Shown here: piece by piece, positions 1 to 64,000 of the stretch
How the letters are laid out: each line of letters starts with the position of its first letter
Position numbering within the stretch: position 1 is the first letter of the stretch
DNA from: Rhodamnia argentea
Lineage: Eukaryota > Streptophyta > Magnoliopsida > Myrtales > Myrtaceae
Length of the DNA stretch: 64,000 nucleotides
Assembly: GCF_020921035.1 (NCBI RefSeq)
Contig: NC_063151.1
Location: forward strand, 26,914,934 to 26,978,933
Direction: 5' to 3'
The notes under the pieces: generated by a model
The model's input: the letters and a program-made list of their open reading frames with translations, nothing else
Told to the model about the DNA's origin: nothing
Databases searched by the model: none
Made by a program: the position numbers and the translations under genes

Positions 1-19
1 AGGAATGATTGTTTGGCAG

Positions 20-1832
20 GCAATTCCAAGGACCATTTGGCTGGACAAATCTGGAAAACAGTTAGTGCAATGGCCGATACTGGAAATAGAGAAGCTACAT
101 AACAGCCAAGTTGTTTTGCCCAACAAATTGATTAAGGGAGGTACAGTTCTTGAAGTGTCTGGTGTAACAGCTGCACAGGTGAGCTTTTCTGCTCACGTTT
201 CCGTCAGGCATGATGATAGGTTTCATTTGAGCCACAAGCCACCCACAACTCTAAACTCTTCTCCTTTTAATTTTCGGTAACCGATAAGTGGGCGGTGATT
301 ACTCTATAGGCTTCATCTTCATTGGTTTTCTTCGTTTTACTTTGACAACCTCAAAGATTTTCTTCAAGATTACAACTTACCTATGGCTATGGCTATCGGA
401 CAGTTTTTCGGGGCCTGTGACAATTACTGAATCCGCACTCATTGCCTTGATAACATAAGTTAGCAAACACTGAATTACTTCACACATGAATGAAATAACT
501 TCCACATTAAGAAAAATTCCTTTCACGGGAATGTCATCCCGTGCTTCTTGACACCACACTATAGGCGGACCCGACTCTTTTGCTAACCTAACCCCCCTGT
601 TCTAGAATGCTAAAATGGGTATGATCCCTGCAATCTCCTTTTTCATTGCAGGCAGATGTGGAGGTCTTATTTGAAGTAAAAGGGCTCGAGAAGGCAGAAG
701 TGTTCGACCCAACGTGGACCAACCCGCAAATGCTGTGTAGCCAAAAGGGTGCTTCAGTTAAAGGTAGCCTCGGACCATTTGGATTGCTGGTCATGGCGTC
801 AAAAGGATTGGAAGAATACACAGCAGTGTTCTTCAGAATTTTCAAAGGCCAGAACAAATATGTTGTCCTCATGTGTAGTGACCAGAGCAGGTCCAACCTC
901 CCTCTCTTTATTTTCTTTCTTTATCTCAAGGGCACATATTCCACCCACCAATCCCCAGAGAGTTTCTGATTTTTGGCCCTCTGTATATCTATTTTCAGAT
1001 CTTCCCTTAACAATAGCAATGATAAGACCACTTATGGAGCACTCCTGGATGTGGACCCTCTGCACGAGAAGCTGTCGTTGAGGACCTTGGTGAGTTCATT
1101 TAATAGACATGAACAAGACTTCACATGTGTCTGATCTAGACTTGGAAATTCTTTCTGCATATCTAATCTGGTCAATCTGTGCATTATATACATAAACTAA
1201 TGGATCATCATAAGCGGCAAGTTGTAAAGTGTAACCCCATAGTGCTGATGTCCATCAAAAGCTTTCGTTCAGATTCCCACCGACTAAATTTAGCCAGATT
1301 CAGCATCTTTTTAAGTTTTCGACCTTTTGATTTGTCCCAACTCTGCATGTGGAAGCTTACTCATACCTATAAATGTCTCCATCTCCTTGCACTATTCTAT
1401 GTTTAGTAGGTGTTGTCGCTTGTCATGCCAATTTGGTATGATTCTCCCTCTTCGGCATGCTTTAAAAGCTTAAATGTTTCTCGAACCATCCTCCATTTTC
1501 GGCCAAACCCATTTCATTTAGGCGCTCACTTTGTTGCACCCAATAAAGGAAACAAAGATGACAATTCAGCGGCAAGAAGCCACGTTTCCGAATCCTAAGC
1601 TATCGGAACTCATGATTAATTTGCTTTGACTATCTTCCTTTGCCTTCAACAGATAGATCATTCTATAGTGGAGAGTTTTGGTGGTGGAGGGAAGAGTTGC
1701 ATCACAGCTAGGGTTTACCCTGTATTGGCTGTGGAAGATGGAACCCACCTGCATGTCTTCAACAACGGGACTCAGAGTGTCGAAGTGCTGACGTTAAGTG
1801 CATGGAGCATGAAGAAGGCTAAGATCAATTGA
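20..1832 (+). CDS. Cell-wall invertase (beta-fructofuranosidase, GH32), 3' exons of tandem copy 1
   Basis: Acid invertases of GH32 hydrolyse sucrose to glucose and fructose in the apoplast and so control sucrose unloading into sinks. Only the last four coding exons lie in the window: 20-178, 652-890, 999-1089 and 1653-1832 (TGA). Each has consensus AG/GT borders, and their lengths (159, 239, 91, 180 bp) equal those of exons 4-7 of the complete paralogue at 10308-14069. They encode the end of the catalytic domain and the C-terminal beta-sandwich ([45 protein letters not shown]). No frameshift or stop is present. The exons carrying NDPNG, RDP and ECP lie to the left, so I cannot tell whether the whole gene is functional. 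The 3' end faces the GLYR pseudogene tail-to-tail. Confidence 0.9.
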
Positions 1833-2841
1833 CCCCATCTGTTGAATTAAATGAAGGAAATGACGCATGAAGGAGATTTTTTATGGTTGAAGGAAGAAGT
1901 GAGGGAAATAAAATTGTTTGCTTGTTCAGTTATCAAATAACAAATTTGAAACGAGGGTTACTACTGAAACAAGAATAATCAGAGATTTCAAATGTTCCCT
2001 AAACTTATAACAGAAGGTTATCTGCCCTCTTATTTAGACAAGCACTTGTGATTTTGTTTTTTTGGGTCGAAAGAACTTGTGATTTGACTGCGGAGGAAAT
2101 TGGCATATGTTGAAAGATATATGGTTTGCGGGTAAAACCCGAAAAGCGCTAAGAAATATATCTCACCCGACCAAAAAGAGGCTTGTTTACAGAAGACAAC
2201 AGAACATGCTGGTGAATGCAACTTCAACAATTATAAGCGCTTGTCATCAACACTAGGAAAAAAGCAAGGTGGAAAAATGCGAAAGAAAAGCACGGATTTG
2301 ACCATCTGTTGTTGCTACAAATCTATTCCTCTTTCATCCCGATCCCATCACATTAATTTGTTGGGAGACAGAAAGAGAATTGTCTATTTTTCACTGAGAC
2401 AAAAATTGGCACTTGTTACTGTAAAGTCAATCATGCAGAAGCAATTGCACTTCGCGCTCTACCTAACCAAACATTCTCCGATAGGCAGATGATGAACACT
2501 CTTTTGTCCATGACATCAATGGATAACACGGTTTAAAGTAGACTATAAGATCAATACTGTACATAGAGGCGAACAAATTCAATCATATTGCAAACCCTCC
2601 TTCATTTTAGTTTTGCCAATGTTAAACTAATGGCAGATGTAACCACACAACCATTCAGATGCCAAATCAAAGATCTGAACTTGTTACAAATCATATGGAT
2701 AAGACATGCACAAAGCTGCATTTGTCTTCCATGGAGGAAGAAAAATCTAACGAACACAGCAGGAGACATTGCCAACTTACCGTATGACCCAGGGCATCGA
2801 AAGAAAGTTCTCCGTATCAGCTAAGAAGATGCAGGCGTATC
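1833..2841. other. Intergenic spacer between convergent invertase copy 1 and GLYR pseudogene
   Basis: This is the shared 3' flank of the two convergent genes and matches 14070-15078. Short open frames are kept in both copies, but recent duplication explains that and their codons show no family I recognise. It contains one micro-insertion with a duplicated flank (2044-2085). Confidence 0.7.
2044..2085 (-). mobile_element. Micro-retroposon: poly(A) tail remnant with 11-bp target duplication
   Basis: The repeat ACTTGTGATTT occurs at 2044-2054 and 2075-2085. Between them are 20 bp that read on the minus strand TCTTTCGACCC followed by an A run. The same insertion is at 14282-14323 in the other duplicate, so it predates the duplication. 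Confidence 0.7.
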
Positions 2842-2943
2842 TCATTGTTTCGCTTTAAGTGCTTCAATGACTGCTGAAAAGTCCTGGTCACTCAGGCCAT
2901 GAGACTTTGCTACTTTGTACATTTCATTTGCCGCTGCTGCAAC

Positions 2944-5351
2944 GGGGTGAGATATAAAATTTCAATGAGTCAACGCCTAAGTTCGAGTAGGACATTGACT
3001 CGCTTAAGACATCCTAAGCATGCAATACAATAACGATAGTAACCCAAGAGCGTGCGATCCTTGCAACGCTTTACCAATCGTCGAGTCAAATCCAATATCA
3101 ACAATCCACCATCAAGCACATGCAAGCTTACTCTCACCTTGATCCACACATTAAATAATTCATATATAACATGCAATCAAATACAAACAACCAAGGTACA
3201 TAACCCGAACACTCATCATAAATTGCATGCACAATGCACCACACATGTTCCAATTATTAACGACCGTTCCCGGTCTTAGCAAAACCATGCTCTTTCGGCA
3301 GAATCGGGCACCGTTCCATTCCTTCGGCAACGGCAAGCGACAAACCATGTGGTTCCAAGTACCCTCGGCATGGATTAACGATCAGACATTCCCGTAGGGA
3401 ACGTCGGTCCGTCACAAGCTGCGACCGGCATCTAATAAGTCGTGTGGTTCCAAGTACCTTCGGCACGAACTTACCAGGCTCGAACCCTCGTATCCGAGGG
3501 TCGGCTTTGTCCTCACGTACCCGAGAAGACAGTATCCATTATGTGACCACACACGCACGATAGGCAACCGGCCAATTTATATCTTTGCATTTAACCCAAT
3601 GCACATATACAAACAGTTGTGCTCAAAACTTGGCTCGATGCCATTTTCATGCTTAAAATATCAGTCTATACGTGATCACATAAATACACATATTGTCCAC
3701 CGGACTTTACATCTATATATATAGGACAATCGGTTATCAAATTCACACCAGTCGGGACACTCAACAGTCACCAGACAATCACCCAACAATAATAATTCAA
3801 TAATTAATTAACAATTAAATAATTATCGCGATACTAATTAATTGATTTAATTACAATTAAACTAGCAATTAATAAATCTCGAATATGAATAATTAAATCT
3901 ATCTTAATTAATTAACCCGACTTTCGTTAATCTATCTCAGTCAATTAATCCATGCTTCGATTAATTATCACCTTAATAATAAACTGATCTAATATCAGAC
4001 AAACAGTGTAATTATAATTTAAATAAATACATCTAGCACCCGCTAATTATTTTTATCGCAGTCCACAACAATTGCTCTAATTCTCGAACGCAGTTAACAC
4101 CCTAATCAGAGTTTAGGAGTCGACTCACTACTCCGATGTTCGATGTAGAGTCGGGCGTGGTGGTGTCGAAATCGGCGACACGAGTTGAATCGGGTCTCGG
4201 ATTACTGTTTGGGTCGGGTTGCGGTTCGGGTCAGATCTCGGGTTTTGGGTCGTGTCAGATATCGGGGTTCGGGTCGGGTCAGGCGGGCTACTGTTCACGG
4301 CATGGGGATTTCGGGTGGCTGGGGTGGAGGAGCTGGCGTCGGGGGCTGGTGGTCGGCGATGGGGCGGGCTGGACACGGCGGTGGGGCTGAGCACGGCGCG
4401 ACTGGAACGGAGGTGGGTCGCGGCCGTGGGTCTCGGGTGAGGTGCGAGTAGCGGAGGAAGGTCGTGGTAGCTCAGATCTGGGTTGGATAGGCGTCGGGGA
4501 CGGGGGCGGTGGCTGGGACGAGCTTGGACAACCACGACTCTCCGGTGTCAGGGTCGCGAGCTCGTGGATTTGGGTCTCGGTTCCGGCGGTGTCGCGGGTT
4601 CGAGGCAGCAGCGGCGGTTCGGCGAGGCGACGGCACGAAGGACGAACAGCCGGAGTGGTGCGACGGCGGACGAAGGTGGAGGCTGGGTGGTGGTGGCTGT
4701 GCGGTTGGGTGTCGCACGGTGGAGAGGTTGGTCGCTCGGTTGCAGAAAAAGAAAGAAAGAAGAGAAGTGAAGAAGAAAGAAGAAGAGGAAGATGATGTAC
4801 GGGAGATGGGATGGGATGGGCTGTCGCGCAGAAGAGAGAGGAAGAGAGGCAGAGAGAAAAGAAAAGAAAAAGGAGGGGGCAGTCAGCACGTGGAGGAGGG
4901 AAGAGAGAGAGAGAGAGAGCGCATTGATGGAAGAGAGAGAAAAGATGGGATGTAGAGATGGAGATGGGTTTTCACCGGGGGGGGAGGGATTTCGGTCAAA
5001 GTAAGAAGAGAGAGTGGGTCTATGATCTCTTCAAAATTAATTTTTTTTTTTGTACTGCTAAAAATCTGAGGGTAGATTGGTAATTGGTAAAAATAGATAC
5101 CGGTAGTCATTCGGCTCAATCGATTGAGAGCAAAATTAAAATTTTGGCATTTAGGATTCGGACAAGTCTGAATTTACGCGCGAAGGGTATCAACATTACG
5201 AGTCAACGTTTAACAATTCAAACTTGACTTTCTCTGACAGATATCTCGAAACAACCAATCATCGTCTCTTAAATCCTCAAAATCCAAATTTTATTTTTCA
5301 CGTTGGAATTCATAATTTTTCTTACAGACACCCAATTTCTAGGACGTCACA
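2944..5351 (-). mobile_element. 2.4-kb insertion, probable solo LTR of a retrotransposon
   Basis: Copy 1 and copy 2 match up to GCTGCTGCAA (about 2942 / 15179) and again from GATTCTATTTCAG (5352 / about 15267). The 2.4 kb between has no counterpart in copy 2, and about 85 bp of the original sequence is lost. On the minus strand the insert begins TGTGACGTCCTAG, a typical plant LTR start. It is AT-rich at its ends and has a GC-rich block (4128-4740) followed by GA-rich DNA (4740-5010). I find no protease, RT or integrase sequence and no clear target duplication. A solo LTR formed with a flanking deletion fits best. The GC-rich open frames look compositional, not coding. Confidence 0.5.
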
Positions 5352-6138
5352 GATTCTATTTCAGTTGAGGGTTGTCCTTACAAGTTTACAAACCTTCTGC
5401 TGATGCTTCAAAGGAAACGCCGGGGGATACTGGGATTGGACCATCGAAGGACCTTTGACTGAGTACATAGGTGCACTAATGGCTCCCTGTGACACCACCT
5501 GCAATATGACTAGGTCCCAGTCTCAATGTATCCTAAGAAGGAGCTTAGTTTGATTGATAAGGGAAAACAATAATAACGAAACCAATGAAAAGATAGATTT
5601 ATCTAAAGAGTAATCTTTTTGCTGCTACTTGAGCTCATATCCTTACTTGTGCGCTTCAGGCATTGTTCATTCACTTAGCCCGTATAGACAATATCCTGAT
5701 TTGAAATGGAGTATGCTCTTCAATTATAGGCATTGTTCATTCACTTGTAGCGTTTATATTACTTGGTTTACAAATACCTTTAAATGGTTTTGAGTCTTGT
5801 TAAACATTATGCACAAAAGTACTCCATAGTTTTGCAGTTTAGACATTTAGCATGCAAGGTTAAATGTGGAAGACTTATAATCCCTAAGCATGATCAATGA
5901 GCAAAGATATCAAGCAGCAAGTTTCTAAGTCAAGTTTAATACCATCCCACCAGTGTACCTGACGACAGTCATGTGATAGATATCCCTACGATTTTGTGGT
6001 GTTAGACTTGAACATCGGATGAATTAAAGGAAGATGATATCATTGACTGGAGCAACAGAAAGACAAATAACTCTGATCATCTTATATCAACAATCCATAA
6101 TTCATTGATGCACAGATATCCTTTCAGAAACGGTAATG

Positions 6139-6183
6139 TCAAGATATCTATTTGACCCAAAAAAAAAAAAATCAAGATATCTA
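6139..6183 (+). mobile_element. Micro-retroposon with perfect 12-bp target duplication
   Basis: TCAAGATATCTA is present at 6139-6150 and 6172-6183. The 21 bp between read TTTGACCC followed by 13 A. The orthologous insertion is at 16054-16095. It lies in an intron of GLYR. Confidence 0.75.
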
Positions 6184-7479
6184 CATTTTGTCAAAACCAT
6201 ACCGCAGATTATGATTTCTAGACATGTTAGAGTGCGTGACGTCAACAATACATCTAATGTAATTCGCATAAGCATCATAAGCAAGTGTATATAGCACATA
6301 TCCAGACATAAACAGCGTATACAGCACATATTAACACAAGTATCACTTGTGGTTAAAAGAAGTACCTCTACAAGTATATTAGGATCCACCCTACTTTCTC
6401 GCTAAGGAGTAATCCTTCAGAAAATGATGCCATCATACTAGTCAATGTCAAGAGAAGAGTGAGTGAGGGTTAGCAAGCACAATGATCAGCAAATCATTCA
6501 TGAAATAGAAACAATAAAAATAAAAATTCTGCAGCACCTTCCCATGATCATGTTGACAACAAGTTTCATAGCAGCTCCATTTCCAACATCGCCAAGGTAA
6601 AATTTTGACTGGGTTCCAACACTTTTGCCCTAAGCACAAGGATCATATTTGGCAAATGAAGGAGGAGAACTCAATAAAAAAGAGAGACTACCTTTCCCAT
6701 GATGTCAAGAAATGGAGCAACCATCTCATACAGAGCTTTGTCACCTGAATGATTACCAACACTACAATTACTCTATGGCGTACTTCAGTGCCAAAGAGAT
6801 GTCATTAGTATTTACGAGCAAATTATATTCTTCAAAGTTACTAGCAATTATGCTACTTCTACAATGCTCCATTCCAGGTATTTCACACAAGAATTGACAT
6901 TGAATAGGAAACATACCATGAACCACAAGTTTCAACTACTTAATGGATAAAGGAAATGAATGGGGCCTCCCTGCTGTGAGAAAGATCAATTGCCCATCTT
7001 CGGCAGGCTTTTTGGAGCCTGAAACAGGAGCCTGGAGGAAATGCATTTGCTCATCAAAATAGTTTCACGAAATCTAAATCACATCACAGTGTCTCAATTA
7101 AAAATTTACTGATATACTTCATCTCAATATAATCATGTATAAATGCAAGACAGTAATTTTACCTCCAAAAATAGTGCTCCAGTACCCTGGATACGACCAC
7201 TAATAAACTTAGAAGTGGCCCCATCAACTGTCGAAACATCCACATACCTGCCAATGAAAATGCATATTATTCAATTTTCCTGCGATATGTTATTTTGCAT
7301 GAAAAGAAGTATTTGAATATGTATGAGCAGACGCCTGCGAGATCCACTTGGAGAATGTCAGTAGAGCAATCATGCAATGCGGTTCCCAAGTTAATCAACA
7401 AGCTGCCAAAGATTGATGAAGATAGGCCAGGTGGAGAGAGAGAATAGGAGTTGCAAATTCTGATAATATAATATTGGCC

Positions 7480-8130
7480 CATCCGACTAATTTTCCTGCA
7501 ATTGTGTCAATTCAGTCCATTTGACTAATTTTGGCTGATCGGTGCCGACGTGGCAATTTTCAATAATTTTATTTTTATTTTTTTAGTTTCAATATGTTAT
7601 TTATTTTCTTTCGTTTTTATTCTTCCTTCTTCCTCTTCCTCCTCCTCCCGGGCTTGTTTCGTAAGGGCGAGGTCGACCTCACCGGCCTCCGGCAATATGA
7701 TGCAAGAAAGACGGCATTTTCCAAACACTTGAGGTGCATCGACAATGGCCTAGCAAAAAAATTGCGAGATCAAAATTGTAGAAATTGAGGGCTGTGGATC
7801 TGGCTAGGGAGAGCCTCACTCGAGGCCGGCGAGGTTGACCTCAACAAACAGCGATGAGGTCGCCCGACGAGGAGACCTTGCCCTTGCAAGGGGAGCCTCG
7901 CCTTGACTACAAGGGAGAAGGGAATAAAATAAAAATGAAAAATAATAAAAGTATCATTAAAAATTTTCACGCCAGTATGGGCCGATCAAAGTTGGGCGAA
8001 TGGATTGAATTGCCCAAATGCAAAATTATTAGGACTTCATCACTAAAAATAAAGGTTTAAGATTGAATTGGTACGATTGCAATAGGTTTTTAGGATTTTT
8101 ATGATTTTTATGATAATTCCACCCTAAACT
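7480..8130. mobile_element. Degenerate inverted-repeat (foldback-type) transposon at the duplication breakpoint
   Basis: The left arm (about 7490-7565) and right arm (about 7965-8035) are imperfect inverted repeats. The core CAATTCAGTCCATT on the left pairs with AATGGATTGAATTG on the right, and both arms hold a GATCGG motif. The interior is GC-rich and has no recognisable transposase. It starts exactly where similarity between the duplicated blocks ends. Confidence 0.5.
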
Positions 8131-8254
8131 AATTAATTGATCCAATTAAATTCTGAAATTTAAAAATGATCGATTTACACGTAACAGAAAAAACGGTATT
8201 AAGACAAAAACCGCAGACGTGGGATGACTGACGATCCCAATAAGACAAAGGAAT

Positions 8255-8301
8255 TCTAATCCTCGTTTTTTTTTTTTTGGTCGAAAGTCTAATCCTCGTT
8301 T
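8255..8301 (-). mobile_element. Micro-retroposon with perfect 14-bp target duplication
   Basis: TCTAATCCTCGTTT occurs at 8255-8268 and 8288-8301. The 19 bp between read on the minus strand CTTTCGACC plus an A run. Confidence 0.75.
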
Positions 8302-9187
8302 ATAAGGTACAAAGTTGAAAGTTGACGTGTGATTGTGATCTTTCAATTTCCATCTCTTTTCCGGCTACGTCTAGAACAATTAAATTTCTCTCTCTCCCTC
8401 TCGTGAGACATTTATAATTTAAAAAAAAAAGCTAATTAAGCAAGCTTTATATTGTTTAGTCAAGTTTATATCCATAAATTAGCGACCACAAGTATTTGAA
8501 TGTTCTTTAATTTTGATCATTCGACATGCTTCGTAGTCATCGTTTTCGTCAATCGAACTTGTATTTCAAGGTCTTCACCCTCTTAAATATTTAACCAAGC
8601 TTTCCCTGAGGATTACATGAGGGAGCTTTGGAGTCTCATAGAGGAAAGTAACACTAAACCTGAGAGGGCATTTTAGTGCTAATAATGTGCCTACGTGTAA
8701 TTTTCAGGTTAAAGCGGAGTAGAGAGCACAGCTGCTAATGACGCACGCATAAATTCCGTCATTATTATGTATGGCCTGGACTCCTGCCATATGTTGGGGC
8801 AATACTTTTTGTAGTTGTAACCCGAAAACTTGTAATTCTGACAATCGATACTGATAGTGAAGAAATTACCTAATGTTGCACTGTGATTTTTTCCTTTATA
8901 ATTTTGAAAGGGTTTTTCACGTAAAAATTACGTGTTTATGATTTCTTTTTTTTTTTTCTCTTCGACTATTTGCGTTCCTAACATTAGAAACCAAATGTCA
9001 TTTCGCTTCTAATTTACCAGAAAAACCGACCTTTCCAACCTTCGTAATTTGTGAAAAATTAATTTGAATTTTGAACATTTGGAACGTTTCAAAGGGTGCA
9101 AGTCCGTACGGAAACTTTCTGCAATACTTCACGCCTTCGGTTTGGCCTCCAAAGATTGGTCAACTCGTCAACCACGGCACGCATCAA

Positions 9188-9227
9188 ATCAATGGAAATT
9201 TGACCAAAAAAAAAATCAACGGAAATT
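9188..9227 (+). mobile_element. Micro-retroposon with 13-bp target duplication (one mismatch)
   Basis: ATCAATGGAAATT at 9188-9200 and ATCAACGGAAATT at 9215-9227 flank TGACC plus an A run. This is the shortest insert of the series. Confidence 0.65.
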
Positions 9228-10220
9228 GACAAAAATCATAAAAAAAATTGCACACGCATTAGATTAAGGCCCATTTGGTATTATGGTCGTATCAATAAAT
9301 CCGACTGTTAGGCGGCATGTCTCATAACATATGGAATAGTGCGAATTTACGGTTCTATGCAATCTGTCAATTGAACTAATTTCTAATTTATTATACTTTC
9401 GGCTATGAAATCATGTAATTTTCGACACACTGTATATGCGTGTTATAATTTTGAGAGCTATTGAAATTATATCACCCAAGCTTCTTTTTTTTTTTTGCAC
9501 TCTACATCTGACTATAAAATCAATTGGGTGTGCAAAAATTTCGTCCTTATGATTAAGTAGTCCTAGCGTGTAACACACGAAGGTAACGATATCTTCTCAT
9601 GTAAACACACACCCCGTATTAAGATATATTCATTGCGGTTCACAGACAAAATGTCCATTTTAGGTATTTGTTGAATTTTAGTCTCGATCGGCTTCTTCAT
9701 TCGGGATTCATAATGTTATGATTTCGATTCATGATCGGGTTAACTCAAGTCGCAGATAAAAAAAAAATATACGCGATTAAATATATATGTGTGTTTTTTG
9801 CGAATCACTAACTTTATTTTTCTCCACTACACTTCCTATTAATGCGCCCATTGCCAAACCAAGTTGATCATCAAATCCAGTAAGTAGGAGGAGAGATTTG
9901 GGCAAAACTACAGGCTCGAGATTGGGAAAGCCGTAGCTGTCTTGTCTCACCCTCTTCCTTGACCTGTCGCATCCCTCATTATTTTAGTCATCAAAAACCA
10001 GCTTTGAACGTTGACTTCAGAACCCCAGACGAAAGACCTGGCCAAAAAAAAAAAAAAAAAAGGAGAAAAGGAAGAAAGAAAGAAAGAATCACGTACTTTT
10101 CTGTGATGTAAGAATACGATGTGATTCTTCGACCTCCTCCTCTCATCTCTTCTGCAGGCATATCTCTCTCCTTCTCTGTGATGTGACTAATTTACCTACA
10201 CTTCACCGGGATCACCACTC

Positions 10221-10228
10221 TATATAAT
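10221..10228 (+). promoter_or_regulatory. Probable TATA box of the cell-wall invertase gene
   Basis: TATATAAT lies 80-87 bp upstream of the ATG at 10308, in a pyrimidine-rich context (CACTC before it, CTGTTCTTCTC after). That leaves a short 5' UTR of about 50 bp. Confidence 0.55.
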
Positions 10229-10307
10229 CTGTTCTTCTCGCAGCTCAAAAGCTCAGAAGCTGTAGGGAAGCGCCGTTCTTCTGAACAGACAGGATACACG
10301 CCACGCC

Positions 10308-10517
10308 ATGGCCAAACCCAGCTCTCTTCTTCATCTTCTTGCTTCTGTTGTGACGGTCCTTGCCATCTCTCTCTTGCTTGGCCATGGTGTTCTCCATGTT
10401 GGGGCCTCTCACAGAGTCTACAGGAATTTGCGGAAAACTGTCGAGTCCACCTCTGTGAAGCAGCCTTACAGGACTTCTTATCATTTCCAACCTCCCAAGA
10501 ACTGGATGAATGGTTTG

Positions 10518-10559
<42 letters not shown>

Positions 10560-10715
10560 ACACACACACACACAAACACACATGTAGGTTTCTGCCATGA
10601 ATGTGGCTAACAGTTTTGTTTTGCTTTGCTGGTTTATTCTTCGCGTTGGTTTGACCTGGTCTGGTGGTGAAATGGACAAACCGGTTTCGTGGGATTCTCA
10701 GATCCAAATGGTCAG

Positions 10716-10755
<40 letters not shown>

Positions 10756-13700
10756 ATTTGCTTATTTTCTTGATTTCTTCCCCCTAATTACTTAACTTGT
10801 TCCTTGATGTTAACTCATTGTCTTATCATACCAAACCACCCAATTAGTTTTTTATTTTTCTGTTCCCCTGCTACTTACCATTGATATTTGTACAAGTTGA
10901 GAATTTAACAGATGCAGCAGCAGCCAATTTCTCTTTATTTCTTAAAATGCTTCAGTATTTTTTTCTGTCACGCTCGTAAAGACCATATTTGTTGTTTACC
11001 TCAACGTTGTCGGTTTTTAAATCTTGGGAGATTACCTGTTAATCTTAAAGCGGTGAATATATTTATCTTGTGGGATTAGGAGGACCAGAGAGACCTCAGA
11101 ATGTTGATTTTGACAGTGTAAACTATAGTATGCTTGACTGGTAACTTTACATCACTCATTTACTACGGTTAAATTATGTGGAAATGTTCGACCAAAAAAA
11201 AAAAAATTATGTGGAAATGGCCTGCTAAAGTTAAACCCAAATGGACAAATTGCACTGCAGGGCCAATGCTTTACAAGGGCATATACCATCTGTTCTACCA
11301 ATACAACCCGAAAGCCGCGGTGTGGGGCAACATCGTCTGGGCCCATTCCACATCGACGGACCTCGTGAACTGGACCCCACACGTCCCCGCCATCTTCCCT
11401 TCTCAGGAGTCCGACATCAACGGCTGCTGGTCTGGCTCGGCCACCATCCTCCCGGGGTACAAACCGGCCATCCTCTACACCGGGATTAACCCCCAGAACC
11501 AGCAGGTCCAAAACTTGGCAGTGCCCAAGAATTTATCAGACCCGTATCTGATCGAGTGGGTGAAATCACCCCACAATCCTCTGATGGCACCCACAGCCAT
11601 GAACCAGATTGACGCAAGCTCATTCAGAGACCCCACCACTGCTTGGGTGGGCCCTGATGGGAGGTGGAGGGTGATCATCGGGAACAAACGAGACAGGAGG
11701 GGAATGGCCATTCTGTACAGAAGCAAGGACTTTGTTCGCTGGACCAAGGCTCAACACCCACTTCACTCTGCTAAGAACACTGGGATGTGGGAGTGCCCGG
11801 ATTTTTTCCCAGTCTCTGCTCAAGTCCCCCTCGGCTTGGACACCTCCATTAATGGGCCAAACGTTAAGCATGTGCTCAAGGTGAGCTTCACCAACCACGA
11901 TCACTACACCATCGGGACTTATAACTCCACCACGGATAGGTATGTTCCCGACAAGGGATCGGTAGATAGTGATTCGGGGTTGAGATACGATTACGGCAAG
12001 TTTTATGCTTCCAAGACCTTCTTCGACAGCAAGACCAACCGGCGGATCTTGTGGGGTTGGATCGATGAGTCGTCTAGCAAGGACGACAACATCAGGAAAG
12101 GATGGTCCGGGATCCAGGTAAACATTTTTATTCCTATTAATATAACTATTGTAAAAGATAAGCGACTGCGAAAAATTCAAATGCTAGATTCACTTAAATT
12201 AGGCGAAATTGGGATATTATGTTTGGTGGCCTATGCAAGTGTTGATGGTCAGGAATGATTGTTTGGCAGGCAATTCCAAGGACCATTTGGCTGGACAAAT
12301 CTGGAAAACAGTTAGTGCAATGGCCGATATTGGAAATAGAGAAGCTACGCAACAACCAAGTTGTTTTGCCCAACAAATTGATTAAGGGAGGAACACTTCT
12401 TGAAGTGTCTGGTTTAACAGCTGCACAGGTGAGCTTTTCCATCAGGCATGTTGATAAGTTTCATTTGAGCCACAAGCCACCCACAACTCTAAACTCTTCT
12501 CCTTTTAATTTTCGGTAACCAATAAGTACCCGGCATTCGGCTTGTGGCTGTGATTACTCTTTAGGCTTCATCTTCATCGGTTTTCTTGGTTTTACTTCGA
12601 CAACCTCAAGGATTTTCTTCAAGATTACAACTTACCTATGGCTATCAGACAGTTTTTTGGGACCTGTGACAATTACTGAATCCGCACTCATTGCCTTGAT
12701 ATGAATTACTTCACACATGAATGAAATAACTTCCACATTAAGAAAAATTCCTTTCACGGGGAATATCATCCCGTGCTTTCTTGACACCGCACTATGGGCG
12801 GACCCGACTCTTTCGCTAACCTAACCCCCCTGTTCTTGAATGCTAAAATGGGTATGGTCCCTGCAATCTCCTTTTTGATTGCAGGCAGATGTGGAGGTCT
12901 TATTTGAAGTAAAAGGGCTCGAGAAGGCAGAAGTGTTCGACCCAACGTGGACCAACCCGCAAATGCTGTGTAGCCAAAAGGGTGCTTCAGTTAAAGGTAG
13001 CCTCGGACCATTTGGGTTGCTGGTCATGGCGTCAAAAGGATTGGAAGAATACACAGCAGTGTTCTTCAGAATTTTCAAAGGCCAGAACAAATATGTTGTC
13101 CTCATGTGTAGTGACCAGAGCAGGTCCAACCTCCCTCTCTTTATTTTCTTTCTTTATCTCAAGGGCACATATTCCACCCACCAATCCCCAGAAAGTTTCT
13201 GATTGTTGGCCCTCTGTATTTCTCTTTTCAGATCTTCCCTTAACAATAGCAATGATAAGACCACTTATGGAGCATTCCTGGATGTGGACCCTCTGCACGA
13301 GAAGCTGTCGTTGAGGACCTTGGTGAGTTCATTTAATAGATATGAACAACACTTCACATGTGTCTGATCTAGACTTGGAAATTCTTTCTGCATATCTAAT
13401 CTGGTAAATCTGTGCATTATATACATAAACTAATGGATCATCATAAGCGGCAAGTTGTAAAGTGTAACCCCATAGTGCTGATGTCCATCAAAAGCTTTCG
13501 TTCAGATTCCCACTGACTAAATTTAGCCAGATCCAGCATCTTTTTAAGTTTTTGACCTTTTGATTTGTCCCAACTCTGCATGTGGGAAGCTTACTCATAC
13601 CTATAAATGTCTCCATCTCCTTGGACTATTCTATGTTTAGTAGGTGTTGTCGCTTGTCATGCCAGTTTGGTACGATTCTCCATCTTCGGCATGCTTTAAA

Positions 13701-14069
13701 AGCTTAAAAGTTTCTCGAACCATCATCCTCCATTTTCGGCCAAACCCATTTCATTTGGGCACTCACTTTGCTGCACCCAATAAAGGAAACAAAGATGACA
13801 ATTCAGTGGCGAGAAGCCACGTTTCCGAATCCTAAGATATTGTCACTCATGATTAATTTGCTTTGACTATCTTCCTTTGCCTTCAACAGATAGATCATTC
13901 TATAGTGGAGAGTTTTGGTGGTGGAGGGAAGAGTTGCATCACAGCTAGGGTTTACCCTGTATTGGCTGTGGAAGATGGAACCCACCTGCATGTCTTCAAC
14001 AACGGGACTCAGAGTGTTGGAGTGCTGACGTTAAGTGCATGGAGCATGAAGAAGGCTAAGATCAATTGA
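10308..14069 (+). CDS. Cell-wall invertase (acid beta-fructofuranosidase, GH32), complete
   Basis: This enzyme hydrolyses apoplastic sucrose and is expected to be secreted and bound to the wall. Seven exons join in frame to 579 codons: 10308-10512, 10702-10710, 11261-12117, 12270-12428, 12885-13123, 13232-13322 and 13890-14069. An N-terminal hydrophobic signal (about residues 6-28) precedes a short basic propeptide. The catalytic marks are all there: NDPNG at 68-72 with the nucleophile Asp, RDP at 194-196, and WECPDF with acid/base Glu near 249. Pro in WECPDF marks the cell-wall class, where vacuolar enzymes have Val. A D-Y-G-K pair at about 315-318 favours sucrose invertase over fructan exohydrolase. 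Asn-X-Ser/Thr sites such as NST and NLS are present. Exon 2 is the classic 9-bp mini-exon. Length is normal for the class. It is a tandem paralogue of the gene at 20-1832. Confidence 0.95.
10520..10582 (+). repeat. (CT)n-(CA)n microsatellite in invertase intron 1
   Basis: An uninterrupted CT run (10520-10555) starts eight bases after the exon-1 donor and passes into a CA run (10559-10582). Confidence 0.95.
10702..10710 (+). other. 9-bp mini-exon of the invertase gene
   Basis: ATCCAAATG lies between AG (10700-10701) and GT (10711-10712). Joined to the final G of exon 1 and the first bases of exon 3 it completes N-D-P-N-G, the nucleophile motif. Plant acid invertases are known for this exon. 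Without it the protein lacks its catalytic Asp. Confidence 0.93.
10719..10751 (+). repeat. (CT)n microsatellite just after the mini-exon
   Basis: A pure CT run begins eight bases after the mini-exon donor, so CT runs follow the donor on both sides of the 9-bp exon. Confidence 0.95.
11173..11219 (+). mobile_element. Micro-retroposon with 14-bp target duplication in invertase intron 2
   Basis: ATTATGTGGAAATG occurs at 11173-11186 and 11206-11219. Between them are TTCGACC and an A run. It lies 42 bp upstream of the exon-3 start. Confidence 0.75.
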
Positions 14070-15078
14070 CCCCATCTGTTGACTTAAATGAAGGAAATGA
14101 CGCATGAAGGAGATATTTTTATGGTTGAAGGAAGAAGTGAGGGAAATAAAATTGTTTGCTTGTTCAGTTATCAAATAACAAATTAGAAACGATGGTTACT
14201 ACTGAAACAAGAATAATCAGAGATTTCAAATGTTCCCTAAACTTATAGCAGAAGGTTATCTGCCCTCTTATTTAGACAAGCACTTGTGATTTTGTTTTTT
14301 TTGGTCGAAAGAACTTGTGATTTGACTGTGGAGGAAATTGGCATATGTTGAAAGATATATGGTTTGCAGGTAAAACCCGAAAAGCGCTAAGAAATATATC
14401 TCACGCGACCAAAAAGAGGCTTGTTTACAGAAGACAACAGAACATGCTGGTGAATGCAACTTCAACAATTATAAGCGCTTGTCATCAACACTAGGAAAAA
14501 AGCAAGGGGGAAAAATGCGAAAGAAAAGCACGGATTTGACCATCTATTGTTGCTACAAACCTATTCCTCTTTCATCCAGATCCCATCACATTAATTTGTT
14601 GGGAGACAGTAAGAGAATTGTCTATTTTTCACTGAGACAAAAATTGGCACTTGTTACTGTAAAGTCAATCATGCAGAAGCAATTGCACTTCGCGCTTTAC
14701 CTAACCAAACATTCTCTGATAGGCAGATGATGAACAGTCTTTTGTCCATGACATCAATGGATAACACGGTTTAAAGGAGACTATAAGATCAATACTGTAC
14801 ATAGAGGCACACAAATTCAATTATATTGCAAACCCTTCTTCATTTTATTTTGCCAATGTTAAACTAATGGCAGATGTAACCACACAACCATTCAGATGCC
14901 AAATCAAAGATCTGAACTTGTTACAAATCATATTGATAAGACATGCACAAAGCTGCATTTGTCTTCCATGGAGGAAGAAAAATCTAACGAACACAGCAGG
15001 AGATGTTGCCAACTTACCGTATGACCCAGGGCATCGAAGGAAAGTTCTCCGTATCAGCTAAGAAGACGCAGACGTATC
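14070..15078. other. Intergenic spacer between convergent invertase and GLYR genes
   Basis: Paralogous to 1833-2841. No gene is supported. It contains the duplicated copy of one micro-insertion (14282-14323), and the 3' ends of two convergent genes fall here. Confidence 0.7.
14282..14323 (-). mobile_element. Micro-retroposon, paralogous copy of the one at 2044
   Basis: The same ACTTGTGATTT duplication flanks the same CTTTCGACC-poly(A) insert on the minus strand. Confidence 0.7.
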
Positions 15079-18000
15079 TCATTGTTTCGCTTTAAGTGCT
15101 TCAATGACTGCTGAAAAGTCCTGGTCACTCAGACCGTGAGACTTTGCTACTTTGTACATTTCATTTGCCGCTGCTGCAATGGGCGTGGATTGGGAAACAG
15201 ATTCTGCTAACCCCAGAGCAAGCCTCAGATCCTGCCAAAGTAAATAATACTGAGAGAGCATGCACGGATTCTATTTCAGTTGAGGGTTGTCCTTACAAGT
15301 TTACAAACCTTCTGCTGATGCTTCAAAGGAAACGCCGCGGGATACTGGGATCGGACCATCGAAGGACCTTTGACTGAGTACATAGGTGCACTAATGGCTC
15401 CCTGTGACACCACCTGCAATATCACTAGGTCCCAGTCTCAATGTATCCTAAGAAAGAGCTTAGTTTGATTGATAAGAGAAAACAACAATAACGAAACCGA
15501 TGAAAAGATAGATTTATCTAAACAGTAATCTTTTTGCTGCTACTTGAGCTCAAATCCTTACTTGTGCGCTTCAGGCATTGTTCATTCACTTAGCCCATAT
15601 AGACAATAATCTGATTTGAAATGGACTATGCTCTTCAATTATAGGCATTGTTCATTCACTTGTTGCGTTTATATTACTTGGTTTACAAATACCTTTAAAT
15701 GGTTTTGAGTCTTGTTAAACATTATGCACAAAAGTACTCCATAGTTTTGCAGATTAGACATTAAGCATGCAAGGTTAAATCTGGTAGACTTATAATCCCT
15801 AAGCATGATCAATGAGCAAAGATATCAAGCAGGAAGATTCTAAGTCAAGTTTAATATCATCCCACCAGTGAACCTGACAACAGTCACGAGATAGATATCC
15901 CTACAATTTTGTGGTGTCAGACTTGACCATCAGATGAATTAAAGGAAGATGATATCATTGACCGGAGCCACAGAAAGACAAATAACTCTGATCATCTTAT
16001 ATCAACAATCCATAATTCATTGATGCACTGATATCCTTTCAGAAACGGTAATGTCAAGATATCTATTTGACCAAAAAAAAAATTCAAGATATCTACATTT
16101 TGTCAAAACCATACAGCAGATTATGATTTCTAGACATGTTAGAGTGCGTGACGTCAACAATGCATCTAATGTAATTCACATAAGCATCATAAGCAAGTGT
16201 ATATAGCACATATCCAGACATAAACAGCGTATACAGCACATATTAACAGAAGTATCGCTTGTGGTTAAAAGAAGTACCTCTACAAGTATATTAGGATCCA
16301 ACCCTACTTTCTCGCTAAGGAGTAATCCTTCAGAAAATGATGCCATCATGCTAGTCAATGTCAAGAGAAGAGTGAGTGAGGGTTAGCAAGCACAATGATC
16401 AGCAAATCATTCATGAAATAGAAAAAAAAAAAAAAACAAAAAAAATTCTGCAGCACCTTCCCATGATCATGTTGACAACAAGTTTCATAGCAGCTCCATT
16501 TCCAACATCGCCAAGGTAAAATTTTGACTGGTTTCCAACACTATTACCCTAAGCACAAGGATCATATTTGGCAAAAGAAGGAGAACTCGATAAAAAAGAG
16601 AGACTACCTTTCCCATGATGTCAAGAAATGGAGCAACCATCTCATATAGAGCTTTGTCACCTGAACGATTACCAACACTAAAATTACTCTATGGCGTACT
16701 TCAGTGCCAAAGAGATGTTATTTGTATTTATGAGCAAATTATATTCTTCAAAGTTACTAGCAATTATGCTACTTCTACAATGCTCCATTCCAGGTATTTC
16801 GCACAAGAATTGACATTGAATAGGAAATATACGATGAACCACAACTTTCAACTACTTAATGGACAAAGGAAATGAATGGGGCCTACCTGCCGTGAGAAAG
16901 ATCAATTGCCCATCTTCGGCAGGCTTTTTGGAGCCTGAAACAGGAGCCTGGAGGAAATGCATTTGCTCATCAAAATGGTTTCACGAAATCTAAATCATCA
17001 CAGTGTCTCAATTAAAAATTTACTGACATACTTCATCTCAATATGATCAAGTATAAATGCAAGACAGTAATTTACCTCCAAAAATAGTGCTCCAGTGCCC
17101 TGGATACGACCACTAATAAACTTAGAAGTGGCCCCATCAACTGTCGAAACATCCACATATCTGCCAATGAAAATGCATATTATTCAATTTTCCTGCGATA
17201 TGTTATTTTGCATGAAAAGAAGTATTTGAATATGTATGAGCAGACGCCTGCAAGATCCGCTTGGAGAATGTCAGTAGAGCAATCATGCAATGCAGTTCCC
17301 ATCAGCAAGCTGCCAAAGATTGATGAAGATAGGCCAGGTGGAGAGAGAGAATAGGAGTTGCAAATTCTGATAATATAATATTGGCCAGAGACAACTTGAA
17401 ATGGCCATGCAATTTAACAAAATAGGCTTCACATGTTATCTGCTTCAATGCATCAGAAACTATTCTTGAAGTTAACAAATGACTTCAACGATGTGGAAAC
17501 AGCTGGTACTGAATGCGGAATGTAGTTGTGTGTCGCTGTTGGCCGCCTCGACGCATTCCCTGAGGAGCCGGATGATTCGGAGGAGTCATTTTCTTTAGGC
17601 CAGACTAACTTCAATGATTAGGACCTAAGTTATTTAATAACTGCGCCTCATAAACAATCAAAGGGATACAAAACATGCGCCACAATGCTGTAAAAGATAA
17701 AGCACCAACTCCTCAAATGGTCTCTCACCAAAAACATAAAACGGATGTCCATCTCATACACATGTAAGCAATGCTCATAGAGAAAAAGAAACAAATTAAT
17801 AGCACCCTTTTCCTGAACTCATTCCGTTAGCAGCTCCATGCTTCCCACATGCAACATCAACCTATGTTCAAGCAGCTCTTGGTCACTGTGAAAAAGTTTG
17901 AGCCACAACAAGAAAAGCAACATTGAAACATACGTACTGCACTTTCAGGATCAGCGAGCATGGCAAACGTGACATCACAAGTTGCAGCAACTTCTTCAGG

Positions 18001-19255
18001 AGAGGATTTATATCTGCAATAAGGGTCAACAAGGAATTCTCATGTTTGATCTTCCCTGGCATGATTTTTGCATTGCAATCAGATGAACATAGAGGCAACC
18101 AGTGCCTTTGACCCATTGTAGTTGGAATGATCCATTTGGAAAATATTAAGCAGCAGATTTGGAGAGACATAAACTTCCCAATACCAATGCACTGTCAAAA
18201 AGACAGTCCTCTTACAGAATTAAGAATCAAAAGTCCAGAAACTTAAAATTACATTGATAACTCAATTCCAGAAACAAAATGCATCACAAAGTTCACATGT
18301 GAACATGCTTATAGGTGTAATGGTCTGAAAGTGACAACTTACTGTGCACCCAAGCTTATGAGAGGATCACATTTGCTCTTGGTTCTGTTCCAGACGGTCA
18401 CATCGCATCTAAAACAAAAGCGGAAAATCAGATTGCTGAGTATCCCAGTCGCTTCAGTTTATCACTGACAAAAGGCTTATGCAAGGCTTCAGCATCTAGA
18501 CGGAGTTACTCTTTAAGTCTAAATACATTTTGATTCAATTAAACTGAAAACCCAGCTACTAGTCCAACAAATGAGTTAAAAAAAAAAAAAAAAAAAGAGC
18601 AAAGGCAAAGGGTAATATCAAGAAAAAAGACAGAAAAAGTATCACTACCCAGCCTTGATGAGATTATGTGCCATTGGCGTTCCCATGATTCCAAGACCCA
18701 AGAACCCTATTCGTCCTGGTATTTCCTTCGCTGCAAGGATAAGAAGAAAAACAGTCCAGCTGATTGTCACATGACAAATGCATCAAGCACCGATTGTGAT
18801 CACATCACTTCAACAAAAACAGAGTGACAAGAACTAAAACTCTTCACCAAGACGGTCATTCAAGCAAGCAACCCTGAACTCAATAAAAGAAGTGAATGCA
18901 CACAACCAAATTGTTCCGAAAAGATTGAAACTTTGTACGGAAACAGCCTTCATCTAAAGAGCCCACTCTAGATGAAGTAGCCTTCATGCAAAATTTTTCA
19001 TTCAACCACTCTAGATGGAGTAGGCAGGCTGAAATTACCAGGGGACGAGGAGGAACTCGAAGATTGTGCTGGGGAAGATAGAGCCCTAACAGAGAGCCGA
19101 AACGGCGACGATGGCGAGATCGAACGGATGGCCGGTGTTGCTCCGAGGAAGGAGTAGTGGGGAATGCGAGGGCAGAAGGTGGAGCACATTGCCATGGCTA
19201 TGGCTGTTGAAGGTAAACTGCGACTGCTCTCTTGTGCACCGATGCGTTCATGCAC
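15079..19255 (-). CDS. GLYR2: Glyoxylate/succinic semialdehyde reductase, organellar type (GLYR2-like)
   Basis: This beta-hydroxyacid dehydrogenase uses NADPH to reduce glyoxylate to glycolate and succinic semialdehyde to gamma-hydroxybutyrate, detoxifying aldehydes from photorespiration and the GABA shunt. Twelve exons join in frame (365 codons from 19255): 19039-19255, 18649-18730, 18343-18408, 17938-18013, 17806-17861, 17076-17160, 16887-16947, 16608-16660, 16457-16527, 16278-16350, 15309-15413 and 15079-15231. The product has a Ser/Arg-rich organellar presequence, the dinucleotide motif GFLGLGIMG (about 81-89), the substrate motif APVSGSKKPAEDG (from 195) and the catalytic Lys in GNGAAMKLVVN (about 247). 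It ends KAKQ, without the peroxisomal-like tail of the cytosolic isoform. In-frame Mets at 19195 and 19189 are alternative starts. The presequence makes plastid or mitochondrial targeting likely. The 3' half is duplicated as a pseudogene at 2842-7247. Confidence 0.93.
16054..16095 (+). mobile_element. Micro-retroposon in a GLYR intron, paralogous copy of the one at 6139
   Basis: TCAAGATATCTA repeats at 16054-16065 and 16084-16095 around TTTGACC plus an A run. The A run is shorter than in the paralogue. Confidence 0.72.
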
Positions 19256-20260
19256 CGGATAAGACGTAAGGCGATGCTTAGGAGCGACTCCTGGCTAGAC
19301 GACGGCTTCTTTCCCCTCTAATCTGTCCTCGACCCTGCTCGGTTGGGGCCGTGCAGGAAATCTTGGGGCTCAGAAGTACATTCCCAGAAGTTTTATCTTC
19401 AGAAAGATCAAATATTAAAGGTGAAGAGAACGGAAAAAAAATAAAAAATAACTATGTAGTTTTGTTCCTCTTTGCAATGAGAGAAGACAGAAGACGACAA
19501 CTTTCCATATGCAAAACTCCATAATGAAATTAAGGCAAACGAGCGTATTCACTTTGTCTTCATCAAAACTGAAATAATCATGTCCGATTTCCAATGAAGG
19601 AAGAATACTCACGGGTTCTTGCTTCGAAACTTAAAAATCTATCAATACCGAATCATTCTAAATTACTTTTAAGTCTCATTCGTTCTAAAACCAGTTGTCC
19701 TAACATCGATGCATTATTGCCATAATCGAACAATTATGATATCCATAAGATTGTGGTGGCTCCGAGATGCATTAAGGAACAACAACCGCGAGAAAAACTT
19801 AGCTTCCCTTGGAACAATTTGCTGCCTTGATGTGGGTAGTCGGACTGTTTTACTCGATAAGCCGATGATTCTTGCTGGAGAGAATGTTTATTCTATAAGG
19901 AAACACTCAAAGATTGTGCCAAAATACTTAAGAAGTAGAGCCAATCAAAACAATGATAAGCCATCGGATCACTTGCTTACAATTACATCCACATCCGTCG
20001 AGTTGACTCAGCATTGATCAAGAGCAGAAACCAGCAAAACTGGAGAAAACTGATTCCCATGGATGATGAATGACTTATTATTTACTCCAAAAAAACATCT
20101 CACAACAACAGAGACAGCGACAGCCTATGGTACAGGACTTCTAACACTAAAAACAAGAACAGTGAAAAGACTAGATTACATGGTTTACGTTAAACATACA
20201 GCATTCATGTCAGCTAAATGCACGTCAAAGTTTCTCACATCCCTAAGTAAATTACTTGAA
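19256..20260. other. Intergenic region between GLYR and the FHA-domain gene
   Basis: This holds the upstream region of the GLYR gene and the 3' flank of the FHA gene, both on the minus strand. I see no further gene. Confidence 0.6.
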
Positions 20261-22222
20261 CTACTCATCCTCCTCGTCATCAATGAATTCCTCCTCTTCC
20301 TCTTCCTCTTCCTCTTCCTCTTCCTCTTCCTCAGTCCCTTCTTCTTGTCCTCCTTCGACATCTTCATCATCTACAATGAACCCTCCCAATGTTTCATCGT
20401 CTTCTTCATCCTCAACATCTTCATCCTCTGAACGAAGACTTCTCTTCTTCTGAGATGTTCCGCCACTTCTTGTACTGTTGGGAGGTTTCACTTTCCTGTT
20501 GTCATTGGATCTTGTCCAGTAAGATGGTTTCTTAGCCTTTCTCACAGCAGCCAAAACATCCTTCTCGTCTTCGCTCTCGCCAGTCCACTCATCATCATCT
20601 CCGATATTGCCCTCAGCCCGTCTCCTCTTTCTCCTACCTCTGCGCTTCGCTTTTGTCCCTTGATTTTCATCCCCGCTATCATCACAGCCTTTACCTGGGT
20701 CCTTGAGAAACCAATCCCAATGCTTTGCATTGCGAAGCCTTTGCTTAGGATATTGATCAAACTCATGTCCAATCATGAGAAAACGAAACTCTGCATCCAT
20801 AATATGAGATCATGATCTCAACTAATGCATCTTAGCAGCAACACACAGCAAACTACCTGTCAAATGACTTCATACAAAACATAAAAGCTGCCTCGAACAT
20901 AATGCAAATTCTGATATTGCCACATTATCAAGGCAACAAAGGAAAAAAAAATTATCCCATTTCAGCAATATTTAACTCACAAAATAACAGCAAAGCTTTT
21001 CCAAAAGGACAACCTCAGTCCCTTATTGGTAAGTACCTAGTTAAGAAAAGAAAGAGCATGTCCAATTTCAACTTATTCTGCTTACAACCAAATGTCTCTG
21101 TTATAAACGTCACAGAATTTTTTTTCCACCAACTGTATACCTAACAAAATGTCGTGCAAAACTTGACTCACAAAAAACTGCCGAGCTTTTCTCGACGCGA
21201 TGGCATATACAGACGAAAAACATGTCCCAAAGTCCAAAAGAAACTAAATCACTCGTCCCGATTTGCTCACTTTATAAACAATTCTGGATCAGACCTGTTC
21301 TCCAGAAACTAAACTAAGCACAGTTAACTATTGCGAGGAAGTTACAACATAACCTACCAACAAGGTCAATATGCAAGAAATCAATTTTTTTTTAATATAT
21401 TGACTAATTGCTAATTGCTTAAATACCAAACCAGGCTACACCAGCCCCATAACAAGAAACAAACTAAACTTCGCTCCACATAATAAGCTGGAAATTCTAG
21501 ACTTTGGCAGGGTAATTTATTACAGAAGGAGAACGGACTATCCGGTCATCAAAGTCGATGAAAGAAAGAGTCTATAAAGCAACAGCTTTCGCAAATTACA
21601 GACGCAAGAGCTTGACACAAAAGAAACTGCGTGTCCTACATGCTTGTTCTTCATCAATAAAGCTCGACTAACCTCCTGTCTCAGCAATGAAAATGAGCAG
21701 AGACCAGCTTTAGAGAGAAAAAAGAAAGCTAATCAACTAACCTTTCACGGGGTCAATACTCGAGACATCAGCAGATTCAGCACTCTCTGCCAATTCGCTC
21801 TCACATTCCGAATTCCTCTCGCTCCCACTTCCGCCTTCATCTCCAATCTTCTTCAGAACAAACCAAACTGGCCTCCCCCCCGAGACACAGAACCAGTCGC
21901 CGACACCGATTACGCCGCTTTCCGACCTCCGATACATCCGAATCCCTCCGCCACCTTTGCTCCGGACCCACACCGGGTTCTTCCCCAGAACCTGGAACGA
22001 AACCCTAGGCTCCGGCGTTCCATCGTCGCCGACTTGGAGGAGCAGGTGCTTGCGAGACACGCTTCGGTCGTCGGTGTTGAACCCTAGTCCTCTGCCGAAG
22101 AGTGTCGTCGTTGAAGCTCTTTTGAGCGTGACCTTCGAACCTTCTTCGCCCTCAATCTCCATAGAGAGAAGATTAAAGAGAGAAAACGCGCCAAGAGAAT
22201 GAGTGAGAAAACGGTCGGCCAT
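20261..22222 (-). CDS. FHA-domain nuclear-type protein with acidic poly-Glu C-terminus
   Basis: FHA domains bind phosphothreonine peptides. Two exons (21742-22222 and 20261-20790) join through a phase-1 intron to 336 codons. The N-terminal part carries an FHA-like core: FGRGLGF, then SVSRKHLLLQV with the conserved S/R-x-H phosphopeptide-binding pattern, and later VGDWFCVSGGRPVWFVL. The C-terminal part begins FRFLMIGHEFDQYP. It has a basic cluster suited to nuclear import (KRRGRRKRRR) and ends in long acidic runs with about 15 consecutive Glu. Start choice is uncertain. ATG at 22222 gives MADRFLTH, while the in-frame ATG at 22162 (MEIEGEEGSK) starts just before the domain and may be the real one. 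Partner and pathway cannot be read from the sequence. A transposon abuts its promoter. Confidence 0.82.
20291..20333 (-). repeat. In-frame hexamer microsatellite coding for poly-Glu
   Basis: An imperfect CTTCCT repeat on the plus strand encodes the Glu run of the FHA protein. Gain or loss of units keeps the frame. Confidence 0.9.
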
Positions 22223-22293
22223 TGAAGGGGAGTGTGGCGCCGTTTTTGATCTACTCGTTTCACCTTCGGAGGTGGAACGGGTTGTCGTTTTGA

Positions 22294-23921
22294 GGGGCCA
22301 TGGCAACACTTTTGCTTCAAAATTAATTTTTTATCAGAAATTAATTTCTTTACTTCTACTTAGAAATAAAAGTTGATTTTTCTACTTCTATTTCAGAAAT
22401 TGATTTCTGATTAAGAAATTTATTTGGTTGAAAATTTCTATTTCTGAAACCATTTATGAAAAATTATTGTCTTTTTTTTTTTTTGGGTAAGGTAAGTTGT
22501 GAATTAACTTTCCAAAAGCAATACTTACAGGAGATGGTAGGCCGAACACAAAAATCTCGAACCCAAGGTTACATAGGTATTTATGAAAAAAAAAATATTT
22601 ATGAAAAATTATTGTCGACGATTGAAAAATTTATAAAACTTCATTTTTAAACTTTTTAAATTTCTTAAAAAATAATTTTTATGAGTAAAAATATTATTTA
22701 CATTTTAAAAATAAAAAAATTATTATTTTTTACTCCGACACCCGGCGACGGCGGCGGTGGTCACAGTGGTGGTTGACGACAAGGAGCGAGGCGGTGGTTG
22801 GTGATGTGTGGCGGCGAGGGGCAATTGTGGGTGGCGTCGTTGGTCAACGATGGGCGGCGGTTGGTGGTGCTTAGCGGTGGGGGGCGGCCAATGGATGGCG
22901 ATGGTGGGCGGCGACCAATGGAGGTTTGCGATGGGTGGTGATGGGCGATGGTCGGCGATTGATGGTGGTCGCAGGTGGCGATGGATGGTGGCGGGCGATG
23001 GTCAATAGTGGGTGACGACGGAGGCAAGCGAGGTCAAAAAGAGGATGCGGACGTAATGAAAAAAGGATGAGGCGAGAAGTACTTTTTAAATTGAGAAATA
23101 ACTTTTTTTAGCTTCTCAAATTGAGGAAAAAATAACTTCAAAATTCATTTCAGAAGTAGAAATTTCTTTCACAAGTAAATAACTTTACCAAATGAATTTT
23201 TGCTTCATAAGTTAAATTGCCAAACAGATTTTTGCTCCAAAAATGCTTCTGAAGCAAAAATCCACTTCTAGTTAGATTACTGTTCATATTTAGGAAGTGG
23301 TTTTCTCACTTGTGTAGGGCCCGCATGAAATCACTTACGAAATTCCATTTCTTCGCCGCAGGCCCATCCGACAGAGAAATATGTTTGATAAAAATCGGAT
23401 TGAAATAGAAATCCGTTTAGTAAAAAAATTGACTTATGATAAGATTTTTCACTTCTAATAGGATTTTTGGTCAATTTTGAGAAGTAAAAAATTTTAACTT
23501 CTCGGCTCCAAAATCACTTCTTGAACCACACCTGCCTCTACCGACCATTGTTGCCGCGGCCGCCGACCACAGCCGCGGCCACCGCCGCCGCCGCCCCGAC
23601 CAACCACCACCGCGGCGACTCGCGACCACCGTCGCCCATTGCCGCCGCCAACTACCACCGCCACCACCAACTACCACCGCCGCGCCCGCCGACCACCACC
23701 GAGCACTGCTGCCGCCACCGACTACCATCGCCGCCGCCGAAAATTTTGTTAATAATGTTTCAAAAGTAGAAATTTTCAACTGTTACCAAACAAATTTTTT
23801 TGATCAGAAGTCAATCTGACGCAGAAGTAGAAAAATCAACCTTCGCTTTTGAGAAGAAGTAGAGAAATCAACTTCTGATCAGAAGTTAATTTCTCGAAGA
23901 GAAGTGTTACCATGCTCGCCC
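22294..23921. mobile_element. 1.6-kb terminal-inverted-repeat element, possibly PIF/Harbinger-like, non-autonomous
   Basis: The left end GGGGCCATGGCAACACTT pairs with the right end AAGTGTTACCATGCTCGCCC as an inverted repeat. The similarity continues inward for well over 100 bp, with TTTCTACTTCT motifs on both arms. Flanking triplets are TGA and TTA, not a clean target duplication. Two GC-rich blocks (22738-23040 and 23535-23745) look like low-complexity DNA. No transposase is visible. The same family recurs at 42339-43156, where the flanks are clean TAA. The element begins about 70 bp upstream of the FHA-gene ATG. It may be a composite of two elements. Confidence 0.7.
22452..22616 (-). mobile_element. 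SINE-like insertion with 20-bp target duplication, nested
   Basis: A perfect 20-bp direct repeat (22452-22471 and 22597-22616, starting ATTTATGAAAAA) flanks 125 bp. On the minus strand the insert contains GGTTCGAGATT, which resembles a pol III B box, and ends CTTACCTTACCC followed by 14 A. This fits a 5'-truncated tRNA-derived SINE inserted inside the larger DNA transposon. Confidence 0.7.
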
Positions 23922-24979
23922 TTAGCAGTCCTCAAATTTGCATCCCTCTTTTGACCGAAAAAACAAATTATACTCCTCCCACCTCTTTGGATACAAACAA
24001 GACATCCGTCTCGCATGGATTTTCCCATGGAATCCTTTTTGTCCTAGCTTGATACTAGTTTGACCTAACAACTTTTACTGTCTAAACGATAAAATCAAAA
24101 GGAAAAATCTCATTGGTATAATTGCTCATCATCAGCTAGCTAGCCATTAAGCCAATTCTGACGCGATTGCACATTTACTATTGGGGCATCACATAACCAT
24201 CGCCAGGGTAATAGACGTCCTTCCCCAACAAAAAATGAGTCAGCTAAGTAGAGAGCGACACACTGTCGGGTAGCATCGCCCAGCTGGTCGATTCCTGCCT
24301 AAGCACGTGAGAGAATAAGCTCTGCAACAAGGGATGGGAACTGGTAGAATTCGAGTGTGCACTGATGCAACAAGCCTTCTTCATTGCCGCACCCAATTGC
24401 GAGTGAACTGGTCCAAGCCATCTCCAACTGGCATCTGTTTCCTCACACAAGCGGCAAGTCACGCATCAAGCTCCACTCAGCAACCTGTGCTTCCTAAGTC
24501 AAGTTCGAAGGCCAATTCGGGCACTGATTAAATCCTCGAGGCCACTTGACATCAACCCAGCAGCTTGAAATCCCCATCTGACATACAAACACTTAGTATC
24601 AAAATTTCATCCTCAATACAAAAAATCTAGATCAATGTGATCTCAGTAGATATAGTCTAACCTTCCATGCTATAAACCCAATCACATGCACATATAGTGC
24701 CAGATCCAAACCCAACTTAACTCAGTTATCTCCAATGGTGCACTGAAGTAAGCTAAATCGCCAAATGCTCCAAATAGGTGATTTCATACGGCAGAGCTGC
24801 ATAGGAGAGTTGTTGCTTAAACTCTCTGTACTTGTTGTACAATTCTCATTGTCCGGGCTGGCAATACCCATTTCTATGGAGTAAATATCATTGTCGTCGT
24901 CTGAAAAAGATTTCTTTCCCCAGTGAAACATTTATGGTTTAAGGTAGAAGCCTCCAGAGCAAGCATCTTCCCAGTGAAC
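23922..24979. other. Intergenic region downstream of the PP7-like gene
   Basis: No gene is supported. The stretch next to 24980 is the probable 3' UTR of the phosphatase gene. Confidence 0.6.
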
Positions 24980-27900
24980 CTAGTTCTTTGGACCACCCCG
25001 ACATCGGACTCTCTTATATGTTATTATCTGTTTTGAAGCATGATGAGGAGCAGCCCTTTCATAACTGGACCTCAATTCATATGCTTCCTGCTCTGCACTC
25101 TCCTCTGCTTCACGAAAGCCAGTTGGTGTGAAGGTGGAACTTTTCTCCACAATTTCAGTTCCGTCAGGGTGAGAATTTTTATCAACTTCAATCCTATGTT
25201 CTTCCCTAGGACAAGCAACAGTCTTTCTTGTTTCCAACTCTTTTATCTGGTGAATTGAAAGCACAGGAACGATAAGAACATGCACAAAGTCTTGCCCCAG
25301 ACAATGAAGAATGCAACTTTGTACTTACCAACTCATGCATACAACTCCTACTCTGAGCATCCTATAAAAAAATTTAGGTTAGAATTATAAATTTTGCAAA
25401 AGAAGAAAATTATAATGAACTTCACTTGAGGTGAGCTTCACATACCCTTCTTTGGAGCTCATGTTTCAGGGCTGCAATCAATTTCAATAAGTACTTGTAA
25501 GCAGACTTGTGAGGTTCCTGTGTTATTGAAACATTTATTAAGACAAGCATGTCACAAAACCGAAGCAATTCTAGCAGACCCATCACCTGTGAGTTGGGAG
25601 ATAAGGGCAATCCTTCAACGTCAGGAACTTCTGAAAGCTGAACACACCGTGGGTTACCTGCTTCATCTGCCAAAAGCACACTCCAAGAAGGGGGATTATG
25701 AATCCCCACTGCCCCAAAATCAACTTCAGAACTCGTCCCAGCCATATAATGAAAGTGATCCATTGCAATGGAATCACCCAAAGCGTCCAGACTCTAATAT
25801 CAACAGAAAAAATGAGAATAAATTTTAGCGCAGCCAGTTAATCCAACTGCTAAGGGCATGTGAGATCACAAAACTAGGAAATTAGAGTATATATGGTAAA
25901 TGACATAGCATGTGCCATTTAGACAAGGGCATTAGCATACAAGATAAGCTCATTATGTTCTTATTTGATGAATTCCTTGCACTAGACATTTATAAGAACT
26001 AGATATCAGAACTTTCCGTCTATAGAAGACAGCTGGCAACACCAAGAATCACTGCCATATCTTGAGTCAAATATTTGTTAAATGGAGATTTGCTTGTTTC
26101 CCCTAAGGGCTAAAAGAGCCACTAACTTACCATGGACGTCGAGACTTCTTCTTCACATAAATCCACCTCATCTTCATTTTTTCTGACAGCGTAATGACAT
26201 GCCTGCACAATGGATTCCAACATATGGATTAGACACACCTACCCGATGAAAGACATAAGATATACCAAAGAGGTCATTGCCTTAGTGACATCTTCCTTTG
26301 AATTAAATCCGGGAGATAATGAAAGAAATCATGCTATTAGAGTAACAGGCTCATGGATAGCCTACCTCCAAAAGAGAAACAATATCCTCACATTTGCATA
26401 GCCAAAAAAAATAAATCCTCACATTCATAACTTTTCTTCTAACTATCCCAGAATGCGAAAATCTATATTTGATTCCTCTAAAGTAATATGCATAATTTCA
26501 CAGGTTCAGAGAGTAGAATCAATACCTTTGGTCTGTCTACAGCTCTGAATGAGCAGAACACGGGGGTAAAATTGGGTGGCTTCAAGATAGCATATGCGCC
26601 TTCATTTTTTCCCATCTCTTCAGGAAACTGCAAGACACAAACAGCGGCGGAATCTAGCTTAGATATTCTAGGCTGACTGCTCATGCTAAACCCGTGTCAA
26701 CTGAAAGACAACACATGAAAGATTCACTTTAATTAAAACAAGAGCGAACAAAATTTAAAAAATAAAATTGTGCAAATTCAAGAAAAACCAATGCCAATGG
26801 ACGGATTGTTGCACCATTTCTTCAAAACAAAAACTGAAGCATAGGCGCCATTAATGTGATTATTAAGCTCCTCTAGCAACCAACATCCAGGGGGAAATAG
26901 AAGAAAATATCAAGTGGAAAAAAATACATGGAGGTGGTGTGGCCAGTGGAAGTGGAAGAGCATTTGCAGAAGACCGGCACAGACATTATGATATTAACTA
27001 ACATGAACGTCTCTCATCAATAATTAAATATTCTCTCAACTAACTTGACTCTTCTGAATGGCGACTGAAAAATGGACAAAATACGGAAAGACACGAGAAT
27101 TTTCGTAAATAATAACTACCTCAAATTTTTTTAATAAATGGTAAAGATGCACAGCAGATATCCATATTCAACTAACAAAATAGGAGCTGAGATTAGCTAC
27201 GATACTGGGAAAATCAACAAAGATTAGAAAAAGGTTTCTGCCATTTCACATGCACCAACGTTCCTGTTTCCAATTATTCCCTAACGCCTTTTATAAATAA
27301 ATAATAATAATAATAAATAAATAAATAAATAAATCAAATAGGACCTTGGAATTTATCTTATGAATTCAATGGCACTTGGTAGCATGAATAAACTCGTGCG
27401 GGGCATATGAAACTCAACTTCAAGACAGTTATTAAAAAGAAAGCACAATATCAAGGACATGGAAAGATCCAAATAAAGCCACAATTACATGTTATCAAAA
27501 CATGTTACTGTTAGCGAACGGAAGTGAAAAGCGAGGAATAAAAAATGAGAACCTGTGTGTATTCTGGAGCACTGAACAGAGTAAACAGCTTCCCTGATAC
27601 TCCACTGTGATCCTCACTGTAGCCTTTGGACAGTGCTTCTAAAACTTTTCGACAAGCCCTTTTTTCAGGCCCTTCGTGTGATCTAATAATGAACTGCAGC
27701 AAGATAGCCCTTAATAATCACTCAGCTCTTGTAATACACACACAAAGAGCAAAAGCCCAGGACTCAAACATGACCAAAATCATAATCGAATGTAGACCAA
27801 ACTAAAATTCAGCGAGTCAAGTGCAAAAAGCCGGTTAACTTTCCAGTTTATATATTGAAGTCACAGTTCATTCCATTACTCTTAACCATCACTTCATGCT

Positions 27901-30159
27901 CATATTCAAAGGAAAACCATAGACCGAGTACGTAGGGTATTGAATTTGTCCAATGCCCATCACTTGTCGGCAAGAAAAAATGTACATATGCTAAGCCACA
28001 CCGCTAAAAAGAGCTGCATAAATTACGTAACTTCAACTATTCACATTACCTTTAACTTAGACTGGCTCAGAAAAGTCTCTGTGCAATCTGGGCCCCACCA
28101 AAGACCTGCTTGGCGTACTCTTTTTTCCCTAAAACCTTCAACAGATGATGGGTCCGAGCAGAGCACGTCGTTCAAGATTAGCAAGTCACCGTGAATATGA
28201 TCATCATCTAGAGTGTCGACAGTGTATCTATTAACTCTAGAAAGTTCATCCAAAGAACCAACCGTCATCATTCCTTTGATCGACTCGGAAGAAAGAACTC
28301 GTGTGCTTCGGAATAGCCCACCATGGGTAGTATATACACTATTGCTTATTATCGAGGCCAAGGGAAGGTTTTTGAAACATCCCAAAAACTTCTCATAGAC
28401 ATAGTCACCTTGATTTCCATATTTGGACAGCACCTCCTCCTTAAAGCCACAGGATGATGATAAAGACTTTGTTTCATGATTTCCACGGAGAAGATAGACT
28501 CTACTAGGCATTACTACCTACACACCAAGTATTAGATGTAAATAATGGCTCAGACATAGTCAACTAACAGAAAAAAGAACACGTATCTGTTCTAATACTA
28601 AATTTTACAGAGCGGAAGGGGGTTGGGGTTGGGGTGGGGGTGAGTGTGGCATAGTGACAAATAGGTATAGACAGAGGAAGAGGATTCCTAATGGGGAAGG
28701 ACCCGGATCAGAAACCAAGGTATTGGAAGGTTTCGAAGCCTACATAATGCCAGTAAACATGTATATGAAGTCATAACACTCTGTCCAACACCACTCTTCA
28801 TTCTTTCCAGATTGTATTTTATGGGGGCTACAGAGACAAAATTACTCCTTTTCCAGGGTATGCTCCTGTGGAAGTATCTACTCATTACTGACAAAGGAAA
28901 AGACGGCTTACCTTCCAGGCCAACAACACGAGAAGTACTTCCAAACCCCACGGCTCTTTACCGACGTAATTACCATTGAAAACAAAAAATTTATACTCTG
29001 AAGGCACACCGATATGGTCATACATGAGAGACAATAAGTCGTGGAACTGTCCCTCAATATCACCAATCACAATCACTCGTGAATCCTCTCCAGAGCAATT
29101 AATAATCACGCAATTGGGTTCTTGACTTAGAATGTTGTCCGCTGAATCGATCAATTTGTCGACCACACCGACAGGCATAACAAATTGTAAGTCGGAGGGG
29201 ACACCTTCCCATGAAGATCTCTTTAGTGCTAACATCAAATCTTCAACCCAATCCATAGTTACTTCATCATTTTGAGGCCAAAATATTGAGGTATGAGACA
29301 TTGACCCTGATAGAACCTCCACACTGTCATTTTGTTCTACCAATTCTCCACCTATAAAATACTCATCATTCTTCACTGCAACCCCTGTTAGTTCATCCAC
29401 GAACACCTGTCCTTCCATATTCAGAATGTGAACACCCTCACGGTTTGTTTGCATTGCACCGTCCATGACGCTCTCTCCGATCCCCGCATCATCATTCTCG
29501 CTAATCTGTTAACTATGCCTGTTAGAAAATAATCTGAACTTAAAAATTACTATGCATGAAAGTAGGCTAATCTATATTTTCGCCTTACTCTTTCAGCAAA
29601 TTCATAATGCCAAACGCTACCAGCGTCCGCTTTTCTATCAGCAATGGCACCAGCAATTTCCTTAATCCTCGACATCAACTGAACTCTATGATCATCTAAG
29701 CCATCATGCGACATCCTACTTATGATATCTAGAGTTTCCTTGCATGTGACCACCTGCACCACATAGTTCCACGAGTCAGCTGCATTAACACAGAAACCTT
29801 AGGAGTTCGCTAGCATACTGCAATTTGGACCTACAATATCGTCAATAGTAGAGCGCAATGCCCTAGCCACGTCAATCTTCGCGACCTGCCAGGCCAAAAT
29901 AGTATAAGTCAATGAAATACGAAGCAATGGGAAAGAGACCGTTCCATAAGCCAGCAAAATTCCGTTTTCCACCCACCCCTTGGAACTGACCGCCCACGAC
30001 CTGGCGCGCTATTTCTCTCATCGTCACCAGCTTGTGCACTTGTTCCTCGCTCAAATTCGCAAAAGACATCAAACTTATAATCTCCAAAATCTCCTGGCAT
30101 CCCCTAACTTGCTCATCCCAAGATTCCATATCCCCCCCAGCCCAACCTACAATCCCCAT
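24980..30159 (-). CDS. PP7-like serine/threonine phosphatase family protein, probable pseudophosphatase
   Basis: Twelve exons join in frame to 784 codons: 29977-30159, 29835-29885, 29589-29753, 28912-29505, 28050-28517, 27553-27693, 26526-26627, 26131-26202, 25587-25793, 25446-25517, 25329-25361 and 24980-25246. All borders are GT-AG and phase 0. The core is a PPP-family domain closest to plant PP7, with LRGNHETK, HGGLF, GLWWGPDCTE, IIRSHEGP and FSAPEY. GDxHG has become GDIEG (281-285) and GDxVDRG has become GNYVGKE (311-317), so one metal-binding His, the bridging Asp, and the catalytic Asp-Arg pair are lost. Exons 1 and 3 encode a repeated 35-residue unit (CQEILEIISLM / CKETLDIISRM). The region after about 570 is unlike known domains. 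ATG at 30129 (MESWDEQ) is an alternative start. The open frame across twelve exons argues against a decayed gene. Nuclear action is known for PP7-like proteins and is only inferred here. Confidence 0.87.
26384..26425 (+). mobile_element. Micro-insertion with 11-bp direct repeat and A-rich insert
   Basis: ATCCTCACATT at 26384-26394 and 26415-26425 flanks TGCATAGCC plus an A-rich run. The 5' part differs from the TTCGACCC series, so it may come from another retroposon family. It lies in an intron of the PP7-like gene. Confidence 0.5.
27291..27335. repeat. (ATAA)n microsatellite in an intron of the PP7-like gene
   Basis: An imperfect AAT/AAAT repeat of about 45 bp. Confidence 0.9.
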
Positions 30160-30794
30160 AGAACTTCAACTACCGACCGAGATAAGCACAAACATCCAGC
30201 AACAAAAATCGAGAACTCTCTCAGCCGTTCGATCACAAACTAGATTGGCATGCGGCCTCTGAACGAAACTGATCGTCGCGGCCGCCCGAAAACATACTGC
30301 TCGCCGATAAATTCCAGAAATCACAGAACGACGGCGTGATCAGCGACACATGCATCCAACGTTTCCCAAGCGATCGAGAGGAGGCATCATCGAGTTCGTT
30401 TCGTTCCCGTGTGCATGTGTGCGTGAGCAAGTGGAAGGTGTACCTGGATACTGGAGGCCCGCCTGAAGAACGTAGAGGGAAAGCGAGGGGAGTTTCAAAA
30501 ACTGGGAAACGGGGTGTGCGACCCCTGAAAGCGAGGTGTCGTTTGATGGAGAGAGAGAGAGAGAGAGGCAAACGACTCGCCGACGCCGCGGACGGGGTTG
30601 AGTTTTAGTTAGGGCAAACCACGAAACGACATCCTCGTTTTATCTCTCGGCAGCGATGATCCTTTTTTCCTTTTATCTTTTTATTTTTTTTCAATAGGAA
30701 ATTCCACAGATAACGACAAACTTTTTCTCTGATCCTGACAATGTTTTGCGTCTTTTGCTTTTGTAGAGCCACTGATGGTGTGCATACATTTTTT
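30160..30794. other. 5' flank of the PP7-like gene
   Basis: Probable 5' UTR and promoter of the minus-strand phosphatase gene. It includes a short GA run (about 30549-30567). Open frames on both strands reflect composition and match no family I know. Confidence 0.5.
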
Positions 30795-32535
30795 GGAAAA
30801 TTTCAATTAATAGCCCAAATATTCTCATTTTCTCAAATAAGATCATAAAGTGATCTTTGTTTCAAATAAGAGCATGAAATAATCTCCTTATTTCAAATAA
30901 GGGCCTGAAGTGATTACATGTGTTTTAAAGAAGGGCCTCTCCTCTCCGGTAAACCGGCTAGCTAAATATTTCGATCGATCGGGAGCATATTGATCAAAAT
31001 ATAATTTTAATTCAATTTTTTAGCTAAAATAAATTAAAAGTAAAAACTAAAAATTAAAATATAAAAAAAAACTAAAAAGGAAAAAAGAAAACACGGGCGA
31101 GAGGGACCCCCCGCCTGTGGTTGTCGCCCCACCGCCGAGGTGCTACCGACCATGACGACAACTGCCGCCGCTAGGTGTGTCAATGGGCCGGGTCGGGTCG
31201 GGTCTTGACCCGGCCCGGGTTGACCCAAAATTAACAGAGCCGGCCCTGGCCCGACCCGACCCGGCCCGATACCCGAGTTACATGCTTCCCGGATCTTCGG
31301 GTCGGGTCGGGTCGGGTCGGTTCCTTTTTTTTTTTTTTTCACGGTTTGAAAAAGAATTAAAAATCAAACTCTATAATTAAAACATCAAACCATACTCATA
31401 ATGAACACGACCCAGTTTTACTCATTACCCTACAACTCTATTTATTGAAGCAACATTTCCAGTTCTTTAAGATTTGGATGAAATCTTTAAGAAAGAGACG
31501 GCACTTCATAGGTATCTTAGGATTGGAATATACCCAAGAGTTCACTAACAAGAAGAAGAAGAAAGAAATGATTGCAAAACTACGTGGTCCAGAAAAGCTA
31601 ATAAACCAACATTTCTTGCACAAGCTTGAAGGGCGGCCGGTGAAATCGGCTCCGTCACAAGATGGTCGAATCGGTTGCAGCAAATTATAGCATATCACTT
31701 CTCTTCTAGCATCTCCCACAAACACAGGCATGCATTCGAAAGGTTAAATGAAGTCCCACTTTAGGAAGCTTTCCGTTGAGAAGCTTGAGAACCTCGACAC
31801 CTCAACCGTGTTCTTCGACTCCATGCAGACTCACGGATTCAATCTTCAAGAGACAAATCACAAAACAGGATGTGCTTAGAGTTGCCGGCCGGTACTATAG
31901 TCCGAAAGCTCCAAGGAATCCAGCGACTTGGCGGATTGCTTAGATGCCATCTACAATGCGTGATCCTGCGGTCTTGAAGTTGACACGGTTGGACACGAAC
32001 AATACCGATTCAGGAGACAACCTACATGAACTCACAAAATAAGAGACGTGAAAGAGGGTCGATTCAAGGTGGCGGCGCTGGAGATTACATGAAAACAACT
32101 CTAAATTTGAGGGTCGGGTCGGGCCGGGCCGGGCCGGGCCGGGTCCGCCCGGGCCTTTTTGACACCCCTAGCCGCCGCCTCACCAGCGGTGGGGTGGCAA
32201 CCACAGGTGGGAGGGAACCCTTCCCGCCTTTGTTTTCTTTTCTTTTTTTTTGCTTTTTTTTTTTTTAATTTTTAGCAAAAGATAAAAGGAATAAAGAAAG
32301 AAAAAAATTAAAAAAAAAAGAAGAAGTAAATGACGAAAATACCCCTAGTTAATTGATGAGAGGCCATTTTTTTAAATTGATATGGCCACTTCGGGCCCTT
32401 ATCTGAAATAATATCTACTTCGTGTCCTTATTTGAAATAATGAGGGCATTTCGAGTCTTTACTTGAAACAATATCCACTTCGGACCTTTATTTGAGAAAA
32501 TAAGAGCATTTTGGGTTCTTAATTGAAATTTTTCC
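30795..32535. mobile_element. MULE-like long-inverted-repeat element carrying a nested hAT-like element
   Basis: The left arm (30795 to about 30960) begins GGAAAATTTCAATTAA and is the inverted complement of the right arm (about 32350-32535), which ends TTAATTGAAATTTTTCC. Both arms hold several degenerate copies of a TTTCAAATAAGGGCC-type unit. Flanks are TACATTTTTT (30785-30794) and TACACTTTTT (32536-32545), a 10-bp target duplication with one mismatch, as expected for Mutator-like elements. The arms continue inward over GC-rich DNA to 31171 and 32171. No transposase is visible. Confidence 0.8.
31172..32170. mobile_element. Non-autonomous hAT-like element with perfect 8-bp target duplication
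   Basis: The termini TAGGTGTGTCAA and TTGACACCCCTA (read inward, TAGGGGTGTCAA) are inverted repeats. The 8-bp duplication GCCGCCGC sits at 31164-31171 and 32171-32178. Both subterminal regions are GGGTC/GGGCC-type repeats. The 999-bp element has no transposase domain I can recognise. The middle (about 31370-32100) is ordinary-complexity DNA that might be captured host sequence. Confidence 0.88.
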
Positions 32536-33314
32536 TACACTTTTTACACTTGGTGCTTCATAAAGCAATGAAGGATTTATATTCATTTTTATAAAAAAAA
32601 TTATAAAATGATGATTTTTTAGAATTTTTTTTTAAAAAGCTTATTTTGCACGAAATAAGCCGAGCCTAAAAATATGAAGGCATTTTTAGACCTCAACATG
32701 TAAAAGTACGTGATTTCGACATCAGTGCAGAGTAAACAGTAGAGAACGTAATAGTTGATTAAGGAAAAAGTTAATGATAGTATTTGTAATTTCTTTCCTT
32801 GGAAACAAAAAGAAAATCGAGGTCGATTTATCAAGTTAAAGCTTTAGCTATGGGTTTTATGACGCATGATGTTTCCGAGCTTGACTGTGAAATTAAAGTA
32901 TCCATATATCTAGTTTTATTATTATAGATGTTTCTGAATTTTGGGAGGTGCTTTTCAACGATATCCCATTATCGACGATAAAAAATGGCACTGTGAACCG
33001 GGCATGACTTCGTTTTTAATTAATTTCTCTTTGCACCTACTGCACACCCTGTAACTACTTCGATTTATTGTTGATAATAATAATAAAAATCTATTGACTC
33101 GTTATTTCAAGCGATATAAATAAAACCTTTCAAAAAAAAATTCAATTTATTGATTTTTTGCGAACAAACGGAAGCTGAAATTCAGTTCATGATAAATGAA
33201 AATATTTTTCATATAAATTATTTTCAAAGAAAATGGCTTGATAGGAAAAGTGATTTCTTTCTTATCAGTAGTGAATATCGTTTTTTTCCCGATCTAAAAT
33301 TGTTATTTTTAGTT

Positions 33315-34307
33315 GGGAAAATGCCAAAAAAGAGCCCCAAGTGTACTTGTTTTCTCAATTAAGGGTCTGAAATGCAACTTGTGTCAAAGAAGGGCCTCAA
33401 TGCCTTTTTTTTATTCAAACGAGGGCTTGAACAGGGACATTTTTGTCTTTTTACATTTTGTGAGTGTTTTCCTTTTTTTTCTTCTGTTTTTTTCCTTTTC
33501 TTCTTTCTTCTTCCCCTTGCACTAGCCGGCCATGAGCCGCGTGGCCTTGCCGGCCACCCGCGAGGGTCTACCTTGCGACTCACGGCGAGGGGAGCCCTCG
33601 CCCGATCGGGCGAGGTTGGCCCTCGTTCTGCCTAGGCGAGGGCCCGCCTCGCGACCGCCGACGAGGGGAGCCCTCGCCGGATCGCTTGAAGCAAGCCCTC
33701 GCTCCGCCTGGGCGCGGGCTTGCCCTGCGGCGAGGAGAGATTTTGCAAAAACTTGGAGAGAGAAAGTGGGCCATGGGCTGCAAACGGGCGCAAGGACCCC
33801 CGCCTCGGCCTCTCCGCCCCACGTCCTTGCCACCCGTGATCTCGTTTGCTCGGCCCGCGGCTCTCTCATCGCCGACCACGGACGGGTGCAAGGTCGCTTC
33901 AGCCGCGATGAGCGATGATCTTGAACGCGAAGCTCACCCTCAACCAGATCTTGACCCCCGCCGTTGCCTCCACCTCGGCCTCGCCGTCGCCGTCACCGCG
34001 TCCTCTCCGTCCACCATTTCGGCGACTCGGCCGGCCCTCGCCCGAGTGAGGCAAGCCCTTGCGGCCGCTCAACCCACGACCACCGGTGATGAGGAGGAGA
34101 ACAAAAGGAAACAAGAAAGAAGAAAAGGAAAAAAGCAGAAGAAAAAAAAGGAAAACAATCACAAAATGTAAAAAGACAAAAATGTCCCCGTTTAGGCCCT
34201 CATTTAAATAAAAAAAGGCACTTGAGGCCCTTCTTTGACACAAGTTGCACTTCAGGCCCTTAATTGAGAAAACAAGTACACTTGGGGTCCTTTTTTGGCA
34301 TTTTCCC
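33315..34307. mobile_element. MULE-like foldback element with perfect 9-bp target duplication
   Basis: Terminal inverted repeats of about 170 bp start GGGAAAATGCCAAAAAA at the left and end in the complement at the right. TTTTTAGTT is duplicated exactly at 33306-33314 and 34308-34316. The interior (33530-34100) is very GC-rich, with open frames on both strands, and contains neither transposase nor a gene fragment I recognise. Confidence 0.9.
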
Positions 34308-34430
34308 TTTTTAGTTTGACAAAAAAAATTAATACTTTTAATCTATGAAAATATTTTTTCATAAATTAATTAGTTTTTTCGTCGTCCCAAAATCGAAAAT
34401 TTGGAAAACAATAACAAAGGAACCCGGGAG

Positions 34431-34628
34431 TAGACGTGGCCGGGTTCCTAAAAAGGTGGAACTGCCGGATCCTAGACCCAACAGCTCTTTTTTCCCGGAC
34501 CTCCTCCCTTTTTTTTTTGGTTTTTTAAATCGGGTCGGAACCGGCCCGGAACAGTGGGCCCGGTCAATGGGCCAGTTTAGAGCCGGTCAACGGGCCGGTT
34601 CCGGGCCCCTTCATTTTGGCCATGTCTA
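34431..34628. mobile_element. Small hAT-like MITE
   Basis: TAGACGTGGCC at the left and GGCCATGTCTA at the right are terminal inverted repeats. The interior has inverted GGGTCGGAACCGG-type repeats. Flanks CCCGGGAG and CCTGGGAC match at 6 of 8 bases, in line with an aged 8-bp duplication. Confidence 0.6.
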
Positions 34629-34865
34629 CCTGGGACAATCCCATTTCCCTCCAAGTGTTTGAGATCGTCATGTGATTGAACATTGTAATTTAACTAGCCT
34701 ATTGAAGAAATTGGTGCCCTAGACGCTCACAGTTCGAACTCGGGTCGGGTTCCGGGTCCGAATCACACACCTTCACCTTCTTCATCGGCTGGACCCTTTC
34801 TCGGTCAATAGAATCTCCAGGGTTTTAGCAGAATCTCTGCAACTCCAATCGGAGCCAAGAAAATA

Positions 34866-36356
34866 ATGGCGGCCAAATCACTGATCCGAAACGGAGCTTC
34901 GCTGGCGAACCGGCTTCTGATGAACCCTCTCCTTCGTCGGAACCCTAGTCCGGCTCAACGCGCTGTTTCTCCGAGCCTCGAGATCGCGCCGAAGCTGTTC
35001 CCTTCCGTCTCCAAATTCGATGCCTCTCTCCATTTGTACCGGAGCGACGCCGATTTCCTTGATCGAGCCTCTTCTCACCGTTTCCTTAATCCTTTCGGCA
35101 TGCCGTCTCTTAGCTTCTTCTTACCTGACAGTACTTACTCTGTCTCTGTCTCTCTGTCTCTATCTCTCTCGGTGATTGGTGTTCAATTTTTGGTTGCTTG
35201 TTGATAGCTACTGCGTTGTTGCCTTGTCGATAGATATTTCGTTTCCATGTGTAGTAGGACCCTGGAATTTGCATCGCAGGTGTTTATGTCGAGTTACTGG
35301 GATTACCAAAAATTTGGTCTCTTTAACAGTATGGTCTCCGGTGAAGTTGACAGTTTTAAATTTGATGAAATGAACTGTTATTGACCATCTTAAACACTCT
35401 AATTCATCGTACTCCCTGTCAATTTAGCGTGGTTGGCATGATAGTTCATTTTAAGCTTAATATTTGACCTGCAAGCTTTCCGAGATTCAGAGTACTCCCT
35501 GCTTCTTCTTCAAGGTTGGTGGAAGTAGCTTTGTTCTCTTTTCAACATGACAGTGCTTCTTCTATTTGTAATGGTATAAATTGTCCTGATTTCGCTGTCG
35601 CTTTTGCTGTATTTAGATGTAAAGGGTGACTGAATAATGAATAATCTGCGGACAACTGTTGGATTTGGTTGACAACCCACATCTCCTCTCTCTCTCCCCC
35701 TCTCTCTCACGTGCTTGCTTGTCCGATGCCTTTCTACATTCTCTTACTGTTTGCAAGGTTCCTTTTCGCGCGCAGGTGATGGGAACTCATCGAGTGATCC
35801 GATGCTCTTATCCACAAAGCGGACGTACCAGCCCAGTACCATTAGGCGTAAGAGGACACATGGATTCTTTGCTCGGTATGGCTTGCTATCCTTCTTCTTC
35901 TCTCCCAGTATGCGGGGTTGTATGCGAGCTTGCCATCAATGCGAGTTGTTTGAATCTCGTGACTGTGCCTGAGGAAAGAAAAACAATGGACTAAGAGAAG
36001 ACTGTTAGTTTGGAACTAGATGGAGAAATCATTCTTAACAGTGAATGACTCAACTACTGTCTTAAGGAGGGTTATAAACTGATCGTGCTGTGGTTGCTAT
36101 AGCAAATTGATGGGAAGGCTATTGTGTAGCTCTCCACCTGTTGCTGTTTCTCTCACTTTCGTAGTATTGTCTGTCCTGCTTTTTGACAATATATTTTCAA
36201 TATGGACGAGCTAATTGCTGGTTTGGAATTTACATCATTCGAAAATTTATCTTTTGACTTGTAACACTTTGCTACATAAACAGGAAGTCAACCAAGGGTG
36301 GTCGGAGAGTCATTGCTCGAAGAATAGCAAAGGGCAGGTCAAGAATTACAGCTTAG
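34866..36356 (+). CDS. Mitochondrial large-subunit ribosomal protein bL34m
   Basis: This is a component of the large subunit of organellar ribosomes. Three exons (34866-35130, 35776-35875, 36284-36356) join in frame to 145 codons. The last 45 or so residues are a complete bacterial-type L34: KRTYQPSTIRRKRTHGFFAR then KSTKGGRRVIARRIAKGRSR, ending TA. The preceding 100 residues form an Arg/Ser/Ala-rich presequence starting MAAKSLIRNGASLANRLL, which resembles a mitochondrial targeting peptide. The very basic short core and terminal placement are as in known nuclear-encoded mitochondrial L34. A plastid destination is less likely but not excluded. No operon-like context applies. Confidence 0.92.
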
Positions 36357-39286
36357 TGTCTCCAATGTGGCCTGGTTGTAATCAATATGATCAGACACAT
36401 GTACCTTTCATGACAATGAGCCAATTTTTAGTTAGAAGAGTCTGCTCAAGGTTAGCTAGATCAGCCTGCTACTAAGGTCCTATGTGGAATGTGAACTCAT
36501 TTCTTACATGACAGCAACTTTTTGTGTTTTATGTCTTCTTTCTTGTCTGTCATGCTTAGAATAATCCTTTAAGAATTTCTCGTTGTTTCTACCATTTCTG
36601 TGTCATCACAGCCTGCATCCTATTTTGGCTCTACTGGAAATTATGGAGCAATGACTTAATGTATCGAGAAATTTGAAATGCCTGGGATGTCTAATCTTCC
36701 GGTTGAGCTTTCTAGGGGAGCTCTGAATAAGGTTTGGCTCTATGTCAGCATTACTCAATTCCTATCGAGTAAATCCATCATGTAAATCATGGTATTACTG
36801 ATGCTTTGGAGGGGACTTCTAACAGGAGTGGATCTGGTGATTATTTTGTCTGATAATACATAGCTTGAGAAATTGAATTTTGGAGGTTGACTTGGACTTG
36901 TTAATACTAGTTTTGTTTTCCGTGTAGCACTGTTATGATATTATAAAGCATTTGTGTGCAGGCATGATCTAGACAGCATCATTTTCTTCCACAAAATCTC
37001 ACAATGTTATTATGGCGGATGCCCTTCACACGTCGAGGACATTTATAAAAGAGAACAAGAAGTATAATGCATGATCCCCTAGTCGGCCCGGAGAGTCGGT
37101 CTCTGAGTTCCAACTTCTGTTATCAAAGAAAATATCATTTAAATTGATTTTATTATATCAAGCAAACCAGTTTTTCAAGAAAAAAGCCGCATTAAGATGG
37201 TCTCATAAATAGCACCGCGGTATGGCTAGCATTCTGTGCTATGAGAAATCAACTGATATGGTGGTTTCACAGCTCACCCTTTGCAGATGGCATAGAAATG
37301 CGGAAAGATTTCAATGCTGGGCTATATTTGCTCAAAAACCCGATCGATGGCAAGTGTCGGCAAGCCCCGATATCAAGAAAAGATAAGCAGGCGCCGGGGC
37401 TTGCGCAGGTGAAGTCTGGTTTTGTGCCTCAGAAATATCATTGTCGAGCCCCGTCAGGCCATTGCGCGAAGTGTTAATCATCGCTGTCCATCTTCGTCTC
37501 TTTTCTGTTGGAAATCTCAGTTGTAACAACGAGAGGCAATTATTCATCCTTGTCATTTGTCAATTGACTATGAAAGCTAGGTAATATTGCTGCAAACGCT
37601 TGTGGCCCGAACCGTCCATCAGTTCATGTGCTCTTGGTCGACATGCTAGCCTTCCTTTCCTTTCCTTCTCCTCCGAATGTACACATCATTCCTCACTGTC
37701 ACCTATGCCTTAGATCTTAGCATACTCTCTTGTTTTTCAGTGGACACCTTGTCTGAAGAACAATAGGTGCATCGCGTACCAATCACGCCACACGACAGGG
37801 AAAAAATCCAATTAAAACCGATGGGTAGATGCCAAATGGGACGAGAACAAATATCATATCACTCGGGTAACATAATAAGTCGGGCACAGCGGACGCGACG
37901 TTCAGATTCCCTCTCCATCAGTCATCTATTGTCGACTTTGGCAATGTTTGGTGATCACACTGATCAGTACGTTCAGGACCTAGGGTTCCTTTCTCCCTTC
38001 ACCATCACATCTAGGTCAACCACCTTGAACTCCTGAGTTCCATTATTAGGCAGTTCCTTCTGTCCCCGAGCATCCTCGATTGTCCAGTTCACTTGGTTAA
38101 ATTTGCCCACAATTCGATTCCATCACCTCTTTTTATGTTTTTGCCCTTCCAAAGTCCCCGCTGGGATTAGGGACTACAGAGCACAACTACTTCTTTCCTT
38201 TCTAACATCCTCTTATAGAAGGGAATGAAGTGCGCAGTCCCACGGGTTCATGGGTCGGTAAGGCCTTCGCGACACGCGACAACCGGTTCTACCCCCCAAA
38301 CAATGCGAGGCGTGAATGGAGGGAAGCGGGTACGAGAAGCCGAACTGCCTGCCTCCTTGGTTGTCAAAAACCATAGCACGACTCGAGAGGAAACACACGT
38401 ACCACCATGAATTTTTTCGCAACTTTTCATCACAGAAAGGAGAGAGGACTCAGCATCTGATAATTAATCACACTTTGATTTACGGTCCTCAGTCCTAAGT
38501 GTATCCAGATAGAAAATCATGAGGATTCGCGGGAATTACCTCATGCGATGACGCCACTCGCTCAAGATTCACTAAAAGCCATTGCTTTGCCCAAAAGTCA
38601 ACTCTCTGCACAAAGTGAATGCTTCCCCTTCAGACATGTAATCGTACTCCTCTCCTCTCTTTCAGAGTCTCCTTCCCCACGTCTACGTGCTACGACGTAC
38701 GGTCTCATCTACCCTTAATTTGAAGGTAAGTGAGAATGCGGATCATCAAAATCCTTAGATCAGTTGTTAATAACATCGATCGCGCCATTGTATGCTAGAA
38801 TTACCCTTCAAGAATCCACCGGACTAAGTTTACCGGCTGTTGGATGAGCCGGTCTCACCAGGAAATCTTCTTTTTTTTTTTTCTTTTTAAGTCTTGAAAT
38901 ATTCCATAACAAATCAGTTCTAGGAAATAATGCCTAGCACTAGAATCACTCATGGCAGAAAAAATTTGTCCAACACAGAGAGAGAGAGTAAATGGTGTAC
39001 ATCAAAGTGGGAAAACACTCGACAGGGGTTCACAGGTTTGTGATGTACAGAAATGTAGTTGAGCTTATAATAAGGCGGGCAAGCATGTGCAAGAACTTAC
39101 AGCTCGTCTTTATGAATCTTCAGTGACCATTTCTCTCTCTCTCCTCGAAAGCATGCATCGACATGGATGCCAAATCATAGGTTGTCTCAGATCCAGTATT
39201 TATCATTCTCTTTACCTTATTCGGAATATGTCTTTGAGAAGAAGTAAATGCATTATTCTGCATTTAATGAATATTGTCCATGAACA
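36357..39286. other. Intergenic region between bL34m and the MYB gene
   Basis: The first part is probable 3' UTR of bL34m. A short open frame at 37241-37477 matches no family I know. Nothing else is supported. Confidence 0.6.
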
Positions 39287-40857
39287 TCACCCGCCCCACA
39301 TGATCTGTTCCTTCTTGGAGTCCAAGGTTGTCTGCTGATCCCAGGTGGATGTCAGGCTAGGGTTCATACCAAATGGGCCACTTGATGATAAATCTGCTAC
39401 TAGAGAAGATGAAGAGGACGGCGACATCACCGATGCATCGACGGCATAGTTGCACCCTGTTTGATTGATGGCAGTAGAAATGTACGGGGGATAAATGTCT
39501 TGACATGACGCTGAAGATGCCGTCGGAAGAAGAAGGCATGATGATGCTGAGAGTTTGGCACCTAGTGGGTCTAATAACATTTCTTGCGAAGAAGAGGAAG
39601 AGGAAGTTGTGACCGGTATGTTGCAGAAACCGCTGTCGATGATGTCGCAGAGCTTCGGCATCGCCAGTAACATGGGTGAGTATTCGCCACAGGGTTGAAG
39701 AATCTCACTGGGATCAACAATCTTATTATCTCCATTGTCAGCGTAGTGTTCGGCCCCTTCGCTTCTGAAAGGTCGATCTTCTTGGTTTGGACCAATGACT
39801 TGGTGAAGCGGGTGTCCGAAAGACAAACCTTGATCATACAAAGAAGCTAAGTTGCTGCCTGACAAATGGGAGATCTGATGTGGGTAATGGACCAAATGAT
39901 CAAAACCGAAATTGGGCATTTCTTGTTGTTGTGATGGATCGAATTCAAAGTTGCCTTGACAAAGATTTTGCATCACATGAGGTATTGTTGAAGCAGTATT
40001 GCTATTAGGTGTAGGGAAATAAACCTGATCCTGTACCGGAGATGCTAAGATCAGGCTAGGGTTTGAAAGGAGAGAGAAAAACCCTTCTTGATCAGCAGCA
40101 TAAGGATTGTGGATCACATGATGATGGTGGTGATGGTGATGATCATGAGACATGAGCTTCTTCTTGATGCTTGAATTCCAAAAGTTCTTCACTTCATTAT
40201 CTGTTCTTCCGGGGAGGTGCTTGGCTATTTGAGCCCATCTGTGTAAACACAAAGTTTATTGAACACGAAGAACAATGGCAGGGAAAAAAAAAACATAGTG
40301 CACATTCATATGAATGAACCTGTTGCCCAAAATGCTATGGAGTTCAATGATGAGAGCTGCTTCCTGCTGAGAGAAGCTGCCACGTTTCAAGTCAGGCCTG
40401 AGATAGTTTATCCATCTCAGTCTACAGCTCTTTCCACATCTCTGAAGGCCTATAATTCCAGAGCAAGAGAAACATTACATAGCCAGAGAAAAGATGAGTT
40501 TACGGTAATTAAAGACCATTGGACCAAAAAAGGGCAAGAAAAGGAACACCAATCATGGTGAGTTCAAAGAATGTACGTGTATGAACTGGTTCAAAAACTT
40601 CATGAAGATCTAGAGTTAGCAACATATTTTTCAAGAAGTAATGCTGATCCATGCACGAGAATGTGAAGAACAATCTGAAGGTACAGAAGATTATTATGGT
40701 GTAAGGTATGTATACTATCATAACCTGCATGCTTGGGGACAGAGCTCCAGCAACCATGGCCATAAGTGGAGATGTAGTTTATGAGCTTCTCGTCTTCTTC
40801 AGGTGACCACAAACCCCTCTTAACCTTCTGCTTGTTGCAGCATGAATGGTGTCCCAT
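39287..40857 (-). CDS. MYB26: R2R3-MYB transcription factor, MYB26-type
   Basis: Three exons (40725-40857, 40320-40449, 39287-40238) join in frame to 404 codons. The start [20 protein letters not shown] is the conserved start of this clade, so the upstream in-frame ATG is not used. The R2 repeat (about 14-62) has its three Trp. R3 (about 67-115) begins with Phe in place of the first Trp, which is normal, and has [20 protein letters not shown]. Introns sit at the two standard R2R3-MYB positions. A His run follows the DNA-binding domain ([16 protein letters not shown]), as I recall for Arabidopsis MYB26, which drives secondary wall thickening in anther endothecium and so pollen release. The C-terminal region is Ser/Pro/Asn-rich and probably activating. 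The clade call rests on memory of the domain sequence. MYB67-like is the main alternative. Confidence 0.87.
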
Positions 40858-40881
40858 CTCTCTCTCTCTCTCTCTCTTCTG
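40858..40881 (-). repeat. (GA)n tract immediately upstream of the MYB start codon
   Basis: On the minus strand a GA run ends directly at the ATG, within the 5' UTR. Such runs are possible GAGA-factor (BPC) targets. Confidence 0.85.
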
Positions 40882-41262
40882 CCAGAACAAGAAGCCACTG
40901 GCCACAAGAGAGGAAAAAAATGGGGTACTTGGTATTTAAGAAAAGGTGAAGAGGAAGAGAGATGACTTTATCAGCTGGTTCTCTCTAGCCCTAGAACCAA
41001 CAGGTTGAAGGTCATGATGCTTCAAGAAAGCAACCAGACAAAAAGGCGAAAAAAAAAAAAAAAGGAGCGAGACAAACTATTTAATGAATAGACCATATCA
41101 TCTGTAATATGTATCATACGTGAGTCTGAGATACTCGAGAGAGAGAGAGAGAGAGTTGTTGTCATGAATTTAATGTCGAGTTGCAGTACAAAAATGGCGG
41201 ATGGTGGCCCAAGATTTGGAGACTTTTGTTGGAGGGAGGGGGTGAAAAAAAGAAAGAGGTGA

Positions 41263-41313
41263 ACTTACATGTGCCATTCGACCCAAAAAAAAAAAAAAAA
41301 CTTACATGTGCCA
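41263..41313 (+). mobile_element. Micro-retroposon with 14-bp target duplication
   Basis: ACTTACATGTGCCA at 41263-41276 and 41300-41313 flanks TTCGACCC plus a run of about 16 A. Confidence 0.75.
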
Positions 41314-42338
41314 CGTAGGATGGCTCCACTACACGTGTCAAAATCTACTCTTCATTGTCATTTTACATAGGATTGGCCATCAAAAATCAAGGTGTGATCG
41401 ACCTTTGAGAATGCCCTGCAAATTCAATACTGAATTGAGCCGGAGCTAGGGCTAGAGATGGGGTGCATACAGGCATCATGGGACCATCTCTAACTTGCTT
41501 CTTTTTTCCTATAGGATGATATTTTGGAATTTAGTCGAAGTATAGAAAACATGATAAACTATTCCAAGTTTACACACACCGGAAACTTATTAATATATCG
41601 GACTTAACAATCGACTCATCTCGCAGGATTTAGTGATAGCTTGTAAAGATACCTCTGCGGTGTATTGATATTTTGATGAATCGCTGATGAAATGTCTAAA
41701 AGTATCATTCAGCAATGTCTAAAAGTATCATTTTTCACAAGTCAAGGTGATTATGCTTCCACAAGTGTGTCCGTTAGTTATGCTTGGAGCTCTTAACTTT
41801 TAATGACACAACCGCCGAGATGAAAACCATGGTTTCCGTTTGAGCAAAACTAAGAAACTCTTTACCCCTGTTGGTGTTGGTTTTGCAGGGAGAAAGAGAG
41901 TCTAATCACTCATTTGGAGAACTTGTGACTTCAATATCGTCTTCTGGTTCATCAAACTGCACTTAAAAGGACTTAATTGCACTTCTTTAATTAGCTAAAC
42001 GACTCAGCTAAACGACTCAGCTGAACACATGATCGTTCCATGAAATTTCATCATCAACCTGTGAACGTTTTGGCACGTCTTTCCCCTACAGCAGACAGAA
42101 AAAGCATGTACTAGAAAACAAATATGGGAAAATAAAACGAATGAAAATTCAATTCTAAAAGTCAAGATGATTATCCCTGATCACATTTAATGCTATTGTT
42201 GCCTCATAAGCTAAGCTAGTGTCATGCCCATGTCATGCATGGCTTTCAATATGTGTTTTTATGATGACTAAACTAATACTGTCAATCTTTTTCGTTGGGC
42301 ACGGCTTTTTGCATATGATTATGTGATAATGAAGTTAA

Positions 42339-43156
42339 TGGTGCGCATGATAACACTTCCATAAGTGGATTTCTGCTCCTAAAGTATTTCTGAAATGGAA
42401 ATTCGTTTGGTAAAAAAAAATTTCAGAATTTTTACTTCTGAAAAAAAGTTATACTTCTAAAGTTAGTTATTTTTCCACAAATTTGAGAAGTTAAAAAAAA
42501 TAGCTTCTCCAACTCAAGAAGAACTTCTCCCCTCAGCATCTTTTTATTATGCCATCACCCTCTTTTTGATCACATCCACATCCGCCAACCTCCGCCGCCG
42601 CGAACCGTTGCCCACGACCACCGCCGACCATCGCCCGCCTCGCCCACCGCAGACCTCCGCCGGCCACCACCCATCGACCATTCCGGGTAGCCAACCATCG
42701 CCAACCTCCGCCGACCACCGCCCATCGCCGCCACCACCGCCACCAACCATCACCCATTGCCAACCTTCGCCGATCGCAATCACGGCCAACCGCCAATCTT
42801 CACCGGGCGTGACCGCCGCCAACCATTGACCACCGCACTAGCCACCGCCGCCGAGTCCCCGTCTCTAGTCGCCGGAGTAATAAATAATAAATTTTCATTT
42901 TTTTAAATTAAATAATATTTAAATAATAATTGTTTTTAAAGAAATTTAAAAAGTTCAAAAATGAAGTAGAAATTTTTTGGCCGTCGATAATAATTTTTCA
43001 TATAATATTTTGTGTTAATAATATTTCAGAAGTAGAAATTTTCAACCGTTACCAAACTAATTTCTCTAATCATAAATAACTTTTGGAATAGAAGTAGAAA
43101 AATCAACTTCTGGCTAGAAATTGATTTCCGAAGCGAAAGTGTTACCATGCGCGCCC
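42339..43156. mobile_element. TIR element, PIF/Harbinger-like, with TAA target duplication
   Basis: The left end TGGTGCGCATGATAACACTT and the right end AAGTGTTACCATGCGCGCCC are inverted repeats. They are flanked by TAA at 42336-42338 and 43157-43159. Arms and GC-rich centre (42580-42870) match the family of the element at 22294-23921. No transposase is visible. Open frames in the centre are low-complexity. Confidence 0.75.
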
Positions 43157-43325
43157 TAAGGTGATAACATTAATGGCTCTTTCATTCTTGTACTTCTACT
43201 CATCAAATTTTCTCTTTGAGTTATGCATTATGCAGTGATGAGAAGACATTCAGGAGAGGCTTGCTTTTTCCTTCCTTTGTATTATCCATTGGTTTAGTAG
43301 GATGAGAAGCCATAGTAATTAATAG

Positions 43326-43827
43326 AAAAAATGGGATAAATGGTCCATGAACTTTGACCTAATGTGAAAGGCAATTCTCCGTGCACCGGACACGTAGCTT
43401 ATTGAATCGGTTGTGATACGGATGGGAATGCATGTTACGAAAGAGAATGGTCCATGAACTTTTCATTTGTTTAATGTAGCTCCTGAGCTTTAGCTCAATG
43501 TGCACTATTGTCCCTAAGCTAGAAATTTGTTTAATGTAATCCATGAACTTTTGGTACAAGTTTAATTTAGTTTCCGACTATATGAAAATGTTTAATATTG
43601 TCCTTCAATTAATTCAAGTTCGGGGACAATATTCAACAATTTCATATAGCTTGGGGATTGGATTGAACATAAGCAAAAAATTTAGAAACCGCATTGAACA
43701 AGTTAAGAGTTTAAGGACGACATTGGACATGAAGATAAAGTTCATGGACTGCATTGAACAAATGAAAAGTTCATGAACCACATTGCACGTTGGGTCAAAG
43801 TCCAGGGACTTTTTGTGTTATTATTCC
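43326..43827. mobile_element. Foldback (MULE-like) element with perfect 10-bp target duplication
   Basis: TAATTAATAG is duplicated at 43316-43325 and 43828-43837. The arms, rich in GTCCATGAACTTT and AAAGTTCATGGAC, are inverted repeats over most of the 502 bp. No coding capacity is visible. Confidence 0.85.
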
Positions 43828-43837
43828 TAATTAATAG

Positions 43838-46382
43838 GCACAACTTATGCAATGAAAATTAAACGTCATCTCTATGAAAAAATTACCGTGTGATCCTCTA
43901 ACATCTTGCTTGTTTATATACACAGAACATCTTGAAAGTCATATTCTCGATAAAGTTTCTTCAAATCTTATTTGATTATTCTTTATGTCCTTTCACCAAA
44001 ACTTAAACTACAATACACAGCCATGTCAATTCCACATCAACATGACCTCAGGTGCTTAAAAACCCTCCTGATGGAATGTGAATACAATGATGGCGAAAAT
44101 TACTTCATGTAGCATTAAAGTTCTGTCGTGATTAATCACCATCAAAAAAATCGCAAGGAGGTGAAACGTGCGATGCATGCAATTTCTAAATCAGGGCCTT
44201 CTAAATTAGGAACGAAAATGGAAGGACAAGAGAAGTGACGAGACGAAAGTCACAAGCTGTTCATAATGGAAAATGCAGGGTTAGTTCAGTGCATTCATAA
44301 ATGTTCCCAAGCCATGGAAGAAGAGAGAAAAAAGGAGGACGAGGAGGAAACGAACCATTCCATTAGCGTGTTTCTGTTTGCGGATGCTCTTTGTTGCGTG
44401 GTCCTCCCAAAAATCTAGAATTGACGTTGATGAGAACCATCACGCTGTTGACAGCGATGACAAGGATGTGATTAGGGTTTGACTGTACCCATAGGGAACA
44501 GAATCAATGTGAGTTTCGTACTTGTTTTTTTAGCTGGGGAACTAATTGGATTATTGCAAGCGATGCGAAAATATCTTAAATCTTTTGAAATTATATCAAT
44601 TTAATTTTAAATTTATATTTGATAATTGGCGAAGGCTTACGACTAATTTGGCACATTGTAAAGTTTAGGATTAAATTGGCCGTCCTACAATAAATTTAGG
44701 ACTTTTTAGATAATTATTTCGGTGCTTTTGAATAGGGTTTATGGGTGATCATAATCCAATCTTGGAAATGTAGAAGAAGCTACGTGATGTCGGGATCAGA
44801 TCAATGATTTTCAAAGGTTCATAATTCGGGTGATCACTGTCAGGGGTCGTGCCACATTTCATGCATTAAATGCTGCTTCCTTTCTTCCTTTTTTCCTGGA
44901 AAGTGCCCAAGTTTTTTTGTAGCCTATTCCAGAAGTGGAGTAGCTTATTAGCAAACTCCTCCGCGCTAGTCCAAAGATCGGTTCGAGTGGCAAAAACCGT
45001 TGAGATCTAACATCGTGAGCAGTTATGTGGATCTCGAAAGATAATTTTTTTAGTGAGTTCTCCAGTTTTACATGGATGACTTGTCTTTAATCGGATCGAC
45101 TATTGAGAACACCACCCAATCCCAAGGGCATTTGATAAGCAATTAAACTCGAGAATGCTATGATTGTCGTGTAATGCATCTAATAAGTGCTTTAGAGATT
45201 GTAGATTGTTCCTTAGAAAGTAGATCAATCAAATTAGGACCGTATCTTTCTTTTTTCTTCTTCTTCTCCTCCCTTTTCCTTTGGGGTCTGATTAAATTGT
45301 GCGTTAGTTGGGAGTAATCATGACTCCATCCCTATTAAATAGAAGACCCTCCTTGAAATTCCTTGGCCTTTTGCAAGAGTTGGGAAGCTGAGCTTTATTG
45401 GACAAGATTGTGTGATTAAGAAATGTTGCTTTCATTATCATGGACGCCGATTATTCACAGAGAGAGGTATCTGCATTACAATGTCAGTTATCCCCACAAT
45501 TTTCTCTATTTTAGTCATTTGAAAGGGAGAACAAGCTGTATAAAACTTCGTTAGTATTTAGCACTTTCCTTCAAAGTTTTGAAGGACTCAATTGGCGAAA
45601 TTGAAAGGTTTTGGACCCAGTTGGCAAAGCGTGAAAAGGTTTAGGACTCAATTAGCAAAAGTGCAATAGGTTTAAAACTTTTTTGATAATTTTCCCATAA
45701 AACTTTGCCAGTATTCATCACCTTCCTTCAAAACTTTGAAATGTCATTTGAAAACCCGCTATAAATGTTCAACTCGGCATGTTAGTATTTGAGTATTTCG
45801 AATGATTTCAAAGGTTTTGGGATAAATAAAAGTCCAAGGGTGAATTTTGTCAAAGCTACATACCGCCAAAGGGTTGAAAAATAAAAACCTTAATCCCTCT
45901 TTACTTCTCTTTGTGGACATAACTAATCCAGTACGGGAGAACGCCCCACGATCCCACCAACAATGAAAAAGCAAAAGGAAAGCTTTATTTAGCCTCTCTC
46001 TCATAATGCAAAACCAGATGAAGATCTTCTGCCCCGTCTCGATGTTCATATCGGTGTCTCGACAAATCTTAACCGTCGATAAACGCTTCATTTTCATGGA
46101 TCGAACTCGAGATCTACTCAGGGGATCGACCGGGAATATCGAAGGAGATAGACGATCCACGTCCTACAAAACCTCTCGATCTTTATATGGCAATTAAGCA
46201 AATTCCACCGTGGCACCGAGTTTCGTCTCCGGAAATAATTACTGTGAAAACAACAAACATAAGTTCTTGTGTCAACGTTGATATGGATGGTTGGCTGATT
46301 AATTACACAATCCACGACCACACATGAAAATTACGGGGCATCTAACCTCATTCTCGATCACGTTTATTACACGTCGTGAAAC

Positions 46383-46435
<53 letters not shown>

Positions 46436-49400
46436 ATGAGTGAAGAATCTACAGTCAACCTTTTTCCTCAGAAACATGTTATCTAAATGAAGTTGCTCAA
46501 GGAGGAGAGACATTATAGGTTTTCACGTTCGTTTTGGAGATTCCTTGCTCTACACATTAAGTTGGGTTTCTGTCTTTTCTCTACAGCCAGATTAAGTGTT
46601 TCCCTTCTCCTTAGTCAGAGGCAGGCGATTCGCATCCAAATTATGAAAACTTGGACACCAAGATAGTCCAATTCGGTACAATTCTTTGCAAAGATCATTA
46701 CCGATGGCGACAGGTGCATGTGATGTGCGTGAGTCACTATAGTTAACTTGTTCCTTGTACATATCCTACATCGGCCGATGGTGCTTGTGGATGATTCTTT
46801 CTATACTAACAGTGCGATATCTACTATCCATCGTTCCCCGGGGTGATTCTACAGTTAATCGACCATCCTATATATAATTTCCACCTGATTTATAACTGAT
46901 TCAGTTCGCAAAATGAAAAAATTTTTCTTTTTCTTTTTTTGTCTGTAATGAGATAAGTATAATCTCCCCTTTAAATGATTTGCCTTCTTTTTCCAATCAA
47001 CAATGATGCATGCCAGCCTAAAAACTTTAAACCCTAGTCCCTTGATTTTCCAGGAAGGCTTGCAAATTTGAGTGTAAAGCAACTTCTAACGAAAGAGTCA
47101 TGCAAAACGTGATTAAGGTGGCCATGCATTGAAAAGCATGAGACAAACTGTTTCTTCTCCCTTTTCCGACAAAGTGCAGAATCTCTTTATTCATCTTCTT
47201 CTCAAAACCAGCACAGGATCAATAATCAACATGTTTAGCAGGATATGTTGCTAATAGAATGTACAACTTGCTTTTCTAGGTGCTTGTCAAGAGAGAGCTT
47301 TTGTTGGAGAATAAACTTTTTTCATTTTTGCTTCTTCCCTTTTTTTTGGGGGGGTCTCTGTGTGTCTTTTTTCTTGTGAAACAAGAGTAAGGAAGAGGTG
47401 AGTGCGCTTGTGATGGAAGATAAAGGGACCAAACAAGATTCTAGGTTTAATGTTGCCCATGCATCAATTAATAAAGCAGACCCCTTTGGCATTATTTGTG
47501 GAGCCATCACAGGACGGTAGCTGTGGGAGTTTCTTGTTTTCTTTCCCAGGAAAGCACATGAAAGAATGAGATGGGAAATTCTTTGTCCTCGCTTGAGTAA
47601 AGATTGGTTTTTGTATAGGTCCTTTTCAATGCAAGGACTAATTTTTTTTTTCCCCCCCTGTTTTCTTCTTCTTCTTCCTTCTTGTTTTTTATTAGAAAAT
47701 TCGGACTATCGCGCTAATACTCGTGGAAACACACAAACTTGTTCCGTTCTGGTGCATGGGGTAAGGAATCCATCCACAGAAGGGCGAGTACGGGCCCAAA
47801 TTGCTTTGAGTGAGAGAGATTGCGATTCAAGTACAAAGCCGACGTCGCTCAAATCGATTGCTTAACTACCCATTCTCCCTTCCTTTTATCTTCTCTTGAG
47901 GGTAAAATATGTTGTTTTGGAATGAGATGGCATGACCCAATAGCCAGGAAACATCCTATGATTTGTTACCAGCAAAAATTTGGCTCATTCCCCTAATCTA
48001 GCTCCTTGAGGAAAGCAGGAGACATATAGACGTTGTCATAGCTTTCTGGTTTTATTTCTTTTAAGCATATTCTTCTTTTTTCTGCGTGCCTGATGTCTTT
48101 GCTTCTGAAAAACCCAAAAGACACAGTATCCCAATATCATATATTACAGTTATGATATGGAATTTTCCCTGATCCTACCTGCTCGATTGTGTTAAGTGAA
48201 GATTGAGGAGGATCAGGTTGGTGGTCAAAAGAACAATAAATGCAGCATAATAGCTAAAAGCTACAATGAACAACTTTTTCATTGCTGGACCCAATCTAGG
48301 AATCAAGCATATTAAACTGTATGGAAAGCTACAAACAGAGAGATGATTATGGTAGCAAACAAAAGGTGAAGGTTTGCAATGAAAACCAGAGGATCCCTCA
48401 TGTTTACCTACATGTATGTGCTTTTAAACAAACTTGGCAACGCTAATCGGACGGAGACATCGTCAGACTTTATAATCATAGTGAGCACATGATACAAAGA
48501 TAGCTGCATAAGGATTGTTACTGCATGCAATTCAGTATCTCACACTGAAAAATCCAAGACTGGTGATGGTTAAATTCAAGCACATCTTCCACAGAGAGAG
48601 AGAGAGAGAGAGAGAGCTCTGGCCCTGATTCATGGCATTTTCTCAGGAGAATAATGAAAATGATGGACAACTCAACTGTGAAAAGGACATTCTTAGAAGG
48701 AAAAAATTTTCACCTTTGACAAAATACAAGGAATCCATTGAATGGACAGCAATAACAGAGGACGAGGGCCGTCAATCGGAAATTTTGATCCTTCCTTTTT
48801 CCCTTTAACTCTGGTCTCCAATTATGCCAGAGAGACATGCCACTGCTAGTCACTCCAAAGATTTGCAAAGAAGAAGAAAAGAAAGGCAAGATGAGAAAAT
48901 CTTTTGGCCTTCAAAAGGTAATGCAGCAAATCAAGAATGCCCCCACTGATTTCAATGGCATACAGGAATAAATGCAGCCAAGTTAATATATACCCCACTG
49001 TCCCTACAATCTGTTTCCTTCTCTTCGTGGCAACATCCCTACGAAAGAAAGTGCGCTGATTTTACTCAGTTTTGAAGAAACCGTCTCATCTCATACACAC
49101 CCTCTTTTCCTCTCTACTATACTTGAAAATCCCATGCACTCAAGAACATCATGGAAGCTTTCAGCTTTTCGGGGTTGTCCGGATCGTTTTGCTTATTCGG
49201 TCTCTCAGCGACCCACATGGGGCCAGCTAGCGATCCCCACTGGAAACAACGTGTGCATGCAGGTTTGAGAAGTCAAACTCTAATGGATTCCTGATGCTGT
49301 CCACAATCCTCAAGAAAATGTGAAACTGACTTGTGAACTGTTGCATTGTCCGGTCTTTTTACTCTGCAACTGCTTGTTCCATTGTCCGATTTCTCCTTTT

Positions 49401-50659
49401 TTTTCTTTCGGTTTATTTGTTTTACGGGTTTCCTTTTCATGTCATTGCTTTAAGATACAATGATTAAACAGATCGCGACAACATCAGGTTAGAATGATGC
49501 CGATGCCCATGGTCCTAGCATCTTGCTTGAATGACGGGACCATAACAGATGCGAGTCACAATAATCAACCACCATAATTCGTGCATGTTCAACTTACACG
49601 GCTTTAACATCTCAGTAATCAGTTTTACCACCGTGATTTATCAGATAAAATAATCTTTTGGATCAAGGCCAGGAGATTACAGTGTTAAATAAAATCCTAC
49701 TACCCCCAGTAATGCGCCCAAGTATGCTAGTGCTAGCAGCGCTCTGCAATTCATAAAAGGATATGTCAGATTCCTATTTTTCCTGCCCTAATGCTTCCAG
49801 CATCAATTCTGGGTTATTCAAGAGCTGAAGTTTGAAACAGAAGCTCCAAGAACCACATCAATGCGTGCTATTCTCTATTGAAGATCTTGCAATATCACCT
49901 TACCTTTGGAAAATGAGTCCTTTCTTCTGAAATGCTTTTAAGCTAAAAATGGCTCAACCAACCTCCTCGACAATAGTTTACAAATTAACACAAGAAGGGT
50001 AAAGAAGATCTTGTGAATCTGTTTTCTTCTTTTTGCAGGCTCTAGTTAATTATAATTAGTCTATCCGGAGATGACTGATTGGATTGGATTGATCATTCTG
50101 GCAAAAGTAATTGCAGATGCATAATCACCAACTTCATGTACTGAAATGAGCAATATAACGAAGAATATTTGCCAATTTTGTTCAATTTGCCACGCCTCTA
50201 TCAATTATAGATCGAGAAGAGTTCTCTAAACAATAACCAGATTCAAAGTCAAAACCACTAATATGATTCAGTAAACATCATCCAGTGCAAATCGTCTTTG
50301 AATGTCATTCATCATGTACTTCCTCACAAGCACACACTTAACTCAACCTTGTTGCACTGTTTACAGCATAGACATTGACAAACGAAGCTAGAAAGCAGGA
50401 TATGTTTAAACAAGGTGTAGACAAAATTCACCAATCATAAGTTACCAGTAAGTATCTCAATCCAGTTCAAGGAAAAGTAATTCGACTTCTATGAACACAA
50501 TCACTATGTTGCTATCATGATACACTCCTGTAATTGTCCCAAATTTGTTTTGACAAAGTTTGTTTGTATCTTCAGCATCAATAAGTCCTTTTGATGCCAT
50601 TGTATATAGGTGCACAGTTTGAGTTGACAACAAGTCGTTGAACCCATCGTATGGACTCT
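43838..50659. other. Gene-poor intergenic region
   Basis: About 6.8 kb without a gene I can support. It contains fragments resembling other foldback-element arms (about 44540-44720 and 45580-45700, with GGTTTAGGACTCAATTAG motifs), GA microsatellites at 46386-46432 and about 48594-48616, and isolated open frames without recognisable domains. The last 300 bp are the probable 3' UTR of the IQD gene. Confidence 0.55.
46386..46432. repeat. (GA)n microsatellite
   Basis: An uninterrupted GA run of about 47 bp. Confidence 0.95.
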
Positions 50660-53178
50660 TCAATGAAGTTGATTCCTTACCTGATCTTGCCTCTCCAACT
50701 GTATAGGGGGATAAAGATCCTTCGAAAAATTTATTGACTGAATGGAACCAGAGATACTTCTTGTATCCCCACTGCAAAGTGCCATCGATTTGTTACAAAA
50801 TTGTAACTCTTCCAGTAGTTGTCTCTGCATATCATGATAAGAATATCTGCAAGCTTGTTTAGCCTTAGCTGATTCAGTGAGATTCATATAGCTTGGTTTA
50901 TAAACTTTGGTCTCTTCTCCTCTTTCAACCATCAGCACCTTAGACACTGGAGTCAGAGAGGCAGATGTTGAAGCTGACGTTGTGCTTTCACCATAGAGGG
51001 ATTCTGAGATTGGATCTGAAGATGAGCCAGTAATTTGACAGCTGGAAGGAGGTTTAGCACAGACTTTGGTAGTTATATTGTTACGTCTCACTCTAACCAA
51101 ATCATGGTCAGAAAAACATGAATGGTTACTGACACGATGGTCTTGACTTTTTCGAGAAAAGACAGTTGCTTCTGATTGTCTACTGTGGGTTTCTTCCATT
51201 AACCTGTTCTCCCATGGCTTAGTTGCCATCCAACGATCTAACCAGCTCCATCCTGAGCTACTCTTATCCAAATGTCTGAGAGACTCTGCAGACTTATATT
51301 TCCTTGAATTTGGGCTTGCACTTGATCTTGGTTGCTGAGACAAAGTATGCATTAAGAGATCAATTATGGTGCACAAAAATTTAAAAAACAAGTAATATTG
51401 ACCAACATGAAGAATCCTTTAACAACTCAAAATTATGAAAATGTGCAAAGAGAATTCACAGTTGCCAGAGAATTCACAAATCTGTTACCTGTTGAGCTAG
51501 GGAATATGCCAGTGCTCTCTCTCGCTTGATGAGTGCTTCTTGTCTCATTTGTAGCTTTGTCTTGACTTCTTGCAGAGTGCCAGGGCTAGCACACCAACGT
51601 TGCTGAAATTCACCATGGTATACATTGAGATTTGATTATAATTCCCAGACAAAGTAACAGTGAAAGAAATAGGATCTGCTTGATCAGGTGAAAAGAGTCC
51701 CATCTTTTCATGATTAGTGAAAGTGGCCTGAACCTATACCTCTGCCTGCCTAGAGGGATCCGCTTGATCAGAATGTTCAGCAAATAAATTTTGGATATCT
51801 TGCCCTTCTGAAGATGTTCTTACAGACTGTGCCCTCACGCGAGCTTGAGCTCGAACAAGGGCCTGCATGCACCTGAGTGTTATTGCAGCTTGCTTTCGGA
51901 CCTGGCGGCCACGATAAATGGCCTGAATACGGACAACTGCTCTCAAGGCTCTCAAAGCACGCCTTGCCTACATATTTGGAGCAGTGCAATAAGAAGAAAC
52001 CAGTTCGACACAATCACGAGTTGATTCAGACACAAAGCATGCAGATGCTGCTTAGAACTGCTTACTCAAAATGCAGATTTCAAGTCCATTGAAAATGCTA
52101 ATTGAAAGGGAACTTTGCCAATAAACGAGGTCGAACATGTTTATCGGCTAATAATCTCTGGCCTACGATGTAGATTATGTAAGCCCAAAATATCAGCTTG
52201 CAAAAGTAAGCAAATTAGAGAATTCTTCATGATTCTGAAAAGGAGCAAAGTTCTACAATTTCTGTAAGCACCAAGTAACATGCTTAACAAAGTCAACTTA
52301 ATCTAGCCTTATGCAGAATCAGGACCTAGAAGAGCTACATCGATTTCATCAAAGCTTTTTGACAGTTGATATGATAGAAGTCAAAAGTCTTTGCTTCATA
52401 TACTCATCGAGCAAGCAAAGCAAAGATAATTCATAATGATTCTAAGCTAAAGGCGCTCGTGGTAACACCTGATATTGGTATCACTCAGGACCAAACCGCG
52501 ATCTATAGCAAAGAAAGAGCAAAACTAACAAAAACAACATTTAGCAAAGCAAGAGCAAAACTAACAAAAACAACATTTCTTTATTTAGCTTGAAAGTAAG
52601 AGTCAAGAAGAGAAATGGGAATCGGGAAAACAAATGTACCAAGAATGCCCTAAATGCAGTCTGAATCCGGATTGCGGCCCATTCTTGCTTGATGACCACA
52701 AAATTCTTTGGTGGAGCGCGAAGCAGAGTAGCCATTGCAGAGGCCAATGCAGCATCATCAAGGGTGCACGAGGAATCGGACAGCTCCGAAGCCGCAATGT
52801 GGCTCCCCTTCAATCGCTTCCCCATTAAACCGATCCCCTCGGAGGAGCTCCTCCATAGCCTCCATTTCTTCTTTCCCTTCTCAACAACCTTCTCCTATGA
52901 CATTTACACATATCCAAGTCAAAATTCGAGAGACCCTCTACAATTTGACAAGATGCAACTCAACCAAAAGTTCCAATGCCCATGTTACTGTGCTCAAAAT
53001 GCAGACTCCCATATTTATGTAACTTCAAACGCAGGACACTGACTGGGTACCCTTAAATCTGTCATGACAACAAGAAATCTAAACCCTAAGAACCTGTTTA
53101 TAGCTCAATACTATCTTTTCGCACCCTGCAAGGAAGATTCAGCTCGGAAATAGAAGGAAACGGTCTATAATGCCCAAA

Positions 53179-53210
<32 letters not shown>

Positions 53211-53455
53211 AACACACACAGCTTACTAGACAGAATCTAAACCCAAGAACAAGATTGCACAGTGAAGGAGATTAGATTCTTTCAGTGGACAGAGTGGCAC
53301 GTGAACATGGCCCGGACGCCAGGACAAGCTTGACAGCGAAATAAAGGACAGCGAGAGCAGTTTAAGTGGGACTTTACTCGATCGCTGTTGGGCTGGGACT
53401 TTCTGTGACTGTGAGGGATGAGCGACTTCAGCCATTTGCCTCCGGACGCGCCCAT
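50660..53455 (-). CDS. IQD (IQ67-domain) calmodulin-binding scaffold protein
   Basis: IQD proteins bind calmodulin through IQ motifs and act as scaffolds at microtubules, plasma membrane or nucleus. Five exons (53378-53455, 52640-52894, 51740-51967, 51489-51602, 50660-51334) join in frame to 449 codons, all phase 0. The N-terminus [13 protein letters not shown] is the family signature and fixes the start, though an in-frame ATG lies upstream. The IQ67 domain spans exons 2 and 3: [18 protein letters not shown], then [17 protein letters not shown], then [18 protein letters not shown]. The intron between AFRAFL and ARRAL is the position conserved in the family. Downstream come [20 protein letters not shown] and [14 protein letters not shown], which are also typical. 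The arrangement resembles the IQD5-8 group, but I do not assign a number. The protein is basic and Ser-rich, as usual. Confidence 0.92.
53177..53212. repeat. (GAAA)n microsatellite in IQD intron 1
   Basis: A tetranucleotide run of about 36 bp between exons 1 and 2. Confidence 0.9.
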
Positions 53456-54519
53456 CGAAGACGAACAAGAGGAGCTGCGAGACGAAGAAGAGTTATGCAC
53501 GGGTAACGGGGAAATGAGGTTGTGGTAACTGGTACGTGAGCTAGAGAGAGAAAAGGGAGAGACAGAGACAGAGACAGAGAGGCAGAGAGGCGTTTGAATT
53601 TCGAATTTTGAAAGGAAAAGGAAGGGGCAACACCCTCAACCTGCTGTAACGTAACGGCCATGAAGACACGCCATCATTGACTTTCTTTTCTTTAATATGC
53701 AGCCCAAAGTGTTCTCCTTCTCCTTCTCCTCCTTCTTCTTCCTCCTCCTTTTTCTTTTCTTTCTTTTTTTTTTCAATTGTTCCGTCGAATCTCTCTCTCC
53801 TTTTCTTTTTTTGTCTGGGGGCCTTGCTTGAGTTCTTCACCACTTCTTCCTCCGACATTTTTTTGTTGAACTTGTCATCTTCCCGCTTTGTTCGATTTGT
53901 ACGTTTAAATTCTGATCACGGGCTTTAAGGCCTTACTTGTTCTGACTAATTACGCACATAAAAAGAATCAAGGACGACCCTCATCATCGATCTTCGCCGG
54001 ACTCTTAATTTGGGTTGACAACCCACCGATGCCTAGATTTAAGTAAGGGCCGAACCACCCTCACATGATGGTAGCCACTAGCCCACCATCTTTAGAAGGG
54101 GTCAGGGTAAGGGCAACGGGCTCTATCACTACTCGCAAAGCCGAGGTTGCTGCTCCTCTTCCTCGTCACAACGAGGATCGGCGGTCGGACCTAGGCATTC
54201 TCAAAGGTTGCCGGTTGACGACACTCTCTTTCTCTCTTGATTACTAACAGTTTTGTCTTTTCTTCTTCTATTTTGGGCGTCGCAGGAAGATTTCTAATAG
54301 GCGCTTGTCAAGTAAAAGCTTAACCCATGTGGTGTCGATACTTGGCACTTCAGCAATTCGACGAGATAAGTAACAAATGGCGACGGGACGACTTGAGGCT
54401 ACAAATTCATCTAGCCAGAGGACTGGATTTATGCAATAGCAATGGCGACAATAGAACAAGAAAAAAGTTCGATTGATATACACTTTCTTTTTCTTTTTTA
54501 TCGGACAATGACAAGTTGA

Positions 54520-55125
54520 AATGATCCGGTTTAACTCATGATATTAGTGTCGGCAGTAAATCAAGGTTTCGTGTCTATTAGGTAAGCAATCTACATATTT
54601 TTTTCGTAAGGACCTAAATAAGTTCTCCTCCAAGGACCCATCCTAAAACCGGGAACCGCTCACTAAGAGCTGGTTTCGAAAAATTGTAAATTGAGAACCG
54701 TCCATTGGTTCCATGAATCCACTTGGAAACTAGACCTTCGATCCGGTCCGGTTCCTGGATGGGTCAATGGAATTGGTTCTCGCCAAGTAAATGGAGGTGA
54801 CCAAGAGCGAGAGAGGGAGACGATGAACGGTCAGAGGTGCGGCCATGAGTCGATGGGAGTCGAGGCCGTGAGTCGATGGGAGTCAAGGTCACGAATCAAC
54901 AGACGGAGATGGAGAGACCGACATGAGTAAGAGTTTGAGACAGATGAGCGAGTTTCAAATTAAGAATTTAAGATTTTTTTGTTATGATTATAATTAGATA
55001 ACATTAGCGATCCAGTCCGAGAGGGCAGTTCCCTAATTAGAACCGAGAACCGAACCGATTTCCTTAGGAACCACCAATTTTGGGCAGTCCGAGTGGTTTC
55101 CTATTCCTTTGCACGCCCCTAGGCC
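54520..55125. mobile_element. Aged hAT-like non-autonomous element
   Basis: The interior matches the element at 57959-58654: GAACCG-rich stretches, and CCGGTTCCTGGATGGGTCAATGG against CCGGTTCACAGATGGGTCCATGG (compared in short blocks). The right end reads GCACGCCCCTAG, like other hAT right ends here. The left end is not defined. Confidence 0.45.
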
Positions 55126-56581
55126 TTGGATCCCATCGGGATACCCTACAGCTTGGGCTTTCACCGTGAACCAATTGCTCTCAAACCTCCAAACGAATAT
55201 TCTTCTCGTCCCAGAAAAAAAAGATGAGGAAATATTCTATCACTTTATGTTTGCTAAAAAAATTTTGCCACATGCATTTGTCAATTGAGTGGTAAGCTTA
55301 AGGCCCGTCCGTTTAGCTGGAAATCAATGATTTTGAAAATATTTTCCCGAAATGGATAGTTTGTATCGCTTAAAATGATTAATTAATAAGAGACATTTAT
55401 CATTATCGAGAACAATTAATGCCCCTACATTTTCGTGATCAATGAAAAAAAAATTCATTTATGTATTTTTGTAATTATTTTTAAGGAAATATTTTTTAAA
55501 TCATTTATTTTTGCGAAAAAAAGACTGAACCCAAGCTACAACAATCTTTCATTGAAGAGCGATCATCAGACAAAAGCTCCAGTAATACTCCTGAGTCCTG
55601 ACGTACTAAAATCTTTCATTTGATACAACGTTATGTCACTCCCCATCCCAAACCAACTTCGGTACATCTTTGTCTAGCTTACCTCAAATTCAAAACTATC
55701 CCGTCCAACATAAAGCCATCCATTCTTCACTTTAGTTTGGAAATAAAAAAGGAAGGCATGGCTAACCCGAACCGTGAAAAGCAACAATATTTCGTCCATG
55801 TCGGTTTCGCGCCCTTACTGTTCGAAATTTTTGTACTTTTAATTTGTTCAGCCGAGTCTCGTGCTCGTACAAGTTTTCTAACCAAGTTCCTCCAATTTCG
55901 AATTTGATCAAATTCAAATGACGTGCCCCTCATGCCGTAATGTATTGTAGAGAAAAATTTACGCAATGTGGGTGCTCAAGCGGGCGTCCACATTGGAAAT
56001 ATCGTGTGCCTCTATATAGGCTAAATTTCATCCCCCATCATACTTTACCGCCATCTGTATAAATCAGTTTTTTCCGGCGCATGTCCACGTGGTGACGCGA
56101 GATATACATATCTCATCCGCCTCATAATTTTGGCGACGTTCGACAACCACGTCAACTGAATTTAATCATATTTGGCGTTCGCCGATACGAGTAAAAAAAC
56201 TATGAAAATAGGAGAATTTGGGACGTTATCTGCTTCGAATTAGCATCGGTGAAGATTAAAATCACCGATCTTTTATCTTATTAACGAACTACATTTGAAA
56301 AGCTCTGCAATTCCTGACCTTTCCCGGAGATCCGATTCTCTTTTTCTTTGGCAGGAGGGGCGAGGGAATAAATGGTGTCTGCAACTTTTGATTTCCTTCT
56401 TCCTTTTACAGGAGTAAGGCCACAGCCATCAGATGAAAAGAAGAAGTCCCACTTCGCCATTTATGAAGTCTGCACAGATTTATTGGTTTGTTCATGAGGT
56501 AACTCCTGCAGGGAGCTTCTCAGAGATGCCACAGAAAAAAAAAAAAAGATTCTTCCATGGAATAGTATCTTTAAGACTGAT

Positions 56582-56584
<3 letters not shown>

Positions 56585-56618
<34 letters not shown>
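56585..56618. repeat. (GA)n microsatellite upstream of EPFL copy A
   Basis: A GA run of about 34 bp. The corresponding site of copy B (about 61950) has only a short, interrupted GA stretch. Confidence 0.9.
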
Positions 56619-56621
<3 letters not shown>

Positions 56622-56898
56622 TTGACTTTGCTTGTGTTGAAAGGAACAACTTTTGATTTTATCTGGGGAGTTGGGGAGACGATTTCACGAGCTTCGAGTT
56701 GTCAAATGGAGGAGGAGGAGCTGATAACTCCTTCCATCAGCCTCTTCTTCTTAGCTATGTAAAGCTGGAACGACTTTGCTTGTGGAAGCAAAGAAGATAT
56801 ATCTCCACTCCAGCCCACCAATGCCAGAGAGGAGCAGAGATTCAGAGAGAACTTTTGTTTGCTTTTCGTGAACAGGGGCTCTTTTGGGTAACTTTCAT

Positions 56899-56909
56899 TA
56901 TATATATAC
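56899..56909 (+). promoter_or_regulatory. Probable TATA box of EPFL copy A
   Basis: TATATATATA lies about 165 bp upstream of the ATG at 57071, followed by a transcribed-looking GA-rich leader. In copy B the corresponding site reads CACTATATTAAG. Confidence 0.45.
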
Positions 56910-57070
56910 ACTCTGTCGATCATCATCGTCCGCATCCGCATCGAAGCTCACCCTTTTGCTAATCATCATCTGCATCATCGCGAGCAGGAGCAAGGAAAGG
57001 AAAAGATCAGAAATTTCCCATCATTGGAAATCGAGTCTGAGAGAGAGCGAGAGTGGAGCGGGGAGTAGGG

Positions 57071-57728
57071 ATGATGCTGATGATCATGAAGAGAAGCTGC
57101 GTGGCTCTCGTGCTGGTTCTGCAGTTGCTGAGTGGGGTCTCCGCAAGAAGCTCGGTTTTTGCACGTAATGGCTATGATCGTCACGGGGTTGCTCTTCATC
57201 AAACTGGTTAGCTTACCCTTTGCCTTCTCCTCACTCTTTTTTCTTGGCCATGAAACCCAGTTCACATGTCATGAGTATCTTTTCAGCGAGATCTGTTGAG
57301 GACAGACTCCTTATGACTTCATTCTCTGGTTGCCACAAAATATCTTCTTCATCCTCATTTGAATTCTCGTGTCCACCATAGACACTGACCCATCTCACCA
57401 TATTCTCCACAATGGCCGAGCAGAGACCGACCCGGAGATGCTTCCATCTTCAAAGCACCCAAGGACCTTATCAGAGAGAGCGCAAGAAGAGATCAGGAGC
57501 GGTGATGATGATGATGAACAAGAAGAAGAAGATGGGAAGCAAATGGGAGTGAGCAAGATCGGGTCGAGCCCACCGAGGTGCGAGCACAAGTGCTATGGCT
57601 GCACGCCCTGCGAAGCCACCCAAGTGCCAGCCACCCACGACGGGCACGCCCATGTCCGGGTCCAATACACCAACTACGAGCCCGAGGGTTGGAAGTGCAA
57701 GTGCGGCCCTGCCCTCTATACACCTTGA
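57071..57728 (+). CDS. EPF-like (EPFL) secreted cysteine-rich signalling peptide, intact copy A
   Basis: EPF/EPFL peptides are secreted ligands of ERECTA-family receptor kinases and TMM. They control stomatal patterning, organ growth and inflorescence form. Two exons (57071-57206 and 57382-57728) join in frame to 160 codons. The N-terminus has a hydrophobic signal peptide (CVALVLVLQLLSGVSA). An acidic propeptide follows (GDDDDEQEEEDG). The C-terminal domain starts GSSPPRCEHKCYGCTPCEA and ends EGWKCKCGPALYTP, with six Cys in the EPF spacing and the usual C-terminal aromatic-x-Pro ending. Of several in-frame Met codons at the start, the first (57071) is used here. The exact EPFL subgroup is not assigned. 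Its paralogue lies 5.4 kb downstream. Confidence 0.92.
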
Positions 57729-57958
57729 CCCTTCCATTGACGAAACACAAGGATCTCTCAATCTTTATTTCCTTCAAAGTTCGATGTAATTACTAATTGA
57801 CATGTTTCTCGCTTTTCGTAAATGCGTTTTGCCACTCTAAGGTGATAAATAAGCATTACTAACTTGGGAGTTAGATTAATGTTCAAAACAAAAATATTTA
57901 TGACGTCAGCACTAATTAAAGGGAGAAAGGCTTGGAGGCGTTTTATTATATCAAGTAT

Positions 57959-58654
57959 TAGGAGTGATCGGTTCCACGGTGGGTGGTTCTCACCCTAGAA
58001 TCGAGAACCATCCGCTAGGGACCGGTTCCGCAAAATGAGAATCATGAACCAACCGCTCGTTCCATAGACCCATCGGAGAAGCGAACCACCGTTTCGGACC
58101 GGTTCTAGATCCGGTTCACAGATGGGTCCATGGAACCGGTCTTATCGAGTACCGAGCACCAACATCGGTTAAAAAAGATTGTACACGAGTGAGCCGATGA
58201 AGCCTTTCCCATGGGATAAAGAGACAGCATGAGCATCCGGCTTCAAACCATTACATCACAATTTGCCCCAAAAGATAATGAACCGAAGTTTGCAATCTTT
58301 AGCACTAAAAGTCCAAACTAGAGCTTAGTGTGGTCATCGACTCAATTAACAACTTAACATCATCGACCTAAGTTTAGTAAATAACGCACTCAAATCCTTC
58401 ACCCTTCTAATATACGGTTGGTCACGTGATTGAGAAAAATAATAAAAATATATATATTTTATATAAATAGATTTGGTCCGGTTGGTCCGAGTGGGTGGTT
58501 TTCACTTAAAACCAAGAACCGAACCGGTATCCGCCAATTCCAGTAAATTGGAATCGAGAACTGGACCAAGACCTGGTATGAACCATCCAAAATTAGCTGG
58601 TTGAGTACGATTCGCTTCGGTTCGGGTGGATCCAAATTTTTTTGCTCACCCCTA
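57959..58654. mobile_element. hAT-like non-autonomous element
   Basis: The termini TAGGAGTGA and TCACCCCTA are inverted repeats, and both subterminal regions carry GAACCG/CGGTTC motifs. Flanks TCAAGTAT and GTAAGTGT agree at only 5 of 8 bases, so the duplication has decayed or the boundary is off by a few bases. Confidence 0.6.
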
Positions 58655-58660
58655 GTAAGT

Positions 58661-59525
58661 GTGGCATCAGCACTATTAAGGGGGGTTAAGCTTAAAGGTT
58701 CGAGCATGTCCAGTAGCTCCCACGAGATTCAATGAAGGGTTCAAAACGGGGTTCGAATCGGAGGAGAAGAAAAGGCAGAAAAGTAGGTGACCAATTACCA
58801 GAAAAGAAGCAAAGAAAAGAAAAAAATTTCAAGACATTCAAAAAATTTACGTAAAATGGCGTCTTCGTCTAAATTTGTCTATGTCAGATTGTTGGTCATG
58901 ACACATAGGATGTCTCTCAATGAACCACGTGAGAAATTCCAACGGAGACTTGATCAATAGAACTTGATTATGTTGTTACTCAAAGATTGATGACCATATT
59001 CATATAATCGAAAGGTTTAGGGCATGTTAGCTATTCTCCACCTATGTGATTATGCTACCACTGAGGTTGTTATTAGAACGGCGCATTATATTAGCACTAG
59101 TATGGCGTCAGTGCTATTAAAGGGGGTTAAGCTTAAAGGTTCGAGCATGTCCAATAGCTCCCACAAGATTCAATGAAGGGTTCAAAAAGGGGTTCCAATC
59201 TGAGGAGAAGAAAGAGAGAAAAGAAGGCGACCAGTTACTAGAAAAGAAGGAAAGAAAAGAAAAAAATTCAAGACATTCAAAAAATTTAAGCAAACTGGTG
59301 TCTTCGTCTAAATTCGTCTATGTCAAATTGTTGGTCATGACACATAGGATGACTCTTAATGACTTGATAACCTTGTGAGAAATTCTAAGGGAGACTTGGT
59401 GAAGAGAACTTGATTATATTGTTACTCAAATATTGATGACTATATTGATATAATCGAAAGGTTCAGGGCATGTTAGCTATTCTCCACCTATGTGATTATG
59501 TTTCCACCAAGGTTGTTGTTAGAAT
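58661..59525 (+). repeat. Two-copy direct tandem repeat, unit about 440 bp
   Basis: The first unit starts at 58661 (GTGGCATCAGCACTATTAAG) and the second at about 59102 (ATGGCGTCAGTGCTATTAAA). They match through GTTCGAGCATGTCCA, CAAGACATTCAAAAAATTTA, TGGTCATGACACATAGGATG and ATGTTAGCTATTCTCCACC. Neither unit codes for a recognisable protein. A short stretch resembling the unit start also lies at 57901, just left of the hAT-like element. Confidence 0.9.
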
Positions 59526-60228
59526 GAGTGAACAGCTTCAGAGAATGAAAGTTAGATAGTTGTGAAGGAATTTGTCCATGAAAGTTGTTCTCATCAAAAC
59601 CCATTGTATTCAACCTGGTCAATTCCTAAAGAAGAATGAATTGTCCCTCCGATCTAATAGTAGAAATGGCAGATTTCGTAAATTTCCCAAATTCGAAGGG
59701 AGATCACTTGAAAGCTCATTTAGGAACATATTCAATATTTTGAGATTCGCGAGATTTTCGCTTTGTATCGGAGTATCGAAATTTATTCACGAGATTTTCA
59801 TTTCGTATCATTGGTTGTCAATTGAAGTGACTCTAGCTTTGTACAATTCGGTATTGACAATAGCCCTAGTGATATTTCAACATGTATTGACAACATTATT
59901 AACTCTCTAAGAGGAAAATTTTCTTTCGGCCTTTTAATAGTTAATAATCTCTTTGCGAGGTTAATAACTTTCATATGAAAAGTAGGTAAGTGATTATACT
60001 AACTACTAAATGGCGAACTCAAAATTTACCTAGTGATATTTCAACATGTGTTGACGTATTCAAGTAACTTTTCACCAGTCGCGCATATCAATAACTAAAA
60101 ATTTTGTCATCATGAAAAGTAACTTTACTTTGAATTTTTTTTTAACTTAGTAACTTCACAAAAAAAAAAAAAAAAACTAACTTCATTACGCTTATGGTTA
60201 CTTTTTATTAGAGAAGCAATTTTGAGAG
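59526..60228. other. Intergenic AT-rich DNA
   Basis: No gene supported. One open frame (59572-59910) has no family resemblance I can name. Confidence 0.5.
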
Positions 60229-60698
60229 GAAAAGTACTAAAAAAATAACAAACCTTTTAATTGAATTGATTTAGTTCTAAATTTTTTCACATTGGTACCA
60301 ATTCAATCCATCCGGTTGATTTATGCCAAAAATTGCTAACAATGGACACTAGCTATCTTACATGGCATGACTGGCTCTAATATTGACATTTTTTCATGAT
60401 TTTTTTATATTTTTTATTTTTTTTCTTTCCCTTTCTTCCGTGGCCTATGTCGACACCGACAGAGAGTGAGCATCAGTAGGGGAAACCCTCGGCAGCCACC
60501 GGCACAGGCATGGAAGGAAAACAAAGAAATAAATAATTAATTAAAAAATATTTAAAAATATTCACATTAGCGCCGACCGTGCCACATAAGAAAATCAACA
60601 TCCAAGTGACCCTAAATTGACCGGACAGGCTGAATTGGTATCAATGTGAACAAATTGAAGACTAAATGAGTTGGGTGAACAATTTTAAAGACATTTTC
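60229..60698. mobile_element. Foldback-type inverted-repeat element
   Basis: The left arm contains TTCACATTGGTACCAATTCA and the right arm its complement, TGAATTGGTATCAATGTGAA. The arms are about 100 bp. The middle holds GGCATGACTGGC-type unique sequence. No target duplication is evident. Confidence 0.7.
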
Positions 60699-62397
60699 AC
60701 ACCACTCGAGATTTCGTGATTTGTTGGGTGACCAATTTTAGGAGCTGCTTCGGAAGCACCAAATTAATTTTTCCTCTTAAGCGTTTCCCAGAGGACATCT
60801 GCTCCTTCCAGAAGGAAATTGCCGGGTGCCCCGACAGCTTGGGCTCTCACCTTGGGCCTCTATTGTTAGTTCTAGTAGATCTGCTCTTCGCTGGAGGCCC
60901 ATCTCACACCATTTCTGAGTCGTGACGCACGACTCTTTTCACACTTTGATCCCCGATAATGCTGTGTTCAAAAGAACCAATTGCCCTCAAAACCATACCA
61001 AAAAAAATGGAATAATTTTCCTTTCCCAGAAAACAGAGGAACTGTATTGTCATTCTATGTTTGCCAAGAAATTTCTGGCTTTTCCCAATGATTTCTTTAT
61101 GAATAATGGTGAGATGACCGTCCTCTTTGGAATGACAAAGTGACGGTCCTTACACATTTTCATTGCGTGATAGATGGATCTGTGTTGTGCTGTGTATGGA
61201 TCCCCCACACTCTTTGGCTTGTATTGGAGAGAGAACAAATTTGTGGCTAGTTTCTTACCGTCAGGCTGGCAACACTCTTTTCTTTATTTTCTTTTTCAAA
61301 TCAGATCCCCGTATTTTTTGATTCATCGAAAAAAGCAGTTTTGCTTTCGCGGATTTTTTTAATCAAGTCCATTTGACGTCCAAATCCGAGTCGGTTAATC
61401 TAGTCGAATTTTGCATTAGGGGAATTTGAACGAAAAAAAAAATCTATATAAAAGTGGAAGGATTTGAATGGACAAATTAAACATAGATTGAGGAGACTAA
61501 GTAGAGTTTCAAATAGAAATATAGTGGAAATTCTGTGGGATTATCAAAATCGGTTGCTTTCCACCTACCAACCTGCGGGAAATAAAGTTGACCCCATCTT
61601 TTATTTTGTTAACTAACTCCATTTGAAAAGTACTGCAATTTCTGACCTTTCTCCGTCATCTGACCCCCTTTTCTTTAGCAGCAGGGTCGAGGGAATAAAT
61701 GGCGTCTGCAACTTTTGATTTCTTTCTTCCTATTGTAGAATAAGGCCACAGCCACAGCCAGCACATCAAAAGAAGAAGACCCGTTTCACCATTTATAAAG
61801 TCTGCGGCACAAAACACAGCTAATCAGAAATTTTCTTGTCAGAGATTTTATTAGTTGCTCATGAGGTAACTCCTGCAGGGAGCTTCTCAGAGATACCCCA
61901 CAGGAAAAGATTTCTTCCAAAAAATAGGATCTTTAAGATTGATCACAGAGAGAAGAGAGAGGGGGGTTTTGACTTGCCTTGTGTTGAAAGGAACAATTTT
62001 TTATTTTTCCTAGGGAGGGAGAGAGATGATTTCACAAGCTTTGAGTTGTCAAATGGAGGAGAAGGAACTGAGAACTTCAGCAGCCTTTTTTTCTTTTTCT
62101 TCTCAGCTATGCATGACAAGAAGCTAGAATGACTTTGCTTGTAGAAGGGAAAGGAAGATATCTCCACTTCTTCACACCAATGCCAGAGAAGCAGATTCAG
62201 AGAGAAAAACCCCAGAAAGAAAGAAAAAAAAATCATATCTGACGTGAAATTTTTTTGGATTGCTCTTCGTGAACTGGGCTTTTTTGGCAACTTCCACTAT
62301 ATTAAGATGTGAACAATCTGTCAAACGTCATCACCAGCAGAAGCAAGGAAAAGAAAAGATCAGAAATTGCCATCATTTGAGGTTGAGACTGATTGAG

Positions 62398-62400
<3 letters not shown>

Positions 62401-62441
<41 letters not shown>
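62401..62441 (+). repeat. (GA)n tract ending at the ATG of EPFL copy B
   Basis: A pure GA run of about 41 bp directly abuts ATGATGATGATGATG. Copy A has only a short interrupted GA stretch here. Confidence 0.93.
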
Positions 62442-62446
<5 letters not shown>

Positions 62447-63321
62447 GATGATGATGGAGAAGAGAAGTTGTGGGGCTCTTGTGTTGGTTCTGCATTTGAG
62501 TTGGGTCTCTGCAAGAAGCTCCATTTCCGCACAGAATGGTGGTGATCTTCATGGTGTTGCTCTTCTTCAATCTGGTTAGCTGTCTTTTTTTGCCTACTGC
62601 TCAGCGCTCACTCTTTCCCTTGTGTTGAAACCCAGTTGCTTGGCTTCTTCTTCTTCTTTTTCGTGCGTATTGTCCTCTTCATTACGGCTGTTGATCTAAT
62701 AATTAAAGATTGGATTTTTTTTTCCAATTCCTATTTTCCCCAACTTCTGTTTATATCTCTGAAGAATGTTTATCTGAGATACCCATTTTATAAGTCCATT
62801 CGATGGACTCAGTTTGATTTTAACAGACTATTTAGGCACTCGTGTCATACTCATAACTCGATCAATCGCCTGTTGTTCCTTATCAAAGTTATCAAATTGA
62901 CACAAACTACAAAATGTGATCATCTTAAAACTCTGGGGTGACTATCTTCTTCATCCTCATTTGGATTCTCGTGTCCACCATAGACACGAGCAGCATTCCT
63001 GACCCATCTTACCATATGCTCAATAATGGCTGAGTAGAGACCGATCCGTCTTCAAAGCACCCAAGGACCTTGTCAGAGAGAGCGCAGGAGATCAGGAGCA
63101 GCGAAGAGGAAGAAGGAGAAGATGGGAATCAAATGGGAGCGAGCAAGGTCGGGTCGAGGCCACCGAGGTGCGAGCACAACAAGTGCTATGGTTGCACGCC
63201 CTGCGAAGCCACCCAAGTGCCAGCCACCCACGACGGGCACACCCATGTCCGGGTCCAATACACCAACTATCAGCCCGAGGGTTGGAAGTGCACGTGCGGC
63301 CCTTCCCTCTACGCCCCTTGA
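62442..63321 (+). pseudogene. EPFL copy B with in-frame stop between signal peptide and cysteine domain
   Basis: Exon 1 (62442-62574) encodes five Met codons, EKRSCGALVLVLHLSWVSA and the start of the propeptide, ending in the same phase as copy A. Exon 2 (62984-63321) begins at the matching acceptor. Codon 17 of exon 2 is TGA (63031-63033), where copy A has CGA in AATGGCCGA. The rest is open and well conserved, with CEHNKCYGCTPCEA, HVRVQYTNY and WKCTCGPSLYAP, one extra Asn inside the first Cys interval and all six Cys kept. As normally spliced, the product stops before the mature peptide. A TAG at 63035-63037 could act as an in-frame alternative acceptor that skips the stop, but its pyrimidine tract is poor. 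A recent pseudogene is the simplest reading. Confidence 0.8.
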
Positions 63322-64000
63322 CCCCTCCATAGACCATGAAGTAAAAAGACTTCTCGATTTTTCTTTCTTCAAAGTTGGTGTAATTGCTTGCGTTTTGATA
63401 TTCTAGGCTTGTGGAGCTGACCTAAGGATGATCATTGGTTTTGTTGTTTGAGCCAACTCGTGTACGGAGAGAGTGATATCGACTTAAGTTAGTGAAGTAG
63501 CAATTCTCTCCGAGTGGTTGTTAAATTTAAACTTGTTGGTAATCTGAGCTTAAATAGTATTGGGTGATTTTGAGTATCTCTTACCTCAAAAACTAGCTCG
63601 AAGGACGAAATGTTTCCTTGTTGTATTTTTTGTTGGCTTCTTTATTTTTAAAATTGATTTTTGGCTTAATTTTTTTTAATTAGAAGGGAGATTAGAATGA
63701 GCCGCCCATCTAGATCAAGTGATCCAAGGCGGTGAAGATGGAATTCTAGTTTCTCCAAAATTTGATTTATAGTGTTCAATTTTTGGGTCATTATATTTTC
63801 TTAATGGCAAATATTTGAATATTTTTAGATTTTCTTATTATATTTCTTTATGCCTTAATTTGTTGTTTTTTTAAATCAGAGGGACATTAGAATGAGCTTC
63901 AAGTGGGAATTCTAGTTTCTGAAAATTGAGGGAAATTATTTAAGTAATATTTCAATTTTGGCCTCGAAAAAAGTCAAAAAGTCAGCTTAAATGTACCTCT
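63322..64000. other. 3' flank of EPFL copy B
   Basis: AT-rich DNA with no gene seen. A short direct repeat (ACATTAGAATGAGC near 63889, related sequence near 63690) is present. Confidence 0.5.

What the first reader, a model, noticed from the sequence alone, without database searches (positions are those of the whole stretch)
2044..41313. Recurring micro-retroposons: TTCGACCC-poly(A) stubs with 11-14 bp target duplications
At least six independent sites (2044, 6139, 8255, 9188, 11173, 41263) carry the same tiny insert. It is a 5' portion of variable length, drawn from the end CTTTCGACCC, followed directly by poly(A) and flanked by a direct repeat of 11-14 bp that is perfect or nearly so. Orientation varies, and the 5' end differs between sites (CTTTCGACCC, TTCGACC, TGACC). 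That is what target-primed reverse transcription would leave if it stopped after copying a few bases of a LINE/SINE 3' end. Two sites are shared by both duplicates and so predate the duplication. Repeat-annotation tools would miss inserts this short. They may be an abundant class of genome scar and source of small length variation.
Basis: partly seen in the sequence, partly recalled or inferred. Interest (0 to 1): 0.8.

Follow-up and report, generated by a model that had tools for sequence, protein, structure and literature searches.

The report
Tiny retrotransposition scars in a Myrtaceae genome
A tree of the myrtle family carries repeated inserts of roughly 12-22 bases, each a few recurring letters plus a run of A between two copies of the target site, which look like scars of a copy-and-paste element that stopped almost at once.

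Summary
At all six sites a head of about 7-11 nt ending in CGACC(C), or TGACC(C) (its CpG-decay form), is followed by poly(A) and flanked by 11-16 bp direct repeats. In the window 8 of 8 [CT]GACC(C)-A>=7 runs (six independent) are so flanked, against 1 of 93 other A-runs. Reversed sequence gives 0 hits, and the same motif in viral contigs 0 of 17. Two sites are shared by both halves of a 95%-identical tandem duplication, so they predate it.

In 300 kb from elsewhere in the genome, four inserts end in YGACC and three are near that motif. There only the motif test separates signal from background (3 of 5 against 14 of 375); the motif-blind scan is little above a reversed-sequence control.

Target-primed reverse transcription by L1-type machinery is the best explanation. 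Heads are short and no longer TSD-flanked copy with this end was found in 364 kb, but no source element was found either. The genome-wide search did not complete (25 tries), so source, copy number and empty sites stay open. Novelty: a new variant of a known kind.

The parts
2044..2085 (-). micro-insert TCTTTCGACCC-A7-CA (20 bp, 2055-2074) between 11-bp repeats AAATCACAAGT
6139..6183 (+). micro-insert TTTGACCC-A13 (6151-6171) between exact 12-bp repeats TCAAGATATCTA
8255..8301 (-). micro-insert CTTTCGACC-A10 or more (8269-8287) between exact 14-bp repeats AAACGAGGATTAGA
9186..9227 (+). micro-insert (TT)TGACC with an A10 run (shared with the repeat) between repeats AAATCAATGGAAATT / AAATCAACGGAAATT (1 mismatch)
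11171..11219 (+). micro-insert TTCGACC-A10 or more (11187-11203) between exact 16-bp repeats AAATTATGTGGAAATG, just 5' of an ORF stretch matching glycosyl hydrolase 32 (invertase)
14282..14323 (-). duplicate copy of the 2044 site: TCTTTCGACC-A8-CA, same 11-bp repeats
16054..16095 (+). duplicate copy of the 6139 site: TTTGACC-A10-T, same 12-bp repeats
41262..41313 (+). micro-insert TTCGACCC-A14 or more (41277-41298) between exact 15-bp repeats AACTTACATGTGCCA, about 1 kb beyond the 5' end of a MYB-type ORF
22452..22616 (-). comparison: longer retroposon-like insert (125-bp spacer) ending ACTTACCTTACCC-A13, with a tRNA-B-box-like GGTTCGAGATT, between 20-bp repeats; its 3' end is not that of the micro-inserts
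   Evidence: B-box label recalled

Best explanation
Each site is a germline insertion made by target-primed reverse transcription with L1-type (poly(A)-recognising) machinery. SHOWN: short head, A tail, flanking target duplication, TSDs mostly beginning with AA at the tail side, recurrence at separate sites in the window and at a few elsewhere in the genome, presence before a tandem duplication. INFERRED: the nicked T-rich bottom strand primed on the A tail of a polyadenylated RNA ending ...CGACC(A)n; reverse transcription stopped after only about 7-10 nt of body; second-strand nicking 10-16 bp away and repair completed the insertion. Different bases before CGACC at a few loci (CTTT-, GATC-, (G)TA-) hint at a few related source RNAs (a LINE lineage, or SINEs sharing its 3' end). 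The narrow head length hints at a stop near the RNA 3' end (structure or bound protein) or a small RNA template rather than random truncation; this last point is the least secure.
For: TSD enrichment in the window over four controls: other A-runs and mismatched flank pairs, viral motif loci, reversed sequence. Contingency test: 11 of 13 [CT]GACC(C)-A>=7 runs flanked against 15 of 468 others over 364 kb; outside the window 3 of 5 against 14 of 375, p = 7e-4. Motif-blind scans outside the window brought in L034 ACGACC-A7, L037 AGTACGACC-A8 and L041 TCCGACC-A9, and the near ones L019 GATCCGTCC-A15, L022 CGCTTGGACC-A12 and L043 CTTTGAC-A11; the second L037 insert GATCTGACC was seen by eye. TSDs begin with AA at 10 of 14 listed inserts (9 of 13 targets, the two L037 inserts sharing one) against a background AA frequency of 0.103; leading As can come from the tail, so this is indicative. 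Sharing by both halves of the duplication. Literature: L1 nicks 5'-TTTT/A(A) and primes on the A tail (PMC12016303, passages); TSD peak of 14-16 bp for full-length human L1 (PMC2912911, passages).
Against: No source element: no longer TSD-flanked copy with this end and no FADD-type reverse-transcriptase motif (recalled) among 12 xxDD hits in ORFs of 70 aa or more in 364 kb; a source cut by the 10-kb stretches or decayed by stops would be missed. Outside the window the motif-blind scan gave 19 forward hits against 12 in reversed sequence, so single loci there, L019, L022 and L043 above all, may be background. A tails are 7-16 long, human medians 30-38 bp (PMC12350158, PMC12016303, passages). 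Two of 13 [CT]GACC(C)-A>=7 runs have no TSD (L033:1585, L034:2491). Some A-tailed repeats in L034 look like a diverged minisatellite.
Confidence: 0.75

Rival explanations
1. Ordinary random 5' truncation of one LINE or SINE family whose RNA ends in CTTTCGACC(A)n; the short ones are part of a broad length distribution.
For: Seven loci fit CTTTCGACC cut at slightly different points (2044, 6139, 8255, 9186, 11171, 41262, L043). A possible poly(A)-only insert exists: L040 A15 between 12-bp repeats with one mismatch, as a broad distribution would give.
Against: No [CT]GACC(C)-A>=7 run has a TSD-flanked head longer than about 11 nt in 364 kb. Other loci show GATC- or (G)TA- before CGACC.
Confidence: 0.3
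2. Local repair scars (tandem duplication with filler, or slippage of an A-rich minisatellite), with no RNA template.
For: L034 5150-5320 and L037 1034-1110 show three or four successive target copies with A tails between them; outside the window reversed sequence gives 12 hits against 19 forward.
Against: In the window: the shared CGACC end next to the A run at separate sites, the one-sided A tail, 0 of 189 in reversed sequence and 0 of 17 in motif controls. At the window sites head and A run do not recur after the second repeat.
Confidence: 0.08
3. Reverse transcription of polyadenylated mature tRNAs: head = 3' strand of the acceptor stem + discriminator A + CCA, the stop being at the folded tRNA.
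For: 13 of 14 listed heads have CC just before the As, ending ACC, GCC, TCC or (with a third C) CCC; the longest are 10-11 nt, close to 7+1+2.
Against: The base before the discriminator would be G at 13 of 14 listed heads, while most nuclear tRNAs have C72 (recalled); CGACC recurs too uniformly; no tRNA gene in the 364 kb to compare with.
Confidence: 0.05

Closest known systems
5'-truncated L1-type (poly(A)) LINE insertions
   Same: A tail, TSD of 10-17 bp, mostly AA-starting TSDs, both orientations
   Different: head of only about 7-11 nt; no longer TSD-flanked copy with this end in 364 kb; human truncated L1s are usually much longer (recalled; the PMC12350158 passages say only that 72.5% of canonical L1 insertions are truncated or inverted)
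poly(A)-tailed plant SINEs and retropseudogenes (as the inserts at window 22452-22616 and L038 2146-2348)
   Same: A tail and TSD
   Different: those have spacers of 125 and 171 bp and other 3' ends (TTACCC-A, CTTTTAC-A); the micro-inserts carry no body
Filler insertions and templated tandem duplications at repaired breaks
   Same: short insert between direct repeats
   Different: no constant sequence or A tail expected (recalled)

Membership tests
L1-type target-primed insertion | target-site duplication of about 7-20 bp | tested here: met
   10-17 bp at the 14 listed inserts, four with one mismatch (9186, L034, both L037); the second L037 insert by eye
L1-type target-primed insertion | 3' poly(A) at or next to one TSD copy | tested here: met
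   A7-A16 at 13 of 14; the second L037 insert has AAACAAAAAAA; a few tails end in CA, TAA or G plus As
L1-type target-primed insertion | nick at a TTTT/AA-like site | tested here: inconclusive
   TSD begins with AA at 10 of 14, background 0.103; the A tail makes leading As ambiguous
L1-type target-primed insertion | orthologous empty site with a single copy of the target | not testable with these tools
   I had no related plant genome to read; the two duplicates share the insert
truncated copy of a named LINE or SINE family | homology to a longer source element with the same 3' end | tested here: inconclusive
   none found in 364 kb; the whole-genome search did not complete, so this covers only the sample
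tRNA 3'-end retrocopy | head equals an acceptor 3' strand + discriminator + CC | tested here: inconclusive
   CC before the As fits, G before the discriminator does not (recalled rule); no tRNA genes in the sample

The most novel reading that the evidence does not exclude
A distinct class of micro-retroposon: reverse transcription of a few related CGACC(A)n RNAs stops, or is completed, at a nearly fixed 7-10 nt, so that tiny copies outnumber long copies of the same family and number in the thousands per genome.
Probability: 0.3. Interest if true: 0.75.

Novelty: new variant of a known kind. Interest (0 to 1): 0.5.

Why it matters
If the class is genome-wide, repeat annotation would miss it. 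It would add a record of non-LTR activity, a supply of new A-run microsatellites and small indels near genes, and a natural assay for where a plant LINE reverse transcriptase stops near the RNA 3' end. Each scar has a clean empty-site prediction and could serve as a phylogenetic marker in Myrtaceae.

Tried and rejected
Whole-genome count and source search: one genome search was sent 25 times, each time answered 'busy'; nothing was learned.

Rfam at gathering threshold: 0 matches in the window. tRNAs: 0 in the window and in 30 further loci.

A long element behind the TSD-less L034:2491 A-run: no upstream copy of its right flank beyond two 8-mers. A 2,921-bp TSD-like pair in L044 has ORFs that look by eye like leucine-rich-repeat gene pieces; judged a gene duplication. 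LINE reverse-transcriptase motif: 12 xxDD hits, none FADD; the YVDD and one YIDD hit look like LTR elements (recalled).

One search also gave 10 hits with heads of 16-60 nt (shuffle mean 2.8). None ends in [CT]GACC(C) right before the As; one is the L037 double insert, and L039 (17-nt head, exact 10-bp repeat) may be another short insert. Three hits have no head (L040, L042, L045); L040 (A15) could be a poly(A)-only insert.

Rows dropped: of 14 outside hits with heads of 5-13 nt I kept six for their heads and dropped eight (L031, L034 three, L036 two, L043:636, L046). The narrow head length of the kept ones is therefore partly a result of choice.

Because of it and the L040 hit I lowered the novel case from 0.35 to 0.3 and interest from 0.55 to 0.5, and raised the truncation rival from 0.25 to 0.3.

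Papers: nine answered searches (two of them returned none) showed no such inserts in the titles and abstract starts listed; lists were capped and most subscription papers are not held, so this is weak evidence of novelty. Passages were seen in PMC8825457, PMC10191854, PMC2912911, PMC12016303, PMC12350158; all others only as listings.
Full report
WHAT THE SEQUENCE IS. The window is from a plant of the family Myrtaceae: a MYB-type ORF (39287-40252) is 90% identical over 97% of its length to Syzygium oleosum and 86% to Eucalyptus globulus. Five of seven ORFs scanned matched Pfam: glycosyl hydrolase 32 (invertase), MYB, epidermal patterning factor and two phosphoesterase pieces. There is a tandem duplication: 1-2953 and 5348-7479 match 12251-15190 and 15263-17386 at 95.1% and 95.7%.

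CHECK OF THE OBSERVATION. Motif-blind scans for direct repeats around A-tailed spacers recovered the reported sites; 9186 needs one mismatch in its repeats, so it appears but not. Of 14 rows, eight are micro-inserts of 17-22 bp (two of them duplicate copies), two are one 125-bp insert seen on both strands, four are weaker and longer; reversed sequence gave 2. Heads before the A run are TCTTTCGACCC, TTTGACCC, CTTTCGACC, (TT)TGACC, TTCGACC and TTCGACCC. The T in TTTGACC is what CpG decay of TTCGACC gives (inference).

IS IT CHANCE. In the window 7 of 8 GACC(C)-A>=7 runs have an exact repeat of 10 bp or more, against 1 of 93 others; pairing each left flank with every other right flank gave 7 of 10,100. 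With one mismatch allowed: 8 of 8, 0 of 85 'rest', 1 of 8 'other CC'. Two of the eight are duplicate copies. Seventeen viral-contig loci with TTCGACC(C) and A8 or longer, about 12 distinct contexts, had no repeat of 8 bp or more. Among all A>=6 runs, hits with heads of 0-15 nt number 9 of 189 in the window and 0 of 189 in its reverse.

OUTSIDE THE WINDOW the case is weaker. Thirty stretches of 10 kb (20 from the first 310 kb of contigs C1-C5, 10 at 5 Mb of C1-C10) gave 19 of 733 hits with heads of 0-15 nt, but reversed sequence gave 12 of 731. Many of both sets lie in A-rich or minisatellite-like DNA (L027, L031, L034). The shuffled-flank mean of 1.0 against 28 of 922 does not control for tandem repeats. 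What stands out is the motif: 3 of 5 [CT]GACC(C)-A>=7 runs are flanked, against 14 of 375 others (p = 7e-4). I accept as the same kind L034:6955 ACGACC, L037 AGTACGACC and, in the same target, GATCTGACC (by eye), and L041 TCCGACC; as possible L019 GATCCGTCC, L022 CGCTTGGACC and L043 CTTTGAC. L046 TGGAT-A11 with a 15-bp repeat is another short insert with another head. Grouping of heads as CTTT-, GATC- and (G)TA- before CGACC is by eye on few loci. Four to seven in 300 kb would mean very roughly 4,000-7,000 in the 319 Mb of the ten contigs whose lengths are listed; the sample is small and uneven. The window, picked because a reader saw the pattern, is denser (six or seven in 64 kb).

MECHANISM. 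A tail, TSD of 10-17 bp, and TSDs starting with AA at 10 of 14 listed inserts (background 0.103) point to nicking at T-rich sites and priming on poly(A), as described for L1 (PMC12016303, passages). The A tail makes the leading As ambiguous. TSD lengths resemble those of full-length human L1 (peak 14-16 bp), whereas short TSDs are over-represented among truncated L1 (PMC2912911, passages); this leans weakly towards a completed copy of a short template, but the sample is small.

THE UNUSUAL POINT. Inserts with this motif have heads of 5-11 nt, mostly 7-10, and no TSD-flanked insert with a longer head and this end was found in 364 kb, while two longer retroposon-like inserts with other ends were (window 22452-22616; L038 2146-2348). 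Against a strictly fixed length: L040 has an A15 run with no head between 12-bp repeats (one mismatch), L039 a 17-nt head with another end, and my choice of loci outside the window used the head. So the departure from 'variable length' is a lead, not a result.

THE DUPLICATES. In both shared sites copy 1 reads CCC before the As and copy 2 reads CC (CCC-A7 against CC-A8; CCC-A13 against CC-A10-T). Slippage or dislocation at the C/A border is the simplest reading (inference).

NOT DONE.

VERDICT. In the window, a real and non-random set of tiny retrotransposition scars; elsewhere in the genome, a few more of the kind. The TPRT reading is likely; the source and the reason for the short length are open.

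Noticed in passing
window 26384-26425: Micro-insert of the same size with an unrelated head (TGCATAGCC-A8-TAA) and exact 11-bp repeats: the size class may not be tied to one source.
   Followed up: partly
L037 1034-1110: Two A-tailed inserts with different heads in one target, so that the 13-bp target appears three times.
   Followed up: partly
L034 5150-5320 (- strand): Four diverged copies of a TATAATTG-type target separated by three A-tailed short heads; either serial insertion at one site or a minisatellite.
   Followed up: no
L040 position 967 (- strand): A15 run with no head between 12-bp repeats with one mismatch: a possible poly(A)-only insert.
   Followed up: no
window 2954-5347: About 2.4 kb present in duplicate copy 1 but not in copy 2, which has 72 bp (15191-15262) there.
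   Followed up: no
window 2055-2074 / 14293-14312 and 6151-6171 / 16066-16083: Both shared inserts differ between duplicates at the same base: CCC before the A run in copy 1, CC in copy 2.
   Followed up: partly
L038 2146-2348: 171-bp A-tailed insert with 16-bp repeats and an internal inverted repeat (by eye); 3' end CTTTTAC.
   Followed up: no
L034 position 2491 (- strand) and L033 position 1585 (- strand): Two [CT]GACC(C)-A>=7 runs without flanking repeats; the exceptions to the rule.
   Followed up: partly
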